This document shows positions 1-64,000 of a DNA stretch of 64,000 bases, one piece after another. Every line of letters begins with the position of its first letter. The stretch's first letter is position 1. This stretch comes from Mycobacterium lacus (GTDB lineage Bacteria > Actinomycetota > Actinomycetes > Mycobacteriales > Mycobacteriaceae). Made by a program: the position numbers and the translations under genes. The stretch is from contig NZ_AP022581.1 of assembly GCF_010731535.1 (NCBI RefSeq), positions 310,001-374,000 on the forward strand, read 5' to 3'. Under the pieces are notes generated by a model that searched no databases, was not told the origin of the DNA, and worked only from the letters and a program-made list of their open reading frames with translations.

Positions 1-34
1 GGTTTCTGTCGGTGGCGGCTCATAGTATTGGGGT

Positions 35-1392
35 ATGGGTTCGAGCACGCGCGAGGAGATCGTTGAGGTCTGCGACGCGCTCGATCATGATGTGGACCGC
101 TTGTGCGGCTTGTCGTTTGATGTGTTGACCACCCCGGAGCGGTTGGGGTTTCTGGAGAAACTCGAAGACGAGGCGCGTCGGCTGCCGGTGGCTCGGCATG
201 GGTTGATCAATCAGCTCGCCGAGCGGGCCGGCGAGGAGGAGTTGGGCGGCAAGCTGGGGTCGGTGTTGGCCAGCCGGTTGGGTGTCACCCGGGGTGAGGC
301 CAGCCGGCGGGTGGCCGAGGCTGCCGATCTGGGTGAGCGGCGGGCGTTGACCGGTCAGCCGTTGGCGCCGCGGCTGACCGCGACCGCGGCGGCGCAGCGG
401 GCGGGCCGGATCGGTGACGGGCATGTTCGGGTGATCCGTGATGTCGTTCGCCGCCTGCCGGTCGGTGTTGATGTGGAGACCCAAGACCAGGCCGAGGCCC
501 ATCTGGCCCGGTTGGCCACCCAGTTTCGCCCCGACCAGGTGGCCAGGCTGGCCGCGCGGTTGATGGACTGCCTTAACCCCGACGGCGACTTCTCCGAGGA
601 GGATCGGGCGCGCCGGCGCTGGTGGTGGGCAAGCACGATGTCGACGGGATGTCACGGATCAGTGGCTATCTGACGCCCGAGGCGCGGGCCACCGTGGAGG
701 CGGTGCTGGCCAGGCTGGCCGCCCCGGGCATGTGCAACCCCACCGATGAGACGCCGGTCATCGACGGCGCGCCGTCGGAACAGGCCGTGCGGCACGACAC
801 CCGCAGCACCGCGCAGCGCAACCACGATGGTCTCAACGCCGCGCTGCGCGCGCTGCTGGCCTCCGGAAAGCTGGGCCAGCACAACGGGTTGCCGGCCAGC
901 ATCATCGTGACCACCACGCTCAACGACCTCGAGGCCGCCGCCGGCAAGGGGCGCACCGGCGCCGGCGGCATGCTGCCCATATCCGATGTGATCCGCCTGG
1001 CCCGCCACGCCCACCACTACTTGGCGATCTTCGACCAGGGCAAGGCCCTGGCGCTGTATCACACCACACGCCTGGCCTCCCCCGGGCAACGAATTGTCCT
1101 GTACGCCAAGGACCGCGGGTGCACCGCGCCGGGATGCGACGTGTCCGGCTACTACTGCGAGGTGCACCACTGCACCCCCTACGCCCACTGCCATACCACC
1201 GACGTCAACGACCTGACCTTCGCCTGCGGCGGGCATCACCCACTGGCCGAACAAGGCTGGACCACCCGAAAACGCAAAGACGGCACCACCGAATGGATCC
1301 CACCGCCGCACCTCGACCACGGCCAGCCGAGGACCAACAGCTACCACCACCCCGAAAAACTACTGGTGGACGAGGATGAAGACGACCCCTGA
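35..1392 (+). pseudogene. DUF222/HNH endonuclease (13E12-type), frameshifted
   Basis: Two open frames together make one member of the mycobacterial 13E12 family: an N-terminal DUF222 region (ATG 35 to about residue 195) and a C-terminal HNH nuclease region with [15 protein letters not shown] and [11 protein letters not shown]. The frame is lost near 617-622. The second half is open from GTG 622 to the stop at 1392 and starts with GKHDVDGM, which in family members directly follows the RARRR run seen just before the break. Joined, the product would be about 450 aa, the usual family length, so a single indel explains it. It may be a true pseudogene, a sequencing error or, less likely, recoding. 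The native role of the family is unknown; copies are dispersed and some are linked to repeats. Confidence 0.8.
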
Positions 1393-1637
1393 GTCGCCAC
1401 GCTTGCTTGACTGGGCGGCGAACTATTCATGTTCGCGTGATGCTGCGCAATACCGACACGATCATTCGAGTAGCGGACGATTGTGGCCTAATCCGCTGAG
1501 CGCGCGGCGAAAAACCGGGCGGTCCCGTTCATCGCTGGCTCGGCCTGGTCGTTCACCGGCCAAACCTCCGCACCAGAAAGGCCCCGGCGTGACGCCACCG
1601 AGGCGAGATGCGCACGGAAAACAGCGGATTGAAGACT

Positions 1638-1703
1638 GCAGTAACGCGCCTTGAGTTGCTTGATGGCTTCGATCTCCCACCGCGTCCTTGCGGTGTCGAG
1701 CAT
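1638..1703 (-). pseudogene. 5' stub of a SnoaL-like (NTF2-fold) gene
   Basis: Reading leftwards from ATG 1703, which has a GAAGGGA ribosome site just upstream, the first 22 codons encode a stretch with RWEIEAIKQLKARYC. This is the typical opening of mycobacterial SnoaL-like proteins of about 130-150 aa. Homology stops near 1638 and the frame runs on as unrelated sequence to 1488. I infer a truncated gene that once diverged from the acyl-CoA dehydrogenase at 1806 and shared its promoter region. About 245 nt (1393-1637) between this stub and the HNH gene show nothing else I can identify. Confidence 0.55.
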
Positions 1704-1757
1704 TCCGATCCCTTCACGCACCCCATAACCAAATTGCGAGATTGCTACTTCCGTAGC

Positions 1758-1774
1758 CGAGAATGATATTCTCG
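1758..1774. promoter_or_regulatory. Palindromic operator, perfect copy
   Basis: CGAGAATGATATTCTCG is a perfect 17-bp palindrome (half-sites GAGAAT and ATTCTC, 3-bp spacer). It lies 31 bp before the ATG at 1806 and 54 bp from the divergent SnoaL stub start. The same 15-bp core recurs at 25616-25630, with weaker copies at 7622, 7800, 25422 and 25444. Spacing and symmetry fit a dimeric TetR- or FadR-like repressor; I do not recognise the regulator. Confidence 0.65.
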
Positions 1775-1805
1775 CATCGGTGATGGGCGACGGGAAGGCA
1801 CCTTC

Positions 1806-2804
1806 ATGCTGTTGGAATTCGATGCCGATCAGCGGCTGTGGCAGCACACGGTGCGCGATGCCATCGCCAAGCAGTGTCCGCCGTCGCTGGTGCGTGCGGT
1901 GGCCGACGATGGCGTCGACCCGAGCCCGTTGTGGAACGTCTATGTGGAGCTCGGCTGGACCGAGCTCCACGAGCCGGCCAGCGCGGTGGAGCTGGCGATC
2001 GTGTTCGAAGAGCTCGGCCGGGCCACCGATCCCAGCCCCTTCCTGGCCACGATGAGCCAGTTCGCGCCGTTGGCGTGGGGTCACTTCGACCCGCACCAGT
2101 CGGGTGCCGCGGCGTACAACGGGGTGTCGGCGCACCGGGACGCCGATGGTTGGGTGTTGGACGGTAGCGCGCGCCATGTGCTCGACGGCGATCGCGCCGA
2201 CAAGCTGGCGGTGGTGACCGACGCCGGGGTGTTCATCGTCGGGTCCGATCAGGTGTCGGCCCGGCGTTGCGCCGTTTTCGATCCGGTGCTGCATGTCGCT
2301 GACCTGTCATTCTGCGGCGTCCGCGTGCCCGACAGCGTCCGGGTAACCGCTGACCGGGAGCGGGCGCATCATGTTGCGCTGACGGGTATGGCGATGACGA
2401 TGGTCGGCGCGTGCCAACGCATCCTCGATCTGGTCCTCGAGCATGTCCGCAGCCGTCATCAGTTCGGCGTGCCAATCGGCTCTTTCCAGGCCGTCCAGCA
2501 CAAGGCCGCGGACATGCACGTCGCTGTGGAGCGCGCTCGGGCGCTGGCGTACTACGCCGCGTTGACGATCGCCGCCGACGACCCGCGGCGGCGGTTGGCG
2601 GCCGCGATGGCCAAGGCATCGGCGGGTGAGTGCCAGTCGCTGGTGTTCCGCCACGGCCTACAGCTCTTCGGCGCCATGGGGTTCACCTGGGAGAACGACC
2701 TGCAGTTCGCGCTCAAGCGAGCCAAGGCCGGTGAGCTGATGCTGGGCGGCGCCGCCGAGCATCGCGCGCGGATCGCCGAGGAGTACCGTGCAGCTGACTT
2801 TTGA
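1806..2804 (+). CDS. Acyl-CoA dehydrogenase, short subunit of a probable heteromeric pair
   Basis: 332-aa flavin-dependent acyl-CoA dehydrogenase (FadE class) that would oxidise an acyl-CoA to the 2-enoyl-CoA. The C-terminal half is typical: RHQFGVPIGSFQAVQHKAADM, then LQLFGAMGFTWENDL in the helix-bundle domain. It is shorter than usual (about 380-400 aa) and the N-terminal part is less conserved. It overlaps the next acyl-CoA dehydrogenase by 17 bp. Paired short and long FadE genes of this kind often encode alpha2-beta2 enzymes acting on steroid side chains or other bulky acyl-CoAs (known for FadE28/FadE29-type pairs), so I infer a heteromer. ATG 1806 follows a GGGAAGG site. The operator at 1758 probably controls both genes. 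Substrate not determinable. Confidence 0.85.
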   Translation: MLLEFDADQRLWQHTVRDAIAKQCPPSLVRAVADDGVDPSPLWNVYVELGWTELHEPASAVELAIVFEELGRATDPSPFLATMSQFAPLAWGHFDPHQSGAAAYNGVSAHRDADGWVLDGSARHVLDGDRADKLAVVTDAGVFIVGSDQVSARRCAVFDPVLHVADLSFCGVRVPDSVRVTADRERAHHVALTGMAMTMVGACQRILDLVLEHVRSRHQFGVPIGSFQAVQHKAADMHVAVERARALAYYAALTIAADDPRRRLAAAMAKASAGECQSLVFRHGLQLFGAMGFTWENDLQFALKRAKAGELMLGGAAEHRARIAEEYRAADF

Positions 2805-3963
2805 ATCCGATGTCGAGGCGTTCCGTGCGGAGTTTGCGTCCTTCCTCGACGAGAATCTGCCTCCCGCAGGCGAAACGCGCGAGCGTCCCCGGTCGGTCTC
2901 CCATATGCCACCGTGGGCGCGTCGCTGGCAGCGCCTGCTCTTCGACAGCGGCTGGCTATTGCCCGGTCAGCCACCGGAATTCGGCGGCCGCAACGCGACC
3001 GTGCTGCAGCAATTCGTCTACCTGGAGGAACTCAGCCGCCGGCGGATCTACCACAGCTTCAACCCGCAGGGCGTGAACATCGTTGCGGCGTCACTGTTGT
3101 CGTTCGGCAGCGAGGAGCAAAAACACCGCTGGGCGGTGCCGATCCTCCGGGCCGAAATCACCGCCTCGTTGGGGATGAGCGAGCCGAGTGCAGGGTCCGA
3201 TCTGGCGTCGCTGCGTACTCGGGCTGTGCTCGAGGACGATCACTACGTCGTCAACGGCCAGAAAGTATGGACCTCCGGAGCACACGACGCCGACGTGTTG
3301 TTGACGTTTGTGCGAACCGATCCGGATGCGCCAAAACACAAGGGCATCAGCGCATTGCTGATACCGACCGAAACCCCCGGCATCGTGCGCCGGCCCTTCC
3401 CGTCGATCTGCGCGGCCGATGACCTGGACTTCAACGAGGTGTTCTTCTCCGACGTGCGGGTGCCGGCGGAGAACCTGGTTGGGCGGGAGAACCAGGGTTG
3501 GCAGGTGGCCAACGGGTCGCTTGGTCATGAGCGCACGATGATGTGGCTGGGCTTCGTGGATCGACTCGAGAACGTGATCGCCGACTTCCGTCCCACGACG
3601 GCGCGCGAGCGCGACCATTACTCCACCACGATCATGGACAAACATGCCCTCCGCCTGTTGGGTTCGGTGGCCCTGGCACGCGCCGCCCGCGGCGAAGACG
3701 ATGTGGCCGCGCTGTCGGTGCTCAAGCTGCTCGGTTCCGAAGCCGAGCTGCGCGCGTGCGAACAGGCCCTGGAGGCCGCCGGGCCGGACGGCCTGATCCA
3801 CCCCGCGCTGAGCGGTCCGTACGCGCCGATGAACCTCGACCACTATTTCGGCAGCTGGTTCGAGCGTTATGCCCGAAGCTTTTCCGGCACCATCGCCGGC
3901 GGAACTTCCGAGATCCAGCGCAACATCATCGCCCAGCGACTGCTTGGCCTCCCTCGCGGCTAG
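2788..3963 (+). CDS. Acyl-CoA dehydrogenase, long subunit
   Basis: 391-aa acyl-CoA dehydrogenase of near-normal length. Visible signatures are the flavin/substrate segment GMSEPSAGSDLASLRTRA, the middle beta-domain, and the C-terminal GTIAGGTSEIQRNIIAQRL. The position that carries the catalytic Glu in medium-chain enzymes (YEGTSQ) is Gly here (AGGTSE), so any catalytic base must lie elsewhere, as in other heteromeric FadE subunits. GTG 2788 follows GAGGAG and lies inside the end of the preceding gene, showing translational coupling. The gene ends just before a long hairpin at 3964-4025. Confidence 0.87.
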   Translation: MQLTFESDVEAFRAEFASFLDENLPPAGETRERPRSVSHMPPWARRWQRLLFDSGWLLPGQPPEFGGRNATVLQQFVYLEELSRRRIYHSFNPQGVNIVAASLLSFGSEEQKHRWAVPILRAEITASLGMSEPSAGSDLASLRTRAVLEDDHYVVNGQKVWTSGAHDADVLLTFVRTDPDAPKHKGISALLIPTETPGIVRRPFPSICAADDLDFNEVFFSDVRVPAENLVGRENQGWQVANGSLGHERTMMWLGFVDRLENVIADFRPTTARERDHYSTTIMDKHALRLLGSVALARAARGEDDVAALSVLKLLGSEAELRACEQALEAAGPDGLIHPALSGPYAPMNLDHYFGSWFERYARSFSGTIAGGTSEIQRNIIAQRLLGLPRG

Positions 3964-4025
3964 CGCGAGCAGACGCGAAAGCTCGCGACACGCCGACTAA
4001 TTGGGCGCCTTTGCGTCTGCTCGCG
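3964..4025. terminator. Convergent-end hairpin, GCGAGCAG family
   Basis: A 13-bp perfect stem (CGCGAGCAGACGC with its complement at 4013-4025) continues after a one-base bulge into AAAG/CTTT. It sits between the stops of two convergent genes (3963 and 4048). There is no long T-tract, as is usual for mycobacterial terminators. The stem base is shared with hairpins at 37926 and 42625. Confidence 0.65.
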
Positions 4026-4047
4026 GTAGACGCCGCGGGCGCGATTC

Positions 4048-4680
4048 CTAGACTGGGTCGAACTTGGTGATCAGCCAGTTGCCGTTGATCCGGGTCAAGC
4101 TCACCAGCACGCTGCTGGCCGCCATCGACGGATCGGGCCTGTCCTTGCTTGTGGTGCTCTGGTCGACGAACACCAGAACCACGGCCGAATCCGGATGCAA
4201 CTCCGATACCGCGGCGCCCATCACGTGGGCGGTCGTTTTCAGCGACTTCTGTTTGGCGGCCGGAGCCACGATCTGCTCGGTGAATTGGTTGTAGTACGAC
4301 AGGAATTCACCGGAAAGGTGCGACTTGGCGGTGGCAAAATCCTTGTCGAGCGATTCGGGCGAGTAGGACAGCAACGCGACCGTTCCGTTGGACGCCGCGC
4401 TGATCACCGCCCGGGCGACGGCGGGGTCAGTGCGTTGATTTGGCTGGTACCGCTTGAAGTACAGCCACGTCGTGGCACCGCCAGACGTCAGCAGCAACAC
4501 GACCAGAATCACGGGGACGAGTTTCACGTTGCGCAGCAGGCGCGACCGCCGGGCGGAGTCATCATCTTCGGCGGGCAGCTCCGTCGCCGACTCGTCGACC
4601 GCGGTTTCGGCCCCGTCCGGATCGTCCTCGACCGCCTCGGCGGCCTCGTTGGTTTCGATGTCGCGGGTGTCATCGGTCAC
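4048..4680 (-). CDS. Mce-associated membrane protein (Mas), downstream partner
   Basis: 210 aa from GTG 4680, whose GTGA overlaps the stop of the upstream partner. An acidic N-terminal tail (1-45) is followed by one membrane segment (about 54-74) and a C-terminal extracytoplasmic domain of about 135 aa that resembles an NTF2/SnoaL-like fold and ends [10 protein letters not shown]. This is the architecture of Mce-associated proteins found beside mce operons; a role in assembling or stabilising the importer is inferred from that family. It is paralogous to the protein at 19322-19960: [20 protein letters not shown] and KFDP are shared. An upstream start at 4749 is possible but would lie deep inside the partner gene. 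Confidence 0.82.
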
Positions 4681-5399
4681 GGTACGAACTCGACTTTCGA
4701 CATCTTGTACTGTCCGCCCTCTTCGGTCACGGTTACGCGGAGCCGCCACACACGCGGTTCGTCCTTGGCGCCTATGGAATTGGTGACCCGCGATGTCGCC
4801 GAAACCAGTACCGATGCGGAATGTTCGTGCATGGATTCGATGGCGGCCGCGTTGACCGTTCCCTGGGTGACCACTTTGGACTGCTCGACCACCGACGCGA
4901 AATCCTTTGCGCGCTGGCCGAAGTCGTCCCTGAACTGGCCGGTGGAGCTGTCAAGCACGCGCTGGACGTCTTCCTGGGCTTTCTTGAAGTCCATGGTGGT
5001 CATGTTGACGACGCCCTGCCTGGCCCCCGCGACGAAGTTCGCGGCGCGCTGCGTTCGCTCGGCGGCGTCTCGGTCTTGCCACAAGATGTATCCGCTGACT
5101 CCGGCAAGGGCGCAGATGAGAACGATCGTGGCCGCCTTGGAGATCGCCGACAGTGACGGCAACCGTCGTCGCCCGCCGGCCTGCCCGGATTCGGGTTCCG
5201 CGGCTGCGAGGGTCTTGTCGGCGGTCTCGGCGGCCTCGGCCGCCGCCGCGCGCCGCAGCCTGGCCGCGCGGGCGCGGGCGCGCGCGGCGGCGGCCAGCGC
5301 TTCGGCTTCGGCTGCTTCTGCTTCGGCCTCTTCGATCAACGCCATCGCGTCGGCCTTCGACGGGGCTAAATCTTCCGGCGGTTCTTTCGCCTCAGCCAT
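4677..5399 (-). CDS. Mce-associated membrane protein (Mas), upstream partner
   Basis: 240 aa. Residues 15-60 are an Ala/Glu/Arg-rich predicted coiled coil, followed by a membrane segment at about 89-107 and an extracytoplasmic domain ending [11 protein letters not shown]. It has the same plan as the protein at 19957-20784, which ends LKMSKVDFLQ, so the two are paralogues. Translation is coupled to the next gene through a GTGA overlap. ATG 5399 is chosen; GTG 5411 is an in-frame alternative. Because it faces away from the mce operon at 9282, it needs its own promoter in the 5400-5443 gap or transcription from the secreted-protein gene upstream. Confidence 0.8.
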
Positions 5400-5443
5400 C
5401 GCGCATACCACCCGTCACCAACATCATCGATCGAACTCCGGCA

Positions 5444-5872
5444 CTACCATCGCACGAGCGAGAAGGGGTAGGTGTGGGTGCCTCCTGGTCCGCCGCCGCA
5501 TCCCGTGTCGAACGTGGAGACCACCTGGCCGCCCAGTGAGGCTGCATCCCACGAATAGACGTCATGTGAGGGAAAGAACTGGATCACGCAGCGCACACCA
5601 TCGGGCACGTCGACGCTCATGGTGTAGCGACCATCCGCCAGGTAAGCATTTCCGTCGTAGGGCGCCGCTTGCCCGTTGGGTTGCGGTATCGCTTCTATAT
5701 GTAGGCATCCCGGCTCGTTGCTGGTGCACGCCCGAATCGCCCAAAGCCAGCTGTGGCCAGGATCGCGGTCGGTGTCCAACCGGTAGTTGCCGACCACCAT
5801 GTCCGCGCGGGCGGCCGGCGTAAGAGTCAGCGTGGCCATGGCAAGCCCAAGGCTTAGGGCTAATGTCCTCAC
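5444..5872 (-). CDS. Small secreted protein of unknown function
   Basis: 142 aa from GTG 5872, which has a GGGAG site 8 nt upstream; ATG 5887 is the alternative. The signal peptide is clear (RTLALSLGLAMATLTLTPAARA, cleavage expected after ARA). The mature part is about 115 residues with Cys in RACTSNEPGC, GVRCV and TGCGG, suggesting disulfides in the cell envelope. It lies 44 bp upstream of the Mas pair on the same strand and is likely co-transcribed with it. Similar small exported proteins surround the second Mas pair. I do not recognise a named family. Confidence 0.75.
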   Translation of the reverse strand: MRTLALSLGLAMATLTLTPAARADMVVGNYRLDTDRDPGHSWLWAIRACTSNEPGCLHIEAIPQPNGQAAPYDGNAYLADGRYTMSVDVPDGVRCVIQFFPSHDVYSWDAASLGGQVVSTFDTGCGGGPGGTHTYPFSLVRW

Positions 5873-6020
5873 CGGTCTGTCTCCCATCTCTGCGAACGCG
5901 CTCGGCGGGCTTGGCCTGAATATAAGGCGCGGTCACGCTGAACACGACTACTCGGAAAAATCTCGGCACTCACGGCCCACCATCTCTGGCGGTGCCCCCA
6001 AGTTGGGTGGCGAAGCGGCC

Positions 6021-6828
6021 CAGGCCCGACGGGTCGTGGTTTGCCATCGCCTACGAAATCCAAACCGCTCGCCCTCCTTGAAGTGGATCCCATCAGTTCG
6101 ACGTCTTCGGAGAAGGTCTGGCCATCACCGGGCGCTGCGGTGAAGTAGCGCAGGAACTCTTCGGCCGCGGGGTCGAGCGGGGTTTCGCGCCGCGTGTTGA
6201 GTAGCGCTCGTAGGCCGGGGTGCTGTGAAAGCCATTCCAGCGCATGGGCGGTCAGGACCGTCGTGGTCTCGAAGCCACCACGGATGACAAACCCCAGGTT
6301 CCCGAATGTTTCCAGATCGGGAGCGGGCTCGCCGTCGATGCGCATTTCGAGCAGGGCGCTGACCAGACCGGGTCGGGGATTGGCGCGTATCTCGATCATG
6401 TTGTTGACCAGATCGAGCCCGATCTGCGGTGCAACTCGGCAACTCGTTGGATGTCCGGGCTGTGCTCGGGGGTGTAGACCGCGGCATGCGTCGGCTCGCT
6501 GTAGATCTTCCATTTCTTCAACGGGATGCCCATGAGCGCCAGCGGCAGAACGGCGGGCACGACGTTGGCCAGATCGTCGACGAATTCGATGCTGCCTTCC
6601 TCGATCCTGTCGTCGAGGCGGGCGCGCGCCACCTCGTCGATGAATGGCGCCCAGCGCCTGACAGCGGCCGGTGACAGATAAGGGGTTCAGGACGTTGCGA
6701 TAGATGCGGTGCTCAGGGCCGTCCATCTCGAGGATGCCCCCGCGCACCCCGTTGATGCGCCTAACCGTCGGGATCGAAATGCCTTTCTAGCCACGGCGTT
6801 CGTTGTTGACGTCGTGGTCGTTGGACAC
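6021..6828 (-). pseudogene. Cytochrome P450, degenerate
   Basis: P450 fragments lie in several frames. A GTG start at 6828, 17 bp after the SDR stop, opens a 13-codon piece with a stop. Then come RRINGVRGGILEMDGPEHR, a frameshift to LANVVPAVLPLALMGIP, another shift to an I-helix region with GGFETTTV, then EEFLRYFTAAPG (K/ExxR-to-beta region) and DVELMG. Homology ends around ANHDPS (near 6021-6045) and no FxxGxHxCxG haem loop follows, so the 3' end is deleted. The N-terminal 80 or so residues are also missing. It was presumably in an operon with the SDR gene. The 150 bp up to the next gene hold nothing recognisable. Confidence 0.85.
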
Positions 6829-6844
6829 CGCCGGGCACTCCTGC

Positions 6845-7546
6845 TCAGGTGTTTCGGCCGCCGTTGACGCCCAAAATCTGCCCGGTGATGTAGCCGGCCT
6901 CCTCGGACACCAGAAAGGCGCACGCCGCGGCGATGTCTTCCGGCCTGCCCATCCGGCGTACCGGGGTCTTCGCGATGTTCTGCTCGACGTCGCCGAGGAA
7001 CCCCCGCGCCTCGGCGGAGCGCAACATCGGGGTGTCGATGAAGCCCGGTGGCACGGCGTTGACCGTGATGCCGCTGGGCCCGTACTCGAGCGCCAAGGAT
7101 TTAGTGAGCCCGTTGACGGCTGATTTCGCCGCCACATAGTGAGCCATGTAGGGCTGGCCGGAATGCGCGCTCGACGACGAGATGTTGACGATCCGGCCCC
7201 ATCCGGCCTCGATCATGTCGGGCACCACCGCCTGGATCGTATGGAAAACGCCGTTGAGGTTGACGTCGATCACGCGCTGCCAGTCCTCGAACGTGATGTT
7301 GCTGAAACGCTGGAATCCGTCCAGGCCGGCGGCGTTGACCAGCACGGTGACCGGTCCCAGCCGGCCGCGGATTTCCGACAGCGCGGCATCCACCTGCGCG
7401 CGCTCCGTGACGTCGGCGGTGTAGGCGAGGTCCGTGTCGGATGGTTGGAGGTCGATGGTCGCCACGTCGAGGCCGTCGGCGCGCAGGCGCTGCGCGACGG
7501 CCCGGCCGATGCCGGAGCCGCCGCCGGTGACGACGGCGGTCTTCAC
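6845..7546 (-). CDS. Short-chain dehydrogenase/reductase (SDR)
   Basis: 233-aa classical SDR, intact. The NAD(P)-binding motif TGGGSGIG is at residues 8-15, NAAG is in the expected place, and the catalytic Ser-Tyr-Lys triad appears as ISSSSAHSGQPYMAHYVAAK. The C-terminus GYITGQILGVNGG is the usual family end. It would oxidise or reduce a hydroxy/keto group, in context probably a 3-hydroxyacyl-CoA or a ring hydroxyl. Start GTG 7546 follows AAAGG. Its former operon partner, the P450 at 6021-6828, is dead, while this gene has no visible lesion. A degenerate copy of the GAGAAT palindrome lies 76-90 bp upstream. Confidence 0.88.
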   Translation of the reverse strand: MKTAVVTGGGSGIGRAVAQRLRADGLDVATIDLQPSDTDLAYTADVTERAQVDAALSEIRGRLGPVTVLVNAAGLDGFQRFSNITFEDWQRVIDVNLNGVFHTIQAVVPDMIEAGWGRIVNISSSSAHSGQPYMAHYVAAKSAVNGLTKSLALEYGPSGITVNAVPPGFIDTPMLRSAEARGFLGDVEQNIAKTPVRRMGRPEDIAAACAFLVSEEAGYITGQILGVNGGRNT

Positions 7547-7621
7547 GTGGCGACCTTTGCGTACGCCTTTACGTATAACAGCCAGGCCGTCTCAATCATA
7601 AAGAATCTTCCTTTCAATTGT

Positions 7622-7636
7622 GAGAACCTTACTCTC
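7622..7636. promoter_or_regulatory. Palindromic operator, degenerate copy
   Basis: GAGAACCTTACTCTC keeps 10 of 12 half-site bases of GAGAAT-N3-ATTCTC with the same 3-bp spacer. It lies between the divergent SDR (start 7546) and the aldehyde dehydrogenase stub (start 7815). Weak on its own; supported by the perfect copies at 1759 and 25616. Confidence 0.4.
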
Positions 7637-7799
7637 ATCTGCGAGCGGCCGGCAAGCTTGCCCGAAAACTGCTGCTCGGCCTGCGCCGAGAGGTCCACGG
7701 CGCCTACCGCTGAGCGATTGCTTAGCTGGCGGGCAGGTCTGCGCCGTTTCAAGGACCTTCTTGAATTCGCTGACCTCGAATGTAAGATTCGCCAAGAAG

Positions 7800-7814
7800 G
7801 AGAATGAAATTATC
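7800..7814. promoter_or_regulatory. Palindromic operator copy overlapping a ribosome site
   Basis: GAGAATGAAATTATC matches the perfect palindrome at 1759 in 13 of 15 bases and 11 of 12 half-site bases. It directly abuts GTG 7815 and overlaps the AAGGAG ribosome site of the aldehyde dehydrogenase stub. An 8-bp inverted repeat (CCTTCTTG at 7756, CAAGAAGG at 7793) encloses the region just before it. Confidence 0.4.
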
Positions 7815-8009
7815 GTGATTGTTACCACACAAGGCGCCCGCACGCCTTCGCTGGCCGACCGCCGGCTGTTGATCAACGGCCGACTCGTCGCAGTCGGGCA
7901 GATCTTCTCGTCGATCAATCGCGCGACCGGTGCGGTCCTGGGACACGCCCCGGATGCCGGCGTGGCGGAGGCCGACGCCGCCGGGCCGGCTGGAGGAGCC
8001 CCGGCATGA
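7815..8009 (+). pseudogene. Aldehyde dehydrogenase, N-terminal stub
   Basis: From GTG 7815 (AAGGAG upstream) about 50 codons read like the start of an NAD-dependent aldehyde dehydrogenase: DRRLLINGRLV, SINRATGAVLGHAPDA, then EADAA. The frame then runs into GPAGGAPA and stops at 8009, overlapping the start of the CoA-transferase gene. About 440 residues, including the catalytic Cys and Glu, are gone. A deletion fused the first 50 codons to the leader of the next gene, which may now depend on the old aldehyde dehydrogenase promoter. Confidence 0.65.
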
Positions 8010-9211
8010 ATCCGCTGGCAGGCATCCGCGTGCTGGAGGTCGCCATGTACGGGTTCGTCCCGTCGGCGGGTGCGGTGCTGGCCGAATGGGGCGCCGACGT
8101 GGTCAAGGTCGAGCACGCCGTGACCGGCGATCCGCAACGCGGACTCCGGCAGACCGGCATGTTGCGGGTCGAAGGCGACCCGAACCCCAACATCGAACAC
8201 GCCAACCGCGGCAAGCGCAGCATCGGACTGGACATGTCGGTACCCGAGGGCAAGGAGGTGCTTTACGAGCTGGCGCGCCGTTCCGACGTGTTCCTGACCA
8301 GCTTCCTGCCCGGTGCGCGGCAGAAGTTCGGCATCGACGTGGACGACATTCGCGCGGTGAACCCGAAGATTATCTACGCCCGAGGCAGCGCGCTCGGCCC
8401 CCGCGGCGCGGAGTCCGTCAAGGGCGGCTATGACATGACCGCCTTCTGGTGCCGGGCCGGAACCGCCGCCACCATCACCCCGATGGGCTACGACGGGATG
8501 ATCAACCCGCCGGGGCCGGCGTACGGCGACACCATCTCCGGCACCAACCTCGCCGGTGGCATCGCGGCGGCGTTGCTCAAGCGCGAGCGTACCGGTGAAC
8601 CGTCCGTCGTCGACGTGTCGCTGCTGGGCAGCGGCCTGTGGTCCTTGGGCCACACGGTGGCGTTGACCATGCACCTGGGTCAGCTCATGCAAGCGCCGCC
8701 GCCGGGCATACACGGCTCCCCGGTCAACCCGCTCGTGGGGGTGTACCCGACCTCCGACGGCCGCTACATCTCGTTGGTGATGATGCAGCCCGGCAAGTTC
8801 TGGGCCGACGTGTGCCGGCATATCGATCGGCCGGAACTGGCCGACGATCCCCGGTTCGCGACCGCGGAGAAGATCGCCGCAAACACGGCAGATGCGGTGG
8901 AGATCTTGACCAAGGTCATCGCAACCCGCACGCTTGCCGAGTGGAGCGAACGCTTTGCGACGCTCGCCGGGCCGTGGGCGCCGGTGCAGGACACCCTGCA
9001 AGCGGCCGACGACGCCCAGGTCCGCGCGAACGAGTATGTGCTGCGCGCAGGCGAACTCGACCTGGTCGCCAACCCGGTCCAATTCGATGTCACCGCACCG
9101 CACACCGGGCCGGCACCCGGATTCGCCGAGCAGACCGACGAGATCCTGTTGGAACTCGGACTCGATTGGGACCGCATCATCGAACTCAAGACGGCCGGCG
9201 CCGTCACTTGA
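8006..9211 (+). CDS. CaiB/BaiF family III CoA-transferase
   Basis: 401 aa, full length. It would move CoA from a donor acyl-CoA to a carboxylic acid through an aspartyl-CoA anhydride; the conserved Asp is D175 in AYGDTISG. Other family marks are GIRVLEV near the N-terminus, LAEWGADVVKVEH, NRGKRSIGLDM and RRSDVFLTSFLPG. ATG 8006 overlaps the stop of the aldehyde dehydrogenase stub by 4 bp. Only 70 bp separate it from the first YrbE gene, so it may be the first gene of the mce transcript and could activate an imported acid. Racemase activity is an alternative family function. Confidence 0.87.
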   Translation: MNPLAGIRVLEVAMYGFVPSAGAVLAEWGADVVKVEHAVTGDPQRGLRQTGMLRVEGDPNPNIEHANRGKRSIGLDMSVPEGKEVLYELARRSDVFLTSFLPGARQKFGIDVDDIRAVNPKIIYARGSALGPRGAESVKGGYDMTAFWCRAGTAATITPMGYDGMINPPGPAYGDTISGTNLAGGIAAALLKRERTGEPSVVDVSLLGSGLWSLGHTVALTMHLGQLMQAPPPGIHGSPVNPLVGVYPTSDGRYISLVMMQPGKFWADVCRHIDRPELADDPRFATAEKIAANTADAVEILTKVIATRTLAEWSERFATLAGPWAPVQDTLQAADDAQVRANEYVLRAGELDLVANPVQFDVTAPHTGPAPGFAEQTDEILLELGLDWDRIIELKTAGAVT

Positions 9212-9281
9212 GTACAGCAGGGAGCCGGAGATCCTGAAATGCTTGAGCCGAACGCCTGTCTCGTAACGTCGGAAGGATCTG

Positions 9282-10106
9282 ATGCCGATGGCAGATAGGC
9301 GCGTCGACCGCTGGTCACCCGGATTGCCCCCGCTGAAACTGAAATGGGACCTCTCCGGGCCCATGCAGGCAGTCGGGGGCTTGTTTGCGATGTCGGCGGA
9401 CGCCGTCAAGTTCGTATTTCGACGGCCTTTCCAGGCACGCGAGTTCTTGGAACAGTCATGGTTTGTCGCGCGCGTTTCGCTGGCCCCCACGCTGTTGGTG
9501 GCCATCCCGTTTACCGTCCTGGTCAGTTTCACGCTCAACATCTTGTTGCGTGAACTGGGCGCCGCGGACCTCTCGGGTGCGGGTGCCGCGTTCGGCGCGG
9601 TCACCCAGGTGGGCCCGCTGGTTACGGTGTTGATCGTGGCGGGCGCGGGTGCCACGGCGATGTGCGCGGATCTTGGGTCGCGAACCATCCGCGAGGAGAT
9701 CGACGCGATGGAGGTACTGGGGATCAACCCGGTGCAACGCCTCGTGACACCGCGGATGCTGGCCTCGGGGTTGGTGGCCCTATTGCTCAACAGCCTGGTC
9801 GTCATCATCGGAATTCTGGGCGGCTATACGTTCTCGGTATTCGTCCAGGACGTCAATCCCGGCGCATTCGCCGCAGGCATCACCCTGTTGACCGGCGTCC
9901 CCGAGGTGATCATTTCCTGTGTCAAGGCAGCGCTTTTCGGCCTCATCGCCGGATTGGTGGCGTGCTATCGCGGCCTGATCATCAGTGGCGGGGGCGCCAA
10001 GGCCGTTGGCAACGCGGTGAACGAGACCGTGGTCTACGCCTTCATGTCGCTGTTCGTCGTCAACGTGGTCGTCACCGCGATCGGCATCAAGATGACGGCG
10101 AAGTAA
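9282..10106 (+). CDS. yrbEA: YrbE/MlaE-type permease subunit A of an mce locus
   Basis: 274-aa integral membrane protein, one of two permease subunits of a Mce ABC-type lipid importer. It has about five membrane segments (first near residues 62-88) and the YrbE/MlaE signature EEIDAMEVLGINPVQRL in the loop expected to contact the ATPase. The ATPase (Mkl/MceG) is not in this window and is normally shared between mce loci. ATG 9282 follows GGAAGG. The next gene starts 13 bp downstream. Confidence 0.92.
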   Translation: MPMADRRVDRWSPGLPPLKLKWDLSGPMQAVGGLFAMSADAVKFVFRRPFQAREFLEQSWFVARVSLAPTLLVAIPFTVLVSFTLNILLRELGAADLSGAGAAFGAVTQVGPLVTVLIVAGAGATAMCADLGSRTIREEIDAMEVLGINPVQRLVTPRMLASGLVALLLNSLVVIIGILGGYTFSVFVQDVNPGAFAAGITLLTGVPEVIISCVKAALFGLIAGLVACYRGLIISGGGAKAVGNAVNETVVYAFMSLFVVNVVVTAIGIKMTAK

Positions 10107-10119
10107 CGGGGGAGATGCG

Positions 10120-10965
10120 ATGACGCTGCGCGCCGCCTATCCCGGGCTGTTCCGCCAACTCGAACGCCCGATAGGCACCCTCAACCGAATTGGCGATCAC
10201 ACCATTTTCTACGGGAAGGCGATCGCTGGGGCACCGTTTGCGGCGGTGCACTACCGGCGCGAGGTCATCCGGCTGATTGCCGAGATCAGCATGGGCGCAG
10301 GCACTTTGGCGATGATCGGCGGAACCGTGGTGATCGTCGGCTTCCTGACGCTGGCCGCGGGCGGCACGCTGGCCGTTCAGGGCTACAGCTCGCTGGGAAA
10401 TATCGGTATCGAGGCGCTGACCGGCTTTCTCGCCGCGTTCATCAATGTGCGTATTTCGGCGCCAGTGGTCGCCGGGATCGGCCTGGCGGCAACCTTCGGC
10501 GCCGGGGTGACCGCTCAGCTGGGTGCCATGCGGATCAACGAAGAGATCGACGCGCTGGAAAGCATGGCCATTCGCCCGATTTCGTACCTGGTGAGCACCC
10601 GGATCCTGGCCGGAATGCTCGCGATCACGCCGCTGTACAGCATCGCGGTGATCCTGTCATTCGTCGCCAGCCAGTTCACCACGACCTTCCTGTTCGGGCA
10701 GTCGGAAGGATTGTACGCCCACTACTTCAACACATTCCTGAACCCGATCGACTTGTTGTGGTCGTTCCTGCAAGCCGTCCTCATGGCGCTCACCATCTTG
10801 CTGATCCACACGTACTACGGCTATTTCGCTTCCGGTGGACCATCCGGCGTCGGCAACGCGACTGGAAACGCGGTGCGCACCTCGCTTGTCGTCGTGGTGT
10901 CGGTAACGCTGCTGGTTTCGCTGTCTATTTACGGTAGCAACGGCAACTTCAACCTGTCGGGATAG
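10120..10965 (+). CDS. yrbEB: YrbE/MlaE-type permease subunit B of an mce locus
   Basis: 281 aa. Second permease subunit, with the same fold and the loop signature NEEIDALESMAIRPISYLV. About five membrane segments; the end TLLVSLSIYGSNGNFNLSG is typical of B subunits. ATG 10120 follows a GGGGGAG site and couples closely to both neighbours. It is expected to pair with the A subunit in the inner membrane. Confidence 0.92.
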   Translation: MTLRAAYPGLFRQLERPIGTLNRIGDHTIFYGKAIAGAPFAAVHYRREVIRLIAEISMGAGTLAMIGGTVVIVGFLTLAAGGTLAVQGYSSLGNIGIEALTGFLAAFINVRISAPVVAGIGLAATFGAGVTAQLGAMRINEEIDALESMAIRPISYLVSTRILAGMLAITPLYSIAVILSFVASQFTTTFLFGQSEGLYAHYFNTFLNPIDLLWSFLQAVLMALTILLIHTYYGYFASGGPSGVGNATGNAVRTSLVVVVSVTLLVSLSIYGSNGNFNLSG

Positions 10966-10985
10966 GAGAGGATGGGAACAGAAGA

Positions 10986-12263
10986 GTGACGGGAAATCTC
11001 GGACCGGGTCCCATCCACCGGTCTGAAACCACCAGTGCGGCAGCGCCGATCGGCGCTTCGCCGGGGCAGCACTTCGGCGCCCGATCGTACGGGCGACCGC
11101 TGGCCGGCCTGGCGACCGTTGCGGTGGTCGTCGCGATCTTCGTGCTGGCGGTGGGCCTGTTCCGGGGCAGCTTCACCGAAACCGTGCCGGTGACCGTGAT
11201 CTCGCCACGCGCCGGCCTGGTGATGAACCCGGACGCCAAGGTGAAGATGCGCGGCGTGCAGGTGGGCAAGGTTGCCTCGATCGAATCGCTGCCGAACGGC
11301 CAAGCGGCCATCCACCTGGCGATGTACCCGTCGCAGTTGGGTTACATTCCCGCCAACGTGCTCGTCGACATCACGTCATCGACGGTGTTCGGCGCCAAGT
11401 TCGTCCAACTGGTAGCACCCGCCGAGCCCTCGGCGCAGCGGCTACACGCCGGCCAAACGCTGCAGGGCAAGCACGTCATGGTCGAAATCAACACGGTGTT
11501 TCAGCAACTGACGTCGGTGCTGTCGAAGCTCGATCCGGCCAAGCTCAATGAGACACTGGGCGCGCTGGCAAGGGCGTTCAACGGGCGTGGCGCAAAGATC
11601 GGTCAATCGCTCAGCGACCTGGATTCGCTTCTGGCCAAGCTGGATCCGAGCCTTCCCGCATTGAGTTACGACATCGCTGTCTCGCCGGAGGTGTTCAACG
11701 CCTATTCCGACGCGGCGCCCAACCTGGTGAAGACCGCCGCTAACGCGACGCGGATCAGCCAGACGATTGTCGACGAGCAGCGCAACCTGGATGCGTTGCT
11801 GGTCAGCGCGATCGGATTGGCCGACATCGGCAATGACGTCGTGGGCACCAACCGCAAGCCGCTCACCGATGTGCTGCATCTGCTGGTGCCCACCACCGAC
11901 CTGACCAACGCCTACAACAAGGCGCTGACGTGCGGCTTGGGCGGGGTCGCGAAGCAGGCCACGCTTCCGCCGTTGCTCGAGCCGGGCATCTGGTTGTCGG
12001 CCAGTCTGGTGTGGGGCGCCGAACGCTACCGATACCCAACGCATTTGCCCAAGGTGGCGGCGACGGGCGGCCCGCAGTGCGTGGGCCTTCCGAACATTCC
12101 CTTCAATACGAGTCCGCCGTTCGTCGTCGCCGATGTCGGCGCCAACCCGTGGGAGTACGGAAACCCGCAACTGCTGATCAACTCCGACCTGCTGAAACAG
12201 CTGCTCTACGGGCCCATCGCCGGCCCACCGCGCAACTCCGCTCAGATCGGAGAACCCGGATGA
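10986..12263 (+). CDS. mceA: MceA family substrate-binding protein
   Basis: 425 aa. One N-terminal membrane anchor (about 38-59), then the MlaD/Mce domain at about 68-145 (SPRAGLVMNPDAKVKMRGVQ, VQVGKVASIES), then a helical Mce_1 region. Mce proteins are thought to form hexamers or needles that carry lipids across the envelope. A Pro/Ser-rich cytoplasmic tail of about 35 residues precedes the anchor. Start GTG 10986 is 20 bp after the permease stop. Its stop overlaps the mceB start as ATGA. Confidence 0.92.
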   Translation: MTGNLGPGPIHRSETTSAAAPIGASPGQHFGARSYGRPLAGLATVAVVVAIFVLAVGLFRGSFTETVPVTVISPRAGLVMNPDAKVKMRGVQVGKVASIESLPNGQAAIHLAMYPSQLGYIPANVLVDITSSTVFGAKFVQLVAPAEPSAQRLHAGQTLQGKHVMVEINTVFQQLTSVLSKLDPAKLNETLGALARAFNGRGAKIGQSLSDLDSLLAKLDPSLPALSYDIAVSPEVFNAYSDAAPNLVKTAANATRISQTIVDEQRNLDALLVSAIGLADIGNDVVGTNRKPLTDVLHLLVPTTDLTNAYNKALTCGLGGVAKQATLPPLLEPGIWLSASLVWGAERYRYPTHLPKVAATGGPQCVGLPNIPFNTSPPFVVADVGANPWEYGNPQLLINSDLLKQLLYGPIAGPPRNSAQIGEPG

Positions 12264-13282
12264 GGACGCGCGCCACGCTGATCAAATTCGCGGTCTTCGG
12301 GGTCGTGATGGCGGTGCTGACCGCCTTCCTGTTCTTCATCTTCGGCCAATACCGGACCGGTGCGACGACCGGGTATTCGGCAGTGTTCGCCGACGCATCG
12401 CGTCTCAAGGCGGGGCAGTCGGTGCGGGTCGCCGGGATCAGGGTGGGTACGGTCAACAGCGTTTCGCTGCGGCCGGACAAGAAAGTCCTGGTGAAATTCG
12501 ACGCGGATCGCAACGTGGTCCTCACCGAGGGCACCAGAGCGGCGGTCCGCTACCTCAACCTGGTCGGCGATCGGTATCTGGAGCTCATGGACGGCCCGGG
12601 CTCGGCCAAACGGCTGCCGGCCGGCGGGCAGATTCCCGTCGACCGCACATTACCGGCGCTTGACCTCGATCTGCTACTCGGCGGACTGAAACCCGTTGTC
12701 CGGGGCCTGAATCCGCAAGATGTCAATGCGTTGACGTCGGCGCTGTTGCAGATATTCCAAGGGCAGGGCGACACCCTGCGTTCGCTGTTTGCCAAGACGT
12801 CCACGTTTTCGAATGCCTTGGCGGACAACGATCAAACGGTGCAGCAACTGATCGACAACCTGAACACCGTGGTGGCCACGATCGATAAGGAAGGCGGCAA
12901 GTTTTCGAGCGCCATCGACCGCCTCGAACGACTGATCAGCGGCCTTTCCCAAGACCGTGACCCGATCGGCGCGGCGATCGATTCGCTGGACAGGGGGACC
13001 GCCTCGCTGACCGATCTGCTGTCGAACGCGAGACGGCCGCTGGCCGGCTCCGTGGACCAGCTCAACCGGACGGCCCCGCTCCTCGATCAGGACAAGGATC
13101 GCATCGACGCTGCCCTGCAGAAGCTGCCGGAGAACTACCGCAAGCTGGTGCGACTTGGCACCATGGGCAGCACCATTCCGTATTACGTCTGCGGTTTGTG
13201 GCTGCGGGGTACGGACCTGCAGGGCCGCACCGTGGTTGCCCCGTGGTTTAAGTCGGATGCCGGAAGGTGCTCGGAGCCCTGA
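12260..13282 (+). CDS. mceB: MceB family protein
   Basis: 340 aa starting at ATG 12260 inside the mceA stop (ATGA). An anchor at residues 8-28 is followed by the Mce domain (ASRLKAGQSVRVAGIRVGTV) and a helical region with many polar heptads (about 150-290). The frame is open further upstream, but that part is antisense-like noise within mceA. The C-terminal segment has a Cys pair (YYVCGLW, GRCSEP) common in MceB proteins. The stop overlaps the mceC start by one base. Confidence 0.92.
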   Translation: MRTRATLIKFAVFGVVMAVLTAFLFFIFGQYRTGATTGYSAVFADASRLKAGQSVRVAGIRVGTVNSVSLRPDKKVLVKFDADRNVVLTEGTRAAVRYLNLVGDRYLELMDGPGSAKRLPAGGQIPVDRTLPALDLDLLLGGLKPVVRGLNPQDVNALTSALLQIFQGQGDTLRSLFAKTSTFSNALADNDQTVQQLIDNLNTVVATIDKEGGKFSSAIDRLERLISGLSQDRDPIGAAIDSLDRGTASLTDLLSNARRPLAGSVDQLNRTAPLLDQDKDRIDAALQKLPENYRKLVRLGTMGSTIPYYVCGLWLRGTDLQGRTVVAPWFKSDAGRCSEP

Positions 13283-14400
13283 TGCTGAGATATCGCGGAG
13301 TTGGGCTGATCAGGGCCGGATTCATCGGCGCTGTCTTGGTTGTGCTCGTCATCCTGGTGGGCCTGTCGCCGGAACGGTTGATCTCGTGGGCAACGATGGT
13401 CAGGTACCAGGCCTTGTTCTCCGAAGCCGGCGGCCTCGCGCTGGGCAACGCCGTGACGGTTTCGGGGGTCAAAGTCGGCACGGTGTCCAGTGTTTCGCTG
13501 CAAAAAGGCGATGCCCTGGTGACGTTCATGATCAAGGGGAGCGTTCCGCTCGGCTCGCAAACCAGCGCGCATATCCGGACCGGTACCCTGCTCGGCGAAC
13601 GGGTGCTGACCTTGGAGTCGGCCGGCAGCGGCACGCTGCGTCCGATGGCCGTCATCCCGGTCTCGCGCACGTCGTCCCCCTACTCTTTGACCGACGCCGT
13701 CAGCGACGTGACGACGAACTTCGCCGGTACCGACACCGGATCGCTGAACCAGTCGCTCGATACGTTGTCGGCGACGCTCGACCAGATCGCGCCGCAATTG
13801 GGGCCGACTTTCGACGGGCTGACGCGGTTGTCGCGAAGCCTCAACAGCCGCAACGAAAAACTGGGCGATCTTTTCAAGACCGCCAGCGATGTCACGGGAA
13901 TACTGTCCGAGCGCAGCCAACAGGTCAACGCCCTCATCCTCAACGCCGACGATCTGCTCGAGGTATTGGCGGCGCGTCGGCAGGAGATCGTCGACCTGCT
14001 GGCCAACACGTCGGCGGTGGCCAAGCAGCTGTCGGGAGTGGTGCACGACAACGAAAGTGAGCTGGCGCCGACGTTGGAGAGGCTGAACTCGGTGGTAGCG
14101 ATGCTGGAGAAGAACCGAGATAACATCAGCAAAGCGTTGCCGGCTCTGGCGAAGTATCAAATCTCGTTGGGCGAGGCCGTCGCCGGCGGCTTCTATTACC
14201 AGGCGTTCGTACCGAACCTGCTTGTCGGGCAACTCTTCCAGCCGTTCCTCGACTACCTCTTCGGTTTCCGCACCTTCGACACCGCGACCGGTCCCGGCAC
14301 GCCCTCGACCGTGCCGCGGTCGTTGTTCCCGTTCCCGTACAACGGGATTCCCCCCTGCGATGGCTGTACGTTGGGTGGCAGGATCGGGGGCGGACAGTGA
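13282..14400 (+). CDS. mceC: MceC family protein
   Basis: 372 aa from ATG 13282 (TGATG overlap with mceB); GTG 13267 is an in-frame alternative inside mceB. The anchor is at about 9-28 and the Mce domain at about 40-115 (GGLALGNAVTVSGVKVGTV), followed by a long helical region. The end carries IPPCDGCTLGGRIGG. The stop overlaps the mceD start as TGATG. Confidence 0.9.
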   Translation: MLRYRGVGLIRAGFIGAVLVVLVILVGLSPERLISWATMVRYQALFSEAGGLALGNAVTVSGVKVGTVSSVSLQKGDALVTFMIKGSVPLGSQTSAHIRTGTLLGERVLTLESAGSGTLRPMAVIPVSRTSSPYSLTDAVSDVTTNFAGTDTGSLNQSLDTLSATLDQIAPQLGPTFDGLTRLSRSLNSRNEKLGDLFKTASDVTGILSERSQQVNALILNADDLLEVLAARRQEIVDLLANTSAVAKQLSGVVHDNESELAPTLERLNSVVAMLEKNRDNISKALPALAKYQISLGEAVAGGFYYQAFVPNLLVGQLFQPFLDYLFGFRTFDTATGPGTPSTVPRSLFPFPYNGIPPCDGCTLGGRIGGGQ

Positions 14401-15797
14401 TGTCACGGTTCACGCGAATGCCGCGCAAGAGGCCTATGGTCGCGGTCGTACTGGTAGCGCTGATCGTGGCCGGCGCGGCATTGGTCCTCCGCGATACCGT
14501 CTTCCGCCCGACGACGATTACCGCCTATTTCACGACCACCACCGCGATCTATCCCGGTGACGAGGTGCGGGTCTCCGGGGTAAAAGTCGGTCGGATCAAG
14601 TCCATCCAACCGCAGGGCACAGTAGCCAAGATGACGCTCCAGGTCGACCGGGACGTGCCCATTCCGGCGGATGCCAAAGCGGTCATCGTCGCGTCAAATC
14701 TGGTGGCCGCCCGCTACGTCCAGCTCGCACCGGCCTATCGGGACAGCGGGCCGATCATGCCCGACGGTGGCGTTATACCCGTCGAACGGACCGCGGTGCC
14801 GGTCGAATGGGACGAGGTCAAAGCCCAATTGATGCGGTTTGCAACGGATTTGGGACCCAGAAGTGGTGTGTCGGGCACGTCGGTGGGCCGGTTCATCGAC
14901 AGCGCCGCCAACGCGCTCGAGGGTACCGGCGACAAATTGCGGCAGACGCTGGCGCAACTGTCTGGCGTGGGGCGGATTCTCGCCAACGGTAGCGGCAACA
15001 TCGTCGATGTCATCAAGAACCTGCAAGCCTTCGTCACCGCGCTGCGCGACAGCAGCACCCAGATCGTCGCGTTCAACAATCGGCTGGCCACGCTCACCAG
15101 CGTGGTCGACGACAGCAGATCCGAGCTCGACGCGGCGCTGAGCGATCTGTCCACGGCGGTCGGCGAGGTGCAGCGATTCATCGCCGGCACGCGCAATCAG
15201 ACCAGCGAGCAAGTCGCCCGATTGGCCGATCTCACACAGATTCTCGTGGATAAGCGCATGGCGCTGGAAAACATTCTGCACGTCGCGCCGAATGCGATCG
15301 CCAACTTCTACAACGACTACAACCCCGACACCGGAACCATCGTCGGAGGCTTCGGGGTAATCAACGAGGCGAATCCCACATTTTCGGGTGTGCTCGTCCC
15401 GCTTCCCGTACCCGGTTGTTCCGCCACCGGCAGCATCGCGAACGTCACCGCGGTCGAATCGAGCAAACTGTGCGCGCTGTTCCTGGGCCCCGGGATGCGG
15501 CTGCTCAACTACAACAATCTGCCGATTCCCCTCGACCCATTCCTGCAGCCGTCGGCCCGCCCGGAGAGCATCATCTATACCGAGCCGCGCCTGGCGCCCG
15601 GTGGCGAGGGCCCGAAACCCGGACCGCCCGAAATCCCGCCCGCGGTGTCGGCGTATACCGGCCTGCCGGGAGATCCCGTCGGGCCGCCCGGGGCGGTGCC
15701 GCCGGCACGGATACCGGGCGCGGCGATGCCGTTGCCGCCCGCGCCGACGACGCCGGCGGAACCGTCACCGCTGCCAGCCGAAGAGGGCCAACCATGA
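14400..15797 (+). CDS. mceD: MceD family protein
   Basis: 465 aa from ATG 14400 (GTG 14397 is one codon upstream). The anchor is at about 13-31 and the Mce domain includes YPGDEVRVSGVKVGRIKSI. The helical region is followed by a Pro-rich tail of about 90 residues starting near EPRLAPGGEGPKPGPPE; such tails are usual for MceD and may cross the peptidoglycan or arabinogalactan. The stop overlaps mceE as ATGA. Confidence 0.9.
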   Translation: MSRFTRMPRKRPMVAVVLVALIVAGAALVLRDTVFRPTTITAYFTTTTAIYPGDEVRVSGVKVGRIKSIQPQGTVAKMTLQVDRDVPIPADAKAVIVASNLVAARYVQLAPAYRDSGPIMPDGGVIPVERTAVPVEWDEVKAQLMRFATDLGPRSGVSGTSVGRFIDSAANALEGTGDKLRQTLAQLSGVGRILANGSGNIVDVIKNLQAFVTALRDSSTQIVAFNNRLATLTSVVDDSRSELDAALSDLSTAVGEVQRFIAGTRNQTSEQVARLADLTQILVDKRMALENILHVAPNAIANFYNDYNPDTGTIVGGFGVINEANPTFSGVLVPLPVPGCSATGSIANVTAVESSKLCALFLGPGMRLLNYNNLPIPLDPFLQPSARPESIIYTEPRLAPGGEGPKPGPPEIPPAVSAYTGLPGDPVGPPGAVPPARIPGAAMPLPPAPTTPAEPSPLPAEEGQP

Positions 15798-17050
15798 CCG
15801 CCCGGGTTGTCGCTCGACGAGTGTTCGCCATCGGTTGTTGCGTGGTATTGACGGCGACGGGATGCGCATTCCACGGCCTGAACTCCCTACCGCTGCCCGG
15901 CGCGGTGGGACGCGGGCCGGGCGCCGACGTCTACCACGTCGAAATCGCGAACGTCGGAACGTTGGAGTCGAATTCGCCGGTGATGATCGATGATGTGGTG
16001 GTCGGCAGCGTAGGCCCGATGAGGGTGCGGGGCTGGCACGCCGATGTCGAGATCTCGGTCAAGCATGATGCAGTCGTTCCAGCCAACGCGGTAGCCAGCG
16101 TCGGTCAGACCAGCCTGCTGGGGTCGATGCATCTGGCGCTGAATCCGCCGCTCGGTCAGCCCGCGACCGGGCGCCTGCAACCGGGCGCCACCATCCCGCT
16201 GAACAAGTCGTCGACCTACCCGTCGACCGAGCGGACGCTGTCGTCGCTGTCGGTGATCGTCAACGGCGGGGGACTGGGGCAGATCGAAGACATCGTGCAC
16301 AATTTCAGTGCCGCGTTGGCCGGCCGCCAGGGCGCGGTCCGTGACCTGATTACTCGCCTGGACAAGTTCGTGGGCACACTGGATGACCAGCGCGACAACC
16401 TGATCGCGTCCATCCAGGCGTTGAACCGGCTGGCCGCTACGTTCGCCGGACAGCGCGACGTCATTTCCCAGGCGCTGCGTAAGGTACCGCCGGCGCTTGA
16501 GGTTCTGATCAATGAGCGGCCCCGGATCGTGACGGCACTCGAGAAGCTCGGCACCTTCAGCGACACGGCAAACAAACTCGTCAACGACGCGCAGGCCGAT
16601 CTCGTCAAGAACCTGAAAAACCTGGAGCCCACCATCCGCGCGCTCGCGGACCTCGGACCCGACCTCGGCGTGGCGCTCGCGCAGGCGCCGATTTGGCCGT
16701 TCCCCCAGAACCTCATCAACCGAGGTGTCCGAGGCGACTACTTCAACCTGTTTGCTCAGTTGGACTTGACGATTCCTCGGCTCAAGCGCGGCCTGATGTT
16801 GGGGACCCATTGGGGGCAGTTGCACGAACCGGAGCCACCGGCGCCGGGCGAACCCTTCTACCTGAATTACACGCGTGATCCACTACGGGCCGGCGTGGCG
16901 GGACCCCCGCCCGGTTCTCCGCTTCCCGGGCCGCCGCCCGCCGCCGTACCGGCGCCGGCGGCGGGTATTGGTGAAATGCTGCCGCCCACAACGGATCAGA
17001 GTGCGTCTGTGCCGCCATTGGAGGCACCGGCGACGGGGGCGGGTGGATAG
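15794..17050 (+). CDS. mceE: MceE family lipoprotein
   Basis: 418 aa from ATG 15794 inside the mceD stop. It has a lipoprotein signal: basic start (ARRVF), hydrophobic stretch, and a lipobox ending at Cys24 (LTATGC), as is normal for the E subunit, so membrane attachment is by lipid. The Mce domain follows (NSPVMIDDVVVGSVG). A Pro-rich C-terminus of about 60 residues resembles that of MceD. The stop TAG shares its last G with the GTG start of mceF. Confidence 0.9.
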   Translation: MTARVVARRVFAIGCCVVLTATGCAFHGLNSLPLPGAVGRGPGADVYHVEIANVGTLESNSPVMIDDVVVGSVGPMRVRGWHADVEISVKHDAVVPANAVASVGQTSLLGSMHLALNPPLGQPATGRLQPGATIPLNKSSTYPSTERTLSSLSVIVNGGGLGQIEDIVHNFSAALAGRQGAVRDLITRLDKFVGTLDDQRDNLIASIQALNRLAATFAGQRDVISQALRKVPPALEVLINERPRIVTALEKLGTFSDTANKLVNDAQADLVKNLKNLEPTIRALADLGPDLGVALAQAPIWPFPQNLINRGVRGDYFNLFAQLDLTIPRLKRGLMLGTHWGQLHEPEPPAPGEPFYLNYTRDPLRAGVAGPPPGSPLPGPPPAAVPAPAAGIGEMLPPTTDQSASVPPLEAPATGAGG

Positions 17051-18753
17051 TGCTGTCGCGCTTCGTTCGGATCCAGCTGGCGATTTTCACGATCGTCGGG
17101 ATCATCGGCGTGATCGCGATGGTCCTCTTCTACATCCAAGCGCCGACCCTGTTGGGCATTGGTCGGATGACGGTCACGCTGGAGCTACCGGCCGCCGGCG
17201 GCCTGTACCGGTTTTCCAACGTGACCTACCGCGGCGTGCAGGTGGGCAAGGTCACGTCGGTGGGATTGACGCCGACCGGCGCCAAAGCGACGCTGTCCCT
17301 GGACACTTCGGCCAAGATTCCGGCGGACCTGAAAGCGGAGGTGCGCAGCGTTTCCGCGGTGGGCGAACAATACGTGGACCTGCGGCCCAGGATCGACTCG
17401 CCGCCCTACTTGCACGACGGCTCGGTTATCGCCATGCGCGACACCACGATCCCGGAAGCGGTCGGCCCCATGCTCGATCAGGTCAGTGCCCTCATCGATA
17501 GTATCCCCAAGACCAAACTCGGCCAATTGCTTGACGAATCCTTCCAGGGCTTCAACGGATCCGGCTACGACCTTGGATCGCTGTTCGACTCGTCGGCACG
17601 AATCTCCGGTGACGCCAACGGCGTCGCCGACCGCACCCGAACGCTCACCGAAGACACCGGGCCGCTACTGGATTCGCAAGCTCGCACCACCGATGCCATC
17701 AGAACGTGGGCACGCAGCCTCGCCGGGATTTCGGACGTGCTGGCCGAGGACGATTCACGGGTGCGCACTCTGCTTCGAAACGGACCCGAGGCTGCCAACG
17801 AGGCGTCGCGGCTGCTCAATCAGGTCAAACCGACGCTGCCGGTGCTGCTCGCCAACCTGACCACGATCGGCCAGATCGGCATCACCTACCATCCCTCGCT
17901 GGAGCAGCTGCTGGTGCTGCTGCCGCCAGCCGTCAGCGCAACCCTGCAGTCGGGCAGCCAGAACCACCCGGACGGAATGCCCGTCGGCGACTTCGCAATC
18001 ACGATCGACGATCCGCCTATCTGTACGGTCGGCTTCATGCCCCCCAACATGTGGCGATCCCCGGCCGACACCACCGTCATCGATACGCCGGATGGGCTGT
18101 ACTGCAAGCTCCCGCAGGATTCACCGCTGGCGGTACGCGGCGCTCGCAACTATCCATGCATGGGGCACCCCGGAAAGCGGGCGCCCACAGTCGAAATCTG
18201 CAACAGCGACAAGCCATACGAGCCGCTGGCGATGAGACAGCATGTGCTCGGCCCCTACCCGCTGGATCCGAACCTGCTCTCGCAGGGTGTCCCGCCCGAT
18301 GACCGGGTCACCGCCAACGACAGGATCTTCGGCCCGGTGGAGGGTACACCGCTGCCGCCTGGAGCGGTCCCGAGGGGAACACCGCCGGGGCCGCGGGGAA
18401 CGTATGGACCGCCGGGGGAGGGATATGCTGCCCCGCCGCTGCCGTCGTCGGCCACCATGTCGACACAGGCGGCTGACTTTCCGCCCATAGCGCCACTTGA
18501 CGTCCCCTTGGCGGGCGAGCTTCCGTCACCACCCGCCGCGCCCGCACCGCCCGACTCGGCCAATGGTGGACAGCCGCAGGCCGCCCCAAGCTCGTTCGGC
18601 GGCATGGCCGGTAAACCCGTGCCGTCGGTTGCGATCGCCCAATACGACCCGCACACCGGTCGGTATGTCGGTCCGGACGGGAAGTTATACGAGCAGTCGG
18701 ATCTCGTGCCGTCGACAGCGCCCAAAAAGTGGCAGGACATGCTGCCCACCTAA
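17050..18753 (+). CDS. mceF: MceF family protein, last gene of the mce operon
   Basis: 567 aa from GTG 17050. The anchor is at about 10-30 and the Mce domain includes GGLYRFSNVTYRGVQVGKV, followed by a helical region and a long Pro/Ala-rich tail from about residue 430. The extreme C-terminus IAQYDPHTGRYVGPDGKLYE is a motif typical of MceF ends. It is convergent with the secreted-protein gene at 18771, only 17 bp away. Confidence 0.92.
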   Translation: MLSRFVRIQLAIFTIVGIIGVIAMVLFYIQAPTLLGIGRMTVTLELPAAGGLYRFSNVTYRGVQVGKVTSVGLTPTGAKATLSLDTSAKIPADLKAEVRSVSAVGEQYVDLRPRIDSPPYLHDGSVIAMRDTTIPEAVGPMLDQVSALIDSIPKTKLGQLLDESFQGFNGSGYDLGSLFDSSARISGDANGVADRTRTLTEDTGPLLDSQARTTDAIRTWARSLAGISDVLAEDDSRVRTLLRNGPEAANEASRLLNQVKPTLPVLLANLTTIGQIGITYHPSLEQLLVLLPPAVSATLQSGSQNHPDGMPVGDFAITIDDPPICTVGFMPPNMWRSPADTTVIDTPDGLYCKLPQDSPLAVRGARNYPCMGHPGKRAPTVEICNSDKPYEPLAMRQHVLGPYPLDPNLLSQGVPPDDRVTANDRIFGPVEGTPLPPGAVPRGTPPGPRGTYGPPGEGYAAPPLPSSATMSTQAADFPPIAPLDVPLAGELPSPPAAPAPPDSANGGQPQAAPSSFGGMAGKPVPSVAIAQYDPHTGRYVGPDGKLYEQSDLVPSTAPKKWQDMLPT

Positions 18754-18770
18754 AGCCGTGAACGAGCCGG

Positions 18771-19298
18771 TCAGCCTATCTTGTCCAGCCGGAACGGCAG
18801 CTCGACATCAAGCCACTGGTTTTGCCCGCATGCGCCACTAGGGCCGATGGTCTTGTCCTTACCGGCCATTGTCGGTGACCCGAGTTGCGGTAGGCCCTGT
18901 GAGTTCACCCCATAAAAGTAAAAGGTCTGCTTCCCGGTGAAGGCGGTGCCGTCGGGACACCGCTCCCAGTTCGGCACGTCGCGTTTGACGTACCAAGTGC
19001 CCCCGTCATGCGTGTAGAGCGGTGCGCTCCATCCCTGATCGCTTGTCACCGTGCCGGTGCATTCCTGATACGTGGTGCACGACGAGCTGATGGTCCACGT
19101 GCTGGTTACCGTCGGCTCGGCGTGATACTGCTCGTTCGTCTTGGCCCGTTCACCGATGGAAGTGGCGCGGTACGTCCCGTTGATCGGGACGTCGTCCATG
19201 GATGCACGGGCCGACGGTGCCGACGGTGCCGCAGCCAGACCGCCGAACGCGGTGGCGGCCAATAGGATTGCGGTGGGGATTGTTCCTACTGAACGCAT
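18771..19298 (-). CDS. Small secreted protein of unknown function
   Basis: 175 aa from ATG 19298, chosen because ACGAGGAGCACCCG places a strong ribosome site 6 nt upstream; GTG 19325 would overlap the upstream stop but lacks such a site. The signal peptide ends around PSARA. The mature part is rich in Trp, Tyr and Thr, with paired Cys in SSCTTYQECTG and WERCPDG...GACGQ. It is the last gene of a three-gene unit with the Mas pair upstream. Exported proteins with this pattern are common near mycobacterial mce loci; function unknown. Confidence 0.78.
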   Translation of the reverse strand: MRSVGTIPTAILLAATAFGGLAAAPSAPSARASMDDVPINGTYRATSIGERAKTNEQYHAEPTVTSTWTISSSCTTYQECTGTVTSDQGWSAPLYTHDGGTWYVKRDVPNWERCPDGTAFTGKQTFYFYGVNSQGLPQLGSPTMAGKDKTIGPSGACGQNQWLDVELPFRLDKIG

Positions 19299-19321
19299 CG
19301 GGTGCTCCTCGTGCGATGAGA

Positions 19322-19960
19322 TCACAGCGGATCGAACTTTGCGATCAGCCAGGAACCCTTGACCTTGGTCAGCGTGACAAGGACGCTGATAGCGGTCGTC
19401 AGGGTTTCGGACTTTATCTTGCTTGCAGTGGTCTGATTGAGGAACACCAGCACAACGGCCGAATCCGGGTGTAACTCCGACGCGGCGGCCCGAACCACCT
19501 TGGCTGTCGTCGTCAGTTGCCCATCCCGTGCCGCCGGCGCCAGGCCCTGTTGGCTGAATTTGTCGTAGTAGGCCAGGAAGCCGCCGGTGAGACGCGATTT
19601 CGCGGTAGCGAAATCGTGCTCAAGGTTGTCGTAGGAGTACGACAGCAGCGCCACGGCGCCGTCGCAGGCCGCCTGGATTGCCCGGTGCGCTGCCGAGTCG
19701 TCGATCTGCCGATCCGGTCGGTACTGAGTGACGAACAAGCCGACAGCGACTCCCATCGCGGCAACGACCACGGCCGCCGCGACCATTGGTCGCCACCTGG
19801 TCAAACACCGTCGGGTCCAGCGTGCGATCGCGGCCAGTCCGCGGGTGCCCGCCGATCCCGCCGAAGCGGGCGGTATCTCCATCTCGCCGGGGGACGGAGT
19901 TTCGGTGCTGCCGATCGGGGCTTCCATGGTGTCGGCCGATGACGTGTGCTTGACAATCAT
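19322..19960 (-). CDS. Mce-associated membrane protein (Mas), downstream partner, second copy
   Basis: 212 aa. A Ser/Pro/Glu-rich cytoplasmic part (1-55), a membrane segment at about 58-78 and an extracytoplasmic domain ending KGSWLIAKFDPL. It is a clear paralogue of 4048-4680: both have HDFATAKS or [20 protein letters not shown] and the same end. It overlaps its upstream partner by 4 bp (start 19960, partner stop 19957). Probably a helper of the adjacent mce system. Confidence 0.83.
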   Translation of the reverse strand: MIVKHTSSADTMEAPIGSTETPSPGEMEIPPASAGSAGTRGLAAIARWTRRCLTRWRPMVAAAVVVAAMGVAVGLFVTQYRPDRQIDDSAAHRAIQAACDGAVALLSYSYDNLEHDFATAKSRLTGGFLAYYDKFSQQGLAPAARDGQLTTTAKVVRAAASELHPDSAVVLVFLNQTTASKIKSETLTTAISVLVTLTKVKGSWLIAKFDPL

Positions 19961-20784
19961 TGCAGGAAGTCAACTTTCGACATTTTGAGCTGGCCGCCGT
20001 CCCGCTCGATGTTGACGCTGAGCCGCCACATGGCCGGTGGTCGTTTCGTGTTATCAGGATTGGTGACATCGGATTTCGCCGCGACGAGCACGACTGCCGA
20101 GTTGTCGGTCACCGATTCGACGGCGACGGCGTCCACGGTCACTTTGCTGCTGACCCTTGAATCCTCCGCCTGCTTGGCGAGAAGGCTTGAGGTCGCTGAC
20201 AGTTGGGCCTTCAGCTGGCCCGTGGAGGCGTCGATGATGCGCTGGAAGTCCTCCCTGGCGTGGTTGGCGTCGATCGACATCAGCGTCGTGACCCCGAGAC
20301 GTGCCGCCGCAGCGTACTCCCGGGCGAGCTGTCGCTTGTGCATGACGGTGTGGTGCTGCCACACCACGTAGCCGTTCGCGGCGAGCGAGACGCAGGCGAG
20401 CACGGTCGCAGTGGTCGCGGCCACCGCCTTCCGTCCTGGGCGGCCCAGCCGGCGTAACCGCGACGGCGACTTTGTGGGGCGGCGGTCAACGCGGCCGGCG
20501 CCACTGGTTTCTGTGGTTCCGGCTGCCCGGCGCAGGCGCGCGACGCGGGCCCGGGCCGCCGCGGCGCGCGCTTCGGCCCGGGCCACTTCGTCCTCTGCGT
20601 CGGCTGCCGAAATGGGCGTCTCGTCGCCGGAACCGATCCGGGAGCGCGGCGGTGGTTGGTTGGGGCCGGGCATGTCCCCGGGGTCGGCACGATGGTCGGC
20701 AGGCGGTTCCGACGAACGCCGCCGCGACCGCCGGGTGGACCTTTCCGGTCGCTCCGGATCGTGCACGGAGAAGCAGCCTATCAC
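19957..20784 (-). CDS. Mce-associated membrane protein (Mas), upstream partner, second copy
   Basis: Up to 275 aa from GTG 20784; ATG 20673 (starting MPGPNQPPPRS) is equally plausible and would remove a low-complexity basic leader. An Ala/Arg/Glu-rich helix at about 60-90 precedes a membrane segment at about 119-141 and an extracytoplasmic domain ending LKMSKVDFLQ. Paralogue of 4677-5399. First gene of the minus-strand unit that runs to 18771; any promoter lies at 20785-20960, shared with the divergent secreted protein. Confidence 0.8.
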   Translation of the reverse strand: MIGCFSVHDPERPERSTRRSRRRSSEPPADHRADPGDMPGPNQPPPRSRIGSGDETPISAADAEDEVARAEARAAAARARVARLRRAAGTTETSGAGRVDRRPTKSPSRLRRLGRPGRKAVAATTATVLACVSLAANGYVVWQHHTVMHKRQLAREYAAAARLGVTTLMSIDANHAREDFQRIIDASTGQLKAQLSATSSLLAKQAEDSRVSSKVTVDAVAVESVTDNSAVVLVAAKSDVTNPDNTKRPPAMWRLSVNIERDGGQLKMSKVDFLQ

Positions 20785-20923
20785 TTCCGGCCAGGGCGTA
20801 CCGCGGTCATCGGAGGAGGGCTTGTGTGGCTCTTAACATGCGGAAATACCCGTGCGTCAGCCGACGCGGTGCGGCGGCATTCGGGGGCGTTCGATGGGTC
20901 GAGGGCGGTTGCGCCACGTGATC

Positions 20924-20940
20924 TTCTCCAAGAAGGAGAA
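20924..20940. promoter_or_regulatory. Inverted repeat in a divergent promoter region
   Basis: TTCTCC-AAGAA-GGAGAA is a perfect inverted repeat with 6-bp arms and a 5-bp spacer, 42 bp before GTG 20982 and between divergent genes. It could be an operator or part of a leader hairpin. It is related to, but not the same as, the GAGAAT palindrome. Confidence 0.3.
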
Positions 20941-20981
20941 TTCCCTTTTCAGTCCCTTTTCGGGTGTGGCAGAGTGAGGGG

Positions 20982-21383
20982 GTGCGATCGATCGTGGCAC
21001 TGGTTGCCGCGTTGCTCGGTGCCGGCGTGCTGGCGGCGCCGCGCGCCTCCGCCGAGCCAACGGTGTGCGACTACCCGGCCTGCACCCCTGGCATCATGCC
21101 GCACGTCGTCCTCGGCGCCCCGTGCGACAACACCACGTACTACGTTTTCGGGACCGCGGACTATTACGTCTCCTTCGCCTCACAGCCGGGACGGCTGATG
21201 TTCTGCGGCTCGCCGAGAAGATACGAGCCGCGATGGTTCCGATCACCTCCGATGGCGGGAGTCAAGGAGGAGGGCGCCGACTGCACCCGGTACCAGAACT
21301 ACGTCGCGCAAGCGCCCGATGGCCTGTTCCTGGTCTGCATTGGCCATGACGGTGTGACGACCTGGGTCCGCGCCGACACATAA
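20982..21383 (+). CDS. Small secreted protein of unknown function
   Basis: 133 aa from GTG 20982; GTG 20964 is an in-frame alternative. Signal peptide RSIVALVAALLGAGVLAAPRASA, then a mature domain of about 110 residues with several Cys (CDYPACTPG, GAPCDN, MFCGS, ADCTRY, LVCIGH), suggesting a disulfide-rich exported protein. It diverges from the second Mas unit and converges with the TetR gene at 21392 (8 bp apart). No family recognised. Confidence 0.72.
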   Translation: MRSIVALVAALLGAGVLAAPRASAEPTVCDYPACTPGIMPHVVLGAPCDNTTYYVFGTADYYVSFASQPGRLMFCGSPRRYEPRWFRSPPMAGVKEEGADCTRYQNYVAQAPDGLFLVCIGHDGVTTWVRADT

Positions 21384-21391
21384 CGCCGCGA

Positions 21392-21973
21392 TTAGTCGAC
21401 CGCATCGATCAGCCGGCGGGTGATGCGCCCCAGCTGGGCGCGCAGGGTGTCATCGTCGACGTCGGCCACCAGCGGATGCAACACTCCAACCGCGATGGCG
21501 CCCGACAGCATCGCCGCCGACACCCGCGCGTCGTCGGCGGCGTCATCGAGCAGCACACCGTACAGCCGCTGGATGAATTGCCGGAAGGGTTCGTGCTCGG
21601 CCAGCAGCCGCACGACGACGGGGTCGAACTGTAGGGTGCTCGCCGCGCCGCGACGCTCGACGGCCAGGTCGATGATGCGGTCGAGCAGCTCCTCGCGTGC
21701 CTTGCCCCGGTGGTCGTTGGCCTCGGCCGCCTCCAGAGCCTCCTCGAGCCGGCCGAGTTCGCGTTCCGTGAGCGCGATGACGATCTGCTCCTTGGTCTTG
21801 AACTGGTGGTAGACGGCCGCCTTCGTGACTCCGACGGCATCGGCGATCATCTGTAACGACGTTCCGCCGACCCCGTGCTCGGCGATCAACTTCAGCGCGG
21901 CGTCCAGGGTACGTGTCTGCGCGGCGCTGCGCGTGATGAAACGAAACCCGCTCTGGAGCCTTGGAGAAACCAC
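21392..21973 (-). CDS. TetR-family transcriptional regulator
   Basis: 193 aa from GTG 21973. The N-terminal helix-turn-helix is clear: TLDAALKLIAEHGVGGTSLQ then ADAVGVTKAAVYHQFKTKEQ. The C-terminal ligand domain is divergent, as usual. A perfect 14-bp palindrome (TAGCCGATCGGCTA) lies 11 bp before the start and is a good candidate for autoregulation. Target genes beyond itself are unknown. Confidence 0.88.
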   Translation of the reverse strand: MVSPRLQSGFRFITRSAAQTRTLDAALKLIAEHGVGGTSLQMIADAVGVTKAAVYHQFKTKEQIVIALTERELGRLEEALEAAEANDHRGKAREELLDRIIDLAVERRGAASTLQFDPVVVRLLAEHEPFRQFIQRLYGVLLDDAADDARVSAAMLSGAIAVGVLHPLVADVDDDTLRAQLGRITRRLIDAVD

Positions 21974-21983
21974 AACGGGAGCC

Positions 21984-21997
21984 TAGCCGATCGGCTA
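21984..21997. promoter_or_regulatory. Palindrome, probable TetR operator
   Basis: TAGCCGATCGGCTA is a perfect palindrome 11-24 bp upstream of the TetR start at 21973, where self-binding would block transcription. The rest of the 223-bp gap to the P450 stop shows nothing else I can identify. Confidence 0.5.
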
Positions 21998-22196
21998 CGC
22001 GCTGGTCCTATCGTGCCGACCGGTGGACGCGTGGGTGTGCGTATCGTCGCCGCCTGCCCGGGCACTTGGGGGCCGCTGATGCAGTCACGAGATCGGTGGT
22101 GCCCTGGGCTGTGGTAGTCACATCTGCCCCACGTATCCCGGGCCCGAGCGCCTCACCGCGACAACGTAAGGCACGCAAGGGATTTGTCGCTGCGAC

Positions 22197-23471
22197 CTAA
22201 CCTTTCGGCGTGAACGTGAGGCAAAGTTTGGTCAGTCCGCGCAGAATATACGTCGGTTCGTACGTGTATCGGCGATGGTCGGCCGGCCCATGTTCGTCCT
22301 CGTTGATCTTGATGTCGGCCATGCGGTCCAGGATGCGTTCAATGGAGACCCGGCCCTCCACCCGGGCGAGCGGCCCACCGGGACACGAGTGCACTCCGCG
22401 TGCGAACGCCATGTGTTCGCGGACGTTTTTTCGATCCAGCCGGAACTCGTGGGGGTCGTCGAACCGGCGCGGATCGCGGTTGGCCGCACCCGGTAACACC
22501 ATCACGACGGTGCCGGCGGGTATGTCGACGCCGCCGACCCTGGTGGCCCTGCGGGCCAGCCGCGAGTCGCTCTTGACGGGGCTGTCGATGCGCAGCGACT
22601 CCTCGATGAACCCGGGGATCAGGCTGCGGTCGTCACGTACGTGTCGCTGGATGTCGGGCCGCTCCGCCATCACCTGTAGCGCGGCACTGAGCAGCTTGGC
22701 CGTCGTTTCCTGTCCGGCCGCGAAGAGGAACGTGGCTGAACGAACGACCTCGATGACCTCGGGTGTGGATCCGTCCGGATACTTCGCGGTCGCCAGCGCG
22801 GTCAGGACGTCGTCGCGCGGTTGGCGTCGCCGGTCCTCGATATAGGAGCCGAACTTTTCGTCGAGCCACTCCAGCGGGTTGACGCCGACCGACTCATGGT
22901 CCAGCGCGCCCACGCGGCCCGGGCGGTCGGCACCCAAGACGACGCGAAACGCCTTATGGTCCTCCTCGGGGACACCGAGCAAATCGGCGATCACCAACGT
23001 TGCGAACGGCTTTGAGTATTCGCCAATGAACTCGCACTCGCCGTTGGCCAGAAACTCGTCGAGCTGGCGATCGGCCAGGCGCCACATGAACGCCTCGTTC
23101 TGTTTCAGCCGGCTTGGGGTCAGCAGCCGGCTCAGCAGCGATCGAGCGCGGGTATGGTCCGGTGGATCCATGGTCACCATGTGCTCGAACATCGGGAAGT
23201 AACTGCGGTGCTGCTCGATCTGCGGGCCGATGTCGTCGCCGTCGGGGTGGAAGGGCAGTGGGGGAAACGGCCCGCCGAGCGCGACGATGTTCGAGAAGGT
23301 GTCCGGGTCCTTATAGACCTCGGTGGCTTCTTCGTAGCCGGTGACGGCGACGACGCCGTAGTGGGGCAGTCGAAGCACGGGGTTTTGACTGCGCAGGTAA
23401 TCGAAGTAGGGGTGCGGATCGCGAACGAGAGACGGATCGGTGAAGAAGTCGATCGTTTCAAACTCGCTCAT
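22197..23471 (-). CDS. Cytochrome P450
   Basis: 424 aa from ATG 23471 (GGGGAGG upstream); an upstream start at 23501 has no ribosome site. A complete soluble bacterial P450: I-helix AAGQETT, EESLR as the ExxR motif, and the haem loop FARGVHSCPGGPLAR with the Cys ligand. It would hydroxylate an unknown substrate using ferredoxin and a reductase encoded elsewhere. Its start is 123 bp from a divergent TetR gene, with an inverted repeat between them, so that TetR is the likely controller. CYP family not assigned. Confidence 0.92.
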   Translation of the reverse strand: MSEFETIDFFTDPSLVRDPHPYFDYLRSQNPVLRLPHYGVVAVTGYEEATEVYKDPDTFSNIVALGGPFPPLPFHPDGDDIGPQIEQHRSYFPMFEHMVTMDPPDHTRARSLLSRLLTPSRLKQNEAFMWRLADRQLDEFLANGECEFIGEYSKPFATLVIADLLGVPEEDHKAFRVVLGADRPGRVGALDHESVGVNPLEWLDEKFGSYIEDRRRQPRDDVLTALATAKYPDGSTPEVIEVVRSATFLFAAGQETTAKLLSAALQVMAERPDIQRHVRDDRSLIPGFIEESLRIDSPVKSDSRLARRATRVGGVDIPAGTVVMVLPGAANRDPRRFDDPHEFRLDRKNVREHMAFARGVHSCPGGPLARVEGRVSIERILDRMADIKINEDEHGPADHRRYTYEPTYILRGLTKLCLTFTPKG

Positions 23472-23492
23472 GTCGTGCGCGCCTCCCCAACT

Positions 23493-23510
23493 GCTGAGCA
23501 CCTGCTTAGC
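23493..23510. promoter_or_regulatory. Imperfect inverted repeat between P450 and TetR
   Basis: GCTGAGC-ACCT-GCTTAGC has 7-bp arms with one mismatch, 22 bp upstream of the P450 start and 84 bp from the divergent TetR start at 23595. It is a candidate operator for that TetR. Confidence 0.42.
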
Positions 23511-23594
23511 ATGGCGGTGATGCCAGGGTCAAGGTCACCTACGCCCGGCAGCACGGAGGTCGGGTTTGCGGTCGGGCAGGTACGGTGTCAAGGC

Positions 23595-24296
23595 ATGAGA
23601 TCGGCCCGCAGGATTGGGGCGCCGGACGCGAAGAACCGCGGCCTGCTGCTCGACGCGGCCGAGCGGTTGATGGTCGAGGAGGGCTACGCCGCGGTCACGT
23701 CGCGCCGCCTCGCGCACAAGGCGGGGCTGAAACCTCAATTGGTGCACTATTACTTCCGCACCATGGAGGAGCTGTTCGTCGAGGTCTTCCGCCGCCGCGC
23801 CGAAGAAGGTCTCGAGGTGCAGGCGCGAGCGCTGCAATCGCCCCAACCGCTATGGGCGCTGTGGAGGTTCGGCACCGATCCGGCGTTCACCCGAATCTCG
23901 ATGGAATTCATGGCGCTCGCCAACCACCGCAAGCAGATGCGAGCCGAAATCGCTTATTACGCTGAACGTTTCCGCGAGGAACAACGAAAAGCGGTGACGG
24001 CTGCGCTGCAGCGGTATGGGGTGGACAGCCAGGATGTGCCGCCGGTGGTGTGGACGGTGATCATGACCAGCTTGTCGCGGCTACTGGTGCTCGAGCAGGC
24101 TATCGGCATGTCGGCCGGGCATGCCGAAACCTTTGAGCTGGTCGAAAGTTATCTGCGCCGCCTGGAAGGCGAGCCGCAGCCGATTGCGGACATACCGCGG
24201 TCCTGGATGGTTCACCAATGGCGCAGCGAGCAGAGCACGCCCTTGGGTCCGTCCTTGGATACGACGACGGTCCCGTCCACCGACAGGTCGCAATGA
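23595..24296 (+). CDS. TetR-family transcriptional regulator
   Basis: 233 aa from ATG 23595; the frame is open upstream but starts inside the P450 gene. The N-terminal DNA-binding region is typical: GLLLDAAERLMVEEGYAAVTS, then AHKAGLKPQLVHYYFRTMEE. The ligand domain ends near residue 200 (ESYLRRLEGE). About 30 further residues (SWMVHQWRSEQSTPLG onward) look non-conserved and are antisense to the 3' end of the exported-protein gene, an 85-bp convergent overlap. Likely regulator of the divergent P450. Confidence 0.85.
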   Translation: MRSARRIGAPDAKNRGLLLDAAERLMVEEGYAAVTSRRLAHKAGLKPQLVHYYFRTMEELFVEVFRRRAEEGLEVQARALQSPQPLWALWRFGTDPAFTRISMEFMALANHRKQMRAEIAYYAERFREEQRKAVTAALQRYGVDSQDVPPVVWTVIMTSLSRLLVLEQAIGMSAGHAETFELVESYLRRLEGEPQPIADIPRSWMVHQWRSEQSTPLGPSLDTTTVPSTDRSQ

Positions 24297-24649
24297 AACT
24301 GCGGCGTGCCGGGTTCGGTACCGCTGCTGGCCGAGACCATCGCCCACTGGTCGGGGTTCGCCAGCTCCAGTTCGAAGCTCCACGGCTTGCCCGGCGCGAT
24401 ATCGGCCTGGATGTTGGGGGTGAACGAGTAGGGGTTGTGGCTGTAGTCGGCAAAGATGGCCGGCTCGTGATCGATGTAGTAGATGTCGGCGTAGATCGGA
24501 TTCTGGGCGGTGACGGTGTACGTGACGTGATGCATGACGGGGTCGTCGGCATGTGCTTGTCCGGTGCTCGTGACTAGACCGGTCCCCCCCAGAAGCACCG
24601 CACCGAGCACGGCTGATCCCGCGCCCGACAACCTGTACGCGGTGGTCAT
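24212..24649 (-). CDS. Small exported protein, MmpS-like fold possible
   Basis: 145 aa from ATG 24649 (AAGGAG 4 nt upstream), whose ATGA overlaps the stop of the enoyl-CoA hydratase. Signal peptide of about 35 residues ending TGQAHA. The mature part reads VTYTVTAQNPIYADIYYID then CDLSVDGTVVVS, a pattern reminiscent of the extracytoplasmic domain of MmpS proteins. This assignment is tentative. Last gene of a two-gene unit; its 3' end overlaps the convergent TetR gene. Confidence 0.75.
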   Translation of the reverse strand: MTTAYRLSGAGSAVLGAVLLGGTGLVTSTGQAHADDPVMHHVTYTVTAQNPIYADIYYIDHEPAIFADYSHNPYSFTPNIQADIAPGKPWSFELELANPDQWAMVSASSGTEPGTPQFHCDLSVDGTVVVSKDGPKGVLCSLRHW

Positions 24650-25392
24650 GTCGCTCCTTCGGCTGCCGTACGTGGACTGGCGGTGCGGTTCATGACCCGC
24701 TCTGCGGCCCGCCAATGTGCGTCGGCAACCCACAGCCGTGCAAAGGATGCTATCGCCTCGTCCGGCGAAACTCCGCTGATGACGCGCTTTATCTCGGTCG
24801 CCGGGTGGTGAGCCAGCGACCGCGCGATCGATCGCCAGCCCGCGTCGAACGATGAGCGGGGCAGCACCAGATCGACCAGGCCGATCCGCTCGGCCTCGAC
24901 CGCGTCGAGCGCGGTTCCGGTGCCCGCCAGAAGCAGCGCCTTGCCCCTTCCGACGAGCGCGGCCAGTCGCTCGGTGCCGCCCCAGGCCGGCATGATCTCC
25001 AGCTCCACTTGATTGAAGGCGATCTTGATGTCGTCGGCCGCCACCCGGATGTCGGCGGCGACCGCGACTTCGGCGCCGCCGCCGAACGCGTGGCCGTTCA
25101 GCGCGGCGACCACCGGAGCCGGGAACCGGGCGAGCTGATCGCAGATCGACCGCATCCGCTTGGCCATCGCGGCGGCGTCCTCCTCCGTCCGCAGAGTGCT
25201 CAGCTCCTTGAGGTCGCCGCCCGAGACGAAGGCCCGATCGCCGGCACCCTTGATCACCAGGGTTCGCGCGCCTGATGCCGCGTCGAGCGCCTGTTCCAGC
25301 CGCCGCATGGTGTCCAGTGCGATGGCATTGCGCGCGTGGGGACGATCGATGGTTACCACGGCCAACCCGTCATCGACCTCCAGCTCCACCAT
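24646..25392 (-). CDS. Enoyl-CoA hydratase/isomerase (crotonase family)
   Basis: 248 aa. Crotonase-fold enzyme, most likely hydrating a 2-enoyl-CoA. Visible marks: VVTIDRPHARNAI near the N-terminus, the oxyanion region FVSGGDLKEL, and FGGGAEVAVAADIRVA with a Glu at the usual first acid, followed by VELEIMPAWGGTERL containing the second. It is translationally coupled to a small exported protein. Two weak GAGAAT-type sites lie 30-66 bp upstream, in a 260-bp region shared with the divergent amidohydrolase. Confidence 0.87.
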   Translation of the reverse strand: MVELEVDDGLAVVTIDRPHARNAIALDTMRRLEQALDAASGARTLVIKGAGDRAFVSGGDLKELSTLRTEEDAAAMAKRMRSICDQLARFPAPVVAALNGHAFGGGAEVAVAADIRVAADDIKIAFNQVELEIMPAWGGTERLAALVGRGKALLLAGTGTALDAVEAERIGLVDLVLPRSSFDAGWRSIARSLAHHPATEIKRVISGVSPDEAIASFARLWVADAHWRAAERVMNRTASPRTAAEGAT

Positions 25393-25421
25393 GCGTGCTT
25401 GCTCCTTGGCCGAACGCAGCC

Positions 25422-25458
25422 GATATTGGCATTCTCTTATCGGGAGAATAACATCATC
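25422..25458. promoter_or_regulatory. Two tandem degenerate GAGAAT-type sites
   Basis: GATATTGGCATTCTC (25422-25436) and GAGAATAACATCATC (25444-25458) each keep 10 of 12 half-site bases, with the intact halves facing each other. They lie 30-66 bp upstream of the hydratase start. The perfect copy for the divergent gene is 158 bp away at 25616. Confidence 0.45.
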
Positions 25459-25615
25459 GCCGCAGGTCCAGAAGTTTCGTCGCCCGGGATCGAGGTGTCC
25501 GAGTGCGGACTGCCACCGGGTAGCGGACCGACAAACCCGGTGAACCGGCCACCGCCACCGTCAAGATCGTCATGTGCTGACTGCGTCGCTACCACGTTGC
25601 GGTCGACCATCAGCG

Positions 25616-25630
25616 GAGAATAGTATTCTC
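25616..25630. promoter_or_regulatory. Palindromic operator, perfect copy
   Basis: GAGAATAGTATTCTC is identical in both half-sites and spacing to the site at 1759-1773. It ends 22 bp before ATG 25653, just upstream of the AAGGAGG ribosome site, so binding would block transcription of the amidohydrolase gene. Confidence 0.65.
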
Positions 25631-25652
25631 ATAAATCGCGAAGGAGGATTCC

Positions 25653-26834
25653 ATGGCGTCGACCACCTTGTCGTATCCGCTGTTCGACGCGGACAACCAT
25701 CTCTACGAGACCGAGGAGTCGCTGACCAAGTTCCTGCCCAAGCGGTACCGGGAAGCGATCCAGTACGTGCAGGTCAACGGGCGTACCAAGATCGCGATCC
25801 GGGGAGTGATCAGCGACTACATCCCCAACCCGACCTTCGAGGTGGTCGCGCGTCCGGGCGCGATGGAGGAGTACTTCAAGCACGGCAACCCCGAGGGCAA
25901 GAGCCGCCGCGAGATCTTCGGCGAGCCGATGCGCGCCATCCCGGCCTTCCGTGAGCCCGGCCCTCGCCTGGCGCTGATGAACGAGCTCGGGGTGGACCGC
26001 TCGCTGATGTTTCCGACGCTCGCGAGCCTCATCGAGGAGCGCATGCGCGACGACCCGCTGCTGATCCACATCGTCGTGCACGCCCTCAACGAGTGGCTCG
26101 ACGACGTGTGGGGCTTCAACTACCAGAACCGCATATACACCGTGCCGGTGATCAGCCTGCCGATCGTCGAGAAGGCCATCGAAGAACTCGACTGGGTCGT
26201 CGAGCGCGGTGCCCGGGCGATCCTGGTCCGCCCAGCCCCGGTGCCCGGCTACCGCGGCCCGCGGTCCTATGCGCTGCCCGAGTTCGATCCGTTCTGGCGG
26301 CGCTGCGTCGAGTACGACGTGCTGGTCGCCATGCACTCGTCCGACAGCGGCTATGCGCGTTACACCGCCGAGTGGGATGGCGGCGACCAGGAGATGCTGC
26401 CGTTCCAGACGAACGCGTTCGCCATGCTCAACGAGTGGCGCCCGGTGCAGGATGCGGTGGCGTCGTGGGTGATTCACGGTGCGCTGTATCGCAATCCGCT
26501 GCTCAAGGTGGCGGTGATCGAGGCCGGTTCCAAGTGGATGTTCCCGCTGCTGGACGGTCTCGCCGACGTCTACAAGAAGACCCCGGAGAGCTTCCCCGGC
26601 GGCGACCCGGTCGAGGAGATCAAGAACCGCGTCCACGTCAGCCCCTTCTACGAGGACGGGATCGACGACCTCATCGGCCTCATCGGCGTGGACCGTGTGC
26701 TCTACGGGTCTGACTACCCGCACCCGGAGGGGCTGGCGCAGCCGACCCACTATGCCGACGCGTTGCAGCACCTTCCCGTCGCAGACCAGGCAAAGATCAT
26801 GGGCGGCAACTTGGCTCGGCTCGTTTCCGTGTGA
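25653..26834 (+). CDS. Amidohydrolase family (amidohydrolase 2) metal-dependent hydrolase
   Basis: 393 aa TIM-barrel hydrolase or decarboxylase of the ACMSD/amidohydrolase-2 type. Likely metal or active-site positions are DADNH near the N-terminus (residues 12-16), H in VAMHSSDSG, and the terminal GSDYPHPEG. Proteins of this type are frequent in actinobacterial lipid and steroid catabolism clusters; the exact reaction is unknown. ATG 25653 has a strong AAGGAGG site. A broken acyl-CoA synthetase gene follows 55 bp later and was probably in the same operon. Confidence 0.87.
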   Translation: MASTTLSYPLFDADNHLYETEESLTKFLPKRYREAIQYVQVNGRTKIAIRGVISDYIPNPTFEVVARPGAMEEYFKHGNPEGKSRREIFGEPMRAIPAFREPGPRLALMNELGVDRSLMFPTLASLIEERMRDDPLLIHIVVHALNEWLDDVWGFNYQNRIYTVPVISLPIVEKAIEELDWVVERGARAILVRPAPVPGYRGPRSYALPEFDPFWRRCVEYDVLVAMHSSDSGYARYTAEWDGGDQEMLPFQTNAFAMLNEWRPVQDAVASWVIHGALYRNPLLKVAVIEAGSKWMFPLLDGLADVYKKTPESFPGGDPVEEIKNRVHVSPFYEDGIDDLIGLIGVDRVLYGSDYPHPEGLAQPTHYADALQHLPVADQAKIMGGNLARLVSV

Positions 26835-26888
26835 CGCCGCGCTGCGACGATCAGGGGCTCAGAACCGCCCGACGAGGAGCAGCGCCAG

Positions 26889-28024
26889 ATGACGCAGTGG
26901 CAGACCATCCCTGAAATGGTCTGCAGCGCGGCGGAACGCTTCGGCGACGCGGAAGCGATCGTCGACGGTTCGCTGCGGCTGACGTTCGCGCAAGACATCG
27001 ATCGAATCCGGTGTGCCGCAAGGGCGTTTGTTGATCTCGGTGTCCGCAACGGAGAACGGGTCGCCATCTGGGCACCCAACTCCGCAGAGTGGATCATCGC
27101 CGCGTTCGGGCTGCTCACCGCGGGCGGCGTGCTCGTGCCGGTCAACACGCGGTTCAAGACCGAGGAAGCGGGCGACGTCATCGGCCGCAGCGGAGCCAAG
27201 GCCGTCCTGGTGCAAAAGCAGTTCCTGGGGCGGGACTACACCGCGCCCGCGGGTACACCGGTCATCGATCTCACATCGGGCTTTCTTTCCGGCGGATCCC
27301 GGTGCGCGCGGTGAGCGGCGCCGACGTCGCCGACGTCATCTTTACCTCGGGCACGACCGGCCGCCCGAGGGGCGCGATGATTGAATCATCAGCAAACGCT
27401 GCGAATGTACGAGGAATGGGCGACGCTCGCCGATCTGCGTGAGGGTGACCGCTACCGGTCACGGGCTCACCGAGGCCGGCAACGTGAACTTGTCTCGGCC
27501 TGGCGATTCGCTCGAAGACGTGGCCACCACCGCCGGCCTGCCCTGCGAGGGGGTCGAGGTGCGCATCGCGGACGACCACGTGATCCTGGTGCGCGGATAC
27601 AACGTCATGCAGGGCTACCTCGGCGATGCCGTCGCGACCGCGGAAGCGATCGATGCCGAGGGCTGGTTGCACACCGCAGACCTGGGCAACGTCGACGACG
27701 CGGGCCGCCTCCGCGTGGTGGGCGGCAAGAAGGACATGTTCATCCTCGGCGGGTTCAACGCCTACCCGGCGGAGATTGAGGGCTTCCTGCGCGAGCACCC
27801 CGCGGTGGCGCAGGCCGCGGTGATCGGACTCCCCGACGATCGTCTCGGCCAGGTGGGCAAGGCCTTCGTAGTACAGAAGACCAAGAACTAAGGTGTCGGA
27901 AGACGACTTGCTCGCGTGGTGCCGGGAGCGAATGGCAGGATTCAAAGCGCCGAGTTCCATCGAGTTCCTCGACGAGCTGCCGCTCAATGCCACAGGGAAG
28001 GTGATGAAGGACCAACTCCGTTGA
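26889..28024 (+). pseudogene. Acyl-CoA synthetase (FadD), internally deleted and frameshifted
   Basis: Pieces of one AMP-forming ligase are spread over three frames. 26889-27300: N-terminal domain (ERVAIWAPNSAEWIIAAFGL). 27301-27380: the P-loop-like A3 motif FTSGTTGRPRGAM. 27381-27450: QTLRMYEEWATLADLREGDRY. A deletion of roughly 150-160 codons follows. 27455-27891: GHGLTEAGN, EGWLHTADLG and the hinge/A8 region GGKKDMFILGGFNAYPAEIE. 27893-28024: VSEDDLLAWCRERMAG ending in the A10 lysine motif NATGKVMKDQLR. At least three lesions make it non-functional as one enzyme. By position it matches fadD16 (Rv0852) of M. tuberculosis, which I recall is also short. Confidence 0.88.
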
Positions 28025-28656
28025 CTGACGGCGACATTCACGCAATGGTGATCGCGTCGGACTACCGGGTTCCGGATCCGACACGTGTGCGGCCCCTGCT
28101 CGAGCGCAATAGGTCGGCGCTTGCCGGCATCGGCGCCCACCACGTTCTGGTGTATGCGTCCACGCACGACCACGGCCGCGTCCTGGTGATGATCGGAGTG
28201 CATAGCCGTGAGCCGATCGTGGAGCTGCTCCGCTCACAGGTGTTCTTCGACTGGTTCGATGCCATCGGCGTCGACGACATCCCTGCGGTCTTTGCCGGCG
28301 AGATCGTCGACAGGTTCATCGCCGCACCCGCGGCCCCGCCGTCGAATCCCAGAGCACCTGGAGTGGTGGTGGCCGCGATCGCATCTGTCGACGACGTATC
28401 GACGCTGACCCGCCAAGTCCGCCTTGCGATGGACAGGCTCACCGCGGCAGGAATCCGAAAGACCTGGGTATTCCAGGCTTTTGACGATGTTCACGAGGTG
28501 TTGATCCTGCAGGAGTTCCCCGACGAGGAGAGCGCGCGGCAGTGGATCGACCATCCCGACGCCGCGGCCCAGTGGATGTCCGGAGCCGGGGTGGGGGCCT
28601 ACCCGCCGCTGTTCGTCGGCCGGTTGTTCGACACGATGCGTATCGATGCCCACTGA
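28021..28656 (+). CDS. Hypothetical protein following fadD, possibly a two-domain alpha/beta-barrel-like protein
   Basis: 211 aa from TTG 28021 (TTGA overlap with the fadD remnant, AAGGA upstream) or 203 aa from ATG 28045. Two similar halves seem present: about 10-95 (IGAHHVLVYASTHDHGRVLVMIGVH) and about 115-205 (RKTWVFQAFDDVHEVLILQEFPD). Each has a beta-strand pattern like dimeric alpha/beta-barrel (ABM/NIPSNAP-like) domains, but I do not recognise a named family. It was translationally coupled to FadD, so it may have served the same pathway and survived its loss. It converges with the decarboxylase gene (9 bp gap). Confidence 0.7.
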   Translation: MTDGDIHAMVIASDYRVPDPTRVRPLLERNRSALAGIGAHHVLVYASTHDHGRVLVMIGVHSREPIVELLRSQVFFDWFDAIGVDDIPAVFAGEIVDRFIAAPAAPPSNPRAPGVVVAAIASVDDVSTLTRQVRLAMDRLTAAGIRKTWVFQAFDDVHEVLILQEFPDEESARQWIDHPDAAAQWMSGAGVGAYPPLFVGRLFDTMRIDAH

Positions 28657-28665
28657 GCCGTCGCC

Positions 28666-30381
28666 TTAGCGACCCTCACGCCCGTCCGGCGACATGGGTC
28701 CCACGAGTTGGCTTAGCAGGTGGGGGATCTCGAGTCGCGGCAAGACAACCTCTACCAGCACCAGCCGATCCTTATGCTGCGCTGCCGCGGTGAATGCGTC
28801 GTCGAGTTCGCCATAGGTGCGCGCCCGGAATGCGAGGTGATTGGCCACCCCCAGCGCAACGGGTATCTCGGTCCAATTCCAGCGGACGATGTCGTTGTAG
28901 GGAGCGGTCTTTCCGTGGATCGCGCGTTCGACGGTGTAGCCGTCGTTGTTGACCACCACGATGACGGGGGATAGCCCCTCGCGGGAGAAGATGCCGAGTT
29001 CCTGGATGGTCAGTTGCGCGGCTCCATCGCCGATGAGCAACACCGTCCTGCGGTCCGGGTGCGCCATCGCGGCCCCGACCGCCGCAGGGAGCGTGTAACC
29101 GATTGAGCCCCACAATGGTTGGCCGATGAAGGTGACCCCCTGCGGCAACCGGTGGTCCGCCATGCCGTAAAACGAGGTCCCCTGATCGGCGAGGACCACG
29201 TTTCCCGGTGTGAGCGCCGCGCAAAGCCGGTCCCACACCATCTGCTGGGTGAGCGGTTGATCGCGCGCCGGTGTTTCGGCGGGCGGGTCTACAGACGGTG
29301 CCGCCACGGGTGGCGAACTGATCCCACGATGCGCCAGGATCGTGGCCAGTGCCTGAAGCGCGGCGCCCATTTCCAGCGGCGCGAAGACCTCGCCGGCTAC
29401 GCTGCTTTGGTACTGCCCGACATCGATGGTCCGGGACGGATCGATCCGCTGGCTGAAGAAGCCGCTGACCATGTCGGTGAACACCACGCCCGCCATCACG
29501 AGCACGGGCGCCTGCTCGATTGCCCGGCGCACCGGTTCGGCGCTGGCCGACCCGGCGTAGATTCCCAGGAAGTTGGGCGAACTCTCGTCGAGCAGACTCT
29601 TTCCCCACATCAACGTGGCGTGCGGCACCACGTCGGCCGCCAGCAGCGCTTCGAGTTCTTGGACGGCTTGCAGGCGATGGACCAGCAGGTCGGCCAGCAC
29701 GGTCAACCGGTGGTCGGCAATCAGTTTGGTCGCGGCCTCGGTGAAGAGCGTCAGTGCGCGTGGGCTGGTGCCGCCGGTGTAGCGCGGCAGCGGCGCGCCG
29801 GGTGGCTCGGTGGGGAAGCGCGCCACGTCGGTGGACATCAGGATGTACCCCGGCCGCTTCTGCTCCCGCACCTCGCACAGCACGCGGTCGATCTCTCTGC
29901 AGGCCGTCGCGGGCATGAGATTGGCTTGGGCACAGGTGATTTCGCGGCTGATCCGAAGGAAGTGCTCGAAGTCGCCGTCGCCGAGTGAGTGGTGCAGGGC
30001 CCGGCGGGTGCCCTGGGCGTCTTTGGAGGGTCCGCCGACGATGTGCACCACGGGCACGTGCTCGGCGTAGCTACCCGCGATCGCATTGGTCGCCGAGAGT
30101 TCGCCCACTCCGAATGTCGTTACCACAGCTGACATTCCGCGCAGCCGGCCGTAGCCGTCGGCCGCGTATCCGGCATTCAGCTCGTTGGCGCTGCCCACCC
30201 AGCGAACGGCCGGATGGGCGACGATGTGGTCGAGGAACTCCAGGTTGTAGTCGCCGGGAACGCCGAAGATTTCGGAGACACCGAGTTCGGCGAGGCGGTC
30301 GAGCAGGTAGTCACCCACGGTGTAGACGGGACCAAAGGAGGGATTTGTCACGGAATCGACGGTACGCCCGGTTGAAACCAT
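28666..30381 (-). CDS. pdc: Alpha-keto-acid / indole-3-pyruvate decarboxylase, ThDP-dependent
   Basis: 571 aa, the orthologue by sequence and position of Rv0853c. It decarboxylates branched or aromatic 2-keto acids to aldehydes using thiamine diphosphate and Mg2+. Motifs: the activating Glu in [20 protein letters not shown] in [15 protein letters not shown], and the ThDP/Mg motif [13 protein letters not shown] ending in [11 protein letters not shown] 30381 is used; GTG 30351 ([17 protein letters not shown]) would give a length nearer the M. tuberculosis protein (about 560 aa). It diverges from the SRPBCC gene at 30417 with only 35 bp between starts. Confidence 0.93.
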
Positions 30382-30416
30382 TCCCGCCGTGACGCCATTT
30401 CGCTATCGTCGGCGCC

Positions 30417-30860
30417 ATGGCAGTCAAGGATTCCCGCGAAGTAGTCATCGAAGCGACTCCCAAGGAGATCCTCGACGTTGTGGCCGACGTCGAGGCGATG
30501 CCCGAGTGGTCGTCGATCCATGAGAGCGCCGAGGTGCTCGAACGCGACGAGCGGGGTCGGCCGCGGCGTGCCCGGATGAAGGTCAAGACGGCCGGCGTCA
30601 CCGACGAGGTCGTGCTCGCTTACACCTGGCGCGACGACGGCGTCACGTGGACGCAGGAAAGCGCGAAAGCGTCTCGGTCCCAGGAGGGGGGATACACGCT
30701 CACCCCGGAAGGCGACAAGACGCGGACGAAGTTCGATCTGAAGCTGGATCCGAGCGTGCCGCTGCCCGGCTTTGTGATCAAGCGTGCCATCAAAGGGGTC
30801 CTGGAGCTGAATACGGACGGGCTGCGCCAGCGGGTGCTGAAGGTGCAGAAGGGTAAGTAG
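30417..30860 (+). CDS. SRPBCC (START-like) lipid-binding protein, Rv0854-like
   Basis: 147 aa, one SRPBCC domain (polyketide cyclase/CoxG type): start SREVVIEATPKEILDVVADVE, then MPEWSSIHESAEVLERDERG, and end VIKRAIKGVLELNTDGLRQRV. These small helix-grip proteins bind hydrophobic ligands; the ligand is unknown. It starts a run of SRPBCC genes interrupted only by the racemase (30417, 32003, 32519), matching Rv0854, Rv0856 and Rv0857. Five bp separate it from the racemase gene, so the two are probably co-transcribed. Confidence 0.9.
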   Translation: MAVKDSREVVIEATPKEILDVVADVEAMPEWSSIHESAEVLERDERGRPRRARMKVKTAGVTDEVVLAYTWRDDGVTWTQESAKASRSQEGGYTLTPEGDKTRTKFDLKLDPSVPLPGFVIKRAIKGVLELNTDGLRQRVLKVQKGK

Positions 30861-30865
30861 TCCTG

Positions 30866-31945
30866 GTGACTGGTGGGGGGCCACTGGCCGGGGTGAAGGT
30901 GATCGAACTCGGCGGCATCGGACCGGGGCCGCATGCCGGGATGGTGCTCGCCGACCTCGGTGCCGATGTGGTGCGGGTGCGCCGTCCCGGCGGCCTGACG
31001 ATGCCGTCCGAGGATCGCGACCTGCTGCACCGCGGGAAGCGGATCGTCGACCTGGACGTCAAGACTCACCCGCGGATGCTGCTGGAGTTGGCCAGCAAGG
31101 CCGACGTGCTGCTGGACTGCTTCCGTCCCGGCACCTGCGAGCGACTCGGCATCGGACCCGCCGACTGCGCGGCGGTCAATCCGCGACTGATCTTCGCGCG
31201 CATCACCGGCTGGGGACAGGATGGGCCGCTGGCTTCGACGGCCGGCCACGACATCAACTACCTGTCGCAGACCGGTGTGCTGTCGGCGCTGGGCTATGCT
31301 GACCGGCCGCCGATGCCGCCGCTGAACCTGGTCGCCGACTTCGGCGGCGGCTCCATGCTGGTGCTGCTGGGCATCGTGGTGGCGCTGTATGAGCGGGAAC
31401 GTTCGGGCAAGGGCCAGGTCATCGACGCCGCAATGGTCGACGGGGTCAGCGTGCTGGCGCAGATGATGTGGACGATGAAGGCGATTGGCAGCCTGCGCGA
31501 CGAGCGCGAATCGTTTCTGCTCGACGGCGGCGCCCCGTTCTACCGCTGCTATGAGACCTCCGACGGCAAGTACATGGCCGTCGGGGCCATCGAGCCGCAG
31601 TTCTTTGCGGAGCTGCTGACCGGGCTCGGTCTGTCGCCCGACGACGTGCCCAATCAACTCGATGTCGGCTCGTATCCGCGGATGCGCCGGGTCTTCGCCG
31701 AACGGTTTGCCGGCCGGACCCGGGACGAGTGGACCCGGGTTTTCGCCGGCACCGACGCATGCGTGACGCCCGTGTTGACCTGGAGCGAAGCCGCCGCAGG
31801 GGCCCAGTTGACCGCCCGATCGACGGTGATCACCGCGCACGGAGTAGAGCAGGCCGCCCCGGCTCCACGTTTCTCCCGAACACCCGCCGGACCGGTCGGG
31901 CCGCCGCCCGCCGCGACGACACCGATTGACGAAATCGGATGGTAA
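30866..31945 (+). CDS. far: Alpha-methylacyl-CoA racemase (Far/MCR-like)
   Basis: 359 aa, family III CoA-transferase fold. It inverts the 2-methyl centre of branched acyl-CoAs. All catalytic residues known from M. tuberculosis MCR are present with an offset of two: H128-D129 in STAGHDINYL, D158 in NLVADFGGGS, and E243 in VGAIEPQFF. GTG 30866. It is the second CaiB-fold protein in the window, but unlike the one at 8006 it keeps the racemase residues. Position matches Rv0855. Confidence 0.92.
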   Translation: MTGGGPLAGVKVIELGGIGPGPHAGMVLADLGADVVRVRRPGGLTMPSEDRDLLHRGKRIVDLDVKTHPRMLLELASKADVLLDCFRPGTCERLGIGPADCAAVNPRLIFARITGWGQDGPLASTAGHDINYLSQTGVLSALGYADRPPMPPLNLVADFGGGSMLVLLGIVVALYERERSGKGQVIDAAMVDGVSVLAQMMWTMKAIGSLRDERESFLLDGGAPFYRCYETSDGKYMAVGAIEPQFFAELLTGLGLSPDDVPNQLDVGSYPRMRRVFAERFAGRTRDEWTRVFAGTDACVTPVLTWSEAAAGAQLTARSTVITAHGVEQAAPAPRFSRTPAGPVGPPPAATTPIDEIGW

Positions 31946-32002
31946 CCAAGTATTGCGCTCAACCCCATCCGCAACCGGGGTGGCGTTGCTAGCTTGGACT
32001 TG

Positions 32003-32467
32003 GTGGCCGTACAAGTATCGCGGGAATTCGTCATCGATGCGCCCCCCGAGAAGGTCATGGAGGCGCTGTCAGATGTCGGCGTCCTGACGTCCTGGTCACC
32101 GCTGCACAAACAGGTGGAAGTAATCGACTATTACCCCGACGGTCGGCCCCACCATGTGAAGGCCACCGTCAAGATCCTGGGACTCGTCGACAGAGAGGTT
32201 CTCGAATATCACTGGGGGCCGGATTGGGTGGTCTGGGATGCCGACCAGACATTCCAGCAACACGGACAGCACATCGAGTACAGCGTCAAACCCGAGGGTG
32301 TCGACAAGGCCCGGGTACGTTTCGACATCACCGTCGAACCGGCGGGACCGATTCCCGGTTTCATCGTCAAGCGCGCAAGCGAGCATGTATTGGATGCCGC
32401 GGCCAAGGGGCTGAACAAGTTGCTTCTCGGCGGTGGCGATCAACGCGAAGCGGACGACGCGACGTAG
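32003..32467 (+). CDS. SRPBCC lipid-binding protein (Rv0856/Rv0857-like), first of a tandem pair
   Basis: 154 aa from GTG 32003, matching the MAV start of the M. tuberculosis proteins. One SRPBCC domain with DYYPDGRPHHVKATVKILG and LEYHWGPDWVVWDADQTFQQ. The next gene is a close copy: both share PDGRPHHVK, LEYHWGPDW and QQHGQH. A hydrophobic-ligand role is inferred from the fold only. An in-frame TTG at 31994 is the alternative start. Confidence 0.88.
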   Translation: MAVQVSREFVIDAPPEKVMEALSDVGVLTSWSPLHKQVEVIDYYPDGRPHHVKATVKILGLVDREVLEYHWGPDWVVWDADQTFQQHGQHIEYSVKPEGVDKARVRFDITVEPAGPIPGFIVKRASEHVLDAAAKGLNKLLLGGGDQREADDAT

Positions 32468-32518
32468 TCGGCTGTCGGCGGATCCGCGCACGGGGCCGTG
32501 ATTGCTAATTTGATAGCA

Positions 32519-32953
32519 GTGGCCGTACAAGCATCGAGCGAAATCGTCATCGACGCGCCCCCGGAAGCGATCATGGAGGCGCTGGCCGACATCGACGCGG
32601 TGCCGTCGTGGTCTTCGGTGCACAAGCGGGCCGAAGTCGTCGACACCCATCCCGATGGCCGTCCCCACCACGTGAAGGTCACGGTCAAAGTGGTGGGCCT
32701 CGTCGACACGGAATTGCTCGAGTACCACTGGGGACCGGACTGGATGGTGTGGGACGCCACAAAGACCATTCAGCAACACGGCCAGCACGGCGAATACAAC
32801 CTGTTTCGCGAGGGTGACGACAAAACCCGGGTGCGATTCACGATCACGGTCGAACCATCCGCGCCGCTGCCGGAGTTCCTGGTCAACCGGGCTCGCAAGA
32901 AGATCCTTAGCGCCGCGCTGGAGGGACTGCGAAAGCGGGTGATGGGCGATTAG
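32519..32953 (+). CDS. SRPBCC lipid-binding protein (Rv0856/Rv0857-like), second of a tandem pair
   Basis: 144 aa from GTG 32519, chosen by alignment to the first copy (both begin VAVQ, then SSEIVIDAPPEAIMEALAD). The C-terminus FLVNRARKKILSAALEGLRK forms the long closing helix of the fold. A tandem duplication is evident at DNA level, including the start region (GTGGCCGTACAAG in both). It is convergent with dapC, 7 bp away. Confidence 0.88.
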   Translation: MAVQASSEIVIDAPPEAIMEALADIDAVPSWSSVHKRAEVVDTHPDGRPHHVKVTVKVVGLVDTELLEYHWGPDWMVWDATKTIQQHGQHGEYNLFREGDDKTRVRFTITVEPSAPLPEFLVNRARKKILSAALEGLRKRVMGD

Positions 32954-32960
32954 GGCGGGC

Positions 32961-34136
32961 CTACCGAGCGTCGCGCAGTGAGCCCAGCCGCCTGATCGCC
33001 TCGTCGAGGGTGTCGTCGCGCTTGCAGAAGGTGAAGCGCACCAGGTGATTCCATACGTCAGCGCGGTCGGCCGTGGGATCACAGAACGCCGACATCGGGA
33101 TGGCGGCCACCCCGACCTTTTCCGGTAGTGCCGCGCAGAACGCCGTGCTGTCGTCGTACCCCAGCGGCCGCGGGTCGGCGCACAGGAAGTACGTGCCGTG
33201 GCTATCGTGCACCGCGAAGCCGATGTCGGTCAGCCCCGACGACAGTCGATCGCGCCTGGCCTGCAAGCAGCCGCGAAGCGCGGCGACCCAGGTGTCCTCG
33301 GTGTTCAGCGCCAGGGCCACCGCCGGCTGGAACGGCGCGCCGCCGACATAGCTCAGATATTGCTTGGCCGCGCGTACCGAAGCGACCAGTTCCGCTGGGC
33401 CGCAGGCCCATCCGATCTTCCAGCCCGTGCAGTTGAACATCTTGGCCGCGCTGGAAATTGTGATCGTGCGCTCGGCCATGCCGTCGAAGCCGGCCAGCGG
33501 CAGGTGTTGGTGGCCGTCATATACCAGGTGCTCATAGACCTCGTCCGCAATCACCAACAGATCGGCCGTCACCGCGATCTCCGCAACGGCCGCCAGCTCG
33601 GTCGCGCTCAGCACCGCGCCGGTCGGGTTGTGCGGCGAGTTGACGATCAGCGCCCGGGTCCGGGGTGTCAGCGCGCGCCGTAATGCGTCGGCGTCCAGCG
33701 CAAAGCCGCGACCATCCGGGACCATCGGCGCGGCCACCCGGTGCGCTCCCGCCATCGCCACCACCGGCGAATAGGAGTCATAGAACGGCTCGATCAGCAA
33801 CACCTCCGAGCCGGGCTCGACAAGGCCGAGGACCGCTGCCGCGATGGCCTCGGTGGCCCCGACCGTCACCAACACCTCGGAGTCGGGGTCGTAATCGACG
33901 CCGAAATGCCGCCGCCGCTGGGCAGCGATGGCCTGCCGCAATGCCGGGATGCCCATCCCCGGCGGGTACTGGTTGACGCCATCGGCGATGGCGTCTTGGG
34001 CGGCCTTAAGCATCCCCGGTGGTCCGTCCTCGTCGGGAAACCCCTGCCCGAGGTTGACCGCGCCGACGCGCGCGGCCAGCGCCGACATTTCGGCGAACAC
34101 CGTGGTCGCATAGGGTTGCAGTCGCGACACCGTCAT
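32961..34136 (-). CDS. dapC: N-succinyldiaminopimelate aminotransferase DapC-like (class I aminotransferase)
   Basis: 391 aa from ATG 34136 (MTVSRLQPYAT, as in Rv0858c; about 397 aa there). PLP enzyme of the aspartate aminotransferase fold, proposed for lysine/meso-diaminopimelate synthesis. Motifs: VNLGQGFPDEDGPP, NSPHNPTGAVLS, DEVYEHLVYDG, and the PLP lysine in SSAAKMFNCTGWKIGW. The upstream frame extension to 34199 lacks support. Kynurenine aminotransferase-like activity is an alternative for this subgroup. Confidence 0.92.
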   Translation of the reverse strand: MTVSRLQPYATTVFAEMSALAARVGAVNLGQGFPDEDGPPGMLKAAQDAIADGVNQYPPGMGIPALRQAIAAQRRRHFGVDYDPDSEVLVTVGATEAIAAAVLGLVEPGSEVLLIEPFYDSYSPVVAMAGAHRVAAPMVPDGRGFALDADALRRALTPRTRALIVNSPHNPTGAVLSATELAAVAEIAVTADLLVIADEVYEHLVYDGHQHLPLAGFDGMAERTITISSAAKMFNCTGWKIGWACGPAELVASVRAAKQYLSYVGGAPFQPAVALALNTEDTWVAALRGCLQARRDRLSSGLTDIGFAVHDSHGTYFLCADPRPLGYDDSTAFCAALPEKVGVAAIPMSAFCDPTADRADVWNHLVRFTFCKRDDTLDEAIRRLGSLRDAR

Positions 34137-34212
34137 GGCGGTCGAGCGTAGACCCGAGCGGAGATGCGACGCTGTTGTGCCGCGACTGTCGATCGGCACA
34201 CATAACGTTTAC

Positions 34213-34233
34213 CACATCCGCCACATTGGCCTC
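34213..34233. repeat. 21-bp dispersed direct repeat, copy 1
   Basis: This 21-bp stretch (core ATCCGCCACATTGGCC) is identical to 51991-52011. Both copies lie upstream of a plus-strand fatty-acid oxidation gene (fadA here, fadE10 there) and both are followed by a GCCCA(C/T)CTCA...GCGACA segment. Confidence 0.6.
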
Positions 34234-34261
34234 ATTGGCCACTGCGCGGGCAGATGGTCTT

Positions 34262-34336
34262 TTTGCCCACCTCATAGCGACAATGCGTGGATGCGATCGC
34301 TGGTTGGTGTCTGTCTGTCGCTATGAGGTGGGCAAA
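34262..34336. repeat. Long inverted repeat upstream of fadA
   Basis: Two 21-bp arms (34262-34282 and 34316-34336; core GCCCACCTCATAGCGACA) are perfectly complementary across a 33-bp spacer. The 416-bp region 34137-34552 between dapC and fadA has no gene; besides this hairpin it holds a 7-bp inverted repeat (TGTGCCG/CGGCACA) near 34176-34200 and the direct repeat at 34213. It could be a transcriptional hairpin, a protein-binding site or a remnant of a small mobile repeat. Confidence 0.75.
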
Positions 34337-34552
34337 TCGTGTGCCCGGTGGTGTAGAGACTGATGTGGCAACTGCGACCAAAGTGACGTTGTGGCGACGG
34401 GTGTGCTGTTGTAGGCGTACCTGACCAGCGAAGTCCGGCCCAACCAACAGGTTGGCCGACGGCCCTGTTAGTGTGCCCGTACTGGACCTACTCTTTAAGA
34501 CGGATCCGAACCCACCCCCTTTTGATTTGCAACAGTTGGAACAGGAATCGAC

Positions 34553-35764
34553 ATGTCCGAAGAAGCCTTCATCTACGAGGCCATCCGCACACCCCGTGGC
34601 AAGCAAAAGAACGGAGCGTTGCACGAGGTCAAGCCGCTGAGCCTGGTCGTCGGCCTGATCGAGGAGCTGCGCAAGCGCTTTCCCGACCTCGACGAGAACC
34701 TGATCAGCGACGTCATCTTGGGGTGTGTTTCGCCGGTCGGTGACCAGGGCGGCGACATCGCCCGCGCCGCGGTGCTGGCGTCGGGCATGCCCGTCACCTC
34801 CGGCGGTGTGCAGCTCAACCGGTTCTGCGCATCGGGCCTGGAGGCCGTCAATACCGCCGCGCAGAAGGTGCGCTCCGGCTGGGACGACCTGGTCCTGGCC
34901 GGCGGTGTGGAGTCGATGAGCCGGGTGCCGATGGGATCCGACGGCGGCGCCATGGGGCTGGACCCGGCGACCAACTACGACGTCATGTTCGTCCCGCAGG
35001 GCATCGGTGCCGACCTGATCGCCACCATCGAGGGCTTCTCCCGCGAGGATGTGGACGCCTACGCGTTGCGCAGCCAGGAGAAGGCCGCCGAGGCATGGTC
35101 GGGCGGCTACTTCGCCAAGTCGGTGGTGCCGGTCCGCGACCAGAACGGCCTGCTGATCCTCGACCACGACGAGCACATGCGGCCGGACACCACCATGGAG
35201 GGGCTGGCCAAGTTGAAGCCGGCCTTCGAGGGCCTGGCGGCGTTGGGTGGCTTCGACGACGTCGCGCTGCAGAAGTACCACTGGATCGAGAAGATCAACC
35301 ACGTGCACACCGGCGGCAATAGCTCCGGGATCGTCGACGGCGCCGCTCTGGTCATGATCGGCAGCGAGGCCGCCGGCAAGTCACAGGGCCTCACCCCGCG
35401 GGCGCGCATCGTGGCCACCGCCACCAGCGGCGCCGACCCGGTGATCATGCTCACCGGCCCGACGCCCGCCACCCGCAAGGTGCTCGAGCGCGCCGGGCTG
35501 ACCGTCGACGACATCGACTTGTTCGAGCTGAACGAGGCGTTCGCCTCCGTGGTGCTGAAGTTCCAGAAGGACCTCAACATCCCCGACGAGAAGCTCAACG
35601 TCAACGGCGGGGCGATCGCGATGGGCCACCCGTTGGGGGCCACCGGTGCGATGATCCTGGGCACCATGGTCGACGAACTGGAGCGCCGCAACGCCCGGCG
35701 TGCGCTCATCACGCTGTGTATCGGTGGCGGCATGGGCGTCGCGACGATCATCGAGAGGGTGTAA
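34553..35764 (+). CDS. fadA: Acetyl-CoA acyltransferase (thiolase), beta-oxidation complex
   Basis: 403 aa, orthologue of Rv0859. It performs the thiolytic step of beta-oxidation. The nucleophile is Cys92 ([12 protein letters not shown]), the His motif is [15 protein letters not shown], and the C-terminal loop is [16 protein letters not shown] with the second Cys. ATG 34553. The next gene, fadB, starts 4 bp after the stop; the two products form the trifunctional FadA-FadB complex. Confidence 0.95.
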
Positions 35765-35768
35765 GCGC

Positions 35769-37916
35769 ATGGCAGACAACACAATCCGGTGGGACAAGGA
35801 TGCCGACGGCATCGTCACGCTCACCATGGACGATCCCTCGGGGTCGACCAACGTGATGAACGAGGCCTACCTCGAGTCGATGGGCAAGGCCGTGGATCGC
35901 ATTGTCGCCGAAAAGGATTCGATCACCGGCGTGGTGGTCACCAGCGCGAAGAAGACGTTCTTTGCCGGCGGTGACATAAAGACGATGATCCAGGCTAAGC
36001 CCGAAGACGCCGGAAACGTCTTCGACACCGTGGAGACGGTCAAGAAGCAACTGCGCACCCTGGAGACTTTCGGCAAGCCGGTCGTCGCCGCCATCAACGG
36101 GGCGGCCCTTGGCGGCGGCCTGGAGATCGCGCTGGCCTGTCATCATCGGATCGCCGCCGACGTCAAGGGCAGCCAGCTCGGCCTGCCCGAGGTCACGCTG
36201 GGGCTCTTGCCCGGCGGCGGCGGGGTGACCCGCACCGTGCGGATGCTGGGTATCCAGAACGCCTTTGTCAGCGTGCTGGCGCAGGGCACGCGGTACAAGC
36301 CGGCCAAGGCCAAGGAGATCGGACTGATCGACGAGGTGTTGCCGACGGTCGAGGAGCTGGTACCCGCCGCCAAGGCCTGGATCAAGGCCAACCCGGACGC
36401 GCACGAGCAGCCGTGGGACAAGAAGGGCTACAAGATGCCTGGCGGCACTCCGTCGTCGCCGGCGCTTGCGGCCATCCTGCCGTCGTTCCCGTCGAACCTG
36501 CGCAAGCAGCTCAAGGGGGCGCCGATGCCCGCGCCGCGGGCCATCCTGGCCGCCGCCGTAGAGGGTGCACAGGTCGACTTCGACACCGCCACCCGCATCG
36601 AGAGCCGGTACTTCGCCTCCCTGGTCACCGGCCAAGTCGCCAAGAACATGATGCAGGCGTTCTTCTTCGACCTGCAGCACATCAACTCCGGCGGGTCACG
36701 GCCCGAGGGCATCGAGAAGACCCCGATCAAGAAGATCGGTGTGCTGGGTGCCGGCATGATGGGCGCCGGCATCGCCTACGTCTCGGCCAAGGCCGGCTAC
36801 GACGTGGTGCTCAAAGATGTGAGCCTGGAGGCCGCCGCCAAAGGCAAGGGCTACTCCGAAAAGCTGGAAGCCAAGGCGCTGGAGCGGGGACGCACGACCG
36901 AGGAAAAGTCCAAGGCGCTGCTGGACCGGATCATCCCGACGGGTGACGCCGCCGACCTCGCCGGCGTCGACTTCGTGGTCGAGGCCGTGTTCGAGAACCA
37001 GGAACTCAAACACAAGGTGTTCCAGGAGATCGAGGACATTGTCGAGCCCAACGCGATCCTCGGGTCCAACACGTCGACCCTGCCGATCACCGGTCTGGCG
37101 GCCGGCGTCAAGCGGCAAGAGGACTTCATCGGGATCCACTTCTTCTCGCCCGTTGACAAGATGCCGCTGGTGGAAATCATCAAGGGCGAGAAGACTTCCG
37201 ACGAGGCGCTGGCCCGGGTGTTCGACTACACCCTGGCGATCGGCAAGACCCCGATCGTGGTGAACGACAGCCGCGGCTTCTTCACCTCCCGTGTGATCGG
37301 GACCTTCGTCAACGAGGCGCTGGCGATGCTCGGCGAGGGCGTCGAGCCGGCTTCGATCGAACAGGCGGGGTCGCAGGCCGGCTACCCGGCGCCGCCGCTG
37401 CAGCTGTCCGACGAGCTCAACCTGGAGCTGATGCACAAGATCGCCGTCGCCACCCGTAAGGGCGTCGAGGACGCCGGCGGCACCTACGAGCCGCACCCGG
37501 CGGAGGCGGTCGTCGAGAAGATGATCGAACTCGGCCGCTCCGGCCGGCTCAAGGGAGCCGGCTTCTACGAGTACGTCGACGGGAAGCGGTCCGGCCTGTG
37601 GCCAGGGCTGCGGGAGACGTTCAAGTCCGGCTCGTCGACGCCGCCGCTGCAGGACATGATCGACCGGATGCTGTTCGCCGAGGCGCTGGAGACCCAGAAG
37701 TGCCTTGATGAGAACGTGCTGACGTCGACGGCCGACGCCAACATCGGGTCGATCATGGGCATCGGCTTCCCGCCGTGGACCGGTGGCAGCGCGCAGTTCA
37801 TCGTCGGCTACACCGGCCCGGCCGGCACGGGCAAGGAGGCGTTCGTCGCCCGGGCCCGTGAGCTGGCGGCGAAGTACGGCGACCGCTTCCTGCCACCGGA
37901 CTCGCTGACCGGCTAG
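35769..37916 (+). CDS. fadB: Fatty oxidation protein: enoyl-CoA hydratase / 3-hydroxyacyl-CoA dehydrogenase
   Basis: 715 aa from ATG 35769, orthologue of Rv0860. N-terminal crotonase domain (about 1-190; FAGGDIKTMI, ALGGGLEIALACHHRIA, PEVTLGLLPGGGG), then the NAD-binding domain from about residue 323 (GVLGAGMMGAGIAYVSAKAG), the HFFSPVDKMPLVEI catalytic His region, and the C-terminal helical 3HCDH domain. With FadA it catalyses hydration, dehydrogenation and thiolysis of acyl-CoAs. The frame is open upstream within fadA, but 35769 matches the family start. Confidence 0.95.
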   Translation: MADNTIRWDKDADGIVTLTMDDPSGSTNVMNEAYLESMGKAVDRIVAEKDSITGVVVTSAKKTFFAGGDIKTMIQAKPEDAGNVFDTVETVKKQLRTLETFGKPVVAAINGAALGGGLEIALACHHRIAADVKGSQLGLPEVTLGLLPGGGGVTRTVRMLGIQNAFVSVLAQGTRYKPAKAKEIGLIDEVLPTVEELVPAAKAWIKANPDAHEQPWDKKGYKMPGGTPSSPALAAILPSFPSNLRKQLKGAPMPAPRAILAAAVEGAQVDFDTATRIESRYFASLVTGQVAKNMMQAFFFDLQHINSGGSRPEGIEKTPIKKIGVLGAGMMGAGIAYVSAKAGYDVVLKDVSLEAAAKGKGYSEKLEAKALERGRTTEEKSKALLDRIIPTGDAADLAGVDFVVEAVFENQELKHKVFQEIEDIVEPNAILGSNTSTLPITGLAAGVKRQEDFIGIHFFSPVDKMPLVEIIKGEKTSDEALARVFDYTLAIGKTPIVVNDSRGFFTSRVIGTFVNEALAMLGEGVEPASIEQAGSQAGYPAPPLQLSDELNLELMHKIAVATRKGVEDAGGTYEPHPAEAVVEKMIELGRSGRLKGAGFYEYVDGKRSGLWPGLRETFKSGSSTPPLQDMIDRMLFAEALETQKCLDENVLTSTADANIGSIMGIGFPPWTGGSAQFIVGYTGPAGTGKEAFVARARELAAKYGDRFLPPDSLTG

Positions 37917-37925
37917 TTTCTGCGC

Positions 37926-37983
37926 CGAGCAGACATAGAATCCCGCGACACGCCGTGCCTGCGTGCGATTCTATGTCTGCTCG
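37926..37983. terminator. Convergent-end hairpin, GCGAGCAG family
   Basis: A perfect 17-bp stem (CGAGCAGACATAGAATC with its complement at 37967-37983) and a 24-base loop. It closes the fadA-fadB unit and overlaps the last five codons and stop of the convergent monooxygenase gene. It shares the CGAGCAGAC stem base and CGCGACACGCCG loop sequence with the hairpin at 3964. Confidence 0.7.
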
Positions 37984-39185
37984 CGCACCAAGGCGTAGTC
38001 CTTGTATTGCATGGAGTCGTGCAACCGCGCGCCCTTGGTGTTCATCTTCGCGATCGCCCTGGTGAGCCCCGAGGGAAGTGCCGAGATCAGCTGACCGGCG
38101 CGGGTCAATGCCCAAACGCCGGCCCGGGAGCCGGGGACGATGGTCTTGCTGGCCGCACGCGCAAAGGCGCGGCTGCGGCGCACCGGTTCACCCATGTGCC
38201 GCTCGTATTGCGCGAACGCCCGCCCGTAGTCCCCACCCGCCTCGGCCAGTTCACCCGCCAGCACGTAGGCGCCCAGCACCGCGATGCTAGTGCTGCCGCC
38301 GACGGCGGGTCCCGGACAATACCCGGCGTCACCGACCAGTGCGACCCGTCCGCGCGACCAGGTGTCCAGCCGCAACTGGGTGATCGAGTCGAAGTAGAAC
38401 GCCGGCGTGCGGTCGACTTCCGCGAGCCAACAGTCGACCCGCGGGTGCATACCGGTGAACGCTGCGCGCAATAACTCCTTCTGCCGCGAGACATCTCGGT
38501 AGTGGTATGTCAGTTCGTCCTTGCTGCGGAAAAGGAACACCACTCGCGCGTCGTCCAGGGGTTGCGCGGTGTAGATCATCGCGACGCGGCCGGCGCCGAG
38601 GTGGGTAACGGATTCTCCGTCGCGCGCAAGCATTTTCGGCACCGAAATCACCGCCAGGTACCCACCGAGGAACTCGGTGTGTCCGGCGTCGTCACCGAAA
38701 ACCAGGCGCCGGACGTTCGAGTGCAGCCCGTCGGCGCCGACCACAACGTCGAACTTTCGCGGTGCGCCGCGCTCGAACGTCACTTGGCCGTCGGGGGCTA
38801 TGGCGGTGATCGAGTCACCGAACACGTACTCGACGTCGTCGCGGCCGGCGTCGTAGTAGACCTCGCCGAGATCGTCTCGCATGATCTCCACGTGTCGGTC
38901 GGATGCGGCGTTGATGATCTTGGTGATATCGATCGTTGCCGGTCGTGCAACGCCCTCGCGATACAGCGTCATCGTGTTCGTTCCGGTGGCAAGTGCCTCG
39001 ATCTGTGGCAGCACGCCCATCTTCGCCGAGATCTCCATCGACGGCCGGAATAGGTCGACCGCGTGGCCACCGGTCTTGCGCAACTGCCCCGCGCGCTCGA
39101 CGACGGTGACCTCGAAACCGTAGCGGCTAAGCCAGTACGCCAGCACCGGGCCGGCGATGCTGGCCCCAGAGATCAGAATGCGCAC
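37971..39185 (-). CDS. FAD-dependent monooxygenase (PHBH/UbiH-like)
   Basis: 404 aa from GTG 39185 (GGAGG 6 nt upstream); the longer frame to 39227 has no ribosome site. Class A flavoprotein monooxygenase: N-terminal Rossmann fold (ILISGASIAGPVLAYWLSR), mid-region VVGADGLHSNVRR (DG motif) and RVALVGDAGYCPGPAVGGST (GD motif). Substrate unknown. Its start is divergent from a TetR gene, with a clear palindrome and an IdeR-like box between. Its stop lies inside the terminator hairpin of fadB. Confidence 0.88.
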   Translation of the reverse strand: MRILISGASIAGPVLAYWLSRYGFEVTVVERAGQLRKTGGHAVDLFRPSMEISAKMGVLPQIEALATGTNTMTLYREGVARPATIDITKIINAASDRHVEIMRDDLGEVYYDAGRDDVEYVFGDSITAIAPDGQVTFERGAPRKFDVVVGADGLHSNVRRLVFGDDAGHTEFLGGYLAVISVPKMLARDGESVTHLGAGRVAMIYTAQPLDDARVVFLFRSKDELTYHYRDVSRQKELLRAAFTGMHPRVDCWLAEVDRTPAFYFDSITQLRLDTWSRGRVALVGDAGYCPGPAVGGSTSIAVLGAYVLAGELAEAGGDYGRAFAQYERHMGEPVRRSRAFARAASKTIVPGSRAGVWALTRAGQLISALPSGLTRAIAKMNTKGARLHDSMQYKDYALVREQT

Positions 39186-39210
39186 GACGACCTCCCGGAA
39201 CTTCTCTAAG

Positions 39211-39229
39211 TTAGGTAAGCCTAACACAT
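39211..39229. promoter_or_regulatory. IdeR/DtxR-like iron box candidate
   Basis: TTAGGTAAGCCTAACACAT matches 16 of 19 positions of the mycobacterial IdeR consensus TWAGGTWAGSCTWACCTWA (consensus from memory). It sits 26 bp upstream of the monooxygenase start and 36 bp from the divergent TetR start. Confidence 0.45.
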
Positions 39230-39230
39230 C

Positions 39231-39248
39231 ACTTACCTATCGGTAAGT
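39231..39248. promoter_or_regulatory. Inverted repeat, probable TetR operator
   Basis: ACTTACC-TATC-GGTAAGT is a perfect inverted repeat with 7-bp arms in the 79-bp gap between the monooxygenase and TetR starts. It is the most likely binding site of that TetR for both genes. Confidence 0.6.
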
Positions 39249-39264
39249 CAGTTAAGCTCGTTCG

Positions 39265-39801
39265 GTGAGCAGGCCCCAGTCGGACACCAGGCAACGGATC
39301 CAAGAGGTCGCTCGCGAGCTATTCCTCCGCCAAGGTGTGCAGCGCACCAGCCTGCAGGACATCGCCGACCAACTCGGCATCACCAAACCCGCGCTGTACT
39401 ACCACTTCACGTCGCGCGAAGACCTGGTGCGCAGCATCGTGGTGCCGTTGATCGGAGAGGGTGAGCGATTCGTCGCCGACCAGGAGAAGCGTGGCGACGT
39501 CGATGTCTGCCGGTTGGTGGAGGGCTACTTCGATTTTCATTACCGGCACCGGCAAGACCTGAAGCTGGTGCTGGCCGAATTGACGATGCTGGCCGACCTC
39601 GGCCTTATCGACACCGTGCTGGCTTGGCGCGAACGGCTGGGCCGGCTGGTGTTCGGCCCGAGGCCGACGCTCGCGCAAGCCACCCGCGCCGTCGTTGCCT
39701 TCGGCGGCCTGCAGGACTGTTGCATCAGGTTTCCCGACGCGCCCCACGAGGAGTTGCGTGCGTGCTCGGTGGAAGCCGCGCTGGCAGCGCTGGATATGTG
39801 A
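39265..39801 (+). CDS. TetR-family transcriptional regulator
   Basis: 178 aa from GTG 39265. Helix-turn-helix region: QEVARELFLRQGVQRTSLQD then ADQLGITKPALYYHFTSRED. Divergent from the FAD monooxygenase, which it most likely represses through the palindrome at 39231. A small LLM-type oxidoreductase gene follows 31 bp after its stop and could be in the same unit. Confidence 0.88.
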   Translation: MSRPQSDTRQRIQEVARELFLRQGVQRTSLQDIADQLGITKPALYYHFTSREDLVRSIVVPLIGEGERFVADQEKRGDVDVCRLVEGYFDFHYRHRQDLKLVLAELTMLADLGLIDTVLAWRERLGRLVFGPRPTLAQATRAVVAFGGLQDCCIRFPDAPHEELRACSVEAALAALDM

Positions 39802-39832
39802 GGCCGGATGGGGCATCGCTAGAGTCACCCCT

Positions 39833-40816
39833 ATGCGCTTTGGTCTGTTCATTCCGCAAGGCTGGCGAATGGATCTCGTCGGCATCGAACCCGAGAAGCA
39901 CTGGGCGGTGATGCGCGACCTCGCCGGCTACGCCGACGGCGGCGCCTGGGACTCACTGTGGGTCTATGACCACTTTCATACCGTCCCGTTGCCGAGCGGT
40001 GAGGCCACTCACGAGGCGTGGTCGCTGATGTCGGCGTACGCCGCGACTACCTCGCGGATCAAGCTCGGCCAGATGTGCACGGCGATGAGCTACCGCAATC
40101 CGGTATACCTGGCCAAGGTTGCGGCGACCGCCGACATCATCTCCGGCGGCCGAATTCAGATGGGTATCGGCGGCGGCTGGTACGAACATGAGTGGCGCGC
40201 TTATGGTTACGGCTTTCCGTCGGCCGGTGTGCGGTTAGGTCGGCTGGACGAAGGAGTGCAGATCATGCGGGATGCCTGGCGCCACGGCAAGGTCAGCTTC
40301 GAGGGCACGCACTACCAGGTCGACGGTGCGATTGTCGCTCCAAAGCCGTTGCAGGACGGAGGGATTCCGCTGTGGATAGCCGGTGGAGGCGAGAAGGTGA
40401 CGCTGCGCATTGCGGCGAAATACGCCCAGTACACCAACTTCGCGCCGGAGCCTGCGGCATTCGCCCGCAAGTCGGCGATATTGGCAGCGCACTGCCGCCA
40501 GCTGGGCACCGACTTTGACGCCATCGTGCGCTCGGCCAACTTCACCGCCGTCGTCGGTACGTCGGATGCCGACGTCAAAGAGCGGCTGCGGCGGGTGCGC
40601 GACCGTGTGGTCGGCTATGTGCCCGAGGCGGCGGCGGATGCGATGGTTGGCGGCCTCCCGGATTCGGCGATGGGCACACCCGAACAGGTGATCGAACGGA
40701 TGGCGAAGGTCCGCGACCTCGGCTGCGAATATGCGATCTGCTATTTCCCCGAGGCCGCGTATGATCGCTCCGGGATCGAACTCTTTGAACGCGAAGTCAT
40801 TCCCGCGCTGAGCTAG
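39833..40816 (+). CDS. LLM-class F420-dependent oxidoreductase
   Basis: 327 aa from ATG 39833. Luciferase-like TIM-barrel of the F420-dependent group: start MRFGLFIPQGW, then SLWVYDHFH, the conserved KLGQMCTAMSYRNPVYLAK, and GRIQMGIGGGWYEHEW (family GxGxGWxxxE). Mycobacteria have many; the substrate is unknown. The frame is open upstream within the TetR gene, but ATG 39833 begins the conserved domain. Confidence 0.88.
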   Translation: MRFGLFIPQGWRMDLVGIEPEKHWAVMRDLAGYADGGAWDSLWVYDHFHTVPLPSGEATHEAWSLMSAYAATTSRIKLGQMCTAMSYRNPVYLAKVAATADIISGGRIQMGIGGGWYEHEWRAYGYGFPSAGVRLGRLDEGVQIMRDAWRHGKVSFEGTHYQVDGAIVAPKPLQDGGIPLWIAGGGEKVTLRIAAKYAQYTNFAPEPAAFARKSAILAAHCRQLGTDFDAIVRSANFTAVVGTSDADVKERLRRVRDRVVGYVPEAAADAMVGGLPDSAMGTPEQVIERMAKVRDLGCEYAICYFPEAAYDRSGIELFEREVIPALS

Positions 40817-40956
40817 ACATCGATCGTGACGTACGTCGTCTTGACGGGAGGCGCGGCCGGCAGAGCAGGGAGCTGCGTCAGCCGACCTTCGTCGGCGCGG
40901 AATGTGCGATCGGCCTCTTCGTGCTCGACCGTCTCCCAGAGTTCGTAGACCACCCG
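40813..40956 (-). pseudogene. Possible 3' remnant of a small protein gene
   Basis: About 47 codons ending at 40813 read VVYELWETVEHEEADRTF, then RLTQLPALPAAPP and KTTYVTIDV. The composition is protein-like and unlike an antisense shadow, since it lies mostly in the gap between genes. No start or ribosome site is present upstream and the sequence continues as non-coding. It could be the tail of a dimeric alpha/beta-barrel (antibiotic monooxygenase-like) protein; this is tentative. Confidence 0.35.
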
Positions 40957-40971
40957 CAACGAGAACGTAAT

Positions 40972-40987
40972 TTCCAATAATCTGGAA
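40972..40987. promoter_or_regulatory. Inverted repeat upstream of the DUF35/thiolase pair
   Basis: TTCCA-ATAATC-TGGAA is a perfect 5-bp inverted repeat 61 bp before ATG 41048. It overlaps a weak GAGAAT-type match (GAGAACGTAATTTCC, 40961-40975, 9 of 12 half-site bases). Confidence 0.3.
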
Positions 40988-41047
40988 TGCTGTTGTACGG
41001 TTTGGTGAGCAGCATTATTCCCGTCGCCGAGGACGGAGGATCCCGCG

Positions 41048-41470
41048 ATGCAGAAGACGCTTGCCCCCGGTATCTCAACGTGGCCTGATGAGGATCCGCA
41101 GCTGATTGGCAGTCGCTGCGAGGCTTGTGGCGCCACGACATTTCCGGTGCAGCGGTGGTGTCCACGCTGCAGTGGTGGGCAGATGGGCGAAGTGTTGCTG
41201 CCGCGGCGCGGCAGCCTGGTGGCGTGGACCACCCAGGGTTTCCCGCCCGGGCCCCCCTACGCCGGTCCAACCGGCAGCGATTTCGTGCCGTTCGGCGTGG
41301 GCCTGGTCCAACTGGGTGAGGTGATCCGGGTCGAGGGGCGGCTGACCGAGAACGACCCGACCAAACTGCGGTTCGGCCAGGAGGTCGAGCTCACCATGGT
41401 GCCGTTGACCATTGACGAGGAGGGCGCCGAGGTCATGACCTTTGCGTTCCGGCCGCTTCAGGGAGCCTGA
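41048..41470 (+). CDS. DUF35 / OB-fold zinc-ribbon acyl-CoA-associated protein
   Basis: 140 aa. N-terminal zinc ribbon (CEACG...CPRCSGG, four Cys at about 24-42) and a C-terminal OB-fold (about 50-135). DUF35 proteins act as obligate partners of thiolase-like enzymes, for example Ltp2-type aldolases and ChsH-type hydratases, and are thought to bind CoA. One base separates it from the thiolase-like gene, consistent with a complex. Confidence 0.88.
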   Translation: MQKTLAPGISTWPDEDPQLIGSRCEACGATTFPVQRWCPRCSGGQMGEVLLPRRGSLVAWTTQGFPPGPPYAGPTGSDFVPFGVGLVQLGEVIRVEGRLTENDPTKLRFGQEVELTMVPLTIDEEGAEVMTFAFRPLQGA

Positions 41471-41471
41471 G

Positions 41472-42617
41472 ATGACGAACGACGTGGTCATCATCGGCGT
41501 GGGCCTGCATCCCTTCGGTAGGTTCGACAAGACGGCCATGCAGATGGGCGCGGAGGCCATCCAATCCGCGCTGGCGGACGCCGGGTGTGAGTGGAAGGAC
41601 ATCCAGTTCGGCTTCGGCGGCAGCCACGAGGTGTCCAACCCCGACGCGGTCACCAGGCTTGTGGGGCTGACCGGCATTCCGTTCACCGACGTCTTCAACG
41701 CCTGTGCGACCGCGGCCAGTGCCATTGCGCAGACCGTGAACACCATCCGGTTGGGCAAGTACGACATCGGCATCGCCATCGGCTTGGACAAGCACCCTCG
41801 CGGCGCGTTCACCGACGACCCCGCCAAACTGGCGCTGCCGCAGTGGTATGCGCGGAACGGGCAGTTCGTCACCACCAAGTTCTTCGGGATGAAGGCCAAC
41901 AAGTACCTACACGACCACAACATCTCCCAGGCCACGCTGGCCAGGGTCGCCGCCAAGAACTACCGGAACGGCGCGCTGAACCCAAATGCCTTCCGTCGCA
42001 GGGCGCTTCCCGAGGATGAGATCCTCAACTCGGCCGTGCTCAACTACCCGCTGACACAGTACATGTTTTGTGCGCCCGACGAGGGCGCCGCTGCGGTGAT
42101 CATGTGCCGTGCCGCCTTAGCCCATAAGTTCACCGACAAGCCGGTGTACGTGCGAGCCTGCGAGATCCGTACCCGCCGCTACGGCGCCTACGAAGTGCAC
42201 GCCACGTTCGCTCCGGTGGACGAGGACGCCTCGCCGACGGTATACGCCGCTAAGGCCGCCTACGAGGCTGCGGGCATCGGACCCGAGGACATCGACATCG
42301 CCCAACTGCAGGACACTGACGCCGGCGCCGAGGTCATCCACATGGCCGAGACGGGTCTGTGCGCGGACGGCGAGCAAGAGAAACTTGTGGCCGATGGGGC
42401 CACCGAGATCCACGGCTCGATGCCGGTCAACACCGATGGCGGGCTGATCGCCAACGGCGAGCCCATTGGAGCGTCGGGGCTGCGGCAGACACACGAGCTG
42501 GTGCGCCAGCTGCGGGGCGAGGCGGGTGAGCGTCAGGTGCCCGGCAACCCGCGCGTCGGCCTGGCGCAGGTCTACGGCGCACCGGGCACCGCGTCGGCGA
42601 CCATCCTGTCGCTCTAG
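41472..42617 (+). CDS. Lipid-transfer (SCP2-thiolase-like) protein, probable acyl-CoA aldolase
   Basis: 381 aa from ATG 41472. Thiolase fold: nucleophile region FNACATAASAI is present, but the thiolase His motif reads GLIANGEPIGASG (Glu in place of His) and the C-terminal CxG loop is VYGAPGTASAT without Cys. These changes are typical of Ltp-type retro-aldolases that work with a DUF35 protein on steroid side chains, so aldol cleavage rather than thiolysis is inferred. The preceding DUF35 gene fits. The 3' end faces ercc3 across a long hairpin. Confidence 0.85.
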   Translation: MTNDVVIIGVGLHPFGRFDKTAMQMGAEAIQSALADAGCEWKDIQFGFGGSHEVSNPDAVTRLVGLTGIPFTDVFNACATAASAIAQTVNTIRLGKYDIGIAIGLDKHPRGAFTDDPAKLALPQWYARNGQFVTTKFFGMKANKYLHDHNISQATLARVAAKNYRNGALNPNAFRRRALPEDEILNSAVLNYPLTQYMFCAPDEGAAAVIMCRAALAHKFTDKPVYVRACEIRTRRYGAYEVHATFAPVDEDASPTVYAAKAAYEAAGIGPEDIDIAQLQDTDAGAEVIHMAETGLCADGEQEKLVADGATEIHGSMPVNTDGGLIANGEPIGASGLRQTHELVRQLRGEAGERQVPGNPRVGLAQVYGAPGTASATILSL

Positions 42618-42624
42618 CAATGGC

Positions 42625-42685
42625 GGCGAGCAGTCGCAAAAGCCCCCGAAACAACGGGGTTTCGGGGCTTTTGCGACTGCTCGCC
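42625..42685. terminator. Convergent-end hairpin, GCGAGCAG family
   Basis: A stem of 22 bp without mismatch (GGCGAGCAGTCGCAAAAGCC and on) continues after one bulged C into GAAAC/GTTTC, with a short loop. It fills the 73-bp gap between convergent stops at 42617 and 42691. The 22-bp arm alone should be very stable. It shares the stem base GGCGAGCAG with the other two hairpins. Confidence 0.75.
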
Positions 42686-42690
42686 CCAAT

Positions 42691-44325
42691 CTAAATCGCG
42701 TCGGCGTCGCGGATGATGTAGCCGTAGCCCTGCTCGGCCAAGAATCGCTGCCGGTGGGCCGCGTACTCGGCGTCCAGGCTGTCGCGGGCCACCACGGAGT
42801 AGAAGATGGCCCCACCGCCATCAGCCTTGGGCCGCAGCAGCCGGCCCAGCCGTTGGGCTTCCTCCTGGCGTGAGCCAAACGTTCCCGAAACCTGCACCGC
42901 CACAGCGGCTTCCGGCAAGTCGATGGAAAAGTTGGCGACCTTGGAGACCACCAGCCTGGAAACCTCGCCGCGACGGAAGGCGTCGAACAATGCTTCGCGT
43001 TCGGCGGTCTTGGTCGCGCCCTGGATCACCGGAGCGTTCAGCTCGACGCCAAGCTCGTCGAGCTGGTCCAGGTAGGCGCCGATCACCAGGGTCTGCTCGC
43101 CCGGGTGCTTCTCCAGAATCGACTTGACCACAGCGATTTTGGTGTGCACCGTCGAGCACAGCCGGTAGCGCTCTTCGGGCTCGGCGGTGGCATACATCAT
43201 CCGTTCGCTGTCGGTCATCGTGACCCGGACTTCGACACACTCCGCCGGCGCGATCCAGCCCTGCGCCTCGATGTCTTTCCATGGTGCGTCATAGCGTTTC
43301 GGGCCGATCAGGGAGAACACGTCGCCCTCGCGGCCGTCCTCCCGGATCAACGTGGCGGTCAAGCCCAGCCGCCGCTTGGACTGCAGGTCGGCGGTCATCC
43401 GGAACACCGGCGCCGGCAGCAGGTGGACCTCGTCGTAGATGATCAGTCCCCAGTCGCGGCTGTCGAAGAGTTCCAGATGACGGTACTCGCCCTTGGTGCG
43501 GCGGGTGATCATCTGGTACGTCGAGACGGTGACGGGCCGAATCTCCTTGCGCTCCCCGGAGTATTCGCCGATCTCGTCCTCGGTCAGGGAGGTGCGCGCG
43601 ACCAGCTCGCGTTTCCATTGCCGGGCCGCCACGATGTTGGTGACCAGGATGAGCGTTGTCGCGCTGGCCCGCGCCATCGCGGCCGCGCCGACCAGCGTCT
43701 TGCCGGCGCCGCACGGAAGGACGACCACGCCCGAGCCGCCGGACCAGAAAGCGTCCGCGGCCATCTGCTGGTAGTCGCGCAGGTGCCAGCCCTCCTGCCG
43801 CAGGCTCATGGGATGCGCTTCGCCGTCGACGTAACCGGCGAGATCCTCTGCGGGCCAACCGATCTTGAGCAGCAGCTGCTTGAGGCGGCCGCGCTCGCTG
43901 GGGTGGACGACGACGGTATCGTCATCGATCCGCGCGCCCAGCATTGGGGTGATCTTCTTGTTGCGCAGCACCTCCTCGAGCACCGCACGATCCAGGCTCA
44001 CCAGCGTCAGGCCGTGCGCCGGGTTCTTGACCAGTTGCAGCCGGCCGTAGCGGGCCATGGTGTCGACGATGTCGACGAGCAGTGGTTGGGGCACCGCGTA
44101 GCGGGAGAAACTGACCAGCGCGTCGACCACCTGTTCGGCATCGTGGCCAGCCGCACGGGCGTTCCACAACGCCAGCGGTGTGATGCGGTAGGTGTGCACA
44201 TGTTCGGGTGCGCGTTCCAGCTCGGCGAACGGCGCGATGGCCGCGCGTGCCGCACTGGCCAGCTCGTGGTCCACCTCGAGCAGTACCGACTTGTCGGACT
44301 GCACGATCAACGGCCCGTCAGGCAT
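42691..44325 (-). CDS. ercc3: XPB/ERCC3-type DNA helicase
   Basis: 544 aa from ATG 44325 (MPDGPLIVQSDK, aligning with the start of Rv0861c); ATG 44334 is three codons upstream. Superfamily 2, 3'-5' DNA helicase related to eukaryotic XPB: Walker A in LPCGAGKTLVGAA, DEAH-box variant IYDEVHLLPAP, SAT-like motif LTATLIRE, and the C-terminal motif VI FGSRQEEAQRLGRLLRP. Probably a repair or recombination motor. The helicase-associated gene lies 12 bp upstream on the same strand, forming an operon. Confidence 0.94.
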   Translation of the reverse strand: MPDGPLIVQSDKSVLLEVDHELASAARAAIAPFAELERAPEHVHTYRITPLALWNARAAGHDAEQVVDALVSFSRYAVPQPLLVDIVDTMARYGRLQLVKNPAHGLTLVSLDRAVLEEVLRNKKITPMLGARIDDDTVVVHPSERGRLKQLLLKIGWPAEDLAGYVDGEAHPMSLRQEGWHLRDYQQMAADAFWSGGSGVVVLPCGAGKTLVGAAAMARASATTLILVTNIVAARQWKRELVARTSLTEDEIGEYSGERKEIRPVTVSTYQMITRRTKGEYRHLELFDSRDWGLIIYDEVHLLPAPVFRMTADLQSKRRLGLTATLIREDGREGDVFSLIGPKRYDAPWKDIEAQGWIAPAECVEVRVTMTDSERMMYATAEPEERYRLCSTVHTKIAVVKSILEKHPGEQTLVIGAYLDQLDELGVELNAPVIQGATKTAEREALFDAFRRGEVSRLVVSKVANFSIDLPEAAVAVQVSGTFGSRQEEAQRLGRLLRPKADGGGAIFYSVVARDSLDAEYAAHRQRFLAEQGYGYIIRDADAI

Positions 44326-44337
44326 GAGACCCATTAT

Positions 44338-46605
44338 TCAGTCGTCGGCCGACATCACCGAGGTGATGCGGTGGATGGCGAACTCGCGCAGCCGCCCGGA
44401 CGACGAATCGTAGGCCGTCAGCTGACCACCCCGTATCACGATCGGCGACACCACCCGTTGGGTGGCCACACCCGCGGCGTCAAGATAGCCAATCAACACC
44501 GTGGCATCGTCCTTGGCCGCGCGCTGCAACAGTGACATCGTGACCGCGGGGTCGACGCGGATGGTGCCGAACGGTGCGGCGGTCACCCTGCGCAGCACCG
44601 AGACGAGGGCGTTGAGTGTTTCACGGCCCGGGCGCGCCAGGGGACGGTACGGCCGGCGCTGGTGCGGTGCGGGCACCCGGGCGCCGCGCGTCCGGACGTC
44701 GACGATCGCGCCAGTGGAGTCTTCGGCGGCCGGGGCGAAGCCCGCCGCCCGCAGCGCGATCAGCACTTCGGATATCGGTGCGGGAGACACCGCCACCGTC
44801 GGAGTCAGGGCGCGCAGCGCCAGCCCGTCGGCGGCGGGCGCCGCGACGGCCTGGGCCAGCAGCGCGGGGTCCTCGCACCGCACGAATGACGCGGCCATGC
44901 CTACGCGAAGCTGCCCATGCCGGCGTGCGACGTCATCGATAAGATATGTCAGTCCTTGCGGCACCGGCGTTTTCGAGTGCTTCGCGAAGAGTGCATGCAT
45001 CCAATCGCGGGTCTTACCGACGTCAAGCGCGTGCCGGATCGAGGGCTCGCTGATGCGATACACCATCGCGGTGCCCGCCGATTCGACGGTGGCGACCGTT
45101 GCGAGGTCGTCGGCGAGGTCGCGCTGAAGTGGCCCGGGTACCACGACGGTCAGGTCGGCCTGCACCAGGAAGTGGTCGATCGGTGCGGGCAGCGCCCGCG
45201 TCATCGCGTCGACCGCCGCGGCGGGGGCTCCGGCCGGCTCTAAGGCTTCTTGCAGTAGCGCCCGGCCGGGTGTGCTGATCGCCCCGCGACCCACCAAACC
45301 CAGCGCGTGGCCCTCGGCCAGCAGGTCCCCGATGGGTCCTGGCTGTAGCCGCCTGGCCCACCGCGGACGCCGCCAAATCAACGCCGCCGACGCCTCGGCG
45401 GCGTCGACACCGGCGCCGGCGGGCAGCTCGGCGAGCATGCCGAGCAACAGCCGGCGGTCCAGTGGGGCCGCCGTAGAGAACAGCGAATCCGAAAGGGCGC
45501 CATAAGTTTTGGCGTCAGGGCCGCGGCTGCCGATCAACGCGGGCCGAGCCGGGAGGTCGAGCCAGGTCCTCGCTAGTAGATGCCAACGCTCGGCGGCCGG
45601 CATCGAGGTGAACCGATCGGCGGCCACCGTTGGCGCCCAATGGGGTCCGTCGCCCTGGGGTGGCTCGGGATCGGGCTTGCCGCTGGCGATCAGTCCGGCC
45701 GCGTCCGCAACCTCGAGGATCAGGCCCAGCCGCGGTTCGTCGATGCCGGTAGCCTTGGCCAGCCGCTTGACGTCGCGAATTCCCAGTCCGCCGCTGCGTA
45801 GCTCGGCAACCGGTGCGGCGCTGAGGGTTTCGAGTAGTACTTCGAGTTCACGAAGCAGGTCGATGACGGCGCCGGCCGCCGCGGCATCGACATCGTCGGG
45901 CGCAGTGGTGCAGACCACCGGGTCGGGTGCGATCAGTTGGATCGGACCCGGGTTTTCGCCGCGCAGCACCTGACCCACGTGGCGGGGCAGGATCACCGTC
46001 TCGGCATCGATGCGTCGCAGCAGGCCCAACGCCAGCAGTCGCGGCACCGGCCGGTCCGCCTGCGCGCCGGGCGCGGCGTCACGGGTACGCCCCATCGGGG
46101 ACCCTTCTGCCAACTTCTGCAGCACATTCCGCTGCGCGTCGTCGAGCTCGGCGATCAGCTCGGCGATCTGCTCCCCGGTGAGCGAGCCGTCCTCCAGCGT
46201 GACCTGCCCCGGATGCCAGGGCAACGCCGTGGCGGTGCCGGCCGCCACCCGGACTGCGGCTTCGCCCCAGACCAGGGCGCGTTCCTTGAGGGCCGTGAGC
46301 GCGTCGACCACGTCGGCTTGGGCGGCGCGGTCACCGATCAGCGACAGCAGCTTGGCGATCGGCACCGGCGCGGTATCGGCCTGCAGCACCAGCAATGCGT
46401 CCAGCACTCCCAGCTGCAAGAAGTCGAGCTCATCGGCTGCGGCCTTGACCGATTGACGGGCCTGAGCGCGTGCGGCCAGGGCGGCAATGCTGCCCGGTGG
46501 CGGCTGAGAAAGGTCCGGCCGCAGCTCCAGCAGCCGAATCAGCCGCTCGTCGGGCAAGTCGGCCAGCCAGGACCCCAGCGGGATATCCGGGGTGTTTTCC
46601 GTCAT
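44338..46605 (-). CDS. Helicase-associated protein, Rv0862c-like
   Basis: 755 aa from ATG 46605 (MTENTPDIPLGSWLADLPDE), the same length and start as I recall for Rv0862c (756 aa). The N-terminal half is repetitive Leu-rich helical sequence. The C-terminus (FGTIRVDPAVTMSLLQRAAK, then LIGYLDAAGVATQRVVSPIV) resembles the XPB-associated helicase C-terminal (WYL-like) domain. Conserved next to ercc3 in actinobacteria, so a partner role is inferred. The frame is open upstream through a 17-bp tandem repeat, but that part is not conserved coding sequence. Confidence 0.9.
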   Translation of the reverse strand: MTENTPDIPLGSWLADLPDERLIRLLELRPDLSQPPPGSIAALAARAQARQSVKAAADELDFLQLGVLDALLVLQADTAPVPIAKLLSLIGDRAAQADVVDALTALKERALVWGEAAVRVAAGTATALPWHPGQVTLEDGSLTGEQIAELIAELDDAQRNVLQKLAEGSPMGRTRDAAPGAQADRPVPRLLALGLLRRIDAETVILPRHVGQVLRGENPGPIQLIAPDPVVCTTAPDDVDAAAAGAVIDLLRELEVLLETLSAAPVAELRSGGLGIRDVKRLAKATGIDEPRLGLILEVADAAGLIASGKPDPEPPQGDGPHWAPTVAADRFTSMPAAERWHLLARTWLDLPARPALIGSRGPDAKTYGALSDSLFSTAAPLDRRLLLGMLAELPAGAGVDAAEASAALIWRRPRWARRLQPGPIGDLLAEGHALGLVGRGAISTPGRALLQEALEPAGAPAAAVDAMTRALPAPIDHFLVQADLTVVVPGPLQRDLADDLATVATVESAGTAMVYRISEPSIRHALDVGKTRDWMHALFAKHSKTPVPQGLTYLIDDVARRHGQLRVGMAASFVRCEDPALLAQAVAAPAADGLALRALTPTVAVSPAPISEVLIALRAAGFAPAAEDSTGAIVDVRTRGARVPAPHQRRPYRPLARPGRETLNALVSVLRRVTAAPFGTIRVDPAVTMSLLQRAAKDDATVLIGYLDAAGVATQRVVSPIVIRGGQLTAYDSSSGRLREFAIHRITSVMSADD

Positions 46606-46606
46606 T

Positions 46607-46672
46607 GTTGACCAGGGTAGGGGGTTGACCAGGGTAGGGGGTTGACCAGGGTAGGGGGTTGACCTGGGGTAA
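46607..46672. repeat. 17-bp tandem repeat (mini-VNTR), three full copies plus a degenerate fourth
   Basis: The unit GTTGACCAGGGTAGGGG occurs at 46607-46623, 46624-46640 and 46641-46657, identical each time, and a fourth copy to about 46672 carries substitutions. It starts one base upstream of the Rv0862c-like start codon, so it forms the promoter/5' leader. 17 bp is not a multiple of three, which fits non-coding sequence. Confidence 0.9.
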
Positions 46673-46771
46673 AGCAGCCGGCGGACCGTCACACCCGGTG
46701 ACCGGGCGGGCGGGTGAGTCGGTTCACGAGTGGCCAACCTTGCGCCACGCGCGCCGGTGGGACCTGTCAGA

Positions 46772-46981
46772 ATGGACCGCGTGGCTGACATTGCTGAAGG
46801 CAAGGAACGCAAGACCAAGTACGTGGACCCCGGCTGGCCGACCACGGATCCGGACGACCACGCCGTAAGCGAACTCGTGACCGACCGCACGGGCGCGCTA
46901 TCACCCTTCGGTGAATTGGTGTTCCCGATGCCCGCCGACCACCTGCCATACGTCCACCCGGTGACGGTCGTCAACCGCTAG
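46772..46981 (+). CDS. Conserved small protein, Rv0863-like
   Basis: 69 aa from ATG 46772 ([20 protein letters not shown]); GTG 46781 is a close alternative and the frame is open back to 46730. Conserved features: [20 protein letters not shown] and [20 protein letters not shown]. Small, Pro/Asp-rich, no signal or membrane segment. Function unknown; synteny with Rv0863 between the helicase pair and moaC supports it. The moaC start follows 8 bp after the stop. Confidence 0.82.
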
Positions 46982-46989
46982 GTGCCGGG

Positions 46990-47502
46990 ATGGCCAGGGC
47001 TTCCAGGGCATCCAGAAACCCGGCGAGCTGCGAGCCCGCACCGCTGTCGCACCTGGATGAGCGGGGGGCAGCGCACATGGTCGACGTCACGGAAAAGGGA
47101 GCCACCAGGCGCACCGCCGTTGCCGCCGGTTCGTTGCGTACCTCGGCGCACGTGGTGGCGCTGATCTCGACCGGCGGCCTGCCCAAGGGTGACGCGCTGG
47201 CCACCGCGCGGGTGGCGGGCATATTGGCGGCCAAGCGGACCAGCGACCTGATTCCCCTTTGCCACCAGCTCGCGCTCACCGGCGTCGACGTCGATTTCAC
47301 CATCGGCGAGTCGGCTATCGAGATCAATGCGACCGTGCGCAGCACCGACCGCACGGGGGTGGAGATGGAGGCGCTGACCGCCGTCAGCGTGGCGGCCCTG
47401 ACGCTCTACGACATGATCAAGGCGGTCGACCCGGCCGCTGCCATCGATGACGTCCGCGTGCTCCGCAAAGAGGGCGGCAAGACCGGAACCTGGACACGGT
47501 GA
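46990..47502 (+). CDS. moaC: Cyclic pyranopterin monophosphate synthase
   Basis: 170 aa. Second step of molybdenum cofactor synthesis, converting the MoaA product into cPMP. Motifs: [44 protein letters not shown] and [27 protein letters not shown]. Position matches Rv0864. The stop overlaps the start of the next gene (mog). Confidence 0.94.
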
Positions 47503-47984
47503 TGGGCGCCCGATCGGCACGGGTCATCGTCGCCTCCACCCGCGCGTCGGCCGGTGTGTACGACGATCGGTGCGGCCCGATTATCGCTGAATGGCTTGGG
47601 CAGCATGGGTTTTCGCCTGTGCAACCGGAGGTGGTCGCCGACGGAGAGCCGGTCGGCCAGGCGCTGCGCGGCGCCCTCGACGCCGGCGTCGACGTGATCA
47701 TCACCTCGGGTGGCACCGGCATCTCGCCCAGCGACAGCACGCCGGACCAAACCGCGGCGGTGCTGGACTACATGATCCCCGGGCTGGCCGACGCGATCCG
47801 CCGCTCGGGCTGGCCGAAGGTGCCGACGTCCGTGTTGTCGCGCGGGGTGTGTGGTGTGGCCGGACAGACGTTGGTTGTCAACCTCCCCGGGTCGCCGGGT
47901 GGGGTGCGCGACGGCCTTGCGGTGCTTGCCGAGGTGCTGGATCATGCGCTCGAACAACTCGCCGGCGAAGATCACCCGGGATGA
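47502..47984 (+). CDS. mog: Molybdopterin adenylyltransferase-type protein (MogA/MoaB family)
   Basis: 160 aa from ATG 47502 (GTG 47499 one codon upstream). Binds molybdopterin and activates it by adenylylation before metal insertion. Motifs: [35 protein letters not shown]. Fits Rv0865. The stop overlaps moaE as ATGA, giving a tight moaC-mog-moaE operon. Confidence 0.93.
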
Positions 47985-48406
47985 CGCTGGTCCTGCGCGC
48001 GGCCCTAACCGACCAACCGATCTCCTTGGCCGAGCACGAGGACCTGGTCCGCCACCAATCGGCGGGTGCGATCGTCGGATTCGTCGGCATGATCCGCGAC
48101 CACGACGGTGGGCGCGGGGTGTCGCGGCTCGAATACTCCGCGCACCCGTCGGCCGCTGAGGTCATTGCCGACGTCGTGGCCGAGGTCGCCGCGGAGTCCA
48201 GCGGCGTGCGCGCCATCGCGGCCAGCCACCGGATCGGCGTCCTGCAGATTGGTGAGGCGGCCCTGGTGGTCGCGGTCGCCGCCGACCATCGGCGTGCGGC
48301 GTTTGCCACCTGCGCGAAGCTGGTGGACACCATCAAGGCGCGGCTACCGGTTTGGAAGCACCAGTTCTTCGACGATGGGACCGAAGAATGGGTGGGTTCG
48401 GCCTAA
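47981..48406 (+). CDS. moaE2: Molybdopterin synthase large subunit
   Basis: 141 aa from ATG 47981, the same length as I recall for Rv0866. Catalyses sulfur transfer from thiocarboxylated MoaD to cPMP. Motifs: [44 protein letters not shown] and the catalytic Lys region [16 protein letters not shown]. Its small-subunit partner moaD2 lies 1.5 kb away on the other strand, beyond rpfA. Confidence 0.94.
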
Positions 48407-48435
48407 CGCAGCGGGCAATCTGACGCCCTACGTTG

Positions 48436-49660
<1,225 letters not shown>

Positions 49661-49847
49661 AGGGAAGCACGCCATCGGGCGCTGGCGGGCTTCCGCAGAC
49701 GGTAGCGGTTTCCGGCGATCTCGTCACCTGTCGGCTTTTTCGGCGTTTCCGCCGCCGAAGTCCGGGAAAAGGCCAGGAAAACATGGCGTTTCCGCAGTTC
49801 AGACGGCTTCGCAATCGGAGCGTGTCCCGCCCGTTATTGTTCCGTTA

Positions 49848-49863
49848 CGTGAGGTATTTCACA
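49848..49863. promoter_or_regulatory. CRP-like binding site upstream of rpfA
   Basis: CGTGAGGTATTTCACA fits the CRP consensus TGTGA-N6-TCACA in 9 of 10 defined positions (C in place of the first T). It lies about 190 bp upstream of the riboswitch start and 4 bp beyond the moaD2 stop. rpfA of M. tuberculosis is a reported target of the CRP protein Rv3676. The 190 bp between this site and the riboswitch should hold the rpfA promoter; I could not fix a -10. Confidence 0.6.
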
Positions 49864-49867
49864 CCGC

Positions 49868-50137
49868 TCAGCCGCCGGCGAAGGGCGGGAGTACGTCAAT
49901 GGTGTTGCCGGCGGATAACGCTGTGGCCTCATCTCGGACGGCAATCCCGTCGCAGAGATAAGAGCACCGGCTCAACACCGCTGCGAGACGAGCCCTGCGC
50001 ACCGCCAGGCCGTCGACCAGCTCGGCGACCGTCGTGCCCGGCCGGAGCGTCAGCGTCTCCGACTCGGCGCCCGCAGCCGCCCGCGCGGCCGCGAAGTAGC
50101 GGACGGTCACCTGAATTCCGGCCGATGTGTCGGGCAC
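49868..50137 (-). CDS. moaD2: Molybdopterin synthase small subunit
   Basis: 89 aa, ubiquitin-like sulfur carrier. It ends in the obligatory Gly-Gly (DVLPPFAGG), which is thiocarboxylated. Core ITVRYFAAARAAAG-like start (VTVRYFAAARAAAGAESET). It lies one base after the moaA2 stop, so the two are co-transcribed. Partner of MoaE2 encoded at 47981. Matches Rv0868c. Confidence 0.93.
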   Translation of the reverse strand: MPDTSAGIQVTVRYFAAARAAAGAESETLTLRPGTTVAELVDGLAVRRARLAAVLSRCSYLCDGIAVRDEATALSAGNTIDVLPPFAGG

Positions 50138-50138
50138 C

Positions 50139-51221
50139 CTAACCGCCGATCGCGCTCATTGGGCGGTCCGGCTGGACGAATCCGGGGTCGTTGATGCCGT
50201 GGCCGGCCGGCTTGGCCCACATCGCGGCGCGCCACGCCGCCTCGATCGCGTCATCGTCGGCGCCGCCGCGCAAGAGGCCCCGAAGGTCGGTCTCCTCGGT
50301 GGAGAACAGGCAGCTGCGGATCTGTCCGTCGGCCGTCAGCCGGGTGCGGTCACAGTTCGCGCAGAAGGCATGCGACACCGAGGCGATGACGCCAACCTTC
50401 CCGGCCGGTGTATTCGGGCCGTCGTCAACCAGCCAGAGCTCGGCTGGAGCCGAACCCCGCGGCGCCGGATCGGGCCGCAGCCGGAAGTGAGGCCGCAGCG
50501 CCGCCAGGACGTCGTCGGCACTCAGCGCGGCGTCACGCCGCCACTCGTGCCCCGCGTCCAGCGGCATTTGCTCGATGACCCGTAGCTGGTAGCCATGGTC
50601 GAGGCAGAACCTCAGCAATCCGACGACATCCTCGCGACCGGTGGCCGGGTCGAGCACGGCGTTCACCTTGACGGGCGACAGCCCGGCGTGCTTGGCGGCG
50701 GCCAAGCCGTCCAGCACGTCAGCGAGCCGGTCTCGACGGGTGATGGCCGCGAAGCGGGCGCCGTTGACGCTGTCCAGGGACACGTTGACCCGGTCCAGGC
50801 CTGCCGCTGCCAGAGCGGCTGCCCGCCGTGCCAGCCCCACGCCGTTGGTGGTCAGCGAGATCTCCGGGCGGGGCCGCAGACTGGCCGCGGCCGCGATCAC
50901 CTCCTCGAGATGCCGGGCCAGCAGCGGCTCACCGCCGGTAAACCGAACGCTGGTCACACCGAGCCGGGTGACGGCAATGCCCATCAGCCGGGCCAGCTCG
51001 TCGGGTCGCAGCACCTGTTCGCGGGGCAGCCAGTCCAGTCCCTCTTCCGGCATGCAGTACTTGCAGCGCAGATTGCAGCGGTCGGTCAGCGACACCCGCA
51101 GGTCGGTGGCGACTCGGCCGAAAGTGTCAATCAACGGGCCAGTCTGAGGTGCGGTCCGCGCGGCGGCAATGTCGTCCGGACGGCTGCGCACCGTCGGTAG
51201 GCCCAACGCGGTCAGCGTCAT
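50139..51221 (-). CDS. moaA2: GTP 3',8-cyclase, radical SAM
   Basis: 360 aa. First step of molybdenum cofactor synthesis. The N-terminal [4Fe-4S] motif is CNLRCKYC (SLTDRCNLRCKYCMPEEGL), then TGGEPLL, and the C-terminal cluster Cys in FCANCDRTRLTADGQIRSC. It ends SAIGG, the Gly-Gly tail typical of MoaA. Start ATG 51221 overlaps the stop of a small YccF-like gene as ATGA. Matches Rv0869c. Confidence 0.95.
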   Translation of the reverse strand: MTLTALGLPTVRSRPDDIAAARTAPQTGPLIDTFGRVATDLRVSLTDRCNLRCKYCMPEEGLDWLPREQVLRPDELARLMGIAVTRLGVTSVRFTGGEPLLARHLEEVIAAAASLRPRPEISLTTNGVGLARRAAALAAAGLDRVNVSLDSVNGARFAAITRRDRLADVLDGLAAAKHAGLSPVKVNAVLDPATGREDVVGLLRFCLDHGYQLRVIEQMPLDAGHEWRRDAALSADDVLAALRPHFRLRPDPAPRGSAPAELWLVDDGPNTPAGKVGVIASVSHAFCANCDRTRLTADGQIRSCLFSTEETDLRGLLRGGADDDAIEAAWRAAMWAKPAGHGINDPGFVQPDRPMSAIGG

Positions 51222-51370
51222 GCGGCTGCCCGCTCGGGAGTGGAAACGATAGCAGCGGTAAAGGGGATGGTGACGAGGAGCGAGAAGCTCACAAGTGCCG
51301 CGGCCAGGTAGCCGGCGGCCGACCAGAGGCCACCGAAGACGGGCCAGACGACGTTCAGGATCACGCGCAT
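51218..51370 (-). pseudogene. Truncated YccF-like membrane protein (Rv0870c position)
   Basis: 50-aa frame from ATG 51370, with GGAGGAGGC just upstream, too short for many gene finders. It begins MRVILNVVWPVFGGLWSAAG and continues LVSFSLLVTIPFTA, the opening of a YccF domain, then diverges and stops, overlapping the moaA2 start as ATGA. Full YccF proteins have a second, similar half and about 120-130 aa (as I recall for Rv0870c), so an internal or 3' deletion is inferred. The strong ribosome site and coupling suggest it is still translated and may couple moaA2 translation. It could also be a functional minimal membrane peptide with two short helices. Confidence 0.65.
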
Positions 51371-51509
51371 GCCTCCTCCAGCGGTAGTGCCAGCCTACCC
51401 AGCCACCGGTAAGAGGGGTGCTCGGCGGGCGAGCACCCGAGTAGGATCTGACATCATCATCGCGTCCTGCGCGTTGCGGGACGCGTCTTCTGTTGCCGAT
51501 TCCCAGTAA

Positions 51510-51941
<432 letters not shown>

Positions 51942-51990
51942 CCCGACGACGATGCGCGCCGCGGAGCAGCGCGAATCCGCGGCGTCTTGT

Positions 51991-52011
51991 CACATCCGCC
52001 ACATTGGCCTC
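51991..52011. repeat. 21-bp dispersed direct repeat, copy 2
   Basis: Identical to 34213-34233. The 297-bp region 51942-52238 upstream of fadE10 has no gene. After the repeat comes GCCCATCTCACTGCGACA, similar to the arm of the fadA hairpin, but no matching second arm is present here. At the orthologous place M. tuberculosis has a PE_PGRS gene, which is missing. Confidence 0.6.
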
Positions 52012-52238
52012 TGTCCGGCCGGATGTTCGTCATGCCCATCTCACTGCGACACACACCCGGCCGTCGCCGCGACCAACGAGACGCGATTGGGCCGGTCGTG
52101 CCCGCGCTGAGGCCGGGCAATTTCAGCTCATCCGGCGACCCAGAACCGACACGTGCGCCGCGAAGCTACCGGCGCGTAACATTCGGGCAGACACCGGGCA
52201 CCTATGCCTCGATGTGATTCGTTAGCGAGGAGGCGACG

Positions 52239-54191
52239 ATGGCACAGCAAGCGCAGGTCACCGAGGAGCAGGCAAGAGCCCTTGCCGAAGAATCCCGCGA
52301 AAGTGGTTGGGATAAACCATCTTTCGCCAAGGAGCTGTTCCTCGGCCGCTTCCCGCTGGAGCTCATACACCCGTTCCCCAGGCCGTCGGACGCCGAGGAG
52401 GCTCGCATCGAAGAGTTTCTCGGCAGGCTGCGGGAATTTCTCGACACCATCGATGGCAGCGTCATCGAGCGTGACGCGCAGATTCCCGATGAGTATGTGA
52501 AGGGCCTCGCCGAGCTGGGCTGTTTCGGCATAAAGATACCGTCGGAGTACGGCGGCCTGAACATGTCGCAAGTTGCGTACAACCGCGCACTGATGCTGGT
52601 TTCGTCCGTTCATCCTAGTCTCGGAGCGTTGCTGTCGGCCCACCAGTCGATCGGGGTACCCGAACCACTCAAGCTTGCCGGGAGCCCGGAACAGAAGCGA
52701 AAATTCTTGCCGCGCTGTGCCGCTGGCGCCATATCGGCGTTCCTGCTCACCGAACCGGACGTGGGCTCTGACCCGGCGCGCCTGGCCTCCACGGCGACGC
52801 CGGTCGACGACGGCCAGGCCTATGAGCTCGAGGGCGTGAAGTTGTGGACCACCAACGGCGTGGTCGCCGAACTGTTGGTCGTCATGGCCCGGGTACCCAA
52901 GAGCGAGGGGCATCGAGGGGGAATCAGCGCATTCGTTGTCGAGGCCGACGCACCCGGGATCACCGTCGAGCGGCGCAACAAGTTCATGGGACTGCGCGGC
53001 ATCGAAAACGGGGTGACCCGGCTGCACCGCGTTCGAGTCCCCGCCGAAAACCTGATCGGGCGCGAAGGCGATGGTTTGAAGATCGCGCTGACCACACTCA
53101 ACGCCGGACGGCTGTCCTTGCCCGCGGTCGTCACCGGGTCCTCCAAGTGGTCGCTGAAGGTAGCGCGGGAATGGTCCCGCGAGCGGGTGCAGTGGGGAAA
53201 GCCGGTCGGCAAACATGAGGCGGTTTCCAGCAAGCTCGCCTTCATAGCCGCCACCACTTACGCGCTCGATGCGGTGCTCGAGCTGGCCGGCCAGATGGCC
53301 GACGAGGGGCGCAACGACATCCGGATCGAGGCGGCGCTGGCCAAGTTGTGGTGCAGCGAGATGGCCGACGTGATCGTCGATGAGCTGTTGCAGATCCGCG
53401 GGGGCCGCGGCTACGAGACCGCGGAGTCCCTAGCCGCGCGTGGGGAGCGCGCGGTACCGGTGGAGCAGGCGGTGCGGGACCTGCGGATCAACCGCATCTT
53501 CGAAGGCTCCAGTGAGATCATGCGGTTGCTCATTGCGCGTGAGGCGGTCGACGCTCATTTGACTGCGGCCGGTGACCTCGCGAACCCTAAAGCCGATCTG
53601 CGACAGAAGGCCGCCGCGGCGGCTGGGGCGAGCGGCTTTTATGCAAAGTGGTTGCCGAAACTGGTTTTTGGGGAAGGCCAGCGACCCACGGCGTACCGCG
53701 AGTTCGGCGCCTTGGCCACGCATCTACGTTTTGTCGAGCGCTCGTCACGCAAGTTGGCCCGCAACACCTTCTACGGGATGGCACGCTGGCAAGCCGGCCT
53801 GGAGCAAAAGCAAGGATTCCTCGGGCGCATCGTCGATATCGGTGCGGAGTTGTTCGCCATGTCCGCGGTATGTGTGCGCGCCGAGGCGCAGCGAGCCGCC
53901 GATCCGGCCGAAGGCGAACGGGCATACGAACTGGCCGAGGCGTTCTGCCAGCAGGCCACCCTGCGGGTCGAGGCGCTGTTCCACGCCTTGTGGAGCAACA
54001 CCGACGGCATCGATGATCGGTTGGCAAACGACGTCCTTGAGGGCCGTTACACCTGGCTGGAGCGGGGGATTATCGATCAGTCGGAGGGCACGGGACCGTG
54101 GATCGCGCACTGGGAACCGGGTCCGTCCACCGAGACGAATCTGGCCCGCCGGTTTCTGACGGTGTCGCCACCCGCGCAGACAACAGTGTGA
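52239..54191 (+). CDS. fadE10: Acyl-CoA dehydrogenase FadE10 (long type)
   Basis: 650 aa from ATG 52239 (GAGGAGG upstream). Two-part protein like VLCAD/ACAD9: a dehydrogenase core (LTEPDVGSDPARLASTATPV; RVQWGKPVGKHEAVSSKLAF; RIFEGSSEIMRLLIAREAVD with the Glu kept) and an additional C-terminal helical domain of about 180 residues. It would oxidise long-chain acyl-CoAs. Matches Rv0873. Stands alone, with a repeat-bearing leader. Confidence 0.93.
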   Translation: MAQQAQVTEEQARALAEESRESGWDKPSFAKELFLGRFPLELIHPFPRPSDAEEARIEEFLGRLREFLDTIDGSVIERDAQIPDEYVKGLAELGCFGIKIPSEYGGLNMSQVAYNRALMLVSSVHPSLGALLSAHQSIGVPEPLKLAGSPEQKRKFLPRCAAGAISAFLLTEPDVGSDPARLASTATPVDDGQAYELEGVKLWTTNGVVAELLVVMARVPKSEGHRGGISAFVVEADAPGITVERRNKFMGLRGIENGVTRLHRVRVPAENLIGREGDGLKIALTTLNAGRLSLPAVVTGSSKWSLKVAREWSRERVQWGKPVGKHEAVSSKLAFIAATTYALDAVLELAGQMADEGRNDIRIEAALAKLWCSEMADVIVDELLQIRGGRGYETAESLAARGERAVPVEQAVRDLRINRIFEGSSEIMRLLIAREAVDAHLTAAGDLANPKADLRQKAAAAAGASGFYAKWLPKLVFGEGQRPTAYREFGALATHLRFVERSSRKLARNTFYGMARWQAGLEQKQGFLGRIVDIGAELFAMSAVCVRAEAQRAADPAEGERAYELAEAFCQQATLRVEALFHALWSNTDGIDDRLANDVLEGRYTWLERGIIDQSEGTGPWIAHWEPGPSTETNLARRFLTVSPPAQTTV

Positions 54192-54507
54192 CTCCCTCAT
54201 TTCCGATTCACCGAATCGGTTGTGCGCCAAGGCTTGTTGATGCCAATTGTGGCTACAACTCCTCGTCCCTGGTCGGTACAGGCCTAGCCACACAGCCGCG
54301 GCCGCCCTGTGTCATCAGTAGGTCGCGGCAGGCGCGGAATGCGCGGACCGTGATGATGTCCGGCGCCCGTGCGCGTTCATCGACCAAAGGCCTTGCCGCG
54401 TGGGTAACCGCGACATCATTCAGCGCATGCGGCGTCCTCATCGGGTGGACTCAGCGACATCGTGGCGACAACAATCTGAACAGTCCTGGGGTGTGGAGTG
54501 TCGCCCG
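54192..54507. other. Gene-free interval between fadE10 and the PPE gene
   Basis: 316 bp between convergent genes. A 62-codon minus-strand frame (54253-54441) is open but has no ribosome site and no recognised similarity. No clear hairpin of the GCGAGCAG family is present here, unlike other convergent gaps in the window. Confidence 0.5.
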
Positions 54508-55683
54508 CTATCCCGCAAACGTGGGGCGCATCATCACTTTGGGACGGAACCCGTAGCGTGGACCGCTGCCTGCGCTGCCCAGGCCCGGACCCGCCAGCGG
54601 CATGCCGCCCAACAGGTTTCCAGCTGGCGCGGCCTCCGGCGCGACTACGTCGCTAACTAGTGGCGCAGAGGCGGACCCCACCGTCGGGGCGAGCTCCGGC
54701 GCGGCCGTTGGCCAGCTGGCCGGCACCGAGAGCTTGCCGATAGAGGCCGCGTTGCCCAAACCGGCGGCTACCGGAAGATCGGCGCGCGAGATGCCGGCGC
54801 CAAGCGCGGCTTCTGCACCGGCAACCGGCGCCGCGGCATCCGGACCGATAATTCCCATAGCCCTCTCCGCCGAGGCGATGCTGTTGGCGATACCAATGCC
54901 GAAGTATGGCAAGCCGGTGGTGTTATACCAGGTACCTGTCAACGGTGAAATGATGTTCAGGAACGTTTCCAAGTACTGCAGCCATTGCGGCGTAGCGGAC
55001 ACTCCGGCTGCGGTCGCGAGCGCCGTGAACGGCCGTGTCAGGTCGATGAGCGCGCCCGGCACGCCAGAAATCAGCTGCGCCAACGTTGTCTGTATGGTTC
55101 CGGCTGAGGTGGCGGCGGCCTGGGCGACCGCGGCGGCCTGCAAGGCCCCGGCGGCTGCGTTGGTGGTCTGCGGCGGCGGGACGAACGGTGTCACCGTCGA
55201 GGCGCTCGCCGAGGCCGCGGCATAGCTGTACATGGCCATCGCGTCCTGGGCCCACATTTCACCGTATTGTGCCTCCAGGGCCGCGATGGATGCCGTGTAT
55301 TGGCCGAAGACGTTGGCCTTGACCAGCGACACCAGCTCAACACGGTTGGCCGCAACGAGCGGCGGAGGAACCACTGACGTCACCGCGGCCTCGTAGGCGG
55401 CGACCGCCATGCGCGCCTTGCTGGCCGCCTCCTCGGCTTGAGCTGCGGTGGCTCTCATCCAAGCCACGTAAGGCGTGACGGCAGCGGCCATCGAACTCGA
55501 CGCGAAGCCGAGCCAGTCCTCGCTGTGCAGTGTTGTGATCACCGTCTCGTAACCGGTTGCGGCCGAATCCAACTCGGCGGCCAATCGGTTCCAGGCCGAC
55601 GCAGCTGCCGACATCGGCGCCGATCCCGGCCCGGAATACATGCGCAAGGAGTTGACCTCTGGCGGTAACGCTCCGAAGTCCAT
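54508..55683 (-). CDS. PPE family protein, PPE-SVP subfamily
   Basis: 391 aa from ATG 55683. N-terminal PPE domain of about 175 residues ([39 protein letters not shown]), then a variable Ala-rich region and the SVP motif GKLSVPASW near residue 310. The end ([17 protein letters not shown]) is typical of the subfamily. Secreted by an ESX system, normally with a PE partner; here only a 37-codon PE-like vestige lies 2 bp upstream. Position fits PPE13 (Rv0878c) of M. tuberculosis, but gene order around it is rearranged, so no symbol is given. Confidence 0.93.
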
Positions 55684-55685
55684 CG

Positions 55686-55799
55686 CTACCAACCCCCTAC
55701 CTCGTCGCGGTCGCTGCTGTGGGCGCTAATCGTCAAGCTTGTAGCCCGCAGCGCACCGGCCGTCGCCGATACCTGCGGTTGCATGGTTATCTCTGACAT
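55686..55799 (-). pseudogene. Small ORF, probable truncated PE protein
   Basis: 37 codons from ATG 55799 with a strong GAGGAGG site 7 nt upstream, ending 2 bp before the PPE start. It reads MSEITMQPQVSATAGALRAT, then [14 protein letters not shown]. The pattern matches the start of PE proteins (MSFVTTQPE, AAAGxL, then ADEVS further on), as if the middle and end were deleted. A PE gene is expected just upstream of PPE. It may still be translated as a leader peptide that couples PPE translation. The rest of the 251-bp gap to the second PPE shows nothing else. Confidence 0.55.
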
Positions 55800-55934
55800 G
55801 ACACATCCTCCTCAATATCTCTCAGGCGCAATGGGTTTCAAGAATTCGACAAAGTCGACCGTCGCTTGGTTGCTCGGTGCGCAGGACGTGATGTGGTGCG
55901 CCGGTGTTCTCCCGATTCCCTTCGACTCATTGCG

Positions 55935-57107
55935 CTAACCGATGACCCGCGGGCCGACCACACTGAGACGTGACCCATACCGGCGTTGATCAAGGTTCGG
56001 CGTTCGTTCGGGGCCACCCATCGGCAAGCCCCGAAGCAGACCCGACGTCCCTTTTGCCTGCACGAGATTTTCGGCAACCGGGGCCGAAATTGTCTCAGCC
56101 TCAATGTGTGGTGTCGACGGGGCAGTAGTCCAACTCGGTGGCGCCGACATCGGCCCGATCTTGCCGGCGTGGCCCCAACTCGCCGATACCGCTGCCGCGC
56201 TTGGTTGGTTGAAACCCGATCCCAAGGCTGCCCCGCCCACTCCAGTGGATGCTGCGCCTACACCGTCCGCTATACCGGGCGAGGGCCAGGTGAGCGCCTG
56301 TCCGAGCTGGACGATGTTGAGCGTATAGCCCTGGCTGTCGTATACCAGTCCCCCGATGTCATAGTCGAGGTTCAGTAGGTCGATCCAGACTTGGGTGGGG
56401 ATGCTCTGCAGCCACTTCAGGACTGCGTCATACCAAGGCGTAGCCGAGAGATTATGCACTACCTGAGCGGAGACGGTGCTCATCTCTGAGGTCATCGACG
56501 ACGTCGCCGACGCGGAGTTGCCCGCCGGCGTGGCTGCGGCTTTGGCAACCGCGCCGGCCTGGCCGGCCAGGCCGGCCGGGTTGGTGGTTTTCGGTGGCGC
56601 CGTAAATGGGACCAGCATCGAGGCGGCCGCCGAGGAGCTGGCATAGCCGTACATGGCGCTGGCGTCTTGGGCCCACATCTCGGCGTAGTGGTACTCGGTG
56701 GTCGCGATCGCCGGCGTGTTCTGCCCCAGGAAGTTGGTTGCGATCAGCGTCATCAACAAGGCCCGGTTGGCCGCGATCACCGGCGGGGGAACGATCATTG
56801 CGCGCGCTGTTTCGTAGGCGGCCGCGGCCGCGCTCGCCTGCATCCCGGCCAGCTCGGCGCGCGCTGCGGTGGCGCTCATCCAATCCATGTATGGCGTGAT
56901 TGAGGCCAACATTGCCGCCGAGGCGGGCCCTACCCACGGCAAGCTGGTCAGCTCCGAGATCACCGACCTGCAGCCCGTCGCCGCTAGGCTCAATTCCGCG
57001 GCCAGCCCTTCCCAAGCACCCGCGGCGGCGATCAGGGGCCCAGATCCCGGGCCGCTGTACATCCGTCCCGAATTGATCTCGGGCGGTAATGCCCCGAAGT
57101 CGAACAC
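55935..57107 (-). CDS. PPE family protein, PPE-SVP-like, second copy
   Basis: 390 aa if started at GTG 57107 ([20 protein letters not shown]). PPE domain with [19 protein letters not shown], then a variable region with [20 protein letters not shown] and a PPE-SVP variant GPMSAPPSW. The GTG has no good ribosome site, and the frame continues upstream in phase for 111 codons, so the real protein may be longer (see the PE-like extension). Paralogous to the neighbouring PPE. Confidence 0.85.
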
Positions 57108-57344
57108 GATTCGGGACTGACGCAGCAGCCGCGGCATGATGTCGCCGACGTCAACGGCGGCATGCGTCGTGGCCGCGGGTACGGACACATCATCGGGCCC
57201 GGCGGCGAGGCGAGCCAGCGGGACGCCGCAGGCATTGGCCGTCATCAATGAGTCGGCAACGGTCGCATTGGCGCCAAGCGCCGAGCCGGCCAGGGGTGCG
57301 CGCGCCGAGCCGGCAGTTGCGTCGATGGGGGTCTCGAAAGCCAT
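57108..57344 (-). pseudogene. PE-like N-terminal extension in frame with PPE
   Basis: 79 codons between ATG 57344 (AGGACGG upstream) and the PPE core read in phase: [20 protein letters not shown], then [12 protein letters not shown], and [19 protein letters not shown]. The last part resembles the PE signature PAAADEVSxxxAxxFxxHA. I infer either a natural PE-PPE fusion or a decayed PE gene whose stop was lost. Similarity is partial and helix 1 is poor, so this is tentative. Its start region is followed leftwards on the plus strand by nothing recognisable up to 57496. Confidence 0.4.
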
Positions 57345-57496
57345 CTGACCGTCCTGAGCACACAGAGGGATTGGTGCAGCGACGCCGTCGTCGTAGAGCC
57401 GCAGCTGAATGTTGACTAGAGAAATAATCATCCAGCGCATAACGATTGGATAGAAATAGTTGCCTATGTTTATTTCGGCTTGGTTAGGAGTTTGTG

Positions 57497-57742
57497 AAGT
57501 CGGTGCTCGTCACCGAGGCCGACGTGCGGCTGTTCACCACGCTGGCCACCACGGGCATTTCAAGCGCAATCGGAGCAAGCTGTCCGAGATGCAGGTGTTG
57601 TGGACTTATGCCCGCGACCTCTTCCAGACACCGGGTTTCGGCGATACCGTCGACTTCGTCCAGATCAAACAGCACCACTACGTCGTGCATGCCGACATCA
57701 GACCGGCATCGCGCCCAAGGGCCCCGAGCTGGCCGGCTGACT
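57497..57742 (+). pseudogene. Glutathionyl-hydroquinone reductase (ECM4/YqjG-like), C-terminal fragment
   Basis: Three short frames give successive parts of the C-terminal domain of a Xi-class glutathione transferase-like protein: [13 protein letters not shown] (57509 on), then after a shift HGHFKRNRSKLSEMQVLW and ARDLFQTPGFGDTVDF, IKQHHYVVHADI, then a further shift to TGIAPKGPELAG and a stop at 57742. The catalytic N-terminal half is absent. In mycobacteria such proteins presumably use other thiols. The following 110 bp to the next gene end are empty. Confidence 0.75.
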
Positions 57743-57853
57743 GTCCCCTCATGGCCGGAAAGCCTTGGGGGGCAATCCTTTCGGCGATGGTACCCTGTGC
57801 CGGCCGCGGTCGGGGGCAGTCGTTGCCCGTCGGCCACGGGCCGTAGACCGGCG

Positions 57854-58342
57854 TCAGTAGATAAGCCGCACAGACCATTCCGCGTGTGGAACGTCCCGCA
57901 GTTCACCGGAGGGGTCGACCACCAACGTCAGCAACTGTACGACGATCCCGGTCAACCGCCCGCGCTGCGGGTCCACGGTGGGAACGGTGACGGCCAGCCG
58001 GCTGTCCGGCCGGAAGAGGGTGGTGGTCGTGTTGGAGGGATCGTCATACACCTGCAACAGGCGCCAGGGTGCGCGGGAAATGGCCGCGGGGACCGAGAGC
58101 TGCACCGGGAAGCGTTCGCTCACCCGCAGCTCGCCCTGGGTCCGCGGCGTCTGACAGTCGTCGAGGTCAAGCACATTGCAGTACAGGTATGGCCCCACCC
58201 GAGTCAGGTGCCCGTGCGAGTACGCGCTGATCACCGGTCGGTACGGGCCGGGCTGGTGGACCAGCAGCCACGCGCCGAACCCGGCCGCGGCGGAAAGCAG
58301 CAGCACCACCGCCGTGATCGCAGCCGGCACAACGCGTTTCAC
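57854..58342 (-). CDS. Exported/membrane-anchored protein, DUF2771 type (Rv0875c-like)
   Basis: 162 aa. An N-terminal hydrophobic segment at about 5-28 (VVPAAITAVVLLLSAAAGFG) acts as signal anchor or signal peptide. The extracytoplasmic part has a conserved CNVLDLDDCQTPRTQGEL with two Cys. Function unknown. The start lies 4 bp inside the end of the MFS gene upstream, so the two form an operon, as Rv0876c-Rv0875c. Confidence 0.87.
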   Translation of the reverse strand: MKRVVPAAITAVVLLLSAAAGFGAWLLVHQPGPYRPVISAYSHGHLTRVGPYLYCNVLDLDDCQTPRTQGELRVSERFPVQLSVPAAISRAPWRLLQVYDDPSNTTTTLFRPDSRLAVTVPTVDPQRGRLTGIVVQLLTLVVDPSGELRDVPHAEWSVRLIY

Positions 58343-60027
58343 TCCGGCATCACCGCGGCTCCGCGACGCGTGGCTTCCTGCTCGACCATGACGGGCCGGT
58401 TACCGCCCAGGCCGGGGATCAGCGAATCACCGCGGAAGCTGACGACGGTTTGCGCCAGACCAAGGATGAGCAAAGCGCTGACCGCGGTGAAGCCGACCCA
58501 CAATTCGGTGTAGACCAAGACGCCCAGCGCGCCGCCGAGCACCCAGGCCAGCTGCAGCGTCGACTCCGACCGCCCGAAGCCCGATGCCCGCGACTCCTCG
58601 GGCAGATCGTGCTGCAACGAGGCGTCCAGCGAGGCCTTCGCAATCGCGCTGGACCCCGACGTGATCAGGGTGGCAATGGTGGCCACCACCAGATTGCCGG
58701 CCACGGCGGCCGCTACGGCTAGCACGGTCACCGCCACGGTGCAGCGCACCACCAGCACGGCCGGCCTGCCGAGCTGCAGACGTGCGCTGGTGAAATTGCC
58801 GGCGAAATTGCCGACCCCGGCCGCGGCCCCGATCACGCCCAGCATGCCCAGCTGAACCCAGCTGTTGGCTTCGTGTGCCTTGGCGACAAACGCCGGATAC
58901 AAAAACAGGAAACCGACCATCACCTTGATGGTGCAGTTACCCCACAACGCAGTAATGATGTTGCGGCCCAACGGCTGTCGTAGAGTGCCGCCCACCTTTT
59001 TGACTTCCTCCGGCCAGTTGCGCCGGGGCGGGCCGCTGTGCCGGTGATAGCTCAACGTGGCCGGGACCTCACCCGCGGTCACCTCAACCCAGCGGGGAAT
59101 CCGCATCGACAGGAAGGCGCCGGCGACCGTGACCGCGACGATGACGAACAGCGCGCCGGGCAGCTCGAACAAATGCGTGCAACCGAACTCGACGCCGGCC
59201 GCGATGGCGCCGCCGACGATGGTGCCGCCAAGCAGACCGAACACGGTCAGCCGGGAGTTGACCCGGACCAGGTCGATGGTCGGCGGCATCACCCTCGGGG
59301 TCACCGCGCTGCGCAACACGCTGAACGACTTCGAGAACACCATCATGGCCAGCGCACAGGGATAGAGCACCCACGACGGGAAGCTTCCGGTGGCGCCGTC
59401 GTAGTTCATGATCAGCAGCACCGCCAACAAGGTCCGCAGCGCGAACGACAACGCCAGGGCCACCCGGCGGCCGTGCTGTAGCCGGTCCAGGGCCGGACCG
59501 ATGAGCGGCGCGACCACCGCGAACGGTGCGATGGTGATCAGCAGGTACAGCGCGACCCTGGATTTGCTTTCCCCGTTGGCCGCGGCGAAGAACAGCGTGT
59601 TGGCCAGGGCAACCGCCATCGCGGCGTCGACGGCAAAATTCGCCACCACCGGCCACGTGAGCGCCGTCAGGCCGGACTTGTCGGCGCCGTCGGCGGTCGC
59701 GGCCCGCTGCACCATCCAGTACATCCGGGAACCCATCTCGCGGCTTCGCTGCGCCGCGGCGCGGGTGACGGTGATCCGTTCGCCGCCCACACCCCGGGGC
59801 GGCGGAGCGCTGACACGTTCGGGCTCCGGCTGCTGGCCCAGCGGTGGGAGATACCGGTTGGCGCTGGGCATCGGGGGCGGGCGCCGCGAACGGCGATACG
59901 CGGCGTCGTCGGCCGGGTAGTTGGCCATGCCGGGGTGCTGGTTGCCCGATTCAGGGTAAGCACGGCGGGTCCGACGCCCCGGGCTCGACGCCATCGGGCT
60001 CGGACGATCACGCCGACGTCCAGACAC
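58339..60027 (-). CDS. MFS-type transmembrane transporter (Rv0876c-like)
   Basis: 562 aa. A cytoplasmic Pro/Arg-rich tail (about 1-100) precedes about 12 hydrophobic segments, beginning near residue 124 (LTWPVVANFAVDAAMAVALA). An MFS-like cytoplasmic motif appears as GPALDRLQHGRR after the second or third helix. Substrate unknown. Highly conserved in actinobacteria with its DUF2771 neighbour, suggesting an envelope role. Divergent from the DUF3027 gene. Confidence 0.88.
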   Translation of the reverse strand: MSGRRRDRPSPMASSPGRRTRRAYPESGNQHPGMANYPADDAAYRRSRRPPPMPSANRYLPPLGQQPEPERVSAPPPRGVGGERITVTRAAAQRSREMGSRMYWMVQRAATADGADKSGLTALTWPVVANFAVDAAMAVALANTLFFAAANGESKSRVALYLLITIAPFAVVAPLIGPALDRLQHGRRVALALSFALRTLLAVLLIMNYDGATGSFPSWVLYPCALAMMVFSKSFSVLRSAVTPRVMPPTIDLVRVNSRLTVFGLLGGTIVGGAIAAGVEFGCTHLFELPGALFVIVAVTVAGAFLSMRIPRWVEVTAGEVPATLSYHRHSGPPRRNWPEEVKKVGGTLRQPLGRNIITALWGNCTIKVMVGFLFLYPAFVAKAHEANSWVQLGMLGVIGAAAGVGNFAGNFTSARLQLGRPAVLVVRCTVAVTVLAVAAAVAGNLVVATIATLITSGSSAIAKASLDASLQHDLPEESRASGFGRSESTLQLAWVLGGALGVLVYTELWVGFTAVSALLILGLAQTVVSFRGDSLIPGLGGNRPVMVEQEATRRGAAVMPE

Positions 60028-60131
60028 GGATCAATTCTGTCCTACGCCGACTGCGCGCGTAGCCAACCGGGTGTGGCTCGCCCACCGTGTCTTCCGGCAG
60101 TATTGGAGACGCAGTGCAGAGAGGGGAGAGC

Positions 60132-60947
60132 GTGACCGAGCCCACTGAGGAATCCGCTGTGGCGACCGTGGCCGAGTGGCCCGAAGGGTTGGCGGCGCTA
60201 CTGACGGGCGCGGTCGACGCCGCCCGGGCGGCCATCGCGGAGTTCAGCGATCCGGAGGCGGTCGGCGATTACCTGGGCGTCAGCTACGAAGGCCCCAACG
60301 CGGCCACCCATCGGTTCTTGGCGCATCTGCCCGGCTACCAAGGGTGGCAGTGGGCCGTCGTCGTCGCCGGCTACGTCGGTGCCGACCACGCCACGATCAG
60401 CGAGGTGGTCCTGGTCCCCGGGCCCACCGCGCTGCTGGCGCCCGAGTGGGTGCCGTGGGAGCAGCGCGTGCGGCCCGGTGACCTGGGCCCCGGAGACCTG
60501 CTCGCACCCGCACGGGACGACCCACGGCTGGTGCCTGGCTACACCGCCAGCGGTGACGATCAAGTCGACGAAGTCGCGGCGGAGTTCGGGCTGGGCCGAC
60601 GCTGGGTGATGAGCGCCTTCGGCCGCTCCGCGGCGGCCGGGCGATGGCACGACGGCGACTATGGCCCCGACTCGCCGATGGCGCGCTCGACCAAACGCGT
60701 GTGCCGCGACTGCGGTTTCTTTCTGCCGCTGGCCGGATCGCTGGGCGCCATGTTCGGGGTGTGCGGCAACGAGATGTCGGCCGACGGGCATGTCGTCGAC
60801 AGGCAGTACGGTTGCGGTGCGCACTCCGACACTCCCGCGCCGGCGGGCAGCGGCTCGCCGACATACGAGCCCTACGACGACGGCGTACTCGACATCATGG
60901 GGACGCCGGACGGGGGGCCTCCCGCGCCGCCTTCCGATGAGGATTAG
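60132..60947 (+). CDS. DUF3027 family protein (Rv0877-like)
   Basis: 271 aa from GTG 60132 (GAGGGGAGAGC upstream); an earlier frame start at 60087 is unsupported. The N-terminal 180 residues are typical DUF3027 (GWQWAVVVAGYVGADHATIS; LLAPEWVPWEQRVRPGDLGP). A C-terminal cysteine cluster (CRDCGFFLP, FGVCGNEMS, YGCGAHS) looks like a zinc site. Actinobacterial, function unknown. Its stop overlaps that of the convergent SRPBCC gene by 3 bases. Confidence 0.88.
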   Translation: MTEPTEESAVATVAEWPEGLAALLTGAVDAARAAIAEFSDPEAVGDYLGVSYEGPNAATHRFLAHLPGYQGWQWAVVVAGYVGADHATISEVVLVPGPTALLAPEWVPWEQRVRPGDLGPGDLLAPARDDPRLVPGYTASGDDQVDEVAAEFGLGRRWVMSAFGRSAAAGRWHDGDYGPDSPMARSTKRVCRDCGFFLPLAGSLGAMFGVCGNEMSADGHVVDRQYGCGAHSDTPAPAGSGSPTYEPYDDGVLDIMGTPDGGPPAPPSDED

Positions 60948-61399
60948 GCGTTCTCGGCGGCAGCTTTGATCCTGGCGAGCGAGGTGTTCATGCCCTCGAC
61001 CAATTCGCGCTCGAAGTTCGTGGTTCCACCCAACAGTGCGTTGACCGACAGGCTGGAAAATGCGGTGACGCCGTTCTCGGCGTGGCGGCTCTCAATCACC
61101 CGGGTGCCCTGCCCGCTCGGCTCGAGCTCATAGCTCCAGATGCTGCGGTTGGTGTCGACCCGGAACGCCAGTTTCTTCTCCGGGATGACTTCGACGACCG
61201 TGCATGTGGTGGGCCAGAACAAGCGGTTGCGGCGGTTGAGGTTGACGGTGCGGGTGCCCGGCCGCAGCGGGCCGAAGGGTCTCATCCAGCGACACTGCGG
61301 GCTCCACTGCGGCATCCGCCGGAAATCGGATATCAGCGCCCAGACTTTAGCCGCCGGCGCGTCGATCTCGATTTGGGCTTGTAATAGCGGGGCTGCCAT
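60944..61399 (-). CDS. SRPBCC family protein
   Basis: 151 aa from ATG 61399 (GGGAGG 5 nt upstream); further upstream frame is unsupported. Polyketide cyclase/START-like domain: start QAQIEIDAPAAKVWALISDF, then MPQWSPQCRWMRPFGPLRPG and end FERELVEGMNTSLARIKAAAE. Fourth SRPBCC protein of the window, but of a different subgroup from the Rv0854/0856/0857 set. Ligand unknown. Confidence 0.85.
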   Translation of the reverse strand: MAAPLLQAQIEIDAPAAKVWALISDFRRMPQWSPQCRWMRPFGPLRPGTRTVNLNRRNRLFWPTTCTVVEVIPEKKLAFRVDTNRSIWSYELEPSGQGTRVIESRHAENGVTAFSSLSVNALLGGTTNFERELVEGMNTSLARIKAAAENA

Positions 61400-61443
61400 T
61401 GGTCCTCCCGGTGCGCACATGATGTCTCGAATGTTCTGCGAAA

Positions 61444-61719
61444 TTATTTCGGGTCGAGATAGGTTTCGAGCCCGGCTTGTGCGCCGCGCGCGCCACGGCG
61501 GGCAGCTGCCAGCTGCCACACGAAGATGCCGGTGCCGACCAATCCCACGCCCAGTCCGGCCACTGTCACCGGGCGCCAATCGGCCAGGGCGGGCACCAGG
61601 AATGCGGCCACCGCGGCGACCAGCCACCCCAGCGCGCCCACCGCGATGACCGGCCACACCTCGAGCAGCGCGGGCGGCAGCGGCGGCGGCTCGGGGCCCT
61701 GGTCGGGTTCGGCGGTCAT
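61444..61719 (-). CDS. Small membrane protein, DUF2530 type (Rv0879c-like)
   Basis: 91 aa from ATG 61719 (MTAEPDQGPEPPP), the same length as I recall for Rv0879c. Two membrane helices (about 24-44 and 52-72: VIAVGALGWLVAAVAAFLV; VTVAGLGVGLVGTGIFVW), with a basic C-terminus. Function unknown. Divergent from the MarR gene at 61884. Confidence 0.85.
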   Translation of the reverse strand: MTAEPDQGPEPPPLPPALLEVWPVIAVGALGWLVAAVAAFLVPALADWRPVTVAGLGVGLVGTGIFVWQLAAARRGARGAQAGLETYLDPK

Positions 61720-61883
61720 CGCGCTTAACATATCCCGGCGGCGATGCGGGCCGCTTGCGGGGCGGCGCGAGCGGGCATTCGTCATTGACATTGCGGGCAG
61801 TGCGACGAACGCGACGAAAACGAAGAGGTCCGTCGTTGGGCGTTCTGATCGCGAGTCCTTAGGTTCCGTTGTAATGTCGCGCT

Positions 61884-62315
61884 GTGCTCGACAGCGATGC
61901 GCGGCTGGCTAGCGACCTGTCGTTGGCGGTCATGCGGCTGGCCCGGCAATTGCGGTTCCGGAACCCGTCGTCGCCGGTATCGCTCTCGCAGCTGTCGGCG
62001 TTGACGACGTTGGCCAACGAAGGCGCGATGACGCCCGGCGCGCTGGCGATTCGCGAACGGGTCCGGCCGCCGTCGATGACGCGGGTGATCGCGTCCCTGG
62101 CCGACATGGGTTTGGTGGATCGCGCCCCACACCCCGTCGATGGCCGGCAGGTGCTGGTCTCGGTGTCCGAATCCGGTGCCGAATTGGTCAAGGCGGCCCG
62201 CCGTGCACGCCAGGAGTGGCTGGCCGAACGGCTCGCGACGCTGGATAGCGACAAACGTGACATCTTGCGCAACGCCGCCGATCTGATCTCGGCCCTGGTT
62301 GACGAGAGCCCGTGA
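61884..62315 (+). CDS. MarR-family transcriptional regulator (Rv0880-like)
   Basis: 143 aa from GTG 61884. Winged helix-turn-helix: [39 protein letters not shown] and the wing [20 protein letters not shown] (DxRxxxVxLT-like). Targets unknown; often self-regulating. Overlaps the rRNA methyltransferase gene by a GTGA junction. Confidence 0.9.
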
Positions 62316-63166
62316 GTCCACCCGGTCGTTTTCCGGGGGTCGATGTCTGGGATGTCTGTGATCCCGCCGACCCGCGACTCGATGATTTCCGCGACCTGAA
62401 CAGCATCGACCGTCGCCCCGATCTGCCGACCGGGAAGGGGCTGGTGATCGCCGAGGGCGTGCTGGTGGTGCGGCGCATGCTGGCGTCCCGGTTCACCCCG
62501 CTGGCCTTGCTGGGCACCGACCGCCGGCTTGCCGAGCTCAAGGACGATCTGGCCGCCGCCGGTGGCGAAGCGCCGTACTACCGAGCGTCACCCGAGGTGA
62601 TGGCGCGGGTGGTCGGCTTTCACCTCAACCGTGGGGTGCTGGCCGCCGCACGTCGGGTTCCCGAGCTGAGCGTCGCCCGGCTGGTCGCGGGCGCCCGCAC
62701 CGTCGCGGTGCTCGAGGGCGTCGCCGACCACGAGAACCTGGGCTCGATCTTCCGCAACGCGGCGGGGCTGGGCGTGGATGCTGTGGTGTTCGGCAACGGC
62801 TGCGCCGATCCGCTGTACCGTCGTGCGGTGCGGGTGTCTATGGGTCACGCGTTACTAGTCCCGTATGCACGAGCAGCCGCCTGGCCCGCTGACCTTGTGA
62901 TGCTGCAAGAGAAGGGCTTTCGCGTGTTGGCGCTGACTCCACACGGCGAGGCGTGCGCGCTGCCGGAGGCGATGGCCGTCGTGCGCGACGAACGAGTCGC
63001 ATTGCTGGTGGGCGCCGAGGGCCCGGGCCTGACGGCGGCCGCGCTGCGCATAAGCGATGTGCGCGTGCGTATTCCGATGTCGCGGGGCACCGACTCACTC
63101 AACGTCGCGACGGCGGCCGCCCTGGCGTTCTACGAGCGTGCAATTCAGGCTAGGCCCGGCTCGTGA
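62312..63166 (+). CDS. SpoU/TrmH-family RNA 2'-O-methyltransferase (Rv0881-like)
   Basis: 284 aa. N-terminal L30e-like substrate domain (about 20-110), then the knotted SPOUT domain with its three motifs: [30 protein letters not shown] and [20 protein letters not shown]. Methylates an rRNA or tRNA ribose using SAM; exact target not visible. Coupled to the MarR gene and, through another GTGA overlap, to the next membrane protein. Confidence 0.92.
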
Positions 63167-63450
63167 ATGACCAGCGTGGCCAATCCACGCCCTGGGCAAC
63201 GGGTTTGGCGGTGGCTGGCTTCGTGGCCGTGGTTGTCGCGGTGGCGGTTGTGGTGCTAAGCCTGGGGCTGATCCGGGTGCATCCTGCGTTGGCCGTCGGA
63301 CTCAACATTATGGCGGTCGGGGGCCTGGCGCCGACCTTGTGGGGCTGGCGGCGCACCCTCGTGCTGCGCTGGTTTGTGTTGGGTGCGGGAGTGGGTGTGG
63401 CAGTCGCGTGGCTGGCGTTGCTCGCGATGGCGGCGCTGGGGAGCGGCTAG
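63163..63450 (+). CDS. Small membrane protein (Rv0882-like)
   Basis: 95 aa from GTG 63163. Three hydrophobic segments (about 12-35, 41-58 and 66-90), basic residues between (GWRRT), almost no soluble part. Last gene of a three-gene unit with MarR and SpoU. Function unknown. The 163 bp after it, up to the MazF stop, hold no gene I can support; the conserved Rv0883c-like gene expected next is not here. Confidence 0.85.
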   Translation: MNDQRGQSTPWATGLAVAGFVAVVVAVAVVVLSLGLIRVHPALAVGLNIMAVGGLAPTLWGWRRTLVLRWFVLGAGVGVAVAWLALLAMAALGSG

Positions 63451-63613
63451 CCTCAAGTGGTTTTCGTCCGGCCAGAACCGTGCGCTGGCGCGTCGCGTCG
63501 GATCCGCGCCCCGGAGACGTCGGGCGCGCGAGGAGTCCGCTGGACGCTGAGGCGGTGCGTCCCGTCACGCGTGGTGAAGAGGGTGGCGCGCGGATGTCGG
63601 CATATTCGCATGG

Positions 63614-63961
63614 CTACAGCGCCAAATGAAGCCTGAGCGCATTGTCGAGATCGGTCAGCTCGGCAGGGGAGACTCGGCCGATTCGGCGCAACAGGCGCTG
63701 TGTTGCGACGGATCTGACCTGCTCGGCCTGTGCCTTCGAATCGACGGCGAGGCCACTGTTGGCCCCCGACAACAAGACCTGGAATGGATAGACCTTCTCG
63801 GTGTTGCTGGTGACCGGAACAACCGTGACCACACCGCGGCCGAGGCGTGTCGCGGCCGCGGTGGCCCGGTCGTTGCTGACGATGACTGCCGGCCGCCGCT
63901 TGTTCGCCTCGCCGCCGCGAGCTGGATCCAGGTCGACCTGCCAGATCTCACCGCGCAGCAT
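63614..63961 (-). CDS. MazF-family endoribonuclease toxin (MazF9-like)
   Basis: 115 aa. Toxin of a type II system that cleaves RNA at short motifs. Typical features: start RGEIWQVDLDPARGGEANKR, RPAVIVSNDRA, the conserved VVPVTSNTEKVYPFQV, and AQAEQVRSVATQRLLRRIGR. Closest in my memory to MazF9 (Rv2801c). ATG 63961 lies 13 bases inside the antitoxin gene. It interrupts the Rv0882-Rv0883c order, so it was probably inserted. Confidence 0.92.
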   Translation of the reverse strand: MLRGEIWQVDLDPARGGEANKRRPAVIVSNDRATAAATRLGRGVVTVVPVTSNTEKVYPFQVLLSGANSGLAVDSKAQAEQVRSVATQRLLRRIGRVSPAELTDLDNALRLHLAL

Positions 63962-63999
63962 GGGTCACGCCATCTCCAACGGTGCTCTCCCACGCAGCC
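63949..63999 (-). CDS. MazE-type antitoxin, C-terminal end only
   Basis: The last 16 codons of a frame entering from the right edge, AAWESTVGDGVTHAAR and a stop at 63949-63951. It overlaps the toxin start by 13 bases, the usual antitoxin-toxin arrangement. The DNA-binding part is outside the window, so the family (ribbon-helix-helix or AbrB-like) cannot be seen. Confidence 0.6.
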
Positions 64000-64000
64000 G

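Follow-up and report, generated by a model that had tools for sequence, protein, structure and literature searches.

Genes and palindromes of the locus

The window, i.e. the whole stretch of Mycobacterium lacus DNA analyzed here, is 64,000 nt long. It contains two perfect copies of the palindrome GAGAAT-N3-ATTCTC, both located, as the first-pass annotation had reported, directly upstream of an acyl-CoA dehydrogenase pair and of an amidohydrolase-type gene (Table 1). With up to two mismatches, 8 matches are found in the window, against a mean of 0.85 and a maximum of 3 in 100 dinucleotide shuffles. Weaker copies were found at 7622 and 7800 (short-chain dehydrogenase (SDR) and CaiB-like genes), at 20936 (before a short gene, or "stub"), at 25422 and 25444 (enoyl-CoA hydratase) and at 42012, the last one inside a called ORF. 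The CaiB-like gene is the first large gene of a + strand run, followed by an MlaE-permease gene (9363) and then more genes up to 18753; this run is the mce locus of the first-pass annotation.

Table 1. Predicted operators and associated genes in the window (positions in the window; discovery and hold-out sets are defined in the text)
Feature	Position	Strand	Remarks
Degenerate second operator GAGATTGCTACTTCC	1738..1752	.	8/12 arm letters; 21 bp from the primary one
Perfect primary operator GAGAATGATATTCTC	1759..1773	.	32 nt before acyl-CoA dehydrogenase start; perfect before the orthologue in 6 discovery and 6 hold-out loci
Acyl-CoA dehydrogenase, 332 aa, C-terminal domain only	1806..2804	+	Best NCBIfam match IpdE2, far below cut-off
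Acyl-CoA dehydrogenase partner, 391 aa	2788..3963	+	Overlaps the first acyl-CoA dehydrogenase gene
Short-chain dehydrogenase, possible target	6845..7546	-	
Weak operator pair, 7622-7636 GAGAACCTTACTCTC and partner 7601-7615	7601..7636	.	Partner 8/12, at -21
Weak operator pair, 7800-7814 GAGAATGAAATTATC and partner 7778-7792	7778..7814	.	Partner 8/12, at -22
CoA-transferase family III (CaiB-like), possible target	8006..9211	+	
Enoyl-CoA hydratase, likely target of the weak tandem pair	24646..25392	-	
Two degenerate operators, 25422-25436 and 25444-25458	25422..25458	.	10/12 arm letters each; exactly 22 bp apart
Perfect primary operator GAGAATAGTATTCTC	25616..25630	.	22 nt before amidohydrolase start; 22 or 23 nt in 13/13 orthologous promoters seen
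PF04909 amidohydrolase-type protein	25653..26834	+	Closest solved chain 4dzi; also PtmU3 and DitZ

Frequency of the palindrome in the genome

The 5.09-Mb genome contains 6 perfect copies of the palindrome, 5 of them inside 131 kb, for an expectation of 0.053 under a third-order Markov model (P(>=6) = 2.9e-11); the reversed control pattern has no perfect match in the genome. The earlier view that the two perfect copies of the window are hardly due to chance is borne out by these counts. Copies with exactly one mismatch number 5 against 2.2 expected (P = 0.07), a class which is not significant alone. Copies with at most two mismatches occupy 59 places genome-wide, where about 68 are predicted from the shuffle rate, and thus show no excess (5 places for the reversed pattern). 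Because of this last result, weak single copies were counted only if conserved and were dropped as individual evidence. The lack of an excess of weak copies is also what an explanation of the palindrome by chance or composition could invoke, an explanation to which we give a negligible probability: it is refuted for the perfect copies by their number, their promoter position and their conservation before orthologues (see below).

Outside the window, copies are located at 205-286 kb, 4.19 Mb and 4.78 Mb of the genome. The proposal that all targets surround the mce locus is therefore valid within the window and not genome-wide. The copy at genome position 309750 was considered as a possible duplicate of the one at 1759, made by a DUF222-gene region. 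This origin was rejected because 5 of 6 relatives (L088, L094, L099, L114, L121) have a similar element, AAGAA(T/C)-N3-(A/G)TTCTC-like and read by eye from the sequences, before the amidohydrolase of 308479, with no DUF222 region.

Position of the sites and nature of the targets in other genomes

Perfect copies were examined in two sets among the genomes listed. The discovery set (8 genomes) includes all sites of G033, G020, G089, G107, G028, G100 and G150, and 3 of the 5 sites of G056; the listed genomes G085, G007 and G156 are not part of it; the hold-out set, hand-picked, includes all sites of G195, G379, G022, G141, G064 and G060, with G004, G048, G383 and G401 unused. All 54 discovery sites, of which 2 fall within a called ORF, are at most 350 nt from a called start, and 41 are at most 60 nt from one (random 3.8%). 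In the hold-out set the corresponding numbers are 41 and 32 of 42 (random 4.8%), which gives 95 and 73 of 96 for the 14 genomes. In many Mycobacterium genomes the sites are mostly 18-60 nt ahead of the start codon. Genes found recurrently behind perfect copies encode acyl-CoA dehydrogenases, PF04909 "amidohydrolases", P450s, ferredoxin/CoA-synthetase and thiolase, and the palindrome is conserved in orthologous target promoters of both sets.

Random positions in a genome scan, or lack of conservation upstream of orthologues, had been named in the first-pass annotation as observations that would speak against a scattered catabolic regulon. Neither was observed: the scans place the palindrome at promoters and the sites are kept before orthologues, both of which support such a regulon.

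A TetR-family gene with the palindrome at its own promoter

A regulator gene bearing the site at its own promoter, which the earlier reading had suggested to look for, was found outside the window. This TetR-family gene (genome 279129-279788), 30 kb upstream of the window, is preceded by a perfect palindrome (279911) located 122 nt before its start, and its product has the TetR N-terminal DNA-binding domain (PF00440, E 1.5e-7, 31.5 bits for a cut-off of 24). Of the 80 orthologue loci closest to it (90-97% identity), 79 also have a perfect site, whose start lies 129-160 nt ahead of the matched stretch. The 29 TetR loci of the order set (76-100% identity, own locus included) have 25 perfect and 3 one-mismatch copies at most 400 nt upstream. 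Within this distance no copy with at most one mismatch was found before the TetR gene of G026 and G062, which have one perfect site each, or before L206, which is one of two TetR copies in G100.

The TetR gene and the palindrome have closely similar distributions. In 198 Mycobacterium genomes, both are present in 160, the TetR only in 3, sites only in 3 and neither in 32 (Fisher 5e-30, a value which ignores relatedness); the TetR is thus detected in 163 of the genomes sampled, about four of five. Discordant genomes include G055 and G177, with one-mismatch sites, G088, with a decayed site before the TetR, and G069, where the TetR is split in two contig-end pieces, one of them with a perfect site. 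No TetR orthologue was detected in G043, which has one site, or in G147, which has 8 (contamination 7%, 700 contigs). Among 249 genomes of the order, all 29 with the TetR orthologue have 2-10 sites, and any site is found in only 13 of the 220 without it (14 sites in total).

Very probably, this TetR uses the palindrome as its operator. It is predicted to keep its own gene and a set of oxidative and CoA-thioester catabolic genes repressed until it is released by an intermediate of the pathway. If a different regulator bound the palindrome, the TetR of 279129 being merely one target, a site before its gene would also be expected; moreover, no orthologue was detected in G147 despite its 8 sites, and a second TetR gene (4774371-4774991) is located downstream in the gene run behind the 4778140 site. 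This alternative is nevertheless improbable: presence of the TetR of 279129 agrees with presence of sites in 192/198 genomes of the genus and 236/249 of the order, while the second TetR, the other of the two TetR genes compared, matches (E <= 1e-50) in only 79 of the 198, so that at least 84 of the 163 site-bearing genomes lack it. G006, G020, G028 and G033, with 7-9 sites each, are without it at this threshold. The TetR of 4774371 was rejected as regulator on this distribution.

The regulon might also be part of the KstR or KstR2 regulons of cholesterol catabolism. Acyl-CoA dehydrogenase pairs, thiolase, P450 and CoA transferases are gene types common to both, and the operators are similarly positioned, often 20-40 nt before start codons. 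We hold this to be highly improbable, and both regulators were rejected by motif and model score: the palindrome differs in letters and spacer from the operators described for KstR, TnnAACnnGTTnnA, and KstR2, AnCAAGnnCTTGnT (PMC1995591, PMC3068626), and the TetR of 279129 scores 21.2 bits against the NCBIfam KstR model, whose cut-off is 280. No report of the motif or of the regulator was found in open-access literature text, a comparison covering text, the motif logos of PMC4482099 and PMC3388012 being images.

The AlphaFold model of the TetR orthologue P0003 is of modest confidence (pLDDT 75, pTM 0.60). In Foldseek, YvdT and fatty-acid FadR regulators make up its ten best matches (TM 0.46-0.56, rmsd 7.7-9.0 A), which are too weak to name a ligand.

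A second, degenerate copy of the palindrome

Sequences flanking the sites were examined for a second copy at a fixed distance. The group-level offset test used 51 sites grouped by hand, 4 of them with one mismatch (P450/SDR or thiolase groups), and excluded 13 "others" sites and L098:2543; the site-level test used all 54 perfect discovery sites. A third site set comprised 71 of 80 loci, three short loci being excluded and 5 being too short to reach. In the discovery set, a degenerate second copy was observed at 21-22 bp (z 4.2; none of 20000 permutations). The best offset in the hold-out set is 22 (z 4.8; none of 5000 permutations), and 23 of 42 sites have at least 7/12 letters at the second copy, compared to a mean of 2.0 sites at other distances. 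A test restricted to the GAG/CTC letters again gives 21-22 bp as the best distance. For the acyl-CoA dehydrogenase target group, offset -21 scores best over 7 discovery loci and again over 6 hold-out loci. The operator appears to be bipartite, with a strong and a degenerate copy two helical turns apart, and this spacing predicts two TetR dimers per operator.

A single TetR dimer per promoter could also account for the regulation, the second copy then being a relic or an unbound promoter element; we regard this as rather unlikely. It would agree with KstR and KstR2, which are described with single 14-bp palindromes, KstR being bound as a dimer (PMC1995591, PMC3068626). The second copies are weak (often 6-8/12 letters) and not confined to one side of the primary copy. 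Another offset is preferred in some groups: 3 of 9 discovery groups score higher at -19, 27 or 28, and for 6 of 13 hold-out groups the best offset is not at 21-22 bp. In addition, the second copy before the TetR gene contains, by eye, a -10-like TACAAT; the one before the amidohydrolase of 25653 overlaps the ribosome-binding site and for this reason may be due to chance. Against a promoter element or a relic, the distance is replicated in the 42 hold-out sites and with the GAG/CTC letters, which are unlike a -10 or a -35, and second copies occur both upstream and downstream of the primary one. The two weak copies of the enoyl-CoA hydratase, exactly at this distance and both kept in 7 of 18 loci (own included), also argue for the bipartite operator.

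Weak copies of the window

Weaker copies had been reported before the SDR, the stub and the enoyl-CoA hydratase, and all are indeed present there, with different outcomes. The enoyl-CoA hydratase pair fits the operator, its promoter-proximal copy being found in 12 of 18 loci (own included; two of the 12 are a variant). The SDR/CaiB copies fit less surely: 7622 and 7800 are kept together in 4 of 20 loci, own included. The copy at 20936 was set aside: it is probably another conserved element rather than an operator of the regulon, because its neighbourhood, conserved as GGAGAATT..., is also present in G009, a genome without the 279129 TetR. The 129-aa product of the stub has no Pfam match, which leaves its "aldehyde dehydrogenase" label unconfirmed.

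Proposed mechanism and comparison with known systems

One TetR dimer would occupy the perfect copy and another the degenerate copy, both on one face of the DNA; together they would mask the core promoter and keep RNA polymerase out. The inducer may be an acyl-CoA or a related pathway intermediate. The kinds of genes present suggest that the substrate is a polycyclic compound, terpenoid- or steroid-like, perhaps taken up by the neighbouring Mce system. If, as is likely, the TetR binds these sites, one protein would turn a whole lipid-like degradation pathway on and off together. A large block of unassigned catabolic genes can thereby be given a candidate regulator, together with an operator rule and a list of targets; the rule can be used to find more members, de-repression of a single gene would reveal the pathway, and the bipartite operator provides a specific and cheap prediction on the binding mode of the TetR. 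As a tentative extension, for which we have limited confidence, this could be a genus-wide third TetR-run regulon of polycyclic catabolism, parallel to KstR/KstR2. A cooperating dimer pair on strong and weak palindromes would control the degradation of plant- or microbe-made di-/triterpenoids. An Mce system would serve for import, and the enzymes would be P450s, a Rieske oxygenase and amidohydrolase-type dinuclear oxygenases.

The last enzymes have described counterparts: amidohydrolase-related dinuclear oxygenases (AROs; PMC10811679, PMC10401708), like PtmU3 and DitZ, are PF04909 proteins. The protein of target 286021, a putative ARO and also a PF04909 member, can be aligned to both DitZ (8uyr, E 6.6e-110) and PtmU3 (E 2.4e-31) along some 400 residues, and its DDH, HIG, SEGG and DYPHSDS stretches are in register with DitZ; that of 308479 matches 8sm6-8sm9. 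An open-access literature search on PtmU3 or DitZ found no DitZ paper, the papers listed for DitZ being off-subject.

KstR and KstR2 are mycobacterial TetR repressors of cholesterol catabolism, and KstR2 operators are reported at 22, 39, 22, 23 and 82 bp from start codons (PMC1995591, PMC3068626). The system proposed here resembles them, as they are described, by a TetR-family regulator with a site at its own promoter, a short palindrome often 20-40 nt ahead of start codons, catabolic targets and wide conservation. It differs by another palindrome, a 3-bp spacer, another regulator and an apparent degenerate second operator two helical turns off.

In QacR, the two sites overlap. This TetR regulator binds as two dimers (cited in PMC10636190), as does the TetR regulator DarR, whose overlapping sites are described as a palindrome and a pseudo-palindrome, the latter having a poor half-site (PMC10636190). 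Two dimers per operator are likewise predicted here; unlike those described for DarR, and for QacR too, the two 15-bp sites would not overlap, a gap of 6-7 bp separating them.

Palindrome copies and their probable regulator

The M. lacus genome, a single contig of 5,092,988 bases of which the window covers bases 310001-374000, was scanned for GAGAAT-N3-ATTCTC, which the first-pass annotation had read from two perfect copies in the window as the mark of a scattered catabolic regulon, with no regulator recognised. Six perfect copies were observed against 0.053 expected genome-wide (P 2.9e-11, third-order Markov model from 172 kb), and they extend beyond the window. Taken by themselves, the 5 one-mismatch copies do not differ significantly from the 2.2 expected (P 0.07, same-genome Markov model). 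A ChsH2-OB/thiolase fusion gene is preceded, at 57 nt, by a two-mismatch copy, GAGAATTACGTTATC (genome 302569-302583, locus L003).

Palindrome copies, TetR gene and recurrent targets (genome coordinates; w, window position; targets across genomes are named after the M. lacus gene, with families from Pfam)
Feature	Position	Remarks
Perfect copies	205111, 279911, 285768, 311759 (w1759), 335616 (w25616), 4778140	
One-mismatch copies	208604, 279069, 309750, 317800 (w7800), 4185216	
Weak copies	w25422, w25444	ahead of enoyl-CoA hydratase
Weak copies	w7622, w7800	between SDR and CaiB gene; the latter heads the gene run that enters the mce locus
Weak copy	w20936	ahead of 129-aa ORF; similar GGAGAATT element in several relatives
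TetR-family protein, 219 residues	279129-279788, strand -	PF00440; target; in other genomes an acyl-CoA dehydrogenase diverges from it
P450 / SDR	277730 / 276875	target
CMD or Rieske oxygenase	285220 or 283938	target; divergent from amidohydrolase 286021
Acyl-CoA dehydrogenase	311806 (w1806)	target; divergent from amidohydrolase 308479
Amidohydrolase	335653 (w25653)	target
Ferredoxin	204744	target; divergent from acyl-CoA synthetase
Thiolase	208644	target
P450	291150	target
APH-family protein	4777091	target; probable M. lacus start downstream of site
Flavin reductase		target; 4185216 copy ahead of M. lacus gene, perfect copy in genome G107

The search for a TetR gene bearing the site at its own promoter ended outside the window, at 279129-279788, where a perfect palindrome lies 122 nt ahead of the start codon. 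Between the TetR gene and the P450 gene 277730-278929, whose nearest solved relative is CYP130, lies a one-mismatch copy. The 80 closest TetR orthologue loci (90-97% identity) all belong to Mycobacterium or Mycolicibacterium, and in 79 a perfect copy begins 129-160 nt upstream of the aligned segment, M. tilburgii (L072) being the sole exception. The P450-side copy is present with at most one mismatch in 71 of the 80; 71 also hold a perfect copy ~7.1-8.8 kb upstream of TetR, where the site of the CMD/amidohydrolase pair lies, and 5 of the 9 loci without it are too short to reach that position. At the TetR promoter the half-sites are kept and the spacers vary (arms 98-100% conserved over 77 distinct rows, aligned without using the site as anchor). 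P450-side copies average 97% conservation in the arms against 65% in the flanks, an arm figure that leans high because these copies were picked for at most one mismatch. Among the best 29 TetR loci of the order sample (76-100% identity, M. lacus included), the copy within 400 nt is perfect in 25 and has one mismatch in 3; the exception, with no copy of at most one mismatch, is a second TetR of genome G100 (L206), whose other TetR (L119) has a perfect copy at its own promoter. Two TetR orthologues, 79-84% identical to the query, occur in G100, G085, G016, G173, G022 and G180.

Across 198 genomes of the genus (orthologues at E < 1e-80), 160 combine TetR with one or more perfect copies, 3 have TetR alone, 3 have copies alone and 32 have neither (Fisher 4.9e-30, a test that ignores relatedness). 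The TetR-only genomes carry one-mismatch copies ahead of TetR (G055, G177) or a decayed copy (G088). Among the copy-only genomes, TetR is split across two contig ends in G069, and one of the pieces has a perfect copy; G043 carries a single copy, and G147 carries 8, with no TetR orthologue detected. In G026 and G062 the single perfect copy is located elsewhere than ahead of TetR. In 249 genomes of the order, some shared with the genus sample, all 29 with an orthologue (at least 76% identity) hold 2-10 copies; 13 of the 220 without one, counting G266 with its 35% hit as lacking it, hold any (14 copies in total, background 0.06 per genome). A second M. lacus TetR gene (4774371-4774991), downstream of the 4778140 site, cannot explain the sites, because only 79 of the 198 genus genomes have a match to it (E <= 1e-50).

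Site positions and target genes

Genes were called by a purpose-written script rather than a standard gene finder. Of the perfect copies in 8 other genomes (discovery set), all 54 that were fetched lie within 350 nt of a called start codon, 41 of them within 60 nt (3.8% for random positions), and 2 lie inside a called ORF. In 6 further genomes (hold-out set) the counts are 41 of 42 within 350 nt, 32 within 60 nt (random 4.8%) and 1 inside a called ORF. Neither random placement nor a lack of conservation ahead of orthologues, the outcomes that the first-pass annotation had set against its regulon, is found. Amidohydrolase 335653 has its site 22 or 23 nt before the start codon at each of the 13 loci in the two sets.

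Targets seen in a single genome comprise a CoA transferase (PF01144), an enoyl-CoA hydratase, a luciferase-like monooxygenase, an acyl-CoA thioesterase and a periplasmic binding protein. In a further case two genomes share a similar site placement, and for one of them the target was recognised as a pyruvate:ferredoxin-oxidoreductase-type protein. Seven of the 42 hold-out sites have no M. lacus counterpart at 50% identity.

A DUF222-family gene region (w35-1392) lies between the divergent promoters of amidohydrolase 308479 and acyl-CoA dehydrogenase w1806, which are 2233 bp apart in M. lacus; in five relatives used for comparison the distance is roughly 200-330 bp. Each gene retains its operator copy. 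Gene decay within the regulon is indicated by AMP-binding-enzyme domains in two ORFs (w26889-27891), an acyl-CoA synthetase fragment (205504-205764) adjoining the 205111 operator, and acyl-CoA dehydrogenase domains divided among three ORFs (280129-282004).

Paired copies and weak copies

For 61 sites, 54 of them perfect copies from 8 genomes and 7 from M. lacus, matches to the 12 arm letters were scored at each distance. A distance of 22 bp stood out singly, with 21 bp next; by target group, +-21 or +-22 was the top offset in 6 of 9 and ranked second, alone or tied, in the remaining 3, and 0 of 20000 circular-shift permutations attained the observed maximum in the grouped test. In the hold-out set, 22 bp was again best (z 4.8; 0 of 5000 permutations attained the signal). 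At least 7 letters were matched at +-21/22 in 23 of 42 sites (mean 2.0 at other distances), and at least 8 in 12 (mean 0.43 elsewhere, largest 3); the top offset fell there in 7 of 13 groups, several of them single-site. Hold-out sites are largely orthologous to discovery sites, so this test covers species, not new promoters. When only the GAG/CTC letters are scored, the top distance is 21 in the discovery set and 22 in the hold-out set. From this spacing we infer that two dimers could sit on one DNA face. The second copy ahead of amidohydrolase w25653 shares bases with the ribosome-binding site and could be fortuitous. Ahead of the acyl-CoA dehydrogenase in L088, L094 and L099, repeated GAGAAT-like half-sites are spaced 21 bp apart (by eye count, three in succession in L099), which hints at longer phased arrays in certain species.

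The weak copies in the window fit the spacing: the hydratase pair is exactly 22 bp apart, and w7622 and w7800 have partners at -21 and -22 respectively (8 of 12 letters each). Their inclusion in the regulon by the first-pass annotation stands in part. Both hydratase copies are kept in 7 of 18 loci (M. lacus included), neither in 5 and the promoter-distal one alone in 1; the promoter-proximal one is present in 12, ten identical and two variant. The SDR/CaiB pair is kept in only 4 of 20 loci, with neither copy in the other 16. Copy w20936 was left out because the GGAGAATT element is present, in part, in G009, a genome without TetR. This conserved element (w20919-20960), with TTCTCC a few bases ahead, is a candidate operator of another regulator.

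Substrate, mechanism and known systems

The alignment of protein 286021 to DitZ (8uyr) spans ~400 residues (E 6.6e-110), and that to PtmU3, a protein of diterpenoid biosynthesis, has E 2.4e-31. The half-size acyl-CoA dehydrogenase has IpdE2 as its nearest NCBIfam model, far below cut-off. Protein 308479 matches 8sm6-8sm9; PF04909 proteins of this kind, PtmU3 included, are described as amidohydrolase-related dinuclear oxygenases (PMC10811679). Because of the likeness to DitZ, PtmU3 and IpdE2, the P450s, the Rieske oxygenase and the Mce genes, our guess is a polycyclic terpenoid- or steroid-like substrate.

Copies located 18-60 nt ahead of start codons would lie across the core promoter, and TANNAT, a -10-like word, is often the palindrome centre (read by eye). 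The KstR palindrome is likewise described as partly overlapping the -10 region (PMC1995591). On these grounds the regulator is predicted to repress by occlusion, to autoregulate and to be released by a pathway intermediate. Searches of the open-access literature listed no report of the motif or of this regulator. TetR regulons of comparable kind are already known, and the present one is new, with an operator layout that would be unusual if binding confirms it.
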